64,000 nucleotides of DNA, from assembly GCA_014871385.1 (NCBI GenBank), contig CM026427.1, forward strand, positions 12,648,430 through 12,712,429. The letters run 5' to 3'. Positions within the stretch are counted from its first letter, which is position 1, and every line of letters begins with the position of its first letter. The DNA is from Ceratodon purpureus. Lineage: Eukaryota; Streptophyta; Bryopsida; Pseudoditrichales; Ditrichaceae. Below the pieces are notes generated by a model. The model saw nothing but the letters and a program-made list of their open reading frames with translations, was not told the origin of the DNA and made no database searches. Positions 1 to 64,000 of this stretch are shown here, in pieces. The translations under genes were made by a program, and so were the position numbers.

Positions 1-270
1 TGGTCTTTATGGCGTGGAATTGATAGGAAATATGAAAAAAAAAATCACAATTCATTTGGGTATGAATCGGGTGTAAATTTCTACATTTATCAATTTAGAA
101 GCCATTTTTTAAGAATATACCCTATATCACTTTCCACGGCCATAGGTCCCATATATGCCATGTCATGCAAAATCATCTCAAAATATCAAATAAATAGTCA
201 AAAATTTGAAAATTTAGTGCTCACCGCTCACTGCTCACTGCTCACCGCTCACAAGATAGCATTCCTGGCC
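1..270. repeat. Right terminus of a TIR transposon (element A)
   Basis: This stretch is the inverted counterpart of 15065-15333; the match runs to the window edge, so the body of element A lies to the left. The outer end, near 220-270, is built of GTGAGCG/GTGAGCA-type 7-mers (read on the minus strand) and finishes with CAAGATAGC. A shorter version of the same end is at 50240-50300 and a decayed one at 11000-11034. About 120 bp inside lies the motif CCACGGCCATAGGTCC (134-149), which has counterparts near the other three ends. The left end and target duplication of A cannot be seen. Confidence 0.7.
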
Positions 271-2834
271 AATAACCAATCACAATCTCCTAGTTTTGCC
301 CAAATTGCCCGTCATTCACAAAAACAGAAAATGATAAGACTAAATTTCAAAAGGTGGGCACTTTCAACATAATGGACCCAATGTCTCTTCATCCATACAT
401 AGTATTGAAGTTTCCCATCAAACATACACTTAATAATCTAATTAACCCGTAAAGGACAATCTCCCACATTTGGGCTTTTTTAGAATTTGGGTATGCCAGC
501 CTGACAGCCTGTGACTTCAATTTAAGTCAAGATTTCTTGAAACTTTTTGTGAATGTTTGCTGTAACAAGGACTTTGAGGGGATTCAATTTTTTTTTCAAT
601 GAGACATTTTTAAAAATAGTTATGGTATCCAAAGTGAAATTTTGTGTTTGGTGGACAATTCGAGCAGCCATGCTGAATATATTTGTTACCTCTAATATTT
701 TTTCTATAAATACTTAATGGTGTCATCTTTGAGATTTCTTAAAAAAAACGTTGTTCAATATAAAATGTCATTCCACAAAATATCAAAGTTTTCTCATCGT
801 TTTGGGCAATGTACAAAAAAAACTTCTTCTTTCCTTCATAAAAGTTAGAAATTTGTTTTTTTAGATTATTCCTTCTTTTTACTTAAAGGATGAACATCAT
901 TCTTTAATTTGACTATTTGGATTGGGACTTTATATCATAATAAAATTTCTAGATTAAAAATATGAATGAGCATTCTTTTGTATTCCACTTAATAAAAATA
1001 TTTTTTTCAAACATGCTACACTTGTCTTTTGTGTGTAATTTTTTTTATTAAATTAGCTAACTTAGTCTCCTTTAACACACACCAAAACCTCCAAAATCCA
1101 TAATGCAAAAAACCTAAGAAAAAAGAAGTTAGAGTGCCTCAACCCAAGGTAGAAGCACCTAAAACCAACAACTTTAGGATTTTGAGGCTTTTTTTTGGGG
1201 GTTATTTTTGGGGTGTAATTTTCACGTGTAGAAAGATAGGTTTCTCATAGAATGCAAATTTTTTCAAAATTTTCTTCCCAATATTGAAATAGATACAAAT
1301 TTTTAAACACAAAAGTACTTAGTGACCCAAAACTGATATGTAGACTTTTTCCATTGTCACACTTAGTTGGTACTAATATCCACTTATGAGAGTAACCAAA
1401 ACCACCAACTTTTTGAGTGTTTTTGAGCTTTTCGATTGGTTAGTGGTCTGACAGTACTAATCAAGCAGGTGGTCAGCCAAAATGCAGTTCTGGGGGTCAC
1501 ATCTACAGGTTGATTTTGGGGGTGCGATTTGTTTTAGGTGCTTCTACCTTATTACTAATCTTGTCAACAAAGTTTGTTTTTAAATTTCAATCTCTATAAT
1601 TTTTTAATCTTTACAATAAATAATGATCAAATTTATTGAGCTATCTACTACAATAATCTATTTGAAGATCTTACCGCTATAACTAGAAGATAATGAGTTT
1701 AGTTAGTCAAGCTTTTTGCATTAGAAATGGTAGTTTTGAAGCAATTTTTGGTGAAACATAGTCAAGGAACTTTAGGGATTAATTGATTCCATGATCAAGA
1801 GAAATTGTTTTCATCTCTCCAAAGTATTTATCAAATTGATGGTTATCATTCAAAGGTCTATTTTCATCCAACTAATGTTTTTTCACCCATGTAAAATTGT
1901 ACATCTAGTCTTTAATTTTTTGGCGCTTATATATCATCCTATTTCTACAAAGATGCAGCTAGTCCAGCCAGAGAACCCATTATTTCATAGGGACCCCGTC
2001 AAAATTAAAAGAAATTCTATTGTTTGCGTGCTTCAATAATTAGCCAAAAATCAAGTTTCACTTCAATTTCATTAAAAGTTTTTATAAGTCTCTTTTCTCA
2101 TCAACAAAAATATTTCTACCCTTTGGGTTTCCAAGTAGACATCTTTAGATTATTTTTTTTACTATTTTCAATTTGAAAAATCTAAGACATTTTCAGCACA
2201 TCCCTAATGACCAAAACAAGGATTTTTGGCCCTTTCTAAACATGTATAGGGGGCAAAGTTTGTGAGCGTAAACCTAACTCGCATGCTTGTAAAAACTTAT
2301 AACCTCATATGTATCAAATGTGTTCCAAATGTATACTTTTTGGACATAAAAACTTACGCACACTGCTTAGGCAATGTCAAAAAAAACTTTCACAAGGACT
2401 TTGAACCTTATAACCTCCCAATTTGTATGATGAATTCAGCTCCACAAAAACATTCAATTACTGTAAAGATATCAAATGGAATTTCAAGAAACATTAAAAA
2501 TTATATCAATTTAAAATGACCTAACAAAAATTGGATTTCTGTTTTGAAATTACAACCACATAGAACCATTCAAATTATCATGAGTCACAAATTCTTATGA
2601 CATATAACTTCGTAAAATCCTAATTCAAAATTTCAAAAAAAAAAAAAACATCTCATCAAAATTATGTGAAAGTTCTGCACTCCAACACCTCCAATTCTGG
2701 TAACATATCCTCCTTCCGTTAGAGGTTAAAAATACAATATACTGAGGATGGTAAATTCAAAGTATAAAACCAACCCCAGCTGACACGCCTCAAATGAGTT
2801 CTAAGCAACTCGAATTTCACGAATTTCGAATCCT
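271..2834. other. AT-rich sequence without a recognisable gene
   Basis: The sequence is AT-rich with many short homopolymers. The few open frames are short, lack splice context and have no domain I recognise. I see no tRNA, no repeat array and no convincing promoter. Confidence 0.5.
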
Positions 2835-3665
2835 GTTGTACGTGCATCACCCACTGCGACGTCTGGATTGGATCCAGCTCCGACTCCAAACAACATCTCA
2901 ATGAGAGTTGAATCTACACCACTTACAAAGAACTCTACATGATCACAGATAATCCGAAACGGAAACTACTCCAAAAAGCATAAATTTACTAAAGTCTTCT
3001 ACACAAACTTTGGTGACAGCGTCGTTTAAAAGCATTGACATCGGCTCTTTCAGTTCTGATCTGCGCTGGAGTTGCTGCGCGTGCAACCGACGTCCACATC
3101 CCAGAGCTTGACCAAACTACCCAGCCTCACTGCTTGGAAGGAACACTCGTCGCTGTACTTCGCAAGGTTCCAAAGTTCACACTTCAACTGCAAAGAATCG
3201 CACATCAGGCCTACAGCCTTCTCAGATACTAAATTAGTATTTGACTTCAAGACGCTACTCCTGATTGAGCCCACCCGGCAACATAGGGTTTGATCCCAAA
3301 ACGACATAGCTGTGTGCTGGCCGGATATCAACTCCTTCCCGACTTACTTCTCTTGACACTTTTGGAAGGCTGCCGCCCACATCCCGCCCTCACATCCAAA
3401 CCACAAGGGATCGTTGAATAACTTACCGGATGTGTTCGGCGAAGTGCATTTCCACCTCGAGCATCGACTATGTATTTTCGGGACCGAGTAAAAGTGCCGG
3501 AAGCCTTGGACTAGGACGTCATCCGCATTTCCTTGCATGCCACCGAACTGCATCCCGGAAGGCCTCAGCACTCATGAGCTGCTCGAGGGTCACGTCGCCC
3601 GGGTGGACATGGACAACGGACAGGAAGGTGCGAGGTAGCTCTTCGACCTTGCTGCTCCGGAGGGG

Positions 3666-3671
3666 TATATA
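3666..3671 (+). promoter_or_regulatory. TATA box of germin-like gene, copy 1
   Basis: TATATA in the context GGGGTATATAGATGG lies about 275 bp before the ATG at 3944. Transcription would start near 3695-3700. The same box is preserved in the inverted copy at 57136-57141. Confidence 0.55.
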
Positions 3672-3943
3672 GATGGCCTCCTCTGGCTTCAACTATCATT
3701 CACTGCTCTCCAGCGACTGCTATTCGAAGGGTGATGTGAATTGGAGTACTCACGAATTGATCAGCTGCAGTTCTCAGGAGCCCGAGCTCATCAAGCAACA
3801 CTTGCGACCTGCAAATACTCATCGACTGTGAACCCAGCACTTGGAATCTTTTGGATTCCAGCAACGCCTCCGGCCCCAAGTGGTGATTTCGTGAAGCATA
3901 CTGTCCAAAGAAGTGATCTGAACGCAGCTGCAAGCAAGCTGCA

Positions 3944-5047
3944 ATGGGGGCGTACAGAACCCAGCGTTCCACTCATGATCTGTTGAAGCTGCTCGTTGTT
4001 GCACTTTGTGCCAGCACGGCCTTCTTCCTGGGCGATGTTCATGCCGCCGACCCGGACCCCCTGGCGGACTTCTGCGTGGCGGATCTGTCACCCAATGCGC
4101 CCCTGGTGAACGGGTATGCGTGCAAGCCCCGCACCAATGTCACCACCGACGACTTCGTGTACACCGGCTTCCGACAAGCTGGTAAGTACTGAGTTGCTAC
4201 TTATAGCCAATGTTCATCTCGTCCAACTTAAATGTTGTCCGATCTTATTATGTCTTGCCAGCAGAGTCGCCCGGTTCAGAAATTATAAATTAGCCGTGCG
4301 CTTGCTGCAATTGCGTGGGATGAGCTGCAGTATAATGATGATTGCTAACCCAGGTTGTGGACGTGGATTTTCTGTGACTCCAGCTGCCTCAGATGCTCAA
4401 ATCATGCAGTCGCCCACAGGGGCAGTCGTCTCGCTTGCCGGTCCCAAGGAATGGCCGGGCCTCAACACGCAGGGCGTCACCCACGCCAGGCTCGACTTCG
4501 CCATTGGCGGGGTGGTTCCCCTCCACACCCATCCCCGCGCAGCCGAGACGCTGTTGGTCCTCAAGGGCACCATCTACACGGGCTTCATCAGCGACGACAA
4601 CATCCTGTACGCGTCCACCCTGAAGCAGGGCGACGTGATCCTGTTCCCGAAAGCGCTGCTGCACTTCCAGCTCAACGTGGGCAACGAGACCGCCATCACC
4701 TTCAACACGCTCACCTCCCAGAACCCCGGATTGCTCCTCTCGGCCAACCAGGTGAGGGTCGCTCTTAGGAATCTTGCCAAGGCCGGCCTGTTCTCAGATT
4801 AATTGGCAAATATCTCTGTGCATGTTTCAAGATTGGGGGTTGAATTGAATTTTATTTTGTTGCGGGGGTTCTCAGCTTCAAATTGGACTGTAATTATGTG
4901 TTCCGTCCCTGACCTGTCGTAACTTGATACTTTTGTGGTGCTCAGATCTTCAAGCCCAACATCACGAGCGCGGTGATCGAGAAGTCGTTCGGCATCGATG
5001 CAGCCACTGTGAAGCTGCTCAAGGCTTCGTACCCAGGCCACCCTTGA
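3944..5047 (+). CDS. Germin-like protein, copy 1 (3 exons)
   Basis: The coding sequence joins 3944-4181, 4384-4751 and 4946-5047, giving 235 residues. Introns use GTAAGT...CCAG and GTGAGG...TCAG and keep the frame. The product is a secreted cupin of the germin-like family: apoplastic, metal-binding, usually an oligomer; members act as oxalate oxidase or superoxide dismutase, and the activity of this one cannot be read off. Visible features are an N-terminal signal peptide (cleavage probably before ADPDPLADF), the two germin cysteines (DFC and GYAC), cupin box 1 GGVVPLHTHPRAAE with the H-x-H and E metal ligands, and box 2 with the last histidine in LLHFQLNVGN. Length fits the family. The start is the first ATG after a TATA box. 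A long frame beginning at 4116 merely reads through intron 1 and is not the real product. Confidence 0.93.
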
Positions 5048-5775
5048 GCTGCGCATGCGAGTGAATGATTCGCGTGGGGCCTTTCGATGACTAGCTACCA
5101 GCTTTGTGGTGATCCGGGCCTGTCATTGTAAATTTGTGCTGCATATCAGAGAGGGATCATGTGCACTTGGTGGGCCGAGATAGGATAGTACGAGTTAGTT
5201 CCGGGAGATTACTGGCTACCTCGCTGCCCAAGGCCGTGGAGGTGGAACGAGGGACTCCGGAGGTCGAGCATAGTTTGAGATTTGTTGCCCATCGAATTGA
5301 TGGAATTGAAGAAAGACTTGTGCATAAGATTATTCTTTTTATAATGGAGATCAGGAGCAGTGTTCACTGTTCATAGACCATGACATCACACCACTTTCTT
5401 GAGTGGAAGGTCACATTCTTTGTGGACACTGAAGTCATATTATTATAGGTTGAATCCTGAATCTTGATATTACTCAGAATTCCCCATCCGAAAAGAATTT
5501 GCATGCTTTTGTAATATTCTGTGGCAGTATTTGCTTTTTCTGCTCTTTAAATCTCCGAAATAGTTTGTTTCCTTACATTTGGTTTATTTATATTCGCACT
5601 GCCCAGGGTTATAGTTCTCTTGGCCTTTTGTTGTCCACTAGAGGATTTATTGCTCTTGATGTAAGGTAGTCCGCTGTGTTCTATTGGATGAAATGGGATC
5701 AGTGAGATGGTGGACCTTGGTTAGCCTGGATCAGTTAATTTATATTTGATGTTTGGTGAATTTGTGTAGTTTTGT

Positions 5776-6114
5776 TTAACCCTTAAACATCAGACCCAGC
5801 CCGAGGGGCTGGGTTTAAAGGAATAATTGGAGACAGAAGTTTCATTTCTCAACCAAATCAAGGGAGACTTGTTGCGTTGGAAAGCTATTGAAAAAGCGAT
5901 CTAGATTCCAAATTTCCGCCTCATTTGATAGATTATGGAATCGTTGGTAAGCAATCAAATTTATCAAATTGAACAAGTTTAGAGGTTGGGGCAGCTGAAG
6001 TTCAGCAGTGCTCCAATGGTACAGTGCTACATGCAGAGCCATTTTTTGGGGAAAAAAGATTTAGATTCTGTTTGGGCTGCCCACCCAGGATCCAAAATGT
6101 CGTTTAAGGGTTAA
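5776..6114. mobile_element. TTAA-flanked MITE-like element 1 (339 bp with TSDs)
   Basis: The element is bounded by TTAA on both sides and has inverted ends CCCTTAAAC...GTTTAAGGG. A hairpin around CCCAGCCCGAGGGGCTGGG lies just inside the left end. The right arm of the large inverted repeat, near 14625, has the corresponding site with a single TTAA and no element. A TTAA duplication next to a CCC end is what piggyBac-type transposition gives; a TTA duplication of Tourist type is the alternative. Confidence 0.65.
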
Positions 6115-6690
6115 TAAGTTTGAGGTATTGGGTAAGGGGAAAAGTAATTGTTATCCGGCTCAAGTGTGTCTGTTCGCGAAAAAGAAAATAAAATATTCAT
6201 ATGGATAATTAGAATAAGATCCTAAGCAATATCAGAAGTGAAATAATTTGACAAGTGGAAAGGAGGGTCATTGTTCATATTGGTATTTGTGATTTTGAGT
6301 CATTAGTAGAGAATCAGAGATTGCAAATTTCTCTTGAGTTTTTTTAATTGCATAAAGACTCAGGAGTGATGGATTGGTGAGATGTAATGTGTTACTTACT
6401 AAGTGGACATGTTTTGTAATTGATTAAAGTGATAAAATGAATAGATTGTTATAAAATTTAAACAAAATGTCAAATCCATGCAAATTACAAGATGTCATTA
6501 GCAATTTAGCATAAGAAATGTAGTAAGTCAAGCCAATTAGGTGTCAAATAGCCTGTGCACAAGGATTAGGTGTTGTCAATTGTGAAAACAAATGATGTGG
6601 TAAGTCAAAATAATGTGATACTAAGGAAGAGTCAAGACTAATATTGGTGTGAAACTTAACACATTAGATATGTAATGCTTTGATGTAAAA

Positions 6691-7617
6691 TTAACCCCTA
6701 AAAATCCAAGAAAGCCAAAATGGGTTTTTGTTGTTTTAGGTAGCCAAGATGAAGGGGTTAAACTTCATACTTTTGCCTAAGATTTTTATTGGATGCTCCC
6801 TATACTGCAAAGTGTATGTGGTAAAATTTTCAAAGCCAAATTCCAATTTTAAAACCTTCATCTTAAAATTTTAGGTTTCAAGTCCAAAACGGGCAGCTTA
6901 AAATTAGGGTTTTTAAATTTTTTTTTTTCTTGAAATATTTTCATAACCAAACCACCACTCAGATTCCAAAGAGACCAAAGTCAAAAAATAAACCAATTTT
7001 ACAAGGGCAGCCTCCAAAAATTACAAAGACAAGCTTCAAATTTTTGAACTATTTCTTTCAAAATTCGTTAAAATTTGAGATTTTGAAATTTTTCAAAAAA
7101 AATTTTGCCCAAAAATAAAAAATGTTTGAAGGAACCTAACCACCGTTTAGATTTTTTTAAAACCAAGTAAACGTAACGTCATACATGTTTTACGATATCA
7201 ACGTTTTTAGACCCGCTTCTAGAGAATAATTTTTATGAAGGTCCTAAAAAAGGAATACGTCTCTAGAATTTTGCGTCGAGGTACCCAACTTGATTACCTA
7301 CATGGAAAAAAATATGAGCAAAATGTTTGGGATAATGAACATCAAGTCCCTATTTTCACCATTTACCCTATGTCGTTGAGTTTATACCAAAAAAAACTTT
7401 TTCTGCAACTTTGAACATTATAATCTCACAAATGATAATCATCCAACGGTTTAAAATCTTATCAGTACTTCTAAAGAGGGTAAAGAACAAGATCTTACGG
7501 TCAAATGTCTAAAAAAAAGAAAAACGTCTGGTCCAAACCGTCATTCCCACAAAGCCGTCAAAAATGACAGTTTTGGAACTTGGAGCTTCCAAAAACGGCT
7601 GGATTTTTAGGGGTTAA
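6691..7617. mobile_element. TTAA-flanked MITE-like element 2 (927 bp with TSDs)
   Basis: Perfect inverted ends TTAACCCCTAAAAATCC at 6691 and its complement ending at 7617. The same family occurs at 13474-14418, in the same orientation and with similar interior (for example AAGATTTTTATTGGATGCT in both). The right arm of the large inverted repeat preserves the empty site near 12345 (AAAATTAATTAATCATCTT), with one TTAA where this arm has the element between two. No transposase is encoded, so it is non-autonomous. Confidence 0.75.
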
Positions 7618-8300
7618 CTAATCATCTTAAATTGTATAAATAAGTTATAATTTATTGGGTATTTGTGTAATGAACAATCCATCTTCAAGTTTAAGTTATA
7701 AATAACATTGTTACATTTATTGCAACAATCTAATTAACTACAAGCCTACAATTTGCCACCTTGAAAAACAAAACTTGATTTAATGTATTACTTTTTTAAT
7801 AAAGCAAAAATACTCATTCTAGGGCTTCAAAACAAACTATTTATAAAAAAAATTACAATAAAACAACATATTAACTAAAAAATTGGCAAAAAAAAATCTA
7901 ACTTTGTTCATGTCTAGAAACTTTTCAATGGAATGCTTTAGAGAAGAACTAAGAATTGTGCTTTAGAGAAGAATTAAAAAAGAAATACATTTCAATGGGA
8001 TATTTAAGTAATTATGTACAAAACGCTCAATTATAGACATATTGGTTTTCAAATTGTTTAAATGTAATAAAAGGCTATTAATTAGGAACTTAATCTAATT
8101 GACCCATCATTATATTTATTTAGGATTGTTACACTTAAAAATATGATTAAATTTTTTTAATTGATATCAAAATGACTCTAAGTTTTATAATGAAGACAGT
8201 TTGTTCATACTAATAAATTTATTAAGACCATGTAGACTCTATGATCAAATTCAAGTGATCCACCAAATTGAGCTTATAAGTCTTTTACCTTCACAGGGAA

Positions 8301-8907
8301 CATATGCCTCTCCCTTCCCTCCTTTATTATTAAAATAGGCACTACACATGGAGATTTTTTTCAAATATATATTGTAATATACCATTGGAAAGCCTTAAAT
8401 GAGAGCTTTCCAAAAACATATAACAAGCCATATCTTGAAGAAAAACAAATTAGGTCATTTTTCATCCAGATTCTAAACCATGAGCAAAATTGAGTCCCAT
8501 CTCAAGGGACTTTCGGATCCGAGATACCTTTTGAGGATGCACATCTTTAACAAAAAGATGAACATTTTTAACAAAAAATAATATATGAATGAATAAAATG
8601 ACCTTGCGATCTACCAAAGGCTTTAGGCAGATTATATGTACTGAATTTTGAATTGAATAGAAATGGTCTTGGAATCTAAGAAGGGGTCAAGTCTTGTAAA
8701 TATTTTTGAAAAATAGTGGAGATGAAGGTGGCCTTTGGATTTCAATGGAATAATGGCATAAATGATTTTAGATCTTTAGAAGTGTAAAGGTATCTTAAGT
8801 GTGCTGATATTTAAAGTATGTTGTTATATATTCTTGATGTTGATAATAGACACAAAGATTTTCTACATAATATTATCTCACACGCATTCTCTTGATTGCC
8901 TATACAG
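8301..8907. other. Non-coding stretch left of the transposase relic, with a GGATCC palindrome
   Basis: There is no open frame of note. At 8513-8528 lies TCGGATCCGAGATACC, the same core palindrome found at 10551-10741, 49932-49967 and in each 466-bp array unit, here as a lone half-hairpin. It may be part of element C. Confidence 0.5.
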
Positions 8908-10272
8908 AACCTATCGATGAACAAGAGAGCGGACATGCCGTCTTGCAACCTAACAGAGACTATACATAACAAGTTGCTTCAAGAGTCCAGACTCCAGAAA
9001 CACGGCCGAATGTCAATACGCTGCAACTGTGGACGACATGATGCGTGTGTTCATGGAGATCACTGAATATAGAAGGTATCTAAAGGGAGGGAGGGGATGC
9101 AAAGGACTAGACAAGGCAGAGCTCCGCCTCCGTCAAGCACAACGGAGCTTAGACCCGGAAATGATAGCTGAGGCGATGAAGGCGTATCAGGGAGCTGTAG
9201 ACGTGTTCACGAAGGAGAAGGCACTTGAGGGAGCAGAGATTTTTGGCTCTATCAAGAGGAAGCTTGATCTTCCTCCTGGTCAACCCATGACTTTCACCGC
9301 TCTGATAAGGTCAATTATTCCATTCCTACGATGGGGACTCGGTCAACAAGGGCGCGGATCCAGGAGGCTCTTTCGGATCCAACGTGTGGTGTGCAGCACA
9401 CCACGTCCGTTCAGGAATCGGAGTGCAATCCATCCAAGTGGCACATTGCTCGCCTTTCAAACTGATCCGTACAAAAATGTCATGCACTTCATACACAGAC
9501 TCGTACGAAGTGCAACGCTAAGATCTCGAAGGGAGCTCGGGGCACAACGGCCTCTATTTATTCCGGTCAGAAGAAGGATTTTCACACGAGACGCTTGACT
9601 GCTGCGGAATTCTGGCTCTGCGTTGATGATATCAACCGATGCATGAAGGGGGGTCAAAAGTCATTTGTTGTGGATTGGCCAGAAATTCCTATAGTATGGC
9701 CAATCAAAATTGGAACCAATCTCACTAGATAGGAGGTACTCTCTCTGGAAGAAGCAGGCATCTAGTTGCAACACCATGGCGTTGTATTACCATGCCGCCA
9801 ATTCCAAGTAGCTCCTAACTAGCCTCTTCCGAGATCACATTTCAAGGCACCAGCGGATCCTAATGCACACCCTACTCTCCGGGGTGGGTATTCCATTCGC
9901 AGGAACTCTGATGCCCCAACTGTGGACCACCGTAACAAGTGGGAAAGCGCCGCTCTCATGGACCATTGCGGTATAACAAGGATAACGACTATTCAGTATC
10001 CTGGATATGGTTGCGTCGTTACCCTTAACACGGGAAGGGACAAGCTATACCGCATCACCATTGGGAGCTTTTCAGAATGTACTTATCCAGATTTCATTAA
10101 GATGGTTTCGGAGACTCTAAGAAAGAACAAGCAATGAAAATACTACAAACATATATATTATGTTATTCGATACATGTGCAAGATGGATCCTAAGGAGGAC
10201 TCCTTCATGCATACTCCGAGTTATTGTTTCAATAAGGTTATGGAAATCTTTGAACGAATGGGTGCCTTTTGA
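8908..10272 (+). pseudogene. Decayed C-terminal exon of a SWIM-type transposase (element C)
   Basis: This is a broken homologue of exon 2 of the transposase at 46101-49723. It begins at the same kind of acceptor (ACAG at 8904-8907), and short strings match in order: ADMPSCNL, DDMMRVFMEIT, the stretch with RNSDAPT, DHRNKW, YPGYGCVV and FMHTPSYCFN. Two frame changes and several in-frame stops break it. The SWIM motif has lost cysteines: C-T-C-P of the intact gene is C-T-Y-P here and KYCKH is KYYKH. The catalytic exon is missing. The relic is followed by two GGATCC hairpins and a transposon end near 11034, the same order as in element B. Confidence 0.8.
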
Positions 10273-10550
10273 AGAATTGATCAATTTATATCGTACAAGG
10301 AGCCTTCTAGGGGACGATAGGCTATTATATCAGCAGTGTTTTGTTCAGGATTGGATTTGTTTTGATTTAAACTGCAAAAAATAAAGATGATCTCTTTGTA
10401 TGCCATTATATACAATCAAATTAAGTGAGTTTTTTTTTACAACAAAATAGAAATCTCTCTCTATCCTTCTTGCCTATGACAAACAACTCCAATTTTCTGG
10501 TGAGGAAACGCAGTGATGAAAGTTTGAGTTTACCGGAATCTTTGTCCTGT

Positions 10551-10623
10551 GGAGGTGTATCACGGATCCAAGGGTCCACTTGAGCCAGCGCCTTCGGGAC
10601 TCTCGGATCCGAGATACACCTCC
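10551..10623. repeat. GGATCC-type hairpin 1 after the relic
   Basis: A 73-bp inverted repeat with arms GGAGGTGTATCACGGATCC and GGATCCGAGATACACCTCC around a short G/C-rich loop. It is close to the hairpin at 10669-10741. The core CTCGGATCCGAG is shared with the palindrome near the right end of element B. Confidence 0.75.
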
Positions 10624-10668
10624 AGCATTGCAGATCCAATTATGTCCTTAGGAAAAAATCGAAGCAGA

Positions 10669-10741
10669 GGAGGTGTATCTTGGATCCGAGGGTCTCCTTG
10701 AGGCAGAGCCAAGGGGACTCTCGGATCTGAGATACACCTCC
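10669..10741. repeat. GGATCC-type hairpin 2 after the relic
   Basis: A second 73-bp inverted repeat, same arms as 10551-10623 with a few changes (GGAGGTGTATCTTGGATCC against GGATCTGAGATACACCTCC). Two hairpins in tandem downstream of a transposase relic suggest a duplicated protein-binding or termination site. Confidence 0.75.
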
Positions 10742-10929
10742 AGCGCTTCGAATTTTTTCTATTTAAAAAAAATTAATATTCAAAAATTTCAGTAAATTTT
10801 GTTAAAGTAGGGAAAAAAAATCATTTTAAACCGATCTCATTAAAACTTTATTGTATATAGGATCTGTTTTTTTTTTTAACTTCTATATTTTGCATTTTTT
10901 GACAAAAACATTCTGAAAACCACAAAAAT

Positions 10930-11034
10930 CCACAGCGATAGGTCCTTTACTAAATTTAGAAATTTCTCTCCAATTTCGTCAAAAACGCCTCCACTCCTCT
11001 CTACTCCCGCTCGCTGCTCACAAGATTGCTTCGC
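10930..11034. repeat. Decayed right terminus of element C
   Basis: The stretch ends with GCTCGCTGCTCACAAGAT and TGCTTCGCT, a decayed version of the terminus at 50280-50301 (CACAAGATAGCGTCGCT). About 90 bp inside is CCACAGCGATAGGTCC (10930-10945), the counterpart of the CCACGG subterminal motif of the other ends. I found no matching left end, so the extent of element C is unknown. Confidence 0.55.
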
Positions 11035-11719
11035 TAGTAGTCAAGTTGTTTGAAAAAATGTATGAAAGTTTTGTCTGCAAAGGCTAGATGTGGTTGTTGT
11101 AAAGAGCCTTGAGCAACAAGGCAAGCTTTTTGCTTTATAATGGTATTATTGAGATCATATTTAATTTTGAAAATCCACTTACAATCTATGGTTGTGTGTT
11201 GAAAAGGTAAAGTGATAACTTCTTTATAATTACGGATCTTTAGTAAGGATTGAAACTTTGAATCAAATTATAGCTTCTATCTATACTTTAGAATGAAGAT
11301 TGTATATTGTGTCTTTATAAGATAAGTAGTTTGATTTTAAGCCAAAATTTTCAAATGAAAAATGTGATAGTAAATATCCTTGGTTTGTTTTGCTCTTAGG
11401 CTGTGTGAGCTAACCTTTCAATATAATGTCTATACATATTTAACGAGATTTAGAGTCACTTTCAAGTACAATTCACAAATAGAAGAAATAGATGGAAATA
11501 CTTGACCTTAGAGATGAACTATCAACAATTGATCTAGAAGAAATAAAATATTGTGAATTTGGATCTAAGCTGTAATATTTGCATAATTTCAAGAGAATAA
11601 TTGTAGGATATGTTGTTTACTATTGAAATGACCAATTTTAGAATCAATTGTAGAAGTTTGTGAAAATGTTACATTTTAGAATGATGTATAATAAACATTA
11701 AATTGATTGACAAAAAGCT
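11035..11719. other. AT-rich sequence, nothing recognised
   Basis: No open frame, no repeat partner and no RNA gene are visible between the end of element C and the right arm of the large inverted repeat. Confidence 0.4.
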
Positions 11720-14700
11720 CGATTGAGGTTGTGAAGGGAGAAGAACAAGTTTGAATTTAGTAGATCATTTGAACTTGAAGAGGGAGTGTACATGGTTTTA
11801 ATGAATTTGTTTAGAATAAACAAGCCTTCATTATTGGACTTGGAGCCTTGTTTGTGTATCAATTTTTTTGAATCATATTTTCAAGTTTGATAGTTTTAGA
11901 TATAATGATGGATCAATTAGATTTATCTTGTAATCGATAGCCTTCTACTCCATTCATATAATTCAAAAATCAATTTGAGATGGAATTCAAAAACCAATTT
12001 GAGATGGTTTTCTTAGAAAGTATAATTCTTAGTTCTTTTCTTAGGCATTCCAACCAAAGTTTTAGAAATGAAGGAAATTGGAATTGTTGCCTATTTTGTA
12101 GCTATTATATTGTTTTATTATAAATTACCTTTATAATGTTTTTCTTTTCAAGCCTTGGAAGTAGTATTTTAACTTTTAAATTGAAAAAATAGAAAAATAA
12201 AATGAAGGTTTGTTTTTAAGGAGGCAAGTTGAAGGTTTACAGATTAGATTGTCCCACTAAAAGCACCAATTTAATTTACAACCTTTAGATAAATTTTTCG
12301 ATATATTGATACCTTAATAACTCATTATAATATGTAAGATGATTAATTAATTTTATTCCATTGAAGCATTACTTATTTAATGTATTTGGTTTCACACTAA
12401 CTTTAATTTTCTTTAGTATCACATTATTATAACCCACACATCATTTTTCTTCACAATTGACAACATTTAATCATTAAGTGTAGATTGTTCACCTAATTGG
12501 CTTCACTTGCTTCTTTTTTATGCTAGTAACATGTCATGATTGGATAAGGGTCTAATTAAAGAATCCCTTCCTGGATTGTCCAGACTTTAGAAGAATGTCC
12601 TTTTAGTAATGAAAAATCATTGGAAAATTACAAAAATTACATGGTGTTATAGACGGCATGTTGGTAGACAATAACTATGTGCTATATAGGTCAAATTCAA
12701 AAATTGGATTTTTTCCTAATTTATCATATCTAGCACCAAGTTACATTATAATAATAAAAGGACTACATGTATTTAAGCCTTTTTAGATAAATTAAATATT
12801 CTTACACTTTATTAAGTTAATATCTGAATACATCATATAGTTTTAAGACAAAGATATTATAAAACTTTAGTCTTTTTAGATTGTCTAAAAATATTGATTT
12901 TTGAAAGTTATCATAAGTAAGGGACCATAGTAAAACATTAAATTAAGAGTTAAAATTAAACATAGATATGACTCAAACGTTGTTTTAGCTAAATTTCTTG
13001 TTTATGAACTACTTCACTATAAGTTCATATTCCGGATTGTTCTTTTTGTCTCAAATTCAAAAAGCGAGACAATTCTGGATTTGAAGAATAAAGGAACATT
13101 GGAAAGGAATATGTAAATTGTTCAAAAATTTCTTGCTCAATATTATTTTGGATAGAGTATTACAAATTTCTCATGAATTTATCATTAAGTTCATGTGAAT
13201 TGAATATGTGTGATTTCTAGCACACATTTAATAAGTGAATTATAAATTGACATTGTCTTGGTTAGACACTCCTTTTTGGAACCCATATTAGACTTGGATC
13301 CAATCTGCACAAAATTGACAGTTTGTATACATTTTATAATACTCAACTTGTTTATTGATCACTTTATTCAATTAGAATACATTTCAAATTTAGTAGATTA
13401 CACTTTTCATTTCACTAATCCATCATTTGTTAAGCAATTATAATATTCCAATAGCATTTTGCAATAGTTACATTTAATCCCTAAAGGTCCAGGAAAGCAA
13501 TAATTAATTTTTGTTATTTTGGGCAGCTTAGATGAAGGGGTTAAAAATTATATTATTGTCTAAGATTTTTATTGGATGCTTCATTTACCGTGGTCCGTAA
13601 TGTGTACGTTGAAAAATTTGCAAAGTCAAATTCCAATTTTAGAACCTTCAACCAGAAATTTTAGATTTCTAGTCAACCTAGGGTAGTTTTAAGATGGGTT
13701 TTTTTCAATTTTTTTTAAGAAATATGTTCATAAGCAAATCACTACTCAAATTCCAAAGTAACCCAAGTCAAGGAGTTTATCAATTTTCAAAAGGCAGCCT
13801 CCAAAAATTACACAAGCAAGCTTCAAAGTTTTTTGTGATTTTACATTTTTTACTTCCAAAAATTCTCAAAATTTGAGAGTTAAGAATTTTTCATTTTTTT
13901 TTTCTTTCCAAAATTCACAAAATCATAGATGTAACTTCTCATTGTTTACTTTTTTACTAAACCAAGAAACTTTAATGTTATTCAAGTTTTACCATGTTGT
14001 GGTTTTTGTATCTTCTTTTTGAAAATACTTTGCATGAAGGCCAAAAATTCATAAGGAGTCTTTAAAATTTTGCATGGAGGTCCCCAACTTAGCTACCTAC
14101 ATGTAAAAAAATATGAGCAAAATGTTTGGGGTAACAATCATCAAGTCCCCCTTTACACCATTTAGACTATGTTTTTTTAGCAAAGCTGAAAAAATCTTTT
14201 CAATCAACTTTGAACATTATAATCTCACAAATGGTAGAGATCCCAGGCTTGAAGTTTGACTTGGTGTTAGTGCAAGTAGTTAGGTTCAAGATTTTACAAT
14301 TGGAAATACCAAAAAAGTAAAAATGATTCGAAACATACATCAACTTCCACAAGGTGGTCAAAAATCACAGTTTTTGGTTTTGGAGGTCTCAAAATACCTT
14401 TGGGCGTTTAGGGGTTAAAATGACTCAATAGTCATCATCACAAACATCAACATTTATTTATTTTTCAATACAATGACACTCCTCTCCACTCTTCAAATCA
14501 TTTCGCTTCCAATATTGCACTCAATTAGATTCTGATTATCCACATATTTCATATTTTTTATTTCACCTAAAGACAAATTTGAGTACAATTACTTTTTCTC
14601 AGACACAGTATCTTAAAATTATTAAACACAAAGGTTTACACAAATTCACCAAACATCCACAGTAATAATCCGACAAAGAATAACTCAATGATGGCAAACC

Positions 14701-14760
14701 GCCAATTCAGTTCATCTAGTGGTACAAAGTGGTCTGCCTTGTCTCAGGAAACTATAACAC
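11720..14760 (-). repeat. Right arm of the diverged large inverted repeat
   Basis: Reverse-complement counterpart of 5608-8300. It carries its own later insertion at 13474-14418 and about 750 bp at 12546-13304 with no match in the left arm. It holds the empty sites for the two elements inserted in the left arm. No gene is visible. Confidence 0.7.
13474..14418. mobile_element. TTAA-flanked MITE-like element 3 (945 bp)
   Basis: Same family and orientation as 6691-7617: left end TTAATCCCTAAAGGTCC, right end TTTAGGGGTTAA, and a similar interior with several small changes. The left arm shows the uninterrupted site near 6297-6303 (GAGTCATTAGTAGAG), although the TTAA there has changed. Confidence 0.65.
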
Positions 14761-15030
14761 TCTTGTAGTACCCAATATTAATTGATATTGTGCACAAATA
14801 TTGAAATGAATGAAGGTCGCCAAGTTAAAATTCATATAATTACATCCTCATATTACAAGTATTTCATATATTCTGAAAATCAAAGTAAATACAATTTTCT
14901 TTAAAACAATGGACCTCCTATTGAAGTTACAAAATAGATTGAATACTAATAATTAAAAATTGATAAATTTCACTGAAATTGTATCAACCATAACTAGTCG
15001 CTAATAAAAATTTGAAATTTGAAAGTCACC

Positions 15031-15064
15031 TTAGGGGAGAAGCACAATAAAGTGGACCACAAAA
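15031..15064. repeat. Left piece of a smaller TIR element split by element B, with target repeat
   Basis: GCACAATAAAGTGGACCACA at 15042-15061 matches the inverse of 51001-51020. The pieces left of 15065 and right of 50300 therefore look like the two halves of one small TIR element. The last 12 bases, TGGACCACAAAA (15053-15064), are repeated at 50301-50312 on the other side of element B. Confidence 0.75.
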
Positions 15065-15333
15065 CAGGAATGCTATCTTGTGAGCGGTGAGCAGTGAGCA
15101 GTGAGCGGTGAGCACTAAATTTTTAGTTTTTTGACTATTTATTTGATATTTTGAAATGATTTTGCGTGACATGGCATATATGGGACCTATGACCGTGGAA
15201 AGTGATTTAGGGTATATTCTTAAAAAAATGGCTTCTAAATTGATAAATGTAGAAATTTACACCCGATTCATACCCGAATAAATTGTGATTATTTTTTCAT
15301 ATTTCCTATCAATCCCAAGCCATGAAGACCAAG
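15065..15333. repeat. Left terminal region of element B
   Basis: It matches 1-270 inverted over its whole length. It begins with GCTATCTTGTGAGCGG and five 7-mers GTGAGCR, and contains the subterminal motif (inverse of CCACGGTCATAGGTCC) at 15183-15198. Confidence 0.75.
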
Positions 15334-15670
15334 AGGAAAAAAAAAAAATAAAGGAAAAAAAAAAAAGAGAAAAAAATAAATAAATGAAAGAAAGAAAAAA
15401 GATTAGAAATAAATAATGAAAAGGAGTATAGGGGAAAAAAATAAAAAAATGAAGGAAAATAAGAAGAAAAGAAAGAAATATAAATAAAACAACGAAAGAT
15501 AAAAAACAACGAATAAATAAAAAAAAATAAAAAAAATAAAAAATAAAACATAAAAAGGAATTAACTAAAAAAGAAAAAATAAATAAAAAATGAATGAATA
15601 CATATAGGAGAGAAAGAAGAAAGATAAAAAGAAAAAAATGAAAATTAGGTGAAGAACAGATATACACAAA
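15334..15670. repeat. Purine-rich low-complexity tract
   Basis: About 330 bp made almost only of A and G on the plus strand, with scattered T. Long phenylalanine-rich open frames on the other strand are a by-product of the composition. Confidence 0.8.
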
Positions 15671-16130
15671 GGCTATTGTAGATGAATGTCGCTTTTTCAT
15701 AAACTTTTCATCCAACTATTGGATGACTGATTTAAAGGTGCACAATTAATTAACTGAGAGTTAGGACTTAGGATTTGTGTTCGTAGGGGACCCCAAGTAA
15801 TTACTAGGGGTGCCCAAGTACCCCAAGTAATTACTAGGGGTATGTGCATAATAGGGTAGGGAAAAATAAATGAAAAAGGTTTTAAGAAGACCACATTATA
15901 TTCTGATACCTTCAAGTTGTAACCAAGGAATGTTCAACTTCTTAATAAATTAGTACCATCTTTATAATTCAATCATGTATGAAGTCAATTTAAAATATAT
16001 GGCCGGATTATTACATTCACAGAAAAGTAGAGTAAAGTGAGGTTAAGGAAAAATATAAAATCCAAAGCCAAAGCTATCATATAATATATAAGTAGTGAAA
16101 ACATAACAATATAGAGTAAATATGCAATGA

Positions 16131-18787
16131 TCAAGTAGACATCTCGTCATCGCTACAAGTACCAATCCAACCAGAGTAAGAATCGCTATCACTAGATAAT
16201 ACCACTCTGGCAACTTCTGCAGCTATGTCAAGATAAATCTCAGCATCACGACAAATGCTATCTCTGTCAGATGAAATAGATGGAGAAGGAGCAGCTACAT
16301 AAGCTTGAGCCTGCATTTCTGCATAATGTGGAAGCTCTAAAGGTCTAACTGGACTCCTTATCTTGCTAAGATGGCGCGAGATAATAGAGCCACCAATGTC
16401 ATTCTTCAACGCTTTCTTCCGACTGCATATAACAATTTGACAGATTAATAAATATTGAACTAAACTTTTTAAAAAAAAAAACAAATGTAAAATGAATGTA
16501 GAGACTTACTTACAAGAACGCTTGGGGGCAGTCTTCCTCTCAGGCTCATCATCTGACTCAATGGCTCGCTTCTTCTTCGGTGAAGGCACAGGAATTGGAG
16601 CAGACTCAACCTCTTCCGCGCTTGGAAGAAGAGGCAGCAACACTTGCTTGTACAAGGTGGTGTCATACTCAAAGCCTATGATATGGCGCCGGAGACTCTT
16701 CGATGCTCGAATGGAAGCACCTGAAGACAAATCAAAGCTCAATTGCATGAGATTAAAGAATAAAAAGAAATACAAAAAACAACAATCAGAAAACACAAAG
16801 AGTAAAAAATACCTGTAGAAGCTGTGAGATCCATCACAATGTTATTCTCTACAGTGCAGAGATCAATCAGAGCCTGCAAGAGGTTAGAAGTCTTCTCTCT
16901 AGGACCTCTGAATGGCAAACCTGTCTCTGAATTATAAGTCAGAGAATCTGCAGTTATCAAATTAGTACAGTGACCATCAGTAGAGAGCTTGATGCCTTGG
17001 GCACCAAGCTCAGCCCTATCATGAAACTGGAACTTAGACCTTGGAACACCCTCCTCCGCATTCTCCATCTTGATGAAGCACTTGACCATAAAAGTCTTGT
17101 GCTCTCGTGGATAACGGTCTGGAATAGTCAATGGGAGGCCATTGATTGCAAACCACTTGGCCTCCTCCTGAAAGTTAGCCCACTCTGCCGAGGAAATAAG
17201 CTCATTCGAAATGAACCTTGAATCAGGGTAGAATACAATCAAAGCTCCATCATCCTGCAGAAACTGCATAGCAAATTCAAAATGGGCCTTAATCCACGAA
17301 GACTCCATTTTCTTCCCTGCTGAAATCTTGGGGTGCTTGTTCCAGAATGGAATCTCACCATCCTGCCCTAAACCTGGAACTGGTAAATCCTCTGGAACAT
17401 CAAAAATGATGAGGTCCACAGCAGCCTCAGCCTCTTCACCTCCAAACTTCCTAGCCTTGCTACCGAGATTCTCCTTGATCCAGTCCTTCACCTTGATCCA
17501 AACCTCAGGCTCATCCCTCTCTGATAGATCATAAAACAGCTCCAAAATGCCCAGAGGGGAGTCATTGATGATCTCCACCCTAGTGTCTAACTCATCCAAC
17601 TGCGAGCATGGAATGGTGTAGATAGTCTGAGAAGGCATGGGGGTAGAAAAAAGAGGCACCTGAGGAGCTACAGGAACTATGGCAGCAGCCATGCTGCTAC
17701 CTGAAGGAGAAATGCCAACATGAGTCAACATCTTCTCTGGCCCTTCCTTCAAAACAAGCTTGGCAAGCTCCCTGTTCCTTGCTGCCAATTCTCTCTTGAG
17801 CTTGACTCCTTCTCCTTCTTCTTGTCCTCCTTCTCCTTCATCCTTGCCTCAGCCTTTGCCTTCCTCTCTGCTAGTTTCTTCCTTTGCTTCTCAGAAAGAG
17901 AAGCATCATCACCAACCTCCGAGGCATTCTCCTCCAAATTCATGGTATTCTCATCTCCAAGCTGCAGCACCAAATTGTCACAGCTAGCCTTCAAAGCTCT
18001 CTCATCCCCAGGACACTTCTCATTCTCCTTCAATTCAAGGTACCAGGGACATTGAACAAGATGTGGAGCTCGAAAATGCCTCCTCTGATAATCTGTAAAA
18101 ATGCACTCAGAGCTAGAAATATCCACCCATTTCTTAAAACGCTGTGGAATATCATTCCTATCAATGGCACCCTTAACTACCAACTCCCTCCAGAAGTACC
18201 TCAATATAACCCTCTTCATAGCATTCTCAGCCCCTGCTTGGTTGAGAAATGGCTCTTTCTTGGTAAAAGTACCAGCCTTAGGGAAGAAACCAGTGAAGGC
18301 CTTCCCCCAAAGAGTCAGAGAATGAGCCTCAATCCATGAGCCAATATCATCTACAGGATTGGGTAAATTCTCTGTCCTCAAAACTATGATATCCTCCTCT
18401 ACAATCTTGGCATAACGAAGGGCTGCCTCTTCTTCTAACTGCGGGATAAGAAACAAACCAAAATAATTAGAATCCATGACATCAGAAAGAACGTAGTTTT
18501 AATTTCAATTAGAACATTAGAAGACATAGATCAATTTAATTTATAAGAGAAATTATGATTGTGCTTACCCCAGCCCAGAATGCTGCTATATCAATCCAAA
18601 CTCGAAGAACTAAGTCTGAAGCTGGTGTTGGAGGAAAGTTGTACTCCACCCGACTCTGCTTGCTCATGTTCCACCACTTTAGCCATCTCTCTTTGTACTT
18701 GGGAGCAACCTTGGCGCTTGCAAAAAGTTGCAACTTCTCCGGTGTCATTTCTGCATCGCTCTGATAAACATCAAAGTGACGAATGAT
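16131..18787 (-). CDS. Class-beta DNA methyltransferase-like protein, exons with one frameshift
   Basis: Exons on the minus strand are 18787-18569, 18438-16813, 16720-16510 and 16422-16131, joined by good GT...AG sites. The frame shifts by one base near 17810, where an E/K-rich coiled coil is interrupted; repair would give about 780 residues. The C-terminal half has the order of a class-beta (N4/N6-type) DNA methyltransferase: IIFDVPED at the motif-IV place (about 17390-17425), then HFEFAMQFLQDDGALIVF, then DLTASTGASIRAS...RRHIIGFEYD at the motif-I/SAM place, split by an intron at 16813/16720. Motif IV lacks the usual DPPY and motif I lacks DPFxGSG, so catalysis is doubtful. The tail is basic (SPKKKR). 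The first exon starts at a splice acceptor in phase 0, so coding exons should lie upstream, possibly those at 42009-45414. The name rests on motif order alone. Confidence 0.6.
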
Positions 18788-19147
18788 CTGCAGAGAAGAA
18801 TACCGTTATGTGAGTCAGATAGACCCCTTTAACATAAAGACTCACAAAAACATAGTTTCTTTCAAATAAAAAAATGCAAGGTCATATCTATGAGCTTAAT
18901 CAAGTTTATAGCAGAAGTAGAACGTACACAACGCTAGTAGCCTTGCAATCAGCAGGAAAAAATAATCTGTGAGTGATATAGCCTCCATTAAAATGCAAAG
19001 AATAACAGAATTCAAAAGTGAAGAAGAACAGAACACAGAAACCACCCAAGGCTGCGTGCATCCAGCACGCAGCATCATAGAAAACAATACATTTAGATAA
19101 CACGCAGCATCATAGAAAACGAACCAATTAGATAACAAAAGCCCAAT
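18788..19147. other. Edge of the hairpin array, diverged
   Basis: A few diverged pieces of the array lie here, such as GCTGCGTGCATCCAGCACGC near 19052 and CACGCAGCATCATAGAAAAC twice (near 19064 and 19100). No coding exon is convincing. Confidence 0.5.
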
Positions 19148-22100
19148 GCTGCGTGCATGCAGCACGCAGCAGCAACCATTTCTCAAACGGCACTGACAAT
19201 CACAAGCAAACGAATTCACACGAGGAGAAAAAAAAAGGCTTCAAGCCCGGAGCTTGAGGCACTATCCAAAAAAAAGTGAGTTTCGGGACAGAGGTCTGGG
19301 CACCCCTCGGATCCGAGGGAGCCTCGAGGGGTGCTTACTTAAATCACTTTTTTTGATGTACCCCCCCCCAACTTGCACCCGGCATCACAGGCATCGACAC
19401 AATTACATGACTTTCGAGAGATGCACTGCGTGCTTAATGCACGCAGCTGCAGAGATGACGAACTCTGTTTAAAAAAAATCAACCAATGCTGCGTGCATGC
19501 AGCACGCAGCAGCAACCATACTCAGAGACCACCGACAAAGTGAAGCCAACGCTGCGTGCTGGGTGCACGCAGCTGCACACAAGATGAACTAGATTTCAAA
19601 AAAAAACACCAACGCTGCGTGCATGCAGCACGCAGCAGCAACCATTTCTCAAACGGCACTGACAATCACAAGCAAACGAATTCACACGAGGAGAAAAAAA
19701 AAGGCTTCAAGCCCGGAGCTTGAGGCACTATCCAAAAAAAAGTGAGTTTCGGGACAGAGGTCTGGGCACCCCTCGGATCCGAGGGAGCCTCGAGGGGTGC
19801 TTACTTAAATCACTTTTTTTGATGTACCCCCCCCCCAACTTGCACCCGGCATCACAGGCATCGACACGATTACATGACTTTCAAGAGATGCACTGCGTGC
19901 TTAATGCACGCAGCTGCAGAGATGACGAACTCTGTTTAAAAAAAATCAACCAATGCTGCGTGCATGCAGCACGCAGCAGCAACCATACTCAGAGACCATC
20001 GACAAAGTGAAGCCAACGCTGCGTGCTGGGTGCACGCAGCTTCACACAAGATGAACTAGATTTCAAAAAAAAACACCAACGCTGCGTGCATGCAGCACGC
20101 AGCAGCAACCATTTCTCAAACGGCACTGACAATCACAAGCAAACGAATTCACACGAGGAGAAAAAAAAAGGCTTCAAGCCCGGAGCTTGAGGCACTATCC
20201 AAAAAAAAGTGAGTTTCGGGACAGAGGTCTGGGCACCCCTCGGATCCGAGGGAGCCTCGAGGGGTGCTTACTTAAATCACTTTTTTTGATGTACCCCCCC
20301 CCAACTTGCACCCGGCATCACAGGCATCGACACGATTACATGACTTTCGAGAGATGCACTGCGTGCTTAATGCACGCAGCTGCAGAGATGACGAACTCTG
20401 TTTAAAAAAAATCAACCAATGCTGCGTGCATGCAGCACGCAGCAGCAACCATACTCAGAGACCATCGACAAAGTGAAGCCAACGCTGCGTGCTGGGTGCA
20501 CGCAGCTTCACACAAGATGAACTAGATTTCAAAAAAAAACACCAACGCTGCGTGCATGCAGCACGCAGCAGCAACCATTTCTCAAACGGCACTGACAATC
20601 ACAAGCAAACGAATTCACACGAGGAGAAAAAAAAAGGCTTCAAGCCCGGAGCTTGAGGCACTATCCAAAAAAAAGTGAGTTTCGGGACAGAGGTCTGGGC
20701 ACCCCTCGGATCCGAGGGAGCCTCGAGGGGTGCTTACTTAAATCACTTTTTTTGATGTACCCCCCCCCAACTTGCACCCGGCATCACAGGCATCGACACG
20801 ATTACATGACTTTCGAGAGATGCACTGCGTGCTTAATGCACGCAGCTGCAGAGATGACGAACTCTGTTTAAAAAAAATCAACCAATGCTGCGTGCATGCA
20901 GCACGCAGCAGCAACCATACTCAGAGACCACCGACAAAGTGAAGCCAACGCTGCGTGCTGGGTGCACGCAGCTGCACACAAGATGAACTAGATTTCAAAA
21001 AAAAACACCAACGCTGCGTGCATGCAGCACGCAGCAGCAACCATTTCTCAAACGGCACTGACAATCACAAGCAAACGAATTCACACGAGGAGAAAAAAAA
21101 AGGCTTCAAGCCCGGAGCTTGAGGCACTATCCATAAAAAAGTGAGTTTCGGGACAGAGGTCTGGGCACCCCTCGGATCCGAGGGAGCCTCGAGGGGTGCT
21201 TACTTAAATCACTTTTTTTGATGTACCCCCCCCCAACTTGCACCCGGCATCACAGGCATCGACACGATTACATGACTTTCAAGAGATGCACTGCGTGCTT
21301 AATGCACGCAGCTGCAGAGATGACGAACTCTGTTTAAAAAAAATCAACCAATGCTGCGTGCATGCAGCACGCAGCAGCAACCATACTCAGAGACCATCGA
21401 CAAAGTGAAGCCAACGCTGCGTGCTGGGTGCACGCAGCTTCACACAAGATGAACTAGATTTCAAAAAAAAACACCAACGCTGCGTGCATGCAGCACGCAG
21501 CAGCAACCATTTCTCAAACGGCACTGACAATCACAAGCAAACGAATTCACACGAGGAGAAAAAAAAAGGCTTCAAGCCCGGAGCTTGAGGCACTATCCAA
21601 AAAAAAGTGAGTTTCGGGACAGAGGTCTGGGCACCCCTCGGATCCGAGGGAGCCTCGAGGGGTGCTTACTTAAATCACTTTTTTTGATGTACCCCCCCCC
21701 AACTTGCACCCGGCATCACAGGCATCGACACGATTACATGACTTTCGAGAGATGCACTGCGTGCTTAATGCACGCAGCTGCAGAGATGACGAACTCTGTT
21801 TAAAAAAAATCAACCAATGCTGCGTGCATGCAGCACGCAGCAGCAACCATACTCAGAGACCACCGACAAAGTGAAGCCAACGCTGCGTGCTGGGTGCACG
21901 CAGCTGCACACAAGATGAACTAGATTTCAAAAAAAAACACCAACGCTGCGTGCATGCAGCACGCAGCAGCAACCATTTCTCAAACGGCACTGACAATCAC
22001 AAGCAAACGAATTCACACGAGGAGAAAAAAAAAGGCTTCAAGCCCGGAGCTTGAGGCACTATCCAAAAAAAAGTGAGTTTCGGGACAGAGGTCTGGGCAC

Positions 22101-25100
22101 CCCTCGGATCCGAGGGAGCCTCGAGGGGTGCTTACTTAAATCACTTTTTTTGATGTACCCCCCCCCAACTTGCACCCGGCATCACAGGCATCGACACGAT
22201 TACATGACTTTCAAGAGATGCACTGCGTGCTTAATGCACGCAGCTGCAGAGATGACGAACTCTGTTTAAAAAAAATCAACCAAGGCTGCGTGCATGCAGC
22301 ACGCAGCAGCAACCATACTCAGAGACCATCGACAAAGTGAAGCCAACGCTGCGTGCTGGGTGCACGCAGCTTCACACAAGATGAACTAGATTTCAAAAAA
22401 AACACCAACGCTGCGTGCATGCAGCACGCAGCAGCAACCATTTCTCAAACGGCACTGACAATCACAAGCAAACGAATTCACACGAGGAGAAAAAAAAAGG
22501 CTTCAAGCCCGGAGCTTGAGGCACTATCCAAAAAAAAGTGAGTTTCGGGACAGAGGTCTGGGCACCCCTCGGATCCGAGGGAGCCTCGAGGGGTGCTTAC
22601 TTAAATCACTTTTTTTGATGTACCCCCCCCCCAACTTGCACCCGGCATCACAGGCATCGACACGATTACATGACTTTCGAGAGATGCACTGCGTGCTTAA
22701 TGCACGCAGCTGCAGAGATGACGAACTCTGTTTAAAAAAAATCAACCAAGGCTGCGTGCATGCAACACGCAGCAGCAACCATACTCAGAGACCACCGACA
22801 AAGTGAAGCCAACGCTGCGTGCTGGGTGCACGCAGCTTCACACAAGATGAACTAGATTTCAAAAAAAAACACCAACGCTGCGTGCATGCAGCACGCAGCA
22901 GCAACCATTTCTCAAACGGCACTGACAATCACAAGCAAACGAATTCACACGAGGAGAAAAAAAAAGGCTTCAAGCCCGGAGCTTGAGGCACTATCCAAAA
23001 AAAAGTGAGTTTCGGGACAGAGGTCTGGGCACCCCTCGGATCCGAGGGAGCCTCGAGGGGTGCTTACTTAAATCACTTTTTTTGATGTACCCCCCCCCAA
23101 CTTGCACCCGGCATCACAGGCATCGACACGATTACATGACTTTCGAGAGATGCACTGCGTGCTTAATGCACGCAGCTGCAGAGATGACGAACTCTGTTTA
23201 AAAAAAATCAACCAATGCTGCGTGCATGCAGCACGCAGCAGCAACCATACTCAGAGACCACCGACAAAGTGAAGCCAACGCTGCGTGCTGGGTGCACGCA
23301 GCTGCACACAAGATGAACTAGATTTCAAAAAAAAACACCAACGCTGCGTGCATGCAGCACGCAGCAGCAACCATTTCTCAAACGGCACTGACAATCACAA
23401 GCAAACGAATTCACACGAGGAGAAAAAAAAAGGCTTCAAGCCCGGAGCTTGAGGCACTATCCAAAAAAAAGTGAGTTTCGGGACAGAGGTCTGGGCACCC
23501 CTCGGATCCGAGGGAGCCTCGAGGGGTGCTTACTTAAATCACTTTTTTTGATGTACCCCCCCCCAACTTGCACCCGGCATCACAGGCATCGACACGATTA
23601 CATGACTTTCGAGAGATGCACTGCGTGCTTAATGCACGCAGCTGCAGAGATGACGAACTCTGTTTAAAAAAAATCAACCAATGCTGCGTGCATGCAGCAC
23701 GCAGCAGCAACCATACTCAGAGACCATCGACAAAGTGAAGCCAACGCTGCGTGCTGGGTGCACGCAGCTTCACACAAGATGAACTAGATTTCAAAAAAAA
23801 ACACCAACGCTGCGTGCATGCAGCACGCAGCAGCAACCATTTCTCAAACGGCACTGACAATCACAAGCAAACGAATTCACACGAGGAGAAAAAAAAAGGC
23901 TTCAAGCCCGGAGCTTGAGGCACTATCCAAAAGAAAGTGAGTTTCGGGACAGAGGTCTGGGCACCCCTCGGATCCGAGGGAGCCTCGAGGGGTGCTTACT
24001 TAAATCACTTTTTTTGATGTACCCCCCCCCAACTTGCACCCGGCATCACAGGCATCGACACGATTACATGACTTTCGAGAGATGCACTGCGTGCTTAATG
24101 CACGCAGCTGCAGAGATGACGAACTCTGTTTAAAAAAAATCAACCAAGGCTGCGTGCATGCAACACGCAGCAGCAACCATACTCAGAGACCACCGACAAA
24201 GTGAAGCCAACGCTGCGTGCTGGGTGCACGCAGCTTCACACAAGATGAACTAGATTTCAAAAAAAAACACCAACGCTGCGTGCATGCAGCACGCAGCAGC
24301 AACCATTTCTCAAACGGCACTGACAATCACAAGCAAACGAATTCACACGAGGAGAAAAAAAAAGGCTTCAAGCCCGGAGCTTGAGGCACTATCCAAAAAA
24401 AAGTGAGTTTCGGGACAGAGGTCTGGGCACCCCTCGGATCCGAGGGAGCCTCGAGGGGTGCTTACTTAAATCACTTTTTTTGATGTACCCCCCCCCAACT
24501 TGCACCCGGCATCACAGGCATCGACACGATTACATGACTTTCGAGAGATGCACTGCGTGCTTAATGCACGCAGCTGCAGAGATGACGAACTCTGTTTAAA
24601 AAAAATCAACCAATGCTGCGTGCATGCAGCACGCAGCAGCAACCATACTCAGAGACCACCGACAAAGTGAAGCCAACGCTGCGTGCTGGGTGCACGCAGC
24701 TTCACACAAGATGAACTAGATTTCAAAAAAAAACACCAACGCTGCGTGCATGCAGCACGCAGCAGCAACCATTTCTCAAACGGCACTGACAATCACAAGC
24801 AAACGAATTCACACGAGGAGAAAAAAAAAGGCTTCAAGCCCGGAGCTTCAGGCACTATCCAAAAAAAAGTGAGTTTCGGGACAGAGGTCTGGGCACCCCT
24901 CGGATCCGAGGGAGCCTCGAGGGGTGCTTACTTAAATCACTTTTTTTGATGTACCCCCCCCCCAACTTGCACCCGGCATCACAGGCATCGACACGATTAC
25001 ATGACTTTCGAGAGATGCACTGCGTGCTTAATGCACGCAGCTGCAGAGATGACGAACTCTGTTTAAAAAAAATCAACCAATGCTGCGTGCATGCAGCACG

Positions 25101-28100
25101 CAGCAGCAACCATACTCAGAGACCATCGACAAAGTGAAGCCAACGCTGCGTGCTGGGTGCACGCAGCTTCACACAAGATGAACTAGATTTCAAAAAAAAA
25201 CACCAACGTTGCGTGCATGCAGCACGCAGCAGCAACCATTTCTCAAACGGCACTGACAATCACAAGCAAACGAATTCACACGAGGAGAAAAAAAAAGGCT
25301 TCAAGCCCGGAGCTTGAGGCACTATCCAAAAAAAAGTGAGTTTCGGGACAGAGGTCTGGGCACCCCTCGGATCCGAGGGAGCCTCGAGGGGTGCTTACTT
25401 AAATCACTTTTTTTGATGTACCCCCCCCCAACTTGCACCCGGCATCACAGGCATCGACACGATTACATGACTTTCGAGAGATGCATTGCGTGCTTAATGC
25501 ACGCAGCTGCAGAGATGACGAACTCTGTTTAAAAAAAATCAACCAATGCTGCGTGCATGCAGCACGCAGCAGCAACCATACTCAGAGACCATCGACAAAG
25601 TGAAGCCAACGCTGCGTGCTGGGTGCACGCAGCTTCACACAAGATGAACTAGATTTCAAAAAAAAACACCAACGCTGCGTGCATGCAGCACGCAGCAGCA
25701 ACCATTTCTCAAACGGCACTGACAATCACAAGCAAACGAATTCACACGAGGAGAAAAAAAAAGGCTTCAAGCCCGGAGCTTGAGGCACTATCCAAAAAAA
25801 AGTGAGTTTTGGGACAGAGGTCTGGGCACCCCTCGGATCCGAGGGAGCCTCGAGGGGTGCTTACTTAAATCACTTTTTTTGATGTACCCCCCCCCAACTT
25901 GCACCCGGCATCACAGGCATCGACACGATTACATGACTTTCGAGAGATGCACTGCGTGCTTAATGCACGCAGCTGCAGAGATGACGAACTCTGTTTAAAA
26001 AAAATCAACCAAGGCTGCGTGCATGCAACACGCAGCAGCAACCATACTCAGAGACCACCGACAAAGTGAAGCCAACGCTGCGTGCTGGGTGCACGCAGCT
26101 TCACACAAGATGAACTAGATTTCAAAAAAAAACACCAACGCTGCGTGCATGCAGCACGCAGCAGCAACCATTTCTCAAACGGCACTGACAATCACAAGCA
26201 AACGAATTCACACGAGGAGAAAAAAAAAGGCTTCAAGCCCGGAGCTTCAGGCACTATCCAAAAAAAAGTGAGTTTCGGGACAGAGGTCTGGGCACCCCTC
26301 GGATCCGAGGGAGCCTCGAGGGGTGCTTACTTAAATCACTTTTTTTGATGTACCCCCCCCCCCAACTTGCACCCGGCATCACAGGCATCGACACGATTAC
26401 ATGACTTTCGAGAGATGCACTGCGTGCTTAATGCACGCAGCTGCAGAGATGACGAACTCTGTTTAAAAAAAATCAACCAATGGTGCGTGCATGCAGCACG
26501 CAGCAGCAACCATACTCAGAGACCATCGACAAAGTGAAGCCAACGCTGCGTGCTGGGTGCACGCAGCTTCACACAAGATGAACTAGATTTCAAAAAAAAA
26601 CACCAACGCTGCGTGCATGCAGCACGCAGCAGCAACCATTTCTCAAACGGCACTGACAATCACAAGCAAACGAATTCACACGAGGAGAAAAAAAAAGGCT
26701 TCAAGCCCGGAGCTTGAGGCACTATCCAAAAAAAAGTGAGTTTTGGGACAGAGGTCTGGGCACCCCTCGGATCCGAGGGAGCCTCGAGGGGTGCTTACTT
26801 AAATCACTTTTTTTGATGTACCCCCCCCCAACTTGCACCCGGCATCACAGGCATCGACACGATTACATGACTTTCGAGAGATGCACTGCGTGCTTAATGC
26901 ACGCAGCTGCAGAGATGACGAACTCTGTTTAAAAGAAATCAACCAAGGCTGCGTGCATGCAACACGCAGCAGCAACCATACTCAGAGACCACCGACAAAG
27001 TGAAGCCAACGCTGCGTGCTGGGTGCACGCAGCTTCACACAAGATGAACTAGATTTCAAAAAAAAACACCAACGCTGCGTGCATGCAGCACGCAGCAGCA
27101 ACCATTTCTCAAACGGCACTGACAATCACAAGCAAACGAATTCACACGAGGAGAAAAAAAAAGGCTTCAAGCCCGGAGCTTCAGGCACTATCCAAAAAAA
27201 AGTGAGTTTCGGGACAGAGGTCTGGGCACCCCTCGGATCCGAGGGAGCCTCGAGGGGTGCTTACTTAAATCACTTTTTTTGATGTACCCCCCCCCCAACT
27301 TGCACCCGGCATCACAGGCATCGACACGATTACATGACTTTCGAGAGATGCACTGCGTGCTTAATGCACGCAGCTGCAGAGATGACGAACTCTGTTTAAA
27401 AAAAATCAACCAATGGTGCGTGCATGCAGCACGCAGCAGCAACCATACTCAGAGACCATCGACAAAGTGAAGCCAACGCTGCGTGCTGGGTGCACGCAGC
27501 TTCACACAAGATGAACTAGATTTCAAAAAAAAACACCAACGCTGCGTGCATGCAGCACGCAGCAGCAACCATTTCTCAAACGGCACTGACAATCACAAGC
27601 AAACGAATTCACACGAGGAGAAAAAAAAAGGCTTCAAGCCCGGAGCTTGAGGCACTATCCAAAAAAAAGTGAGTTTCGGGACAGAGGTCTGGGCACCCCT
27701 CGGATCCGAGGGAGCCTCGAGGGGTGCTTACTTAAATCACTTTTTTTGATGTACCCCCCCCCAACTTGCACCCGGCATCACAGGCATCGACACGATTACA
27801 TGACTTTCGAGAGATGCACTGCGTGCTTAATGCACGCAGCTGCAGAGATGACGAACTCTGTTTAAAAAAAATCAACCAAGGCTGCGTGCATGCAACACGC
27901 AGCAGCAACCATACTCAGAGACCACCGACAAAGTGAAGCCAACGCTGCGTGCTGGGTGCACGCAGCTTCACACAAGATGAACTAGATTTCAAAAAAAAAC
28001 ACCAACGCTGCGTGCATGCAGCACGCAGCAGCAACCATTTCTCAAACGGCACTGACAATCACAAGCAAACGAATTCACACGAGGAGAAAAAAAAAGGCTT

Positions 28101-28963
28101 CAAGCCCGGAGCTTCAGGCACTATCCAAAAAAAAGTGAGTTTCGGGACAGAGGTCTGGGCACCCCTCGGATCCGAGGGAGCCTCGAGGGGTGCTTACTTA
28201 AATCACTTTTTTTGATGTACCCCCCCCCCCAACTTGCACCCGGCATCACAGGCATCGACACGATTACATGACTTTCGAGAGATGCACTGCGTGCTTAATG
28301 CACGCAGCTGCAGAGATGACGAACTCTGTTTAAAAAAAATCAACCAATGGTGCGTGCATGCAGCACGCAGCAGCAACCATACTCAGAGACCATCGACAAA
28401 GTGAAGCCAACGCTGCGTGCTGGGTGCACGCAGCTTCACACAAGATGAACTAGATTTCAAAAAAAAACACCAACGCTGCGTGCATGCAGCACGCAGCAGC
28501 AACCATTTCTCAAACGGCACTGACAATCACAAGCAAACGAATTCACACGAGGAGAAAAAAAAAGGCTTCAAGCCCGGAGCTTCAGGCACTATCCAAAAAA
28601 AAGTGAGTTTCGGGACAGAGGTCTGGGCACCCCTCGGATCCGAGGGAGCCTCGAGGGGTGCTTACTTAAATCACTTTTTTTGATGTACCCCCCCCCAACT
28701 TGCACCCGGCATCACAGGCATCGACACGATTACATGACTTTCGAGAGATGCACTGCGTGCTTAATGCACGCAGCTGCAGAGATGACGAACTCTGTTTAAA
28801 AAAAATCAACCAAGGCTGCGTGCATGCAACACGCAGCAGCAACCATACTCAGAGACCACCGACAAAGTGAAGCCAACGCTGCGTGCTGGGTGCACGCAGC
28901 TTCACACAAGATGAACTAGATTTCAAAAAAAAACACCAACGCTGCGTGCATGCAGCACGCAGC
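19148..28963. repeat. Tandem array of 466-bp units, about 21 full units
   Basis: Units start about every 466 bp from 19148 and differ by a few bases. Each has four short hairpins with arms GCTGCGTGC and GCACGCAGC (or near variants: one has loop TTAA, one GGGT, two ATGCA), a palindrome CCCTCGGATCCGAGGG inside a longer inverted repeat GCACCCCTCG...CGAGGGGTGC, outer arms CAAAAAAAAGTGA...TCACTTTTTTTG, and a run of 8-10 C. The 22nd unit is cut by the Gypsy insertion and resumes at 41439. Variants alternate near 25780-28580, giving 933-bp dimers. Short open frames of 72, 84 and 88 codons recur in every unit because of the repetition and have no sign of being genes. Confidence 0.97.
28959..28963. 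repeat. Target-site duplication GCAGC, left
   Basis: GCAGC directly before the left LTR, repeated at 41439-41443 directly after the right LTR. In uninterrupted array units this place reads GCACGCAGCAGCAACC with a single copy. Confidence 0.95.
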
Positions 28964-29386
28964 TGTTAACCGGAGATTTCTCAATCTTCCCTCTCTCAGT
29001 TTCAGTAGCCTTTTTCGCAGTTTTTCATCCCTGGCTCCGACAGTCATCCAGTCGGCTGGATGAACTCTGTCATAGCCGACTGGATGAACTCTGTCGTAGC
29101 CGACTGGATGTTTTCTGCTAGGTTCTTAAGGCAAGTTTTAGGGTTTCTTGGATCATTCCTCACTAGTGCACTCAGAGTTAGGAGAGACTGAGGAGTCTTT
29201 ATGAGCTACTGTACCATGATTTTGGGGCAGATTTGACCCTCTTTATACAGTTTTGACTCACTTTTCCACTCCTTTTGAGTGTTTCCTGCATTGTATGAGT
29301 GTTTCAGCACTATTGCTAGTTGGGTTTTTGTAGGGTTTTGATGGGTTGTGAAGGTTAGGGTTTTATGGGAAATCCTCCCTTTACCA
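28964..29386 (+). repeat. 5' LTR (423 bp)
   Basis: It runs from TGTTAACCGG to CCCTTTACCA (TG...CA). It holds three copies of the octamer AGCCGACT in a 75-bp stretch (one inverted, two direct) inside a short tandem repeat around GGATGAACTCTGTC. The RCCGAC core is that of the drought/cold responsive element (DRE/CRT). Confidence 0.95.
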
Positions 29387-30424
29387 TTGGCGACCATGCT
29401 CTAGTTCGTTCCATGTGAATCTCCTGCTGTTTGGGGGCTGTCCACACACTAGAAGGGTTCGAAAGTACACTCATTAGGGCTGCAGGGGTGCAGCAGGAGC
29501 TGTTACGACCTCCTAGTAGTGCTGATTGTTGTTCATTCTCAGTTCACAGACTGCACAGTTTTTGATTGGGTGTTGGGAGTCACTGCAAGTGTCTGCATTG
29601 GGGGCAGGCTGCACCATCAGCACTGGCAGAATCTTTGGTGTTTCACTCAACATCACTGGGGCAGTAGACAGGGGACAACAAGTACTCAGGTGTTTCCAAG
29701 GTGGAGGCACTGGTGCAGTTACAGAGGCAGACCAGCACACGTCCAGAGAGCAGTGACAGCAGAGCGGATCTGTTGCAGACTGGAGGGCGTAGGTGCTGTG
29801 ACATTTTGTGAGAGGCAGAATTTTAATCACCCACCACAGTGAACTGAGGGCAGTTCACAGATCGAAAAAGGGGATACAGGCTGATCTGCAACCTCATCAC
29901 GGGAGAGGAGGTGAAGGTAAGTCACTGTAACCCTAGTATTTTAGATTCAAAGTTACAGATCCAGAAAAATTGCTGTTAAGGAATTTGAATTTTGAATTTG
30001 GGTATATCGATTGGCACCTCAGTCAGCCTTGCGGATCTCAAAGTTGGGATCTGGACAGACTGTAGGATAGTGTGGAGTACTTGAGTCTGCAATTGAATTG
30101 GGTTTTAGGTAAAACTGTAAGGACAATTAACCACAGGATTAAAAATCTGTAGGAGTTAATACACTGCGAAAAAGGGGATAGCAAACAGCTGGGAAGTATA
30201 CCCCAGAACATGTTCAGTAAAAATTTTCAGTAAGAAAAAAAAATGGTACCACTAACCGGGCCACACAGCTAGGGGGCTGCGGTCTGTGAGTGTTGTATTG
30301 GCAGGAAGACTCAGGACAGTGAACAGTCGACGGACTGTGAAGGGAGAAGTGCAATCAGTCAACAGCAGAGGCAAGTAGCACCATACAAGCAGCAGAACAA
30401 CTCAACAGTCAACAACCAACATCC
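29387..30424 (+). other. Leader of the retrotransposon (PBS region and 5' untranslated stretch)
   Basis: Starts with TTGGCGACCATGCTCTAG; TGG at 29388 fits the CCA end of a tRNA primer, but I cannot name the tRNA. The leader holds two of the four copies of GAAAAAGGGGATA (29864-29876 and 30168-30180). No credible open frame precedes the polyprotein start at 30425. Confidence 0.6.
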
Positions 30425-33400
30425 ATGGAGGAGGGGGACCAAAATGACCTGCGAGCAGAAAGGCAGGCCAGGGAACGATTCAGACGCTACATGCAACGGG
30501 ATGAACGGGCGACAGAGCCAACTCCAGCGGAAGGACATGGCCGACTTAGCTCACAGGGCAGTGCGGCTAAGCAGGTAGGAGAACTCATTGACATGGAGGT
30601 GGAAAACGACCTGTCATCATCAGATGGCAGAACCAGAGAGAGCAGATTTGGAGGGGAGACACAGTTCGAAAAAGGGGATAGGCTGAGCCGCCAGCCTGAC
30701 CCAACTAGTACACCCTGGAAGTATCAAGACATGAAGAGGACATCATCATTCAGGAGGGATTTTTCCACTGCTGCAGATGATTACAACACTTTCAGAGAAG
30801 AACGCAGGCAGACGCAGGAGGTCTTCGCAGAACCAACCCAGTGGCCCAGTACAGTCACTGGCAGAGCCGACGCGGGCACAGAGCCCACTCGGGGGCGCAG
30901 CCGACCAGTCTCTCCTAGACACCTGCCACAAACCCCAGAAACCTTACCTGCTGCTTTTCAGAGTTTGAAGCAGAAGCTGGAAGAGACCAAGAGTCGATCA
31001 GTCCAGGAACAGGGACTTGCAAATCCCACAGAAGGTGGACCCAGCAGGAATGTTCATTTTTTGGACGAATTCAGACTCCGGGCTGAGTGGGAGCAAGAAG
31101 AGGAGGACAGGCGAGCTGTGGAAGCATTCAAAGCCGACTTACAAGCTAGAAGAGAGAGGGCCAGACAGATTTCTACGACCCACACTCACAGCAGGCCTGA
31201 TCCAGGTAAATACCTCCAGCAATTGGAGGCTTTACAGCAGGCTGCACCCTCGGGCGAGGCGTCGTTGCATCACTGGCATACTGAGCCACAGTGGCCGCCA
31301 GAACCGTCTCAGACTGCATGGGAGCTTGAGTTCAACCGACGGGTCCAGGAGACAGCTCAGAGGTTAGCCACCCAGCATTTAGCGGCACAGCAACGAGAGC
31401 AACAAAGGGTGGAAAGGGAAAGGCAGGAGCTAGCGCAGCTGCACGATTTATGGGAGGAACAGAGACGGGAGCGCGAACAGGAACAGACTGAAGGGATTCC
31501 GGTCAGGACCCCCTACTTAGCCGACCCAACTCCGGAGGTGCCAGAGGATAGAAAGGCACCTGGATCCCTTCCAACTGCAGCTCCCTCGGCAGTCCATCGA
31601 CCGCTTGCGTATGTGGATCACCTTACCGGCGACACCTATCACTCTGCCCAGCCGACCCAGCATACAGAAATCCCTGTCAGAATAGCAGAGCCCACTTTTG
31701 GGGAATCCGTCCCTGAAGTGATTTATGGGGGGAGACCTACAGTTCACACCTCATCCTCTGCCCCAGTGGGCTACAGCCCAGCTGCTGTCCCCGGAGGCTC
31801 TCACACTGCTGCACCTCCTCCACAACCTCCGAGGCATTCTACAGTGACATCAGTCGTGCGACCCCCTGCTGTGCCCACAGCCCGCACAACCGACTTCACC
31901 TCTGCACCTCCTCGACCCCCTGTCAGTACTCAACGAAAGCAGTTGCCGTACAGAGCCTACAAGGAAGGTAGTGATCCAGATGCCCATCTCCGCTACTTTG
32001 ATAAATGTGCCTGGTTCAATGGGGAAACTGATGAACAAGTGATTATCACACTGTTCGGGACAACTCTGGTGGATAAAGCCCAGAGATGGTTTGATGATTG
32101 GCTGGATCACCATCTTTACTGCACATGGGAGGAGGCTAAGGAAGCTTTCAAACTGCGATATCGAGAACAGGATTCAGATGAGCAGGTTTACATGACTCTC
32201 AGGACCTTCAAACAGGGTGAGGGAGAGAAGGTACAAGATTACTATGAACGCTTTATGAAGCTGATCAAGTGCCTGCAGACAGAAGTGGGAGAAGGGTTCA
32301 AGCTTACATATTTCAGGGCAGGTCTGCTTGATTACTTGAAGGTGACTACCAGTGGGTCCACAGCAAACACTCTTACCGAACTGAAGGAGTTGGCTAGGCG
32401 TTGTGAGACTAATTGTACTGACGCTTCGGGGAAGAAGTTATACTTTCAGGCCAAGAGGACAGAGCCGACTAATAGTCGGGCCAGTGCTGCAAATGCCCAG
32501 GCAGATCAGGTGGAGACGGTCAACCGCAGGTTCTGCACGGTATGCAAGAAATTTGGGCATGAAGACAAATACTGCTTCGTGAACCCAGATAACCCAAACA
32601 ACAGGTTACCCAGGGCAGATGGGAAGCCGACAGTAGGAGTTCACGAAGTATCGGCTACACAGCCGACTAGTGGCTCAGGAAGACAGTTCAACAGCCGACC
32701 TGGAGGATATCAAAACAGCGGAGCTGGCAGGATTGATGGGTGCTTCTTGTGTTTGGGCACTGACCATCAGATGCGTAATTGCCATTTACGTCTAAAGTTT
32801 CAGCAAATGTTGGCTGCTGAAAAGCTAGGAACTAACTCTGTGGGTGTCAACAGTGTGGAGTTGCAGGAGTTGGATAACCCTGAAGTGGCCACTATACTAA
32901 CCAGGGCGGCTAGGGTGCGAGCTGGACTTCCACTGGAAAATAAGGAACTGAAAGAGCCAGAACCCCGACTGCCAAAGACTCAGGCAGACTGGGAGAAGGA
33001 GGAACGGCTCCGGAAGGAATTCATTACTTTAACTGAGGAGATTAATCGGGAGAATGAGCTGGCACAGCAGAAGGAAGAGGAGCTTCAAAAAGCAAATGTG
33101 GACAACTCTACATCCACAGTTACAGATGGACCAGTACTGGATAGTGACTGGGCAGGGTTTCCTGATGCGGACTGCTTGCAGGAGACACCCAAGCTGGTGC
33201 CGACTGGGACTTCGACAGAGCCGACTACTTCCCAGCCTTCAACAGCCGTTAAGACTGTGAGCAGACAGATTTTACAGACACCTATTACTGTGTCTTTGGG
33301 GGAACTGCTCGAAGTGGCCCCCAACCTTACTGAGTATGTCAGAGCGAAAGTATTTCCTAATACTCAGAGACAGCATAGATTGTCATTTGAGCCGATTCAG

Positions 33401-36400
33401 CATCAGCAGACTTCAATGAAGACACAGCCTACAACAACACCAGTGGATATCCAGAATCCCCAGGGATCATTGGTACACCCCAACCTGGTTGTTGGTGCAG
33501 TAGATATTGATCGAGGCCTTCCGGTCATCTCTGTGCAGGTGGGGCAGTTAACATTGGACAACGTACTCCTAGATGGAGGGTCTGGTGTCAACCTAATCAC
33601 TGAGGAGGAGCGAATTCGGTTGGGGTTAAAGGAGCCGTCACCAGCACCTTATCGATTGCGTATGGCTGATCAGGCCGTGGTGGAGCCAGTGGGGTTGATA
33701 AGGAATGTCCGGATTCATATCCATGGTATTCCGTACAACATCAGTCTGACTGTTATCAGGAACAAGGAGGTCAACGAAGCCTACAGCATGCTACTGGGCC
33801 GCCCTTGGCTCATAGATGCAAAGGTTACTCATGACTGGGGAAACAAACTGGTTACTATTCGGGGTAACGGCACGGTCAAGACGATATCTATCAACCAACG
33901 AAAAGGTCCTCTGCCCAAGCTGCCAGAAGTACTGGTATGTTACAATTTAGCTGAAGGGCTGACGGACGAGGAGGAGGATCGTTTTTTGAGGACAGAAGAG
34001 GATATATTCGCAGTGGGGACTATTACACTACCGGAGGGTTTGCGTCTTCCACTTAACAACGGCATTCACCGACACCCAGCCGACCTTCGCAGAGCCGACT
34101 GTACCACAGCCGACATAAGAGCCGACTTGGGCACCGCCGACTCAGCGAAGGTACCTACCCCATTTCCGGATTCTGCCACTTACCCGGAACACTTTTATAC
34201 TTTCACGGAGGGTGACATGCCGGTGGATGAAACACCTGTAAGAGACAAGCTAGGGGAGATGAAGGTGGCAGCCTGGAACCTGACTGAAGAGGAGCAGTTA
34301 CGCAAGATCAATGTTGGCTCTGAGGAGTCTCCCAAGATCTTGAAGATCGGCGCTCAATTGGAGCCAGCCATGGCCAAGGCAGCTGAGGACCTCTTGAGGG
34401 AATATACAGATGTGTTTGCTTGGACATACAAGGATTTGAAGGGCATACCTCCATCGGTAGCTCAGCACCGGATTGTGCTGGAGAAAGACATTCCGCCTAT
34501 CCATCAGGCCCGTTACAGGATGAATCCGAACTATGCCAGCATTGTCAAACAGGATATTGACAAACTGTTGGCAGCAGGGTTCATCATACCAGTCGAGGAA
34601 GCAACCTGGCTCTCACCCATTGTTGTTGTTCCTAAAAAAAATGGTCAATTAAGGATTTGTATTGACTACAGAAAATTAAATGCTGCTACTAAAAAGGACC
34701 CTTACCCTCTACCGTTTACTGAAGAGGTGTTAGATGCTGTGGCAGGTTATGAGATGTACTCCTTCCTGGATGGTCGGTCTGGTTACTATCAGATTTCGAT
34801 TGCTCCTGAGGATCGGCATAAGACTGCCTTCATCACGGAATGGGGCGCCTTTGTCTGGGTGGTCATGCCTTTCGGCCTGACTAATGCACCGCCGACTTAT
34901 CAGAGGGCTGTGAACAAAGCGTTCAAGGAATACTTGGGGCGATTTATGAAGCTGTTCCTAGATGACTTCACAGTGTACAGCGACCTAGCCGACCATTTAC
35001 AGAAACTACGCCTATGTTTCGAGAAGTGCAGGCAGTATGGCATCAGTTTAAATCCAGAGAAGTGTGCCTTTCTGGTCACCTCTGGCATTATACTAGGCCA
35101 TGTGGTTTCTAAGGTAGGCAAGATGCCAGACCCTAAGAAGATTGAAGTTATTCAGGAGATGCCCCGACCGCAGCACGGAGCCGACGTACAGGTTTTCAAT
35201 GGATTTGCACAGTTCAACAGAATTTACATTAAATTCTATGCTCACATTATGGAGCCCATAACCAAACTGATGCGAAAATCCGAAGAGTTTGTGTGGATGG
35301 ACAAGTGTGAAGCTGCGTGGTTGGAGATCAAGGACAGATATACCAAGGCACCAATCCTGGTTGCCCCCCGCTGGGATTTGGAGTTTCATGTCCACACCGA
35401 TGCCTCTGACATAGCCGTCGGGGCTATGCTGGCACAGAACCAGACAGGGAAGTGTGACCAGCCGATCTCTTATGCTTCTAGATTGCTTAATTCTGCTGAA
35501 AAGAATTATACCACCACAGAAAAAGAAGCTCTGGCTATGGTTTATGCCCTTACGAAATATCGTCATTATCTTTTGGGGAACAAGGTGGTTTTTTATGTGG
35601 ACCATATGGCTCTGGTGTATTTAGTTAATAAGCCTCAAGTGTCTGGGCGGATTGCCAGATGGCTTTTGCTATTTCAGGAGTATGATTTCACAGTGGTGTA
35701 CAAGCCCGGCAAGACGCATGGCGCAGCCGACTTACTTAGCCGACTTCCTAATGGCGAGCCGCCTACTGGAGTCCCTGACCAGCTTCCTGACGCTGGCTTA
35801 TTCTACGTATCCCCTGAGTGGTTGCAAGACATCCGAGATTACTTGCGTACTGGAGAGCCTCCTGCCACTATGCCCAAGGATGACAAGCGGAAGTTACTGT
35901 TACGGGCCCTTCCTTACACTTTACTGGATGGAGTGTTATATAAGAAGGGGCAGGATTTAGTACTAAGACAGGTTTTAGACCCTGTCCAAGCCGACACAGT
36001 TATGAGGGAGATGCACGATGGCTGCGCAGGTGGCCACTTCTCCCAGGATATCACCTCCAGGAAGATTCTGGACGCTGGGTACTGGTGGCCGACCCTCCAT
36101 AAGGACGTTTCAGAGTATTGCAGGGCCTGTGATAAGTGCCAACGGGTCGGGGGATTGGCCAACACAGGACTCGCCCAGTTAGTCACCAGCTTACCTGCAG
36201 AGCCGTTCATGAAGTGGGGCTTGGATTTTGTGGGGCCCATCAAGCCAGCAGCAGCCAGGACAGGTAACAGGTACATTCTAGTTGCAACAGACTATGCAAC
36301 TAAATGGGTGGAGGCTAAGGCTCTCCGCACGAATACCGCGGCTGTCACTGCCAAGTTTCTGTATGAGAATATCCTGACCCGCTACGGCTGTCCTCTAACC

Positions 36401-39400
36401 CTGGTCAGTGACCAGGGCACTCACTTCATCAACGAAGCCATCGAGTACTTGGTACAACACTTTCTCCTGCAACATCGGACATCCACCACTTACTATCCAC
36501 AGGGCAATGGACAAGCAGAATCGACCAACAAGGTTCTAGGGCGGATACTTACCAAACTGGTCAGTGACAACAGGACCGACTGGGATGAGCATTTACCAAC
36601 TGCCTTATTCTCTTACAGGACCGCCTTTAAGGTTAGTACTGGGTATACCCCTTTTCAGCTAGTTTACGGGCTCCATCCCCTTATGCCTACAGAGTACACT
36701 GTCCCTACCCGCAGAACCGACGGCGAGATTGATTTTACTCCAACTCGAGTCCTACAGGCTCGCACAGCCGACTTGGAGCAACTGGATAGTCACAGGTTGG
36801 CAGCGCAGGACCAGTCCGGTAGTCGGCAGTGGAACAGATCTTTGTGGAGCCAACAACACTACCGACAGAAGGATTTTCAAGTGGGGGACCATGTCCTCTG
36901 GTACCCCAAGGGCGAAAAGGAACATGCCGGGAAATTTAAGAGCAGGTGGTTCGGGCCATATCGCGTTCAGTACCGGTTACCTAACAACACAGCTTTGTTA
37001 GTGACTGAGGAGCATTTTGAGCCCAACCCCATCATTGTCAACATTAATAAGTTGAAGCCTTACAGGTTTTATTCGGAAGAGCAGTTGGTCACTATCGGCC
37101 CCAAGCAGCTGCCACGTGGTATCTCCACAAACCCTAATGTGCAGCCGCCCGTACCAACGACTCCCGACACCCAACAGTTACACGACACCGAACCCATCGA
37201 AGATCAGTCAGTCAGCTCTAAACATTCTCCCAGCCCTACCATGGAGGCTTCTGCGTGTTCCACTGCCTCTACTCACGGCTATACCATTAGTACCGCACCC
37301 ACTCTTCCCGACAATAATGATCTACTCTCCTGCCTACCCACTGTTCCCACAGTCGGGTGTTTTTCAGTGCAGCCAATCGACATTTCTGCACCAGCTTCCT
37401 CTTCCCTTTCCCCCCAAACCCTACCTCTCTCTTGCCTACCCCACAGCTCACCTCTCTCAGTCACCATCCCTCCCTCTCCAACAGTGTCGATTCCCCCTTC
37501 TCTTGTCGAGTTTTCTTTCGCTCAGCCCTCGCAGCCTGGTTCCCCGGTATCGCAGTGGAATTTTTTGCGCCCGACCTCGCCTATTAGAGACTCCGGATTA
37601 CGCTGTGGCGCGGCACCCAAGGACTTGGAGAAATCGCCGACTCAACCACATAGCCGCCGCACTCGGGGTTTCAGCATCCCAACTTCCGCTGTTGGTGTTT
37701 CCCGTCCCGTTGCAGTGGCCGCGCCCGCTGACAGCTTCCATTTAGGTTTGGTGGGCCGTGTCAACACTCACGCGACACCGTTAGTAGCTGCACCCAGTAC
37801 TGATCAACCGCGCTCCGCTATCCCCCGACTGCAGTCACCGACTCCCCCACACCCTTCGGATCAGCTGGTACATCAAGGTTTTCAACTCTTTCCTCCCCCG
37901 TGCTCCCCATTAGATGTCCATGTTTTTCGTCCTTTGCACACCCCGAGTTCTTGCCCGACTCCTGGTGGTGCGACTGTCTTTCCCTCTTCCTGGTCGGGCC
38001 TGTTAGCTGCTGTTAAATCGGAATTTGTAGCTAGTGAGGCGGGGCCTGGCGTTGTTTCTTCTCTTCCGGTAATCACCACTCCGGCCGACTTTCGGTCTCA
38101 GCATAGTGATAGGGTTTGTCGGCCAGTAGCCCACCCTTCAGACTCATTTACTTTCCCTACCCCCGAGCTTGTTGATCACCAACAGTGTGTTACCAATAGG
38201 GCTCACGGTTCAGAGCCAATCTCAACTTCAACGTCGGGGAGTAGTCCATCAGACCCGCTCGACTTTCCAGTGCATTGTTCGCAGGTTTACTCCTCCCGCT
38301 GTGGCTTCAGCACCAGCGCTGCTGCACCGGTCCGTGCTCGACATCAAAACCACCGCCGCAGACGCAGACGAGGCCGATTTGGGACACTCGAACGGTATTT
38401 CTCTCGAGGGGTTCTCCCCCTTTCCGCCAGCATCGAGTCAATGGAGGATCCTGGTCCCAGCCAGCCTTCCCCGACTCTGGATACACCACCCAGTCTGGCC
38501 GCACAGCCAGAGACGCTGCTCAGCCCTGTGGCGACCATCGCTCAACGATTACCGACAGATGCGTCCCCGCCTCCCAGCCAGGATCAGCGCCGGGGCACCA
38601 AACGCAAGCTCACCCCCGTAGACGGCCGCGTCCCGAAATGCATTCAGGTTCCTCGCAACCCTAACCGTCGGTGGGACTTTGTCTTCGAACCTTACACACA
38701 GTGGACTCCTTGGATCACTATGGGAGACGAGGATTGGGCGGCTCAGGTCAGTTTGGAAGTGTTTTATCATTTTCAGTGGCCGAAGCCTCGGACAGAGCTG
38801 CTGCTTGATTTTGTTGAGGGGTTCGAGTATACACAGCCGCCCAAGGGAAAAAGACGACCTGCAAGCGAGCTAGGAGGACCTATCCGTTCCATGGTGCGAG
38901 GTAAGCCCGTTGAAATCACTGCCTACGTTATTCGTGCTGCATTGGGCTTTGAGGCTGGAGTGGATATGGCTGGTCGAAAGCAGGTGACGGGATACCAACA
39001 GCGGTACCGCCGATACGGTCTAGCGGAGGCAGACTGGCAGCACGACGGCAACAGAGTTACAGCCCTCCTACCCGCTTATCAGGTGCGGACCCAGGCTATT
39101 GGCGACGCCATTGGATTTAAACAGCGCTTGCTGTTTGTCAGCAATGACCTCATGGACCACATCTGTGCGGCCGAATCTGCTGGCGACCAAGGGAGGAGAT
39201 TCGATTGGTCCCAGTTCGTCCTCACCAACCTCCGACGCCATTTAGTGTATATCCACTCGCAAGCTCCGGGCACGCGCCGCCTCCGCGGAGCACCTGTCAT
39301 GGATGCTATCCTCTCTTACTGGTTTCCAGAGCGTGAGCAGGTCACTGAACCCCGCCAGGTTTCTTCGAGTTTCGACACAGCCGACGGCAGCCACGAAGGC

Positions 39401-40816
39401 CCCCCTGATAGCACCCCAGCCGTTGTTGGCTCTGTTCTACGCGCTCAAACTAGTGGCGATGCACTTGCAGCGACCATCACCGATTCAGTAGACCCGCAGC
39501 CGACCACACCTATTTCGACCCGCTCCCATGAAGGCTCCTCCGATGTTGGTCGGCCACGGAAGCGATTGCGCCCACTCTGTCAGCAGGCTACGCCGGTGGA
39601 ACTGCCCCCTATACCACGCACATTATCCTCCCCTGATGCTGCGGCGACAGGCGTATCACCCTCCTGCCGATACCCCCTGCGATCTCGCACACCACTCACT
39701 CGGTACGCAGCCCCTTCCTCTGACTCAGAACTTCCGTTCACAGCCGGCAGAGCCCTTGCTCCACCAAGGCAACCCCCAGTTGTGGTTTGCAGCTCGTCCG
39801 ACGAGTCCTCCGCCTCGGACGAACCGGACCAGCCTCCTCCCGAGCCCATCCGTTCGCCGGATCACCTCAATACGGCACTGCCTTCCGAAGACCAAGAGCT
39901 TGATAGTACCACGTTGCCGACTGGCGCGGGTAGACTTTCCTCCAGCATGGACATCATTGTTTGGCGGCCTCAACCGTGTTTTACCTGGTTTACACAGCCG
40001 ACTTCAACCCCGACAGTGACCGCCACTCCCACCGCCGAACCGTCGTCGTCAAGACCACAGTCACAAGCATCACGTCCGACCCCTCCTCCGCAACGACCGC
40101 CCTCGCCGGCACCGCCATCACATCAACCTGGCCGACACAACTCCACTGGCTCTTCAGGTGGTCCGCCTGACGACTCCGCTGATGGTCTTGGAGCTAGCCT
40201 GAATACGACTTCCGACTTCAGCATCCTCCTGAACAACCTGAACGCGTTGGCCACGGTCCTCGTTCGGACACGTACTGCGGCTCGCCAGCTAGAAGCCACC
40301 AGGCAGACCACAGCTACCCGCGCCACTGAGCTCGCCTCTGAGATTGCGACGCTCAACTCCCAGGTCGCCGACATTACTGCTCGCCTGCAATCTACAGAGG
40401 CCATCCGTGATCACCTAACCAAGGAGAACCTCGAGCTTAGGCATACGGTCCAGACTCTTCAGACCGAGCTAGTCGCCAAGCCACAACCTCCAGCCCAGCC
40501 GTTACCTTCGATTCGGCGCCTTGAACTTGAGCACAGCCTCAATGCTCGCCTACTCCAGACTGATAATCTTATTTTGGAGAACCAGCGCCTCAAGACAGAG
40601 TTGGCAACTCTCACCCTTCAGCCTCGAGAGCTTAGCAGAGCTGTCCGTGATTATGCTGTTACTAAACAGCAGGACATCGCTGCTGCCTTGATTGCTCACA
40701 GCGCCGACTTCGCCCGACAGCAGCGCTGGCTAACTCGATTTGAAGATCGTGACCCTACGTTTGAGCCTTGGCTGGAGGATGAGGAGCCCACCTGCGCAGC
40801 ACCGACTTCGCCATAG
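30425..40816 (+). CDS. Gypsy gag-pol polyprotein with long C-terminal extension (3,463 aa)
   Basis: One open frame without stops. Order with rough residues: gag (510-650); two zinc knuckles CX2CX4HX4C (near 702 and 772, [16 protein letters not shown] and [15 protein letters not shown]); protease LLDGGSG (1048); reverse transcriptase with [12 protein letters not shown] (1410) and FLDDFTVYS (1511); RNase H HTDASD (1656); integrase with an H/C zinc site (1863-1915) and a D, D(35)E core (GLDFVGP about 1933, SDQGTHF 1995, GQAE 2030). After integrase come about 1,200 further residues: a Pro/Ser-rich stretch, a folded-looking region at 2725-2960 ([27 protein letters not shown]) that recalls the putative plant transposon protein domain (Pfam PF20167), and a C-terminal coiled coil at about 3265-3400. 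The extension is at the env position but has no signal peptide or membrane segment. The start is the first ATG after the leader. Confidence 0.93.
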
Positions 40817-41001
40817 CCGACTACTTGAAGACTGTCGGCCGCGACCTGTTTTTTATTTTTCTTCTCCTTAGTTCGATTTGCTTAGTCTTTTTCTTTTCCA
40901 TTTTTATTTTTGTAGGCCTTTTTCATTTTTCCTACACCGAGGTCGTGTTTTCTTATTCCCTTTTTTCCCATTGCCCCTACGTTCTGAGGACAGAACTACC
41001 G

Positions 41002-41015
41002 GAAAAAGGGGATAA
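41002..41015 (+). promoter_or_regulatory. Polypurine tract of the retrotransposon
   Basis: GAAAAAGGGGATAA abuts the 3' LTR, as expected for the primer of plus-strand synthesis. The same 13-mer occurs also at 29864, 30168 and 30668. Confidence 0.85.
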
Positions 41016-41438
41016 TGTTAACCGGAGATTTCTCAATCTTCCCTCTCTCAGTTTCAGTAGCCTTTTTCGCAGTTTTTCATCCCTGGCTCCGACAGTCATC
41101 CAGTCGGCTGGATGAACTCTGTCATAGCCGACTGGATGAACTCTGTCGTAGCCGACTGGATGTTTTCTGCTAGGTTCTTAAGGCAAGTTTTAGGGTTTCT
41201 TGGATCATTCCTCACTAGTGCACTCAGAGTTAGGAGAGACTGAGGAGTCTTTATGAGCTACTGTACCATGATTTTGGGGCAGATTTGACCCTCTTTATAC
41301 AGTTTTGACTCACTTTTCCACTCCTTTTGAGTGTTTCCTGCATTGTATGAGTGTTTCAGCACTATTGCTAGTTGGGTTTTTGTAGGGTTTTGATGGGTTG
41401 TGAAGGTTAGGGTTTTATGGGAAATCCTCCCTTTACCA
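41016..41438 (+). repeat. 3' LTR (423 bp)
   Basis: Identical to 28964-29386 by eye, TGTTAACCGG to CCCTTTACCA, followed by the target repeat GCAGC at 41439-41443. Confidence 0.95.
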
Positions 41439-41740
41439 GCAGCAGCAACCATTTCTCAAACGGCACTGACAATCACAAGCAAACGAATTCACACGAGGAG
41501 AAAAAAAAAGGCTTCAAGCCCGGAGCTTCAGGCACTATCCAAAAAAAAGTGAGTTTCGGGACAGAGGTCTGGGCACCCCTCGGATCCGAGGGAGCCTCGA
41601 GGGGTGCTTACTTAAATCACTTTTTTTGATGTACCCCCCCCCCCACTTGCACCCGGCATCACAGGCATCGACACGATTACATGACTTTCGAGAGATGCAC
41701 TGCGTGCTTAATGCACGTAGCTGCACGCAGCTGGAGGGAA
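41439..41740. repeat. Remainder of the last 466-bp unit
   Basis: Continues the array after the Gypsy element. It matches the other units up to the hairpin near 41700-41735 and then becomes diverged (GTAGCTGCACGCAGCTGGAGGG). Two isolated hairpins of the same type follow, the last being GGCTGCGTGCATTTTGCACGC near 41890 (start of the arm at 41891). Confidence 0.9.
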
Positions 41741-42008
41741 GATGAATGCGATTTAAAAAAAAACCACCAATGTGGTACCCTAGCTGCGTGCATCCAGCAC
41801 GGAGCATGTCGCAATCAAACAATGAGCATAAGGACGATAACTAAGAAGGAGCTCACAAATTAACAAGGAGCACGCAGAATCACGCCAAAGGCTGCGTGCA
41901 TTTTGCACGCAGCATCAAAAACATTAGAAAGCAGCAAAAAAAACAATCAGGAATAAAGAAATAAAATAGGAGCCTTGTGATAGTGTTTGGAAATATACAT
42001 ACCTCCTT

Positions 42009-45000
42009 TCAGAAACCGTCGCCATTAGCTGGGTTGGCAATGGCCAAGTACCGGTCCAGTTTAGTAGAGAGGGATGTCTTCTTTGCCGCCACTGCCTTCT
42101 TCGCAACGGCAAGGAGCTCTGATGGACTTCCCATCTTGTCCTCTCCGCGACCTGTGATTAATGAGTCCCTGTAGATTCTGATAGCTTCCTCTTGGGCGGC
42201 TGATATTTCTCTCTAAAATACATTAATTACTTGTTAGTATATAGGCTTTGACAATAGATGAGATCAGTACTGATAAATATTTTACAACTTAAATCCATTA
42301 AACATTCTTACCTCGTATAAGAAGTCAATGAATGCATCATATAAAAGATGATACCACTTCCTGTTCTTCATACGCCCCCACTCTATTATGCTTGCTTGCA
42401 AATCTTCATCTTTCACCAGACCCTTCAACTGGTCAAAATCCAACAGACCTAGCTGTTGGACCCGCTTAACCTCATGGGTCCAATGCTGAACAACATGGTC
42501 TACTTCATTTTTTCTACAAGAAGTTCACAGACAATCCATAAAATTTCAGTATCAATCAATTGTAAATTAAAAAGTGGGACAAATTCAAAACTTTCATATA
42601 CTTGAGTCACTAATGAGATTAAACTTAATGAATTACTTACTTGTTCCAATCTGTCATGGCGTGCAACAACATATTGCAATTTGCCGGCGTGACGTTGATG
42701 ATGATTGAACGGGCTGAAACATGGAAAGAAGCATCATGCCTGTGGAGAGAATTGATCAATTCTGACCAAGCAATATGGCGATGATTCCCGTCCCATACAT
42801 AGAAGTAGCGATTGGAGTATTTCTTCAAGTCTGGATTTGACAGCAACCGTGCTTCAAACTCAAGGTCCTCCTTGCGCCATAAATCGGACCAGGAAGACCT
42901 GTCAGCCTCGGTGACACTTGACTCTTCCATCCTAAAGCTCTTCAGTGATAGATAAAAGCACGATGAACCTCGCTTGTATCCGTGGCTGAATTCGGCCTTT
43001 AGCTTCTGTATGTCGGTCTTCAATGGCTCCCTCACATCCGACATAGGTATCATCCTGCACAATGGCACATCAATCTCCATGCCTGGTATGTCAACTGCAT
43101 CTTGGAGAGCAACATGTGAACTTCCCTTCACAGCCTTGCGGAGCTGATCTTCCATTTCGGTAAGACCGACGTCGATACAGTCCATGGCTGCAGATGGGCT
43201 GCGCACCTCTTCCATGCCCTGGTCACAGCTCATCTGCAGTTAGCAACAATAAAAACATGTTAGCCCACAGCGATCGACTTGCACATGTTGATCAATCAAT
43301 TTGCTACGAAATCCTAATTAGGGTCATCAACATCAAAATGCTGCCGGAATTAATAACCTAGGCAACCCTCAAAACTTAGCATTCACAATACGAAGCAGAC
43401 TGTTACCCTGTGGGAGTATCGAACTATAGATGGCAAATTTTCGACTTCACAGGAGTGGTATTCCTCCACGTTCTCGAATTCCTCAATACGCTGCCTTGAA
43501 GTATCAGCGAATTCGGTCACCTGCGAGCAGTACCACCCAAACAAGAGTTTAGTTCAGAAATTCTCTCGGATGAGCTCGGCATTGTACTGTAGTCGATAAC
43601 ATCTCAATTCAATGAGGAAGCGGTCCGCGCATGCGTCAGTCGTACTCACTATGCTCTCTAATATATTGAGGCATGGTTAATTGTGACTTCGCAGACACTG
43701 AACCCAAGAGAACACCTGCGCTCATCCTTCGACTAGGAAATCAGTAGCACTACTTGTTCTTGATCGGATTATTACAATTTAGCTCTATACCCAGAGGATT
43801 TGCTCGTCATTTTAGAACAGAGCAGGCAGACGATTAACTATGAGGAGGGAGTGTCGATTGCGAGGCAGGCTTGCAAACAAGAGCAGGGCGAAAGGATACT
43901 GCCGGCATCGCAAAACGTCACGAAGCCGTCTCCGGAAGTCGAAGCAGAAGAGATTAGGCGGACGGTACATTGAAGATTTCCTAGCCAGCGACAACGTAGT
44001 TGTAGTTTCGAAACACGAATTTCAGGGAGAATACTTTGCATTCATCAAAGTTCAGAACCGAAAGTTACAAAAGTACAAATGTCTTGCGAGGTACACTTAG
44101 TTGTTTGGCCGAAAGAATTGTTATTTACAACATATGAAATCCGGTGTTACAGAACTACACAATGTTTCAATGAATGTGACAACGGAGACAGTCTCCTACA
44201 CTGCAAGCTTAGAAACCTAAAACTATCAACTACTGTGAGCTGTTCAAATGCACCTCCACCATGTACACTAATTGAAATGCAGAATTCCCACTGGATTCTC
44301 TACACAGAAAATAGTTCAATTCAAAATGTATCTCGGATGAGCTCGGCATCGTACTGTACTTGATAACATGTGAATTCACAGAATCTGAATTTTCTCAAAT
44401 GAACTGAACGAGAATTGGAGAAGAAAAGCAGACTTACCAACTGTTCTGTTTCGTGGACCTCCGATGCGCACGCAGCTGGCAGTACCGAGCTCACTTCACT
44501 TAGCTCTTGTAAATCCCACCTTTCCTTACCTTGAATTCCACCGCAAGGAATCAACTGCAACAAAACCGAAGACCCTACGCCACTGAGACTGCTATCCTAG
44601 GGTTTCGGCCGGTAAGATTAAGATGAACATCAGTAGAATGTTCGAATGGAAACATGGTCATTGCTTTGTGGAATGAAAACTAATGATGGGTTTAGGGTCA
44701 GAGAACTATACCTGCGACGGATTGCTCACTGTTGCAAGTGGAATCGAGAAGCATGCCCTCGGTGGTTCACCTGCCTCGCAAGGGAAGTCGTCTCCAGTGC
44801 TGCCTACTGCGGTGACCTGCATGAGGCCCGTGCTCACGTCGTGAGAGTGAATGGGATAACAGGTATGACTTGAGATTCATCCGGAATCTTTCATCCTTGA
44901 ATGAGTTCAATGTAGCCTTCACGGCATAACCGAAAAACGATCCCAAAGTACTTAAGAGTACGATAATATCAATAAGTGCGTCCATTCAGTAATAAATTTC

Positions 45001-45414
45001 CTCTTAGATTCTGTGAATGCATAGTGTGCTTTTTGACAAAGAAGTGTGTATTTGACTCTCAATGTCCCTGATTATTAGAGTAAAGAAACAAAATTATACC
45101 TAAATACATTAAACAAAATCATGCATTATTTGAAATTACGTTCAGTTAGTGATTTACAGAAAACAAAAAACATGATTTGGTATTATTACCTGGGTTATGG
45201 TTGCCAATGCTTTGATTTTCAAGTGCTTGGGATCATCCGAATCGTAATCCACTTCTGCAATACGGTCAAGAGCCTCCTTCTCCTTCCGTCTCTTCTGAGC
45301 GGCCACCTGCTTCGGATTAGTAAAACCTGAACCTCGCTTTCTCCCTCTACCTCTACTCGTACATGATCTAGGAGCCCTCGGCACTCTTGAACTTGGCTCT
45401 TCGTCTTCCCTCAT
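42009..45414 (-). CDS. ParB-like domain protein (6 exons), possibly the 5' part of the methyltransferase gene
   Basis: Exons on the minus strand are 45414-45190, 44554-44438, 43520-43407, 43233-42641, 42513-42312 and 42212-42009, all with GT...AG sites in matching phase, giving 484 residues up to a TGA at 42009-42011. The ATG at 45414 follows a TATA box. The N-terminus is basic and AT-hook-like (RGRGRKRGSG). Residues about 205-340 resemble a ParB/sulfiredoxin-type domain: IDVPLCRMIPMSDV, a helix with DIQKLKAEFSHGYKRG, then VWDGNHRHIAW at 298-308, with the DGNHR signature. Such domains bind DNA or act as nucleotide-dependent nucleases or CTPases; the role here is unknown. Just past the TGA, in the same frame, a perfect donor (GAG/GTATGT, exon edge 42003) would join in phase to the exon at 18787, so the stop may be a mutation in a longer gene. 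No function is asserted beyond the motif. Confidence 0.6.
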
Positions 45415-45491
45415 AGGTCTCAATAACGCTATCCCGTGCACATATTTCTAACTAAGAAGAATGTTTTGGATTCGAGAAGAGCTCACTCCAG

Positions 45492-45498
45492 TTATATA
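45492..45498 (-). promoter_or_regulatory. TATA box of the ParB-like gene
   Basis: TATATAA on the minus strand (CGACTATATAACTGG), 78 bp before the ATG at 45414. Together with the box at 46044 it frames a divergent promoter region of about 550 bp. Confidence 0.5.
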
Positions 45499-46043
45499 GT
45501 CGTACCCTAGACCTTAAACCTTTCATAACTGTATGACATGCATGAGGAATCTGTGGTTCCTAAAGTTCGTGTCAGTATCCTCGTCATATATAATAGTAGT
45601 ATATATTTATAAAGTTAGGTGCACACCATTTTAGAAAGGTAGCTAATTATTTGTAAAGGGAATGAGAACATATTATGTTCAAATGCGACAACACCACTGA
45701 CTCTTCAAGTATAGTATCTCTCCTTAATATAATGTAAGATGTGGAACTCCACATGTAAACAAGAGAACCATTTAATTTAACGCTACCCTGATCACGCTGA
45801 CATTGACGGCTAATTGTTAAAAATGTATTGGTGCACATCTGTGACGGTTCAAATTCGCTGCTAAATGATAAAACTACATTAGCTGAAATCTGACGTGGTT
45901 GGCGGTCTCAGCCGCCTAGGCACACTAAGTTGTCAGACACATTTGAACTTAAATTAAACTATACAGGTCATCGTGAATTCGCGAGTACATTCTATTCCAT
46001 TTTAGAGTATGTTAGTTGTCCCATCTCACTAACCACTAACAAC

Positions 46044-46050
46044 TATATAA
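46044..46050 (+). promoter_or_regulatory. TATA box of the SWIM transposase gene
   Basis: TATATAA (AACTATATAACC) 51 bp before the first ATG at 46101; transcription would begin near 46075. Confidence 0.5.
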
Positions 46051-46100
46051 CCTCTACAACGAGGTACACAACACACACAACTTCTCACAGTCCTTTTGCA

Positions 46101-49100
46101 ATGCATGATTGTACTTCTTCTATCTTCTACAGTATGCTTAGAATGGCCTCCCTACGATCTCATGATGGAGGTATTCCATTTGTGATGTCTGTGGGATCAG
46201 ACAATAAGGTAGTTGTTGAGGAGCGATTGCTTAGCCTCAGGTTTGGATTTAGAGCCGGGACTATTTACGTGGAAGAAGAGGTTTTTGATGATAATGGAGA
46301 GATCCGTGAGTGTATATTTCAAGTGAAGGATAGTACTGAAGATGGTTACATCTGGACTCTTAGCACTGGAATGTTCAAGGTCTATGGATTATCATATGCA
46401 CAGATGTCTGAGTCTACTGTTCTCTTGACCCCTCCCCCTTCCACTTCAACTGTTCAAGTTCCTGGTCTAGCATCTGTCAAAATTGAACCCAGTGACAACT
46501 CTGTACATTTGTTGAGTGACTCAGACGATGACAGTCAAAGTGAGATCAAGCTAGGAGACACTAGATCAAATCCATTCCAGAGTCGTGGATCCGGAGAGTC
46601 AGATCGTCCATCTCGACAGGGTAGTCATTCTAGCATGTCTGCATCATTGTCTTCAGGGCGTCCACCTATTCATCCTGCTTCGAAGAAAAATAGAAGCATT
46701 CTCTTTGCCATCAGAATGACAGCGTCAAGAAGGGGCTCCCGATCAGAATTATCGCAGATTGATTTTGACACCATTGAACATGAACAAGTGAAGTATTTAC
46801 CGCCAGTTTACGATGGAGACAAGATCTTTGAGCTGCCCCCCTTACCCGAAGGCGTTCCAACTCCATTCGGAGGTGGCATGGATGGGATGAGCAAGCAGTA
46901 TGATGGCCATACCTGGTGCAAGACCATGACCACAAACATCAAGAACGAGTATGGCCTTACATATCGTAAGTCTACCTGTACTGGACACTTGCAATGTCCC
47001 AACCTGAGTTGTGATTACATCTGCAGGAATAATGGGATGGTAAATAGCACTGAATGGTCAGGTGTAGCTTTAGTACCATTTCCTGTGGGAGGCGCTCCCA
47101 CAGAAAAATCTACATTAGCATGCAAGGTATGCCAGACAGCTCCTATTTGTCTAGAATTGTGTAACGCTAGGATCTATCATGTGTCAGCATTACACAATGA
47201 TATGACCCGTGCGGCCATTCATTTAGGACGTCATAAACATCCTGTATCTCAAGGCAGGTGTCAAGATTCTATGGACATCATGTTTGACTGCATAGCTAAA
47301 GAGGTTCAGAAGACACCTAACGCCAAGAACTCTGCTATCGTATTAGCAGCCAGCAAGCAGTACCTTGCTGATGCTCTGATCCGTCCTACAGCCGGAGGCA
47401 GTCATCTTCGGGGGGCATCTATGGATGCTGTAATGGACCAATTTGAGAATCTTACTTCACCGAATATACGCAATTTTGTTTCTGGATCGAAGAGGTTTTT
47501 CCGGCAAGGGAGAGGAGTGACAGACAGCATCCTGGAGCTGAAGGATTACTCCAACTTTGATTTCATCCACCGTAATCAATTCCCTGGACAGAATGAAGGC
47601 AAGGTTTTTCTGTTCAAGATGTCCACTGATCGTCCAGGAAGCGGTGTGGATCTGGTGAAGCGCATGCAGCCTGGAGGTGATCTTCAAGACTGCTAGATCA
47701 TGTTCGACCACGTTAGGCGCGTAGCTGACTGGACCACTATGGCATGCCACGTTTATGACAGTAAGTATTGTAAAGTTATGACAATTGCCCTTTGTGACAT
47801 GCAATCCGAAGATGCTGCTGCTCAGGAGTTATTTTGGCTCCAACTCAATGAAGTTATGCGCAAAAACGGCCTTGAAAATACGAATTTCAAACGATTCATG
47901 GCTGACAATGCTGGAGCCAACTGGCACGCTGTTCGGAAGGTGTATGGGAACGGAGACCCCAATGTTCCTATGGAAGAACGGGAGCGCACTTGTCTTTTCC
48001 ACTGGACAAAGTGCCTTCAGAGGGCTACTTCCCGGAATATCTTGCCAAGCTTTCAAGACCAACACAAAGCATTGTGCAAAGTATGGAAGGACGCGAAGAC
48101 CCAGGAGGAAGCAGAAGCGCAGTACAACGTCATCCGCGGGTGGTGGCTTTCGTCAGGCGCTACAACTGAAGAAGGAAGGCGTCATCTAAACGATTGGATG
48201 GTTTTCTGGCACTATCGGTACAGACAATGGGGAGGCTCGATGCAGCTTGTAAGTTCATTCATCTCTAAACCTTCCGACAATTTGTAGTAGTATACCTTGC
48301 AATTTATCTTTTATCCTGAAAATGACATTATTTATTTTATTGTATTTCCCAGGATCTTACCCTTGACGAGAGAGCCGACATGCCTTCCTGCAACCTTGCG
48401 GAAACCGTGCATAACAGATGGCTTCAACAATCAGGAAATACAATGACCTGTTTGTACGAGGCAACAGTGGATGATATGATCCGAGCATTCATGCAGATCA
48501 CAAGTTACCGGTCTTGGCTGAAGGGGGGAAAGGGCGGTAAAGGTCCGGATAGAGCAGAACTTCGTTTACGCCACGCTCAACGCTCTGGTGACCCCAAGTT
48601 GATTGCTGAGGCAGTGAATTCGTACCCGGGAGCCGAGGATTTACTGACAAAGAAAGGAGGCTTGGAAGGTGCAGAGATCTTTGGATCTACGAAACGGAAG
48701 TTAGAATTGCCGCCTGGTTCGAGTCATGACTCACATCGCTATGATACAGTGAATTATTCCATTCCTCGGGATGGCACGAGATCCACTAGAGCACGCATTG
48801 AGGAGGCTCTTTCTCAACCTGACTCCGGTGTTGAACACACTACTTCAGTGCAGGAGACTGGTTGCGACCCGTCTAAGTGGCACATTGCCAGACTGTCCGG
48901 CAAGTCTAACAGAAAATGCCAAGCAATGCAGGCTCATACGAATGAGAAGTGCGATACCCGAGTGCGCCGAGGTACGCATGGTACGCCTGCTCCTACCTAT
49001 GTAGGGCTGAAGAAGGAGTTCAGAACCGATCGCAAGATTTCTACTGACTTTTGGTTTTGCGCCGATGACATTAATAGATGTGTGAAGGGCACAAAGAAGT

Positions 49101-49723
49101 CGTTTGTGATCGATTGGCCATCTATCCCGCAGACTTGGCCTGTGAAAATGGGCACCAACTTGACCATCAAAGAGATTTTGGCTCTTGAAGAGGCCGGCTT
49201 CCAACTTCAACAACGTGGAGTACTATCACCTCGTCGTCAGTTCCAAGTTTTTGCTAATATGCCGCTTCCAAGGAGTCATTTCCCGGTTCCTGTTAATCCG
49301 GATACACACCCGACGACTCGAAACGGGTATGCCATCAGGAGAAGTTCTGACGCTCCTACCTCCGACCACCGCAACAAGTGGAGCAGCGCGGGTCTCATGA
49401 ACAACTATTGGATTACAAATGTCACATCGATTCCATATCCAGGATTTGGCTGCGTTATCTCCTTGAAAAGTCCAAGTGAAACGATATATTGTATCACCAT
49501 CACGGACTTCCCTGGATGTACTTGCCCCGACTTCATGAAAATGACTTCGGAAACCCTTGGCAAAAGAGGACAGTGGAAGTACTGCAAACATGTTTATTAT
49601 ATCTTCCGCTATCTATGTGAGATGGATTACAAGGTTGATACTTTTATGCACGCCCCTAGCTTCAGCTTCAACGAAGTTATGCGTGTTCTGGAGATGGCCA
49701 AAGTTGCTGAACCGCTTCAGTAG
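46101..49723 (+). CDS. SWIM zinc-finger transposase with one in-frame stop (2 exons)
   Basis: Exons 46101-48248 and 48353-49723 join in phase 0 (CTT/GTAAGT...CCCAG/GAT). A TAG at 47694-47696 interrupts the frame; without it the product has about 1,172 residues. The start is the first ATG after the TATA box; the open frame continues 171 bp upstream without an ATG. Seen in order: an N-terminal acidic/serine region; a Cys/His cluster from about residue 290 (CTGHLQCPNLSC, later CKVCQ, CLELC and RHKHPV), like the zinc part of MULE- or KDZ-type transposases; a candidate DDE-type core with YDSKY (about 550), MADNAGANW (600) and TCLFHW (630); and a SWIM finger near the end, CTCPDF (1104) and KYCKHVYY (1124). 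The acidic residues of the catalytic core were not assigned with certainty. The decayed homologue is at 8908-10272. Confidence 0.8.
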
Positions 49724-49931
49724 TTTCTTATGGTTAGACTGTGAAATTAAGTGACCAATACAGTTCAAGGATACATTATATGAATAGCGGAATTGATTTG
49801 TTTTGGCTTTGTGATGGATTTGGAATCCGCAGAACATAAATAAAGGTCACTATTTATTTTTATATTGTCCACCTCTCCAATGTGTTTGTGGTAAAATGAA
49901 AGCAAAAAAAAAAAAATCTTCCAATGCTAGG
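49724..49931. other. 3' flank of the transposase
   Basis: AT-rich, with an A-run near 49903; it ends at the 36-bp palindrome. No gene. Confidence 0.4.
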
Positions 49932-49967
49932 GAATATTCTTCTCTCGGATCCGAGAGAAGAATATTC
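49932..49967. repeat. Perfect 36-bp palindrome with GGATCC centre
   Basis: The two 18-base halves (GAATATTCTTCTCTCGGA and its exact complement) are centred on CTCGGATCCGAG. A broken third arm (AAATATTCTTCTCTCATATC) follows at 49981-50000. The same core ends the relic element C and occurs in every 466-bp unit. It is 209 bp after the transposase stop and about 330 bp from the transposon end. Confidence 0.9.
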
Positions 49968-50219
49968 TTTCATACCTTGGAAATATTCTTCTCTCATATC
50001 AGCGTCCACAGAAATGCAATAAAAAAAATTAAAAAAAAGATTGGATATACATTCTGTATGTGACTTAAACAGTAAGATTTTCCCTCCAACCATTCACATT
50101 TGATTGATTCCACGGTTATAGGGTCTACTTTATTTGCATTCATATATTCCAACGAAGTGTCCTAAATTGCTCATCATTGTTTGATTGTTCTCCAAAAAAT
50201 TCAAAAAAAAAAAAAAAAA

Positions 50220-50300
50220 ATCAAATTTTTACCTGAGAATTTGAAAATTTAGTGCTCACCGCTCACTGCTCACCGCTCACCGCTCACAAGATAGCGTCGC
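50220..50300. repeat. Right terminus of element B
   Basis: AATTTGAAAATTTAGTGC followed by CTCACCG/CTCACTG 7-mers and CACAAGATAGCGTCGC; inverse of the first 55 bp or so of the left end. The subterminal motif CCACGGTTATAGGGTCT lies at 50110-50126. Confidence 0.75.
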
Positions 50301-51030
50301 TGGACCACAAAAGTGCTTAGCTATTTGCCAGTTACAGCCTTTTTGCAAAAATTGCACAAAAGTGATGGAAAGATATAATTGAAGTCAATTTTTTTGCTAA
50401 TATGGATTCTCAACTTGTTTTTCTACAACTTGGAAATTTTTTGTGCAAAGTAGACACTTTAAAGTTATTGTTTGAAGGCTTAAAATCCTAGTAAAGTGAA
50501 TGCAGGACCATTTGAAAAAGTGACTATAAAAGAATCAAAAACTATCAAAAAATTACTTTTGATTAAGTGGTGCCCTCTGTATGTTTAAGAGGTATTCTAA
50601 AATAGTCAATTCATATGCTCATTGATTGGTTTAGGGTTCCAAAAGTACTGCAAGGATGTTTTTAAGAGGGTCACTTCCACAATACGTTTTGTGCGCTTTT
50701 ATTCACCAAACATTGTTTTTTAAATTGAAAAAAACATCCTCTAAAGTCAATAGAGGGCAACAAATTAAGAAATTAAGACTTTGGAAAAGTTCATTTTGAT
50801 GATTTAGAACTAGTGGTCAAATTAAGTTTCAATTAAGGACGTTCTTTTTATGAAGATGCGTATAAGATACTTCACGAGTCACGACACTTTAGAAAGTGAC
50901 TAAAATGCTCAAAAACTACACCAAAATGCTCAAAATCAGTTTTAGGCTTTAAAAAATAGCACACTTCATATTCACTTCTTAGTGATCACATATTGTACTT
51001 TGTGGTCCACTTTATTGTGCTCTCCCTCCT
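50301..51030. mobile_element. Main part of the smaller TIR element split by element B
   Basis: From TGGACCACAAAAGTGC (50301) to its inverse TACTTTGTGGTCCACTTTATTGTGC (two parts: TACTTTGTGGTCCA at 50996-51009, CTTTATTGTGC at 51010-51020) and CTCCCTCC at 51021-51029. Together with 15031-15064 it makes an element of about 770 bp. It ends directly beside the kinase stop codon. No open frame. Confidence 0.65.
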
Positions 51031-52437
51031 TTAATAGTTTGAGAAAGAGCGCAATTTTTTTTGTAACATAGAAGCACTCGGTCTAAAGTGAGGATCTTGG
51101 TGCCAACATTCTACTATAATTGTTTTTAAGTCAAGATCCAAGTCAACTGGCAAACGCGGTCTTTCTTCTTTTAACACAATACCATAGTCATTTTGAGGGT
51201 GACCGTCAAAGGGGATGCATCCTGTGACCACCTCATAACACATCATTCCAAAACTATAGATGTCAGCCTCTTTTGTAAACACCAATTCACAACTAGGAAC
51301 TCCTTTTTGCAATTGTTCCAATATTTCAGGTGCCCTCCAAAACCTCGTGCCTACTACTCCTACTGAGCACTCATAATCTATTACAAATGAGGTAATATCT
51401 CGAACATATGAGGTATATTTTCTTTCCCTCCCCATTAGCACATTTGATGCTTTGATGTCTCTATGTACAACTCCACATCCATGCAACATTTCTAAATCAA
51501 ATGCTGTGGTCCACAACACATGATAAATATTTTGAATATCTTTGAAAGGTGGCCCGTGACTCTTCTTTTGAAGCAGCCCCAACATGTGATGGTCAAGACA
51601 AGTTCGCAAATCATTTCCGTATCTCTTCATGATAAATGCAAACCTGTTTTTGAACTCCCCCTCTCTTATGAATACTCCTCCGTAAATATTCTTAAATGGA
51701 AGCATTTTAGATCCTTGAGAAAGTTGATACATCATCTCTGGAGGCCATTGTTGCTCAAGATGTTTCAATGAAACGCCCGCCTTCCACACTTTGGCCACCA
51801 ATTCTACTTCGTACCCTATACCAGGAACTACCATCCTCGGGGATGAAATAGCTGCAAAGATCTCAGCCTGAGCACCCTCTCCGATTTTGTCCCCCACCTC
51901 AAGATGCTGAATTCTTGTGAAGAAAGCACCCCACTCTGGATGATTCGACAGCACCTCATCAAAGTACTTGCGGTTCTCTTCAGCAATCTTCTCTGCTTCT
52001 GCCTTGCTCTCGGGATCCAACACTGTCCAGTGCTCTCTCGCAGTATCAAACTCTGTCTTTTCCCCCTTTAGCAGGCCCATAATGCGAGGAGAGTAGTACA
52101 CACACAGTGGCGATGGCAACCCATTCGGAGTGCAACAGCACGTGCCCTTTTCTTTACCGGAGCAGGGTCCGGAACTTCGCACACCGCTGCAACGATCGCA
52201 CAATTGCTGTGCCACAGATTTGGATTTAGAATTGATGATTTAAGTTAACATGGTTCTACATGCTCTGTCATACACAGACTACGGTGTCTTTCTGCGGCAA
52301 ACATGGGTCACGGTTTGATCTTATACCTCGATTTCGATTTCGTCAGTGTTGCTCGTATAATCTTTCAGATCTAGGTCGATCTGTTTCAGTTTTTGATCTA
52401 TGCTGGTAGCACCTCCCGTGCCTACGGTGCTCTCCAT
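51031..52437 (-). CDS. Protein kinase, TKL-like (2 exons)
   Basis: Exons 52437-52327 and 52206-51031 join in phase 0 (GAG/GTATAA...CACAG/CAA), giving 428 residues. A short cysteine-rich stretch (LCDRCSGVR, GTCCC) follows the first exon. The kinase domain begins near residue 140: glycine loop KIGEGAQAEIFA, lysine in LVAKVWK (176), HRDIKASN (285-292), then IDYEC where DFG is expected (D314), GTRFWRAPE (323-331), DIYSFGMMCYEVVTG and a closing ECWHQDPHFRPS. The catalytic and metal-binding aspartates are kept, so it may be active although DFG reads DYE. The likely role is a cytoplasmic signalling kinase of a large plant family; the substrate is unknown. The stop codon TAA abuts a TIR element, which was later split by element B, so its original 3' flank now lies 35 kb away. 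Confidence 0.88.
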
Positions 52438-55400
52438 TTAGTAAAAAGTCTGGGACCAGTTCTTAGAGGAAAATTCGTGTCCAGATTCGTGGTGATTGTA
52501 GCTGCAAAGTTTGCAGAATCCACTGACGTGAGTAACTAGTAGAATTCCGTATCAAATATCAGTGCCATAAGATCTATTAGAGCAGAGAATGAGGAGACAA
52601 GTGCGTGATGCAGGGACATCAACGCTTAGTGAATGATCGTCTTTTATTATTGAATATACAGATATTTCCTACTTAGGATCTACGAACGAGGGAGGTACGC
52701 CTTGACGGCGCCGCGTGATTACACCCTACTACAAAAATAAGATAACATATTCATTATGCCATTTGATAATATCCTTTTACACCGGAACGGTTATGTACAG
52801 TGCATAGTCTGGTGGTCTGATTATGTCGCAGGATCCACGATGAGGTTGCTAAAACAAGCTTCATGAAAGTGCCGCAGACTGTCCGGGTATTTTCTAGCTG
52901 TATACGTAAACTGCGCCTTCGGTGTGGCGCACCGTGTACCAAAGCAAGCACAGCGCGCGCTTGCTCATCAACTTTTAACCCTCCGCTGTTAACAACCATG
53001 TTCAAGCACCTGAAGTCTTGTTTCCAAAATGAGATCCCGCATACGCAATAAGCAACAGTGAAGTCAAGCTTTCTACCGACAAAGTCTACCAAGCGGGGAA
53101 GCTACAACGCAATGGAACTGCCGGAACCTCGGAATGAATTGAGTATTAAGAGACAGAGATCAGACAAAAACGCAAGCAGCCAGGAACTACTTGCAGTACT
53201 CCATCGATTTCATGAACTCCAGAATACACACTTCGAATCAAGGATGTAAATATTTACAAACTTCGAAAGGGCCTTCCCACGGTCTATAAGAGCACCACAG
53301 ATAGGTCTATATGTGCCCAACTAAAAGCAAGAGATTCAGACTTGAATCCATACCACACAGAATTTTATCCTTAGGCGGGAGAAGAAAATCACTCACAGAC
53401 TCGGCAAACGTAGAAAGAATTGTACGTGCACCCGCCTCAGCACAGATGTCGCTGGGCCTAGATCCCGTCTCCACTTTCAGTAGCAGACGCTGCAAGGCGA
53501 AAATCAGAGATAAAGTCCTTGGAATCGCACAACCAGGAGAGGGATTCGGAACTCCCTACAGAGTACTACCACAACTTGTTCGACAATTTAGAGCAAAGTT
53601 CTTTAAGTTGTGTTGGCTTGCAACTCCCCTCCGGCCTTCATATACAACAAGCAAGTTCCTCGTCCAGCATCTACAGTACACGGTTTCGACGACAAGAAAG
53701 TATTTTGATATTGGATCAAACCGCGTCGTCCCGTATTTCGAACCTAGTTGTGCGGACCGTCTGGCTCAGAATCGAGGAATTTGCGCTCTTGGAACCAGTC
53801 TTGGTGCAAGTGGGTGCTTGCAGACAGTAGTGAGCTGGTGAAGATCGTTACTTCCATGTTTCTCAAGTTATGCATTCTATCGGATGAAGATACTGTTGTT
53901 GAAATTCCACCGAATCTATGCTTGATTGTTAAAATTGTGTTAAGTTCCGCTGCACTTTAACAGCCCGACGTCGTGCTGTTACGTAAGTACGCATAATTAG
54001 TTTAAAATTCTTCTTCAACGAAAGTAGCAGCGACGAATTTGATCGGTAGGACACTTGACAATTGAATTGGTTCTTGCAAGAGGAATCTTGAGGCAATCAA
54101 ATGCTGTGCATAAAGTTTCAAATGACTACTGTAGCTGAGTACAACCGTCGTCACTACAGCAATTAATTTCTTGCAAGTTAGTTCATAGAGCTGCAAGTGA
54201 TACACATTAATTAACTGCCGCACATTTTGTATAAACTATGTAGTGCAGGTGGATCGATCAACGTTATATCCAATAATGGAACCCCCAGGGATAATAGCTT
54301 AAATTGTTATTCAAGTAGGTGATTACTAAATCGTAAAATTTCTGCTGTGAAAGAACTACGACCCCGACGTAAACAGAGCTCTGTTTCCTACAGCACAGCT
54401 TCAGTCTTCTGCCGATCAAGCATATGTGCACTCCGATCTTCAAACTCTTAGGTGAACCCCACTTTCATGACTCTCAGATTTTGGCTGTCTAATAAATTTA
54501 GCTGGTTTTATATGAATCGTGTTGAGGAAGCGAAAACATATGAAAGTTGCTGAACGAGGAAACAATTTTGGATGTCTGAACTTGTGAATATTGGGGAAAG
54601 AATGTTTGCACAGGCATAGGTACATAGATGTTGGAGGTGAACTCGACACTCTCATTCAAAAGGAAGAGAAGCTGCAGTTTGAAGTGCTTTCAATAATTTT
54701 GCCAAATCCTACATTCTTTATTCAGGACTCAAGCCGTGATAAAGGTCGACTGCTGATCACTCTATTGCCAGCGGTACCTTACATTTTATAACCTTCGAAT
54801 GATTACCAAACAACTCAACGTGAGATGTCCGTCATTGAAACTGGCTCATGTAGATGCGCTGGTGGGTGTAATTATTTGTTGTTTGCCACTTTCTATTCTC
54901 AAAATCTCAATCATCTCTTGGTATTGACTGTGAATACAACCCCGTAAAGGAAATTGGTGAAATGGAGAAAATGAACTCATAGCTCTCTTGAACCGCTTGC
55001 GAAGAAGTCATTCGTGAGCACCATGAAAAGGCTAAGGTAAGTGATCACATTGTCTATTTTCAAAATACTCTAACCCTATACCCTGCATGGATAGAAGGTA
55101 CATTCATAACTAATGCTAAAATGAGGAAACAAAATGTTTCAGAAACTAAAAGAGTAGACATTGAACTATCATATGAGAATTTAAGCCATATGAGGCAGGT
55201 TCGTTCATCCATAAATCGAAAGTAAAAGATAACTGGTCTGATTTAAAACAATCTCGGCTATTCTCAGGCCAAACCAAATCATTCTAAATTGAACTTGACA
55301 CCAAAGAATTAGAAAACATACATCTGCTTCTAGCTAGGATGGGGATTCCCAAGGCTATCTATCGGGAATCAATCTAAAATGAAATTCAGTGCACAAAAGA

Positions 55401-55467
55401 GAATGTGACTCTTCACATACACAAGATGTAATGTCAAAGTATACAGCAATACTCTCTCCAAATTTCT
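52438..55467. other. No supported gene
   Basis: Several open frames of 60-176 codons exist but none has a domain I know. A minus-strand stretch at about 53390-53490 has an acceptor (CGCCTTGCAG) and a donor-like GTGAGT and could be an exon of an unknown gene, with a TATA-like TATATGAAGG near 53640; support is weak. Confidence 0.35.
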
Positions 55468-55759
55468 AAAAGAATAATCTTATGCACAAGTCTTTCTTCA
55501 ATTCCATCAATTCGATGGGCAACAAATCTCAAACTATGCTCGACCTCCGGAGTCCCTCGTTCCACCTCCACGGCCTTGGGCAGCGAGGTAGCCAGTAATC
55601 TCCCGGAACTAACTCGTACTATCCTATCTCGGCCCACCAAGTGCACATGATCCCTCTCTGATATGCAGCACAAATTTACAATGACAGGCCCGGATCACCA
55701 CAAAGCTGGTAGCTAGTCATCGAAAGGCCCCACGCGAATCATTCACTCGCATGCGCAGC

Positions 55760-56863
55760 TCAAGGGTGGCCTGGGTACGAAGCCTTGAGCAGCTTCACAG
55801 TGGCTGCATCGATGCCGAACGACTTCTCGATCACCGCGCTCGTGATGTTGGGCTTGAAGATCTGAGCACCACAAAAGTATCAAGTTACGACAGGTCAGGG
55901 ACGGAACACATAATTACAGTCCAATTTGAAGCTGAGAACCCCCGCAACAAAATAAAATTCAATTCAACCCCCAATCTTGAAACATGCACAGAGATATTTG
56001 CCAATTAATCTGAGAACAGGCCGGCCTTGGCAAGATTCCTAAGAGCGACCCTCACCTGGTTGGCCGAGAGGAGCAATCCGGGGTTCTGGGAGGTGAGCGT
56101 GTTGAAGGTGATGGCGGTCTCGTTGCCCACGTTGAGCTGGAAGTGCAGCAGCGCTTTCGGGAACAGGATCACGTCGCCCTGCTTCAGGGTGGACGCGTAC
56201 AGGATGTTGTCGTCGCTGATGAAGCCCGTGTAGATGGTGCCCTTGAGGACCAACAGCGTCTCGGCTGCGCGGGGATGGGTGTGGAGGGGAACCACCCCGC
56301 CAATGGCGAAGTCGAGCCTGGCGTGGGTGACGCCCTGCGTGTTGAGGCCCGGCCATTCCTTGGGACCGGCAAGCGAGACGACTGCCCCTGTGGGCGACTG
56401 CATGATTTGAGCATCTGAGGCAGCTGGAGTCACAGAAAATCCACGTCCACAACCTGGGTTAGCAATCATCATTATACTGCAGCTCATCCCACGCAATTGC
56501 AGCAAGCGCACGGCTAATTTATAATTTCTGAACCGGGCGACTCTGCTGGCAAGACATAATAAGATCGGACAACATTTAAGTTGGACGAGATGAACATTGG
56601 CTATAAGTAGCAACTCAGTACTTACCAGCTTGTCGGAAGCCGGTGTACACGAAGTCGTCGGTGGTGACATTGGTGCGGGGCTTGCACGCATACCCGTTCA
56701 CCAGGGGCGCATTGGGTGACAGATCCGCCACGCAGAAGTCCGCCAGGGGGTCCGGGTCGGCGGCATGAACATCGCCCAGGAAGAAGGCCGTGCTGGCACA
56801 AAGTGCAACAACGAGCAGCTTCAACAGATCATGAGTGGAACGCTGGGTTCTGTACGCCCCCAT
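55760..56863 (-). CDS. Germin-like protein, copy 2 (3 exons)
   Basis: Exons 56863-56626, 56423-56056 and 55861-55760 on the minus strand give the same 235 residues as copy 1: signal peptide, two N-terminal cysteines, cupin box 1 PLHTHPRAAE and box 2 LLHFQLNVGN, with all metal ligands. Introns and splice sites are identical. Both copies are complete, and both promoters carry the same TATA box, so both could be expressed. Whether two genes really exist depends on the assembly, since near-identical inverted copies can be created by misjoining. Confidence 0.92.
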
Positions 56864-57135
56864 TGCAGCTTGCTTGCAGCTGCGTTCAGATCACTTCTTT
56901 GGACAGTATGCTTCACGAAATCACCACTTGGGGCCGGAGGCGTTGCTGGAATCCAAAAGATTCCAAGTGCTGGGTTCACAGTCGATGAGTATTTGCAGGT
57001 CGCAAGTGTTGCTTGATGAGCTCGGGCTCCTGAGAACTGCAGCTGATCAATTCGTGAGTACTCCAATTCACATCACCCTTCGAATAGCAGTCGCTGGAGA
57101 GCAGTGAATGATAGTTGAAGCCAGAGGAGGCCATC

Positions 57136-57141
57136 TATATA
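57136..57141 (-). promoter_or_regulatory. TATA box of germin-like gene, copy 2
   Basis: Mirror image of the box at 3666-3671; 273 bp before the ATG at 56863. Confidence 0.55.
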
Positions 57142-57972
57142 CCCCTCCGGAGCAGCAAGGTCGAAGAGCTACCTCGCACCTTCCTGTCCGTTGTCCATGT
57201 CCACCCGGGCGACGTGACCCTCGAGCAGCTCATGAGTGCTGAGGCCTTCCGGGATGCAGTTCGGTGGCATGCAAGGAAATGCGGATGACTTCCTAGTCCA
57301 AGGCTTCCGGCACTTTTACTCGGTCCCGAAAATACATAGTCGATGCTCGAGGTGGAAATGCACTTCGCCGAACACATCCGGTAAGTTATTCAACGATCCC
57401 TTGTGGTTTGGATGTGAGGGCGGGATGTGGGCGGCAGCCTTCCAAAAGTGTCAAGAGAAGTAAGTCGGGAAGGAGTTGATATCCGGCCAGCACACAGCTA
57501 TGTCGTTTTGGGATCAAACCCTATGTTGCCGGGTGGGCTCAATCAGGAGTAGCGTCTTGAAGTCAAATACTAATTTAGTATCTGAGAAGGCTGTAGGCCT
57601 GATGTGCGATTCTTTGCAGTTGAAGTGTGAACTTTGGAACCTTGCGAAGTACAGCGACGAGTGTTCCTTCCAAGCAGTGAGGCTGGGTAGTTTGGTCAAG
57701 CTCTGGGATGTGGACGTCGGTTGCACGCGCAGCAACTCCAGCGCAGATCAGAACTGAAAGAGCCGATGTCAATGCTTTTAAACGACGCTGTCACCAAAGT
57801 TTGTGTAGAAGACTTTAGTAAATTTATGCTTTTTGGAGTAGTTTCCGTTTCGGATTATCTGTGATCATGTAGAGTTCTTTGTAAGTGGTGTAGATTCAAC
57901 TCTCATTGAGATGTTGTTTGGAGTCGGAGCTGGATCCAATCCAGACGTCGCAGTGGGTGATGCACGTACAAC

Positions 57973-59423
57973 GTCATCATTACAGTGTGAAATTCGAGTA
58001 GCCCACTACTCGAGCAAGTCATGCGACTTGGTGACCGGCTATCTTTCACGGCGTAGTCCTAGATCTTAACCTCTCTGCAGTGATTTATTGCTCAGAAGAC
58101 TTCGATTTGAAGTGGAATGAACTCGAGCTTTACGGACTTAATTTCTGTTTGTGATAAGCAACCCTTGTTGTATACCAAGTTACGTAATATCGATGTCGCA
58201 GGATTAGCGCTAGCATTTGATTAGGGTTTCCAGTTTTGGCAGAGAGATAGACAGGCATTTTAATATACTTGCACATGCTTTATTATCCCAGCAAATTCTT
58301 TTCATGTCTCTTCGGTTGTGTGTCGAGAATGCGAAGAGCTGGAAGAATATTAAGGTAGAGATGGGTATTCCCGTCAGTTTAAGCCATTCAGCATATTTGG
58401 GATTGAGAAAACTATGGGGATAGAATTTATACAAATAGAAGTGAGGTTGAAAATCACAAATCTGATTTTTTAATATTTTTTTTGAAATTTATCAAATTTT
58501 CATGAATATTTGAAGTGCAACATTGTAGACCACTATTTCTGTGAGTTATTTCTGTGAGTAGGTATATGCAATACAAAGATTCTTGCATGGAGAACATGAT
58601 AGGTTGTTATACAATCTGCGGAGTGTGTCTGCTCGCGGAGTGTGTCTGCTCAGATATTGGTGCACTGATAGGCCATGCATTCGTCTTTCATCGAAAGATG
58701 CGTCAGCGAGTACCAGAATCTCCTGCCTAACGGAGCACACATATGGCAAGAGTTGGTGGCGTTTCACACCGCAAGGGATGAGAAGCAGGTTCTTTATTCT
58801 TAATTTACAAACTGGCCAAGCTTCTTCAGCATGCTGTTCCACGAAATAAGTGGCACCGACATTCTTCAAGTAACATGCGCTGCATTCTGAAACAGCCGCA
58901 GTAATCCCTGTAGCGCTAGGGACCGAACCTGCGTCTGTGAAGGTTATTAGTATGCTCTGCCTTCACTTAGAGATTCCGTCACCTAAACATGGTGAATCAC
59001 ACATTTATATAAGTCATGCGTTTTTAAGAATCACTCAAAGTCACCGAGATCCTCAAATGTTGCATACAGTCACAACGCGTAACTGATGTGGAAAAATATG
59101 GGAGGATTAATCGTCAGCCCAAATTCAATACGAATTGTTATAATACACCAAATCCAAGCTAGAATTTCACAAGGATCCTGTTTAAACTTGTCCCTACCAA
59201 TCAAGGTAACCGCTACCAGGGGGAGCATATCTTACACGCTCCCCACACCTCTACATTCATCAGACAGTGGCAGCTTAGAAGAATATTGTTGCTACAATCT
59301 ATGATACATGTTCGATAGAAAACCTGCCTCTGACCTCGTCCTCAGAAACACCTTTTCAAAGTGTTCACCAACCATCAGGAAAGATTATTCTATAACCGCA
59401 CAGCTAAACCTCTTCTGGAACTG
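57973..59423. other. No supported gene
   Basis: Mixed sequence between the germin-like and PGRL-type genes. The open frames are short and overlap on both strands. An imperfect direct repeat (GGAGTGTGTCTGCTC and CGGAGTGTGTCTGCTC) lies near 58618-58652. The 3' untranslated part of the PGRL gene probably lies in 59050-59423. Confidence 0.4.
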
Positions 59424-60419
59424 CTATGAAACTCGCCTTGTAGGAGCTAGCTGGTTTGCTCTTGTTTGCAAATACACACGACCATGAGCCCATGGTTGCC
59501 CTAGTCCTGACTTAGACGGATGGAGAGTGGCTCGGAAAACAAGCTGCCGTTCGCAGATATGGCATTCCGATTCATGCCTCATCTTTAACGACGACTGATC
59601 TGATTTCACGAATGTGTAAACCTCCTCCCCACAATTGGGACAGCAGCCTTTAAGCGCTACAAGGTCACCTCTTCCAAGAGCTTGCAATTGCTTCACTGCG
59701 GCTTGCGCGACAGGAGCGCCAACAAGAAAACTGACAACCGAAAAGAGCATCCGGTTCGAATCCGACATGACAAACATACCAGATTCGTGAGGATTGAATT
59801 CTATGTAAGTCGAGACCAAGGTCGGGAGGCCAACAGCAAGACTCAATCCCACGGCAAAAATAAGCCCCCATATCGTTTTCAACGCGCGCATCTGCGAAGG
59901 ATCCACCTCCGCATCCGCGTAAGCCGTGAACCGCTTCAAGCTACACCGCGGGTACTTCAGCACTAACTTCGAACCGTGCCATCGCAACTGCATCTCCACC
60001 TTATCGAACATATCATCCACCACCAAAGGCTGCCCGCTGTAGTACGAATCGCGCGCCTGCTGATACAGCGCTTCCAGCCGCGCCTTCTCCGCAGTCTCAA
60101 TCGGCCCGACGAAAATACAAGACGGCGCATCCGTGCAGCTCCCCGCCATCGACGCAGCAACGAAACGCCGCAACACCTGCTTCCTCGGCCGTGTCCCTCT
60201 TCCAGAAAACTCCAATTCCCGCGGCGCCCTAATCAAATTCATCCCATCCCTCTCACCATAACCACGACAACACTCTACACCCCTCCTCTTCCCTCCATCA
60301 AAACCCTCACTCCAATGCAGCTTCGCTCCAACCTCCAACCTCAGAAACTCTCCCCCTGCTCCCACATCCGGCCTCCAGACGCGATTCGTAGCACTAAACA
60401 AATGCAAACCGCCAGCCAT
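59424..60419 (-). CDS. PGR5-like protein (PGRL1/PGRL2 family), thylakoid
   Basis: Single exon, 331 residues from the ATG at 60419; an upstream in-frame TGA sits just before 60452, so this ATG is first. The first 95 residues are basic and hydroxylated, as in a chloroplast transit peptide. Family signatures: CIFVGPIETA (101-110), LYQQARDSYYSG, VDDMFDKVE, YPRCSL, two membrane segments (about 182-200 and 224-242) and the C-terminal zinc/redox part CCPNCGEEV (259-267) and CHICERQLVF (286-295), then HGRVYLQTR. PGRL1 works with PGR5 in ferredoxin-dependent cyclic electron flow around photosystem I. As I remember the Arabidopsis protein, it has a cysteine near the end of the first membrane segment; here that segment (GLSLAVGLPT) has none, and the third cysteine of CxxCxC is R. 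It could thus be PGRL2-like or a specialised paralogue. Lack of introns suggests a retrocopy or a simplified gene. Confidence 0.88.
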   Translation of the reverse strand: MAGGLHLFSATNRVWRPDVGAGGEFLRLEVGAKLHWSEGFDGGKRRGVECCRGYGERDGMNLIRAPRELEFSGRGTRPRKQVLRRFVAASMAGSCTDAPSCIFVGPIETAEKARLEALYQQARDSYYSGQPLVVDDMFDKVEMQLRWHGSKLVLKYPRCSLKRFTAYADAEVDPSQMRALKTIWGLIFAVGLSLAVGLPTLVSTYIEFNPHESGMFVMSDSNRMLFSVVSFLVGAPVAQAAVKQLQALGRGDLVALKGCCPNCGEEVYTFVKSDQSSLKMRHESECHICERQLVFRATLHPSKSGLGQPWAHGRVYLQTRANQLAPTRRVS

Positions 60420-60699
60420 TCCAGAAACTCGAAGAACCGACCTACCGTGCACGAATCCTCAAACCCTCACTCCCTCCCAATGTGCGTAAATGCTGGTCAG
60501 AATTCAAGCTCGAAACCTGAACTAGCAACCTCTGCAGCGGTTTCGTTGAGACGGCACACGCCACAGGCAATAATATCTACGATTGTGGCGATGATGGCTG
60601 CTCCAGGTAGTGTATTCCATTGGTCTGTGTGCGACCACCGAAGCGTGCTTCGTCCGCCATCGCCACATGCCTGTGTGCTTTCCTCTTTCTTCCTTGTCC

Positions 60700-60960
60700 T
60701 CATCCCTGGGGTTTGGTCATGGAGGACAGTTCTGATTTGGAATTGTCACCCTCTGTTGATGGGTTTGGTTCTGGAAGGCGGTTCTCGGCTGGAGCGGTCG
60801 CCTTGTAGGGTTCTAGAAGGCGGTTCTGGCTTAGAACTGTCGCTTTGTAGTTGGCTGTTTGTGGATGATTTGAGGGTTTGTTCTGGAGGACGGTTTCGAA
60901 GTGGAACCGTCCCCTCAGGTGGATTCTGGTTTGTGGATAAGGGGTTGAGGTGGGCAGTGT
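60700..60960. repeat. Diverged minisatellite upstream of the PGRL gene
   Basis: Three to four imperfect units of about 45-65 bp around GGTTCTGGAAGGCGGTTCT, GGTTCTAGAAGGCGGTTCT and GTTCTGGAGGACGGTTTC. It lies 280-540 bp upstream of the PGRL start. Confidence 0.55.
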
Positions 60961-61211
60961 TCCGTCGTAGAATGGGTGTCTTTGATTGGGATTGAGGTTG
61001 ATGGTTTTAGGGGTCTAGTCAAGGAGGATTGAATTTATGGAATATAGAGTACATTGCATATTTCGATAATATTATATATCACAATATAATAGAGAGTACC
61101 TTCCTGGACATTGGAGATTTATTTGCTTCTGAAAAGTAAGGTAGATATACCAAATTTTGGACAGTCCATGAACCAGATCTAAACTCGATGCTAGGTACTT
61201 ATATTCCAAAC
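60961..61211. other. Intergenic, nothing recognised
   Basis: No open frame or repeat of note. Confidence 0.4.
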
Positions 61212-61817
61212 CTTAGGGCTGAATTACACCTAGGGGCCGGGCCAATTCAGCCCCTTTGAGGGCTGAAATCCTCAATCGTCATTGGCCGAGAGCCCAAAAT
61301 CAGCCCGAACCTCCTTACACCTAGTCCTTAGGCCAATTTGGTGGCAGAATTTTTTAATCAAGAAATGCAAGTTCTGACATGGCCCGAGCTCGGTGAATTG
61401 GGTGCACTGAGAATGGAAGGCCAACTCATGGCCTCGGGGCCAATGTCAGATTTTAATTAAAAAAATATTTCATAATAAGAAATCCTTTATCCTCAACCAA
61501 TCACAGTGATTCCCAAAGCCGCAGGGGAATGAGCCCACCACCTCGTTGCTATGAGGAAGGAGCCTATGACATTCTCATCCACCACATCCTTCTTTGCTCC
61601 TTCATATCCACCATTAATAATTCATTGTTTTTCTAGTTTTATTGGATCGGCCCGGCTTCTTGGCCCAAAGGCCATTACATTAGGGAAAATCGGCCCTTGT
61701 TCTAATCTTATTATAATGGGGATTTGAGGCCGGCCCCAACCCAAAAATGGGTTGAAATTTCAAGCAATTGGCCCCAAGAAAACTTGGCCCAGCCCCTAGG
61801 TGTAAGTCGGCCCTTAG
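61212..61817. mobile_element. TIR element, non-autonomous (606 bp)
   Basis: Inverted ends CTTAGGGCTGAATTACACC, TAGGGGCCGGGCCAA at the left and the near-inverse TTGGCCCAGCCCCTA, GGTGTAAGTCGGCCCTTAG at the right. The interior is rich in GGCC blocks (GGCCGGCCCC, GGGCCAATG) and has no gene. No target duplication is obvious. Confidence 0.7.
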
Positions 61818-63540
61818 ATGTACAAGAGGTTGATAAATATTCAAAAATTCTTGAAATGGAAGGAAATCTAAAACTATGCCATTTACATTATATTCTTTTT
61901 TGGTGAATTCAATTTTTTATAAATGTTGATCCATATGAAGAATATAAAGATTGTTATTTTTTGTTAAGTACCAGAAAACAAAAAGAACAGACAAATAAAA
62001 TTTCTAATACATTCTATCAAATATTATAGTCACAAGAATCAATCGCACTCTTGCTACTTAAAATATGCTTTATCAAGTAGTATTACAGTATGTATAAGTT
62101 GGATGTTATTGATATTATTCAATGTCTAGCCTTATTTTATGAGTTTTGTGACGTATTAAAAAGTGGAATACTTGGCTTTGAATTTATTTTTCAAATTGTG
62201 GAATTTAGAATTGCTTGAGGACAATATGGCATAAGTTTAAAATAGATAAGGGCCATTATGAAAAGGCTACGTTGAGGCAATATCAAGGGGCCCTGTTATT
62301 TAGATTTACTTAAATGAGATAAAATAAAACATGAAGAATTGTTTTTAAGAATATCTAAAATATATTGTTTATTTTTTTAAAACTAAAAATGAAGAAAAAG
62401 AGAAGTCTTTAAGTAAAAGGTTGATGAAGTAGGGTGTTATTTATTACAAAGCCAAGGGTTGAGATAATCATAAACACTATTGTAAAACTTTGAATTGGTA
62501 GGAAAATGTCACTTTTATTATAATCAAATCATATAGAATCATCTACATAATTTCAAGTTAATGATTGATACAAACATGTACACAAGACTCTAGTTCACCA
62601 AAGCAATCTTTATTAGAAGTTCTAGACAATTAAAAATTTGAATAAGAAATCAACAGAGGACTATCATTTTTGTCTGCACTTGAATTCAAACCTGTGCTAC
62701 ATGGTTTAGAATTGTAAGTCTTACTGATCGTTTGCCATTTGATTCGTCTGTGTGCTGTGCAATTTTCTCTCCGAGATTTACACAACAAGGAGCCTCAGCA
62801 AATGAAATTTTGAGGTAGGGAAACATACTGTACCTTGAGTTACCGCCTTTGTCCGAAGGAGTTTTTAAAGCCAAGCCATACATAACACATTTACATAACA
62901 GGTTGCAATACAGAACACCTTGCTACACACAATACATTGGGAGACACAACACATTGGGACGCACAATATTCACATTGATACACGTAACACCTTACTGCAC
63001 ATAACACGTACTTTACAGAGGGAAGAGACGTCGAATGTAACGTCCCGACAGACTGTAGAATAAGGCACACGGACAGAGTGTGATTCATCACCATGCCGAC
63101 TCAGAAATACCACCAGCCCAGCACAGTCTGCATTTTTGCTGACAAGTTGATAAGACCGATTTGGTAAATCCTTGTCATTCCACAGCCGGCTCTTCGACGC
63201 AATTCACCATCGCCTGAGTCCTCAACGTCATGTGGACCAGCTTCAAGTGAATGGCGGCTATCTTATCAAATTCAATCTATTAAATACAGCACTTGCATAG
63301 TCACGACTCAGAGGAGTGAGAATTGCTGATGCAGGTCGGAGTGTGAAGTGATTCATGGACAGATTTCATGAACCCTGAGTTCCTAGCTCACGTCAAGTAG
63401 AAATTTCTAGACACGTCGTCACAGCGGTGGCAGGTCTCCCCTTAACCCGTATCAGAGGAAATGTCTGCAAGGGGCTAGAGCCGCCTACATGTGAGAAAAT
63501 TGGTAACATGTTACATGGTAACTACCGACCATTTCTGCAC
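61818..63540. other. No supported gene, with a short minisatellite
   Basis: AT-rich up to about 62650, then more balanced. A stretch at about 62920-63010 repeats CACAA(T/C)ACATTGGGA-like units three times on the plus strand. No gene or RNA is visible. Confidence 0.4.
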
Positions 63541-63544
63541 ACCA

Positions 63545-63550
63545 TATATA
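63545..63550 (+). promoter_or_regulatory. TATA box of the last gene
   Basis: TATATA in ACCATATATACTAAG, 211 bp before the ATG at 63756; transcription would start near 63575. A leader intron from 63650 (CCGCAG/GTTTTT) to 63719 (TTTTCAG) fits. Confidence 0.5.
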
Positions 63551-63755
63551 CTAAGCCCTGGTGACTCATTTCTATTTTACAAACGGCTCGTCTTGGGCTA
63601 GCAAGCTCGTTCGATTCATCTGTGCAGTACCATTCTTGAGCTTCCGCAGGTTTTTGTTGAAGATTTTTTCTCGTCTTATTCTTGGCTAACGACTAATATT
63701 GGTGTGTGTTAATTTTCAGAGTGTTTCAATCTGGAGCACCAGCAGCTTTCGCAAG

Positions 63756-64000
63756 ATGACAACGTCCACCCAAATCGCCAACGCCACCACCCAAACGGTT
63801 AGGGTCCAAGTTGGCAGCGCTCGATACGCTTCCGACGTGGCCACAATTGTGCCCGGTGGGAAGCACAGCGTCGCTGTGGATTTCAACGCCACATACCGCG
63901 AATACATCATCGGGATCGACGCCTCTGGGCTTGCGAAAATAGTCGTGAGCTCAGATGATCTTTGTGATAACAAGGGCATCACCATCAAGGAAGAAAACGG
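63756..64000 (+). CDS. Small soluble protein, 5' part only
   Basis: At least 81 codons to the window end, starting MTTSTQIANATTQTVRVQV. It has no signal peptide or membrane segment and the residue pattern suggests beta strands. I do not recognise the family with certainty; similar small proteins of unknown function occur in moss and liverwort genomes. A 5' leader intron and a TATA box stand before it. An antisense open frame of 90 codons at 63716-63988 is a shadow. Confidence 0.7.
   Translation, partial: MTTSTQIANATTQTVRVQVGSARYASDVATIVPGGKHSVAVDFNATYREYIIGIDASGLAKIVVSSDDLCDNKGITIKEEN

Follow-up and report, generated by a model that had tools for sequence, protein, structure and literature searches.

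A likely Mutator-like 35-kb transposon of the moss Ceratodon purpureus with a predicted ParB-fold/methyltransferase-fold fusion gene that may bind the element's own palindromes

Described elements and gene fusions close to the moss transposon

Among the closest described systems is VANDAL/VANC of Arabidopsis. VANDAL elements are Mutator-like DNA transposons with an accessory gene and with tandem arrays of short motifs in their non-coding parts, including the introns of the accessory gene, and VANC, once bound to the arrayed motifs, causes DNA methylation to be lost over the whole element (available part of PMC5735166). In a window of 64,000 nucleotides from the moss Ceratodon purpureus (the window being the whole stretch of DNA that was analysed) a 35-kb DNA transposon was found whose motif array lies between exons 7 and 8 of an accessory gene, thus in an intron of this gene as in VANDAL/VANC. 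The systems differ in that the VANC21 motif, YAGTATTAY, is no palindrome, and an anti-silencing function of the moss element would be assumed by analogy. To our knowledge, VANC has no known ParB or methyltransferase folds.

The accessory gene of the moss element is predicted to be a fusion of a ParB-like and a methyltransferase-like half. ParB-like domains fused to an adenine methylase were described from bacteria and phages, e.g., Bce_0392 of Bacillus cereus (available part of PMC5512222). These known fusions are prokaryotic, whereas the moss gene bears introns, is part of a eukaryotic transposon and has an altered motif IV. A eukaryotic mobile element which keeps an apparently inactive N6-adenine methylase domain is represented by the DIRS1-type retroposons, which are retroelements with a tyrosine recombinase (available part of PMC3537659). 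The likeness to the moss element is in the kept domain, the difference in the type of element. DIRS1 elements are also not known to carry a ParB domain or inverted ends like those of DNA transposons. Within the titles and abstract openings of the literature matches listed, a scope that leaves subscription journals and Repbase Reports outside, no DNA transposon with a ParB-methyltransferase fusion was found.

Ends, target-site repeat and transposase

The transposon spans positions 15065-50302 and is flanked on both sides by a perfect 10-bp repeat, GACCACAAAA (15055-15064 and 50303-50312). The original prediction had given this repeat a length of 12 bp; the repeat itself is present, but 12 bp are obtained only if the preceding TG is counted, and on the right side this TG belongs to the element's own end. 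The left terminal region (15065-15331, plus strand) contains five GTGAGC(G/A) heptamers. Its outer part, 15065-15152, is complementary to the right terminal inverted repeat (50215-50302, minus strand) at 82% over 88 nt, and 15072-15123 within it reaches 98% over 52 nt. The window contains another end of this family, located in inverted orientation at positions 1-267 (94% over 268 nt). As this end has the same outermost CAGGAATGC and the DNA beyond it differs, the terminus of the element could be fixed, and the window must contain more than one copy of the transposon family; the full-length structure comes from a single copy. The predicted 35-kb transposon with inverted ends was hence confirmed, and the ends, the flanking repeat and the nesting also support the claim that transposase, cargo and array form one mobile unit.

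The transposase gene (46143-49723, plus strand, exons 46143-48248 and 48353-49723) is located at the right end of the element and encodes, as had been predicted, a SWIM-type CxC...CxH motif, which lies in exon 2 near the C-terminal end. With the first exon as query 105 homologs were found, 39 of which were aligned and scanned. In these 39 of 105 sequences two Asp residues, 66 residues apart, are conserved in 37/37 and 36/36 of the rows with a letter, and the second one is followed by CxxH in 36/36 rows. The sequence NLAE in exon 2 of the window's transposase provides a candidate catalytic Glu. Mutator-like DDE transposases carry a CxxH after the second Asp, and Mutator-like elements (MULEs) have target repeats of about 8-11 bp, a range that includes the 10 bp of GACCACAAAA. 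Based on the Asp pair with CxxH, NLAE, the SWIM-type motif and the 10-bp target repeat, we regard the transposon as likely Mutator-like. The Mutator family PF00872 matched two of the 39 homologs below threshold (E 0.034 and 0.18, residues 552-694), and PF10551 was absent among the 18 Pfam families reported for these 39 of 105 homologs. The Pfam scan of the window took in nine ORFs.

A comparison with KDZ (Kyakuja-Dileera-Zisupton) transposons, which the original prediction had drawn, was not supported. Both the KDZ elements and the moss element are DNA transposons with a DNA-modification-type gene. However, the KDZ cargo is a dioxygenase. In the available part of PMC12730594, where fungal DNA transposons are described to carry TET/JBP, target repeats of 8 bp are given for Zisupton and a Dileera family, compared to 10-12 bp in the moss element. 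No KDZ transposase Pfam family matched the 39 of 105 homologs at E <= 5 or the spliced transposase of the window at E <= 10, and the layout D...D...CxxH fits Mutator-like enzymes. Membership in the Lanisha superfamily was rejected as well, because it is grouped with CACTA-like lineages with target repeats of 2-5 bp (available part of PMC12730594), unlike the 10-bp repeat found here. A viral origin of close relatives was likewise rejected, as viral_contigs yielded no relative of the transposase or the ParB domain. Searches of PDB sequences with the three alignments (transposase, ParB and methyltransferase homologs) gave chance-looking matches only.

The fusion gene and its two predicted domains

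On the minus strand the fusion gene extends from 45414 to 16131, and its 11 predicted exons, which have GT/AG splice sites and agree in phase, make up one reading frame. The 5' half (42003-45414) consists of exons 1-7 (45414-45190, 44816-44712, 44554-44438, 43520-43407, 43233-42641, 42513-42312 and 42212-42003) and contains the ParB-like domain; the 3' half (16131-18787) consists of exons 8-11 (18787-18569, 18438-16813, 16720-16510 and 16422-16131) and contains the methyltransferase-like domain. Both motif types had been predicted for the minus strand, but as separate genes. This arrangement was rejected on the basis of L003, a 4.7-kb contig from another genome, in which ParB-half exons (648-1814) and methyltransferase-half exons (1907-4523) are joined in one gene. 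All six comparable introns (5/6 to 10/11), including the one between the halves, agree in position and phase between the window and L003. A separate methyltransferase-like gene was also rejected since, in the window, the stretch from the last stop up to exon 8 lacks an ATG, and the first Met lies inside this exon. As both halves form one gene, the tandem array and a retrotransposon inserted into it are situated in intron 7, the largest of the predicted introns. For exons 1-4 of the window no match was detected in L003. The annotated C. purpureus protein P0115 is 95% identical to the ParB exon of the window and tracks much of exons 2-6. L003 is filed under a cyanobacterial metagenome bin (MAG label), which is most likely a binning error, as the contig has introns and resembles the moss gene.

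The present copy is damaged by one stop codon in each of the two genes and one frameshift. In the transposase, an in-frame TAG (47694-47696) takes a position at which 36 of the 39 aligned homologs have Trp. In the fusion gene, the reading frame is broken by a TGA in the third-last codon of exon 7, where L003 reads TTC, and by the frameshift, which lies in exon 9 near position 17806. The stops had been overlooked in the original prediction. Because of the stop in each gene and the frameshift, this copy presumably relies on other copies or is dead; in part the lesions could be assembly errors.

For the 5' half a ParB/Srx fold is predicted. The structure model has pLDDT values of 74-96 in blocks within 141-300, and all of the top 11 VIA rows for the model are ParB, Noc or KorB. 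ParB/sulfiredoxin folds have an active site of the (D/G)GxHR type, and among the 24 ParB-domain homologs found (23 aligned) DGNHR is present in 18, variants occur in four and the stretch is absent in two. The Pfam ParB family matched none of 24 sequences (23 homologs, P0138 being left out, and the window exon), and a single weak ParB-like match (E 0.21) was obtained from PHROGs, for P0137. The ParB exon gave no match to NCBIfam or to plasmids; with phages it showed a weak likeness to a T7-like internal virion protein (E 0.5).

The 3' half matches PF01555 with 36.1 bits (cut-off 26.7), and modelling predicts the fold of a beta-class DNA amino-methyltransferase (N6-adenine/N4-cytosine). Among the matches listed (best 15 of 53) are the phage records phiRM10 gp48 (E 6e-4) and SMO_1P (E 4e-4), both annotated as DNA methyltransferase, and in NCBIfam CcrM was reached at E 0.0027, under the cut-off. 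The catalytic motif IV of beta-class enzymes ends in an aromatic residue, (D/S/N)PP(Y/F/W). In the window and in all nine homologs, each of which was aligned, it reads D(V/I)PE, compared to D(V/I)PY in the two aligned phage enzymes; the Asp is kept and the catalytic aromatic residue is replaced by Glu. Motif I reads DLTASTG, vs. DPCAGSG. Judged from motif IV the half may lack methylation activity, and because D(V/I)PE replaces D(V/I)PY binding of DNA and cofactor appears likelier than methylation.

Palindromes and their possible readers

The tandem array in intron 7 (19143-28963) comprises 21.1 units of 466 bp which are 98% alike, in good agreement with the roughly 22 hairpin-rich units that had been predicted. 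One unit folds better than 100/100 shuffles both as DNA (z -7.8) and as minus-strand RNA (z -5.6). Nested inside the array is a 12.5-kb LTR retrotransposon (28964-41438, plus strand, target repeat GCAGC), which the original prediction had missed; its LTRs (28964-29386 and 41016-41438) are identical (423/423 nt), and its polyprotein ORF (30425-40816, 3463 aa) appears by eye to be of the Ty3 type. Without this insertion the 35-kb element measures about 22.8 kb. Beyond it the array unit resumes at 41439, and the remnant extends up to its last palindromic site at 41913.

Each unit carries about four sites of the form GCTGCGTGC-N5-GCACGCAGC and one CCCTCGGATCCGAGGG palindrome. A total of 89 GCTGCGTGC-N5-GCACGCAGC sites were counted, 85 in the array, three in the remnant and one just left of the array, and none was found in the window outside the element (with up to two mismatches per arm). 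The spacer always has 5 nt while its letters vary (ATGCA, TGGGT, TTAAT, ATCCA, ATTTT); when spacers of up to 40 nt were permitted, two more GCTGCGTGC/GCACGCAGC sites with a spacer of 21 nt appeared. The 12-mer CTCGGATCCGAG was counted 24 times in the window. The array and remnant account for 22 of these copies, one is located at 49944 and one at 10602 in the relic of an older element; a 10-bp core of it is found at 8513. The copy at 49944 lies in the middle of a perfect palindrome of 36 bp (49932-49967, centred on TCTCGGATCCGAGA), which follows the stop codon of the transposase at a distance of 209 bp. The longest perfect palindromes of both the window and L003 are centred on CTCGGATCCGAG. In L003 it is present in three of four tandem units, with perfect palindromes of 30, 14 and 30 bp, all 5' of the first recognised fusion-gene exon. 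The two copies of the 12-mer seen in 41,070 non-array bases compare with a mean of 0.0 in 100 dinucleotide shuffles, and the 30-bp palindrome of L003 was reached by none of 100 Markov samples (maximum 18). Judged by their number alone, GC-bearing palindromes of at least 16 bp outside the array amount to only two vs. 0.48 expected. The arms flanking the CTCGGATCCGAG core vary from place to place, yet they are self-complementary to differing lengths. Such a pattern would be expected of a symmetric recognition site under conservation, and equally of a hairpin whose tip is conserved.

We favour, at roughly even chances, the reading that in this likely Mutator-like moss transposon the ParB-fold/adenine-methyltransferase-fold fusion binds the element's own palindromes. 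The fusion protein would recognise the palindromes as a dimer, and once bound it would coat or open the element. This in turn might relieve host silencing or mark the element for transposition, by analogy with VANC on the motif arrays of VANDAL. That the cargo could modify or bind the repeat DNA had been part of the original prediction; recognition gains indirect support from the palindrome core common to the array, the transposase-side site, the older relic and L003, and modification became less likely with the motif IV Glu in 9/9 homologs. If self-recognition of this kind applies, the moss element would hold a second, independent answer to VANC's problem of recognising itself and escaping from silencing, and a prokaryotic conflict-type fusion would be at work inside a eukaryotic transposon. 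The palindromes provide a short candidate target site which is directly testable in vitro.

A far more specific version, which we consider unlikely, sees in the gene a phage-derived ParB-pseudomethyltransferase acting as a plant ParB/parS-like system. The protein would load at the CTCGGATCCGAG-centred palindromes and the GCTGCGTGC-N5-GCACGCAGC arrays, spread, and shield the whole element from silencing in cis and in trans. ParB partition systems have a GERR-type CTP motif. This motif of the parS/ParB CTP-switch systems was not found in the ParB-like half, which has DGNHR.

Alternatively, the palindromes may be sites of binding or processing by the transposase, with an unrelated role of the fusion gene such as the nicking of DNA during transposition; a nicking activity is described for a bacterial ParB-methylase (available part of PMC5512222). 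The position of the palindrome at 49932 after the transposase is in favour of it, as is that of the palindrome at 10602, which lies 3' of the transposase relic in the older element, where no ParB or methyltransferase match was found at E 1e-4. However, the L003 palindromes are located 5' of the fusion gene, on a contig whose best transposase match in 4.7 kb reaches only E 0.23, and the array is inside an intron of the fusion gene and not at the element ends. We thus hold this explanation to be improbable.

Less probable still is an active modifier that methylates adenine (or N4 of cytosine) and thereby marks the element as self or stimulates transposition. The annotated phage methyltransferases among the matches listed, the beta-class folds with the motif IV Asp kept and a GATC inside the shared palindrome core are in line with it; against it stand motif IV in the window and 9/9 homologs, motif I, and the GATC content of the array, which is without enrichment (21 seen vs. 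23.4 expected). Plant DNA commonly contains tandem arrays, and units that are 98% alike are expected of recent homogenisation, but an ordinary satellite that expanded within a large intron through unequal exchange, without a protein reader, is quite unlikely as well, since the symmetric arms are constant, the spacer keeps its length while its letters vary, and the core of the palindrome is present again both outside the array and in a second genome.

Relatives of the main element

A second end of the transposon family to which the main element belongs lies at 1-267 in inverted orientation, with 94% identity to the left end, and the element belonging to it extends beyond the edge of the window. 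An older relic (6111-14625), located left of the main element, is bounded by two segments in inverted orientation, 6111-6274 and 14470-14625 (71%). Between them, at 8908-10254, lies a degraded copy of transposase exon 2 (49% identity). Inside the relic, palindrome cores occur at positions 8513 and 10602, and neither a ParB nor a methyltransferase match was obtained at E 1e-4.

Nested retrotransposon and flanking inverted pair

The LTR retrotransposon nested in the array contains a single 3463-aa open reading frame (30425-40816), whose C-terminal third appeared proline/serine-rich by eye. The retrotransposon is a very young insertion, judged by its identical LTRs.

Sequence comparison within the window revealed a 2.5-kb pair in opposite orientations around the main element (2805-5339 and 55468-58002), separated by 50 kb and 99.5% identical across 2538 nt. 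Its 228-aa ORF looks cupin/germin-like by eye. The flanking DNA of the two copies is dissimilar, and clear transposon ends were not found at their borders.

Palindromic units in L003

Four tandem palindromic units of approximately 107 bp each are located at 1-400 of L003, a contig from another genome, immediately 5' of its fusion gene. L003 is assigned to a cyanobacterial MAG, in which it looks like eukaryotic contamination.
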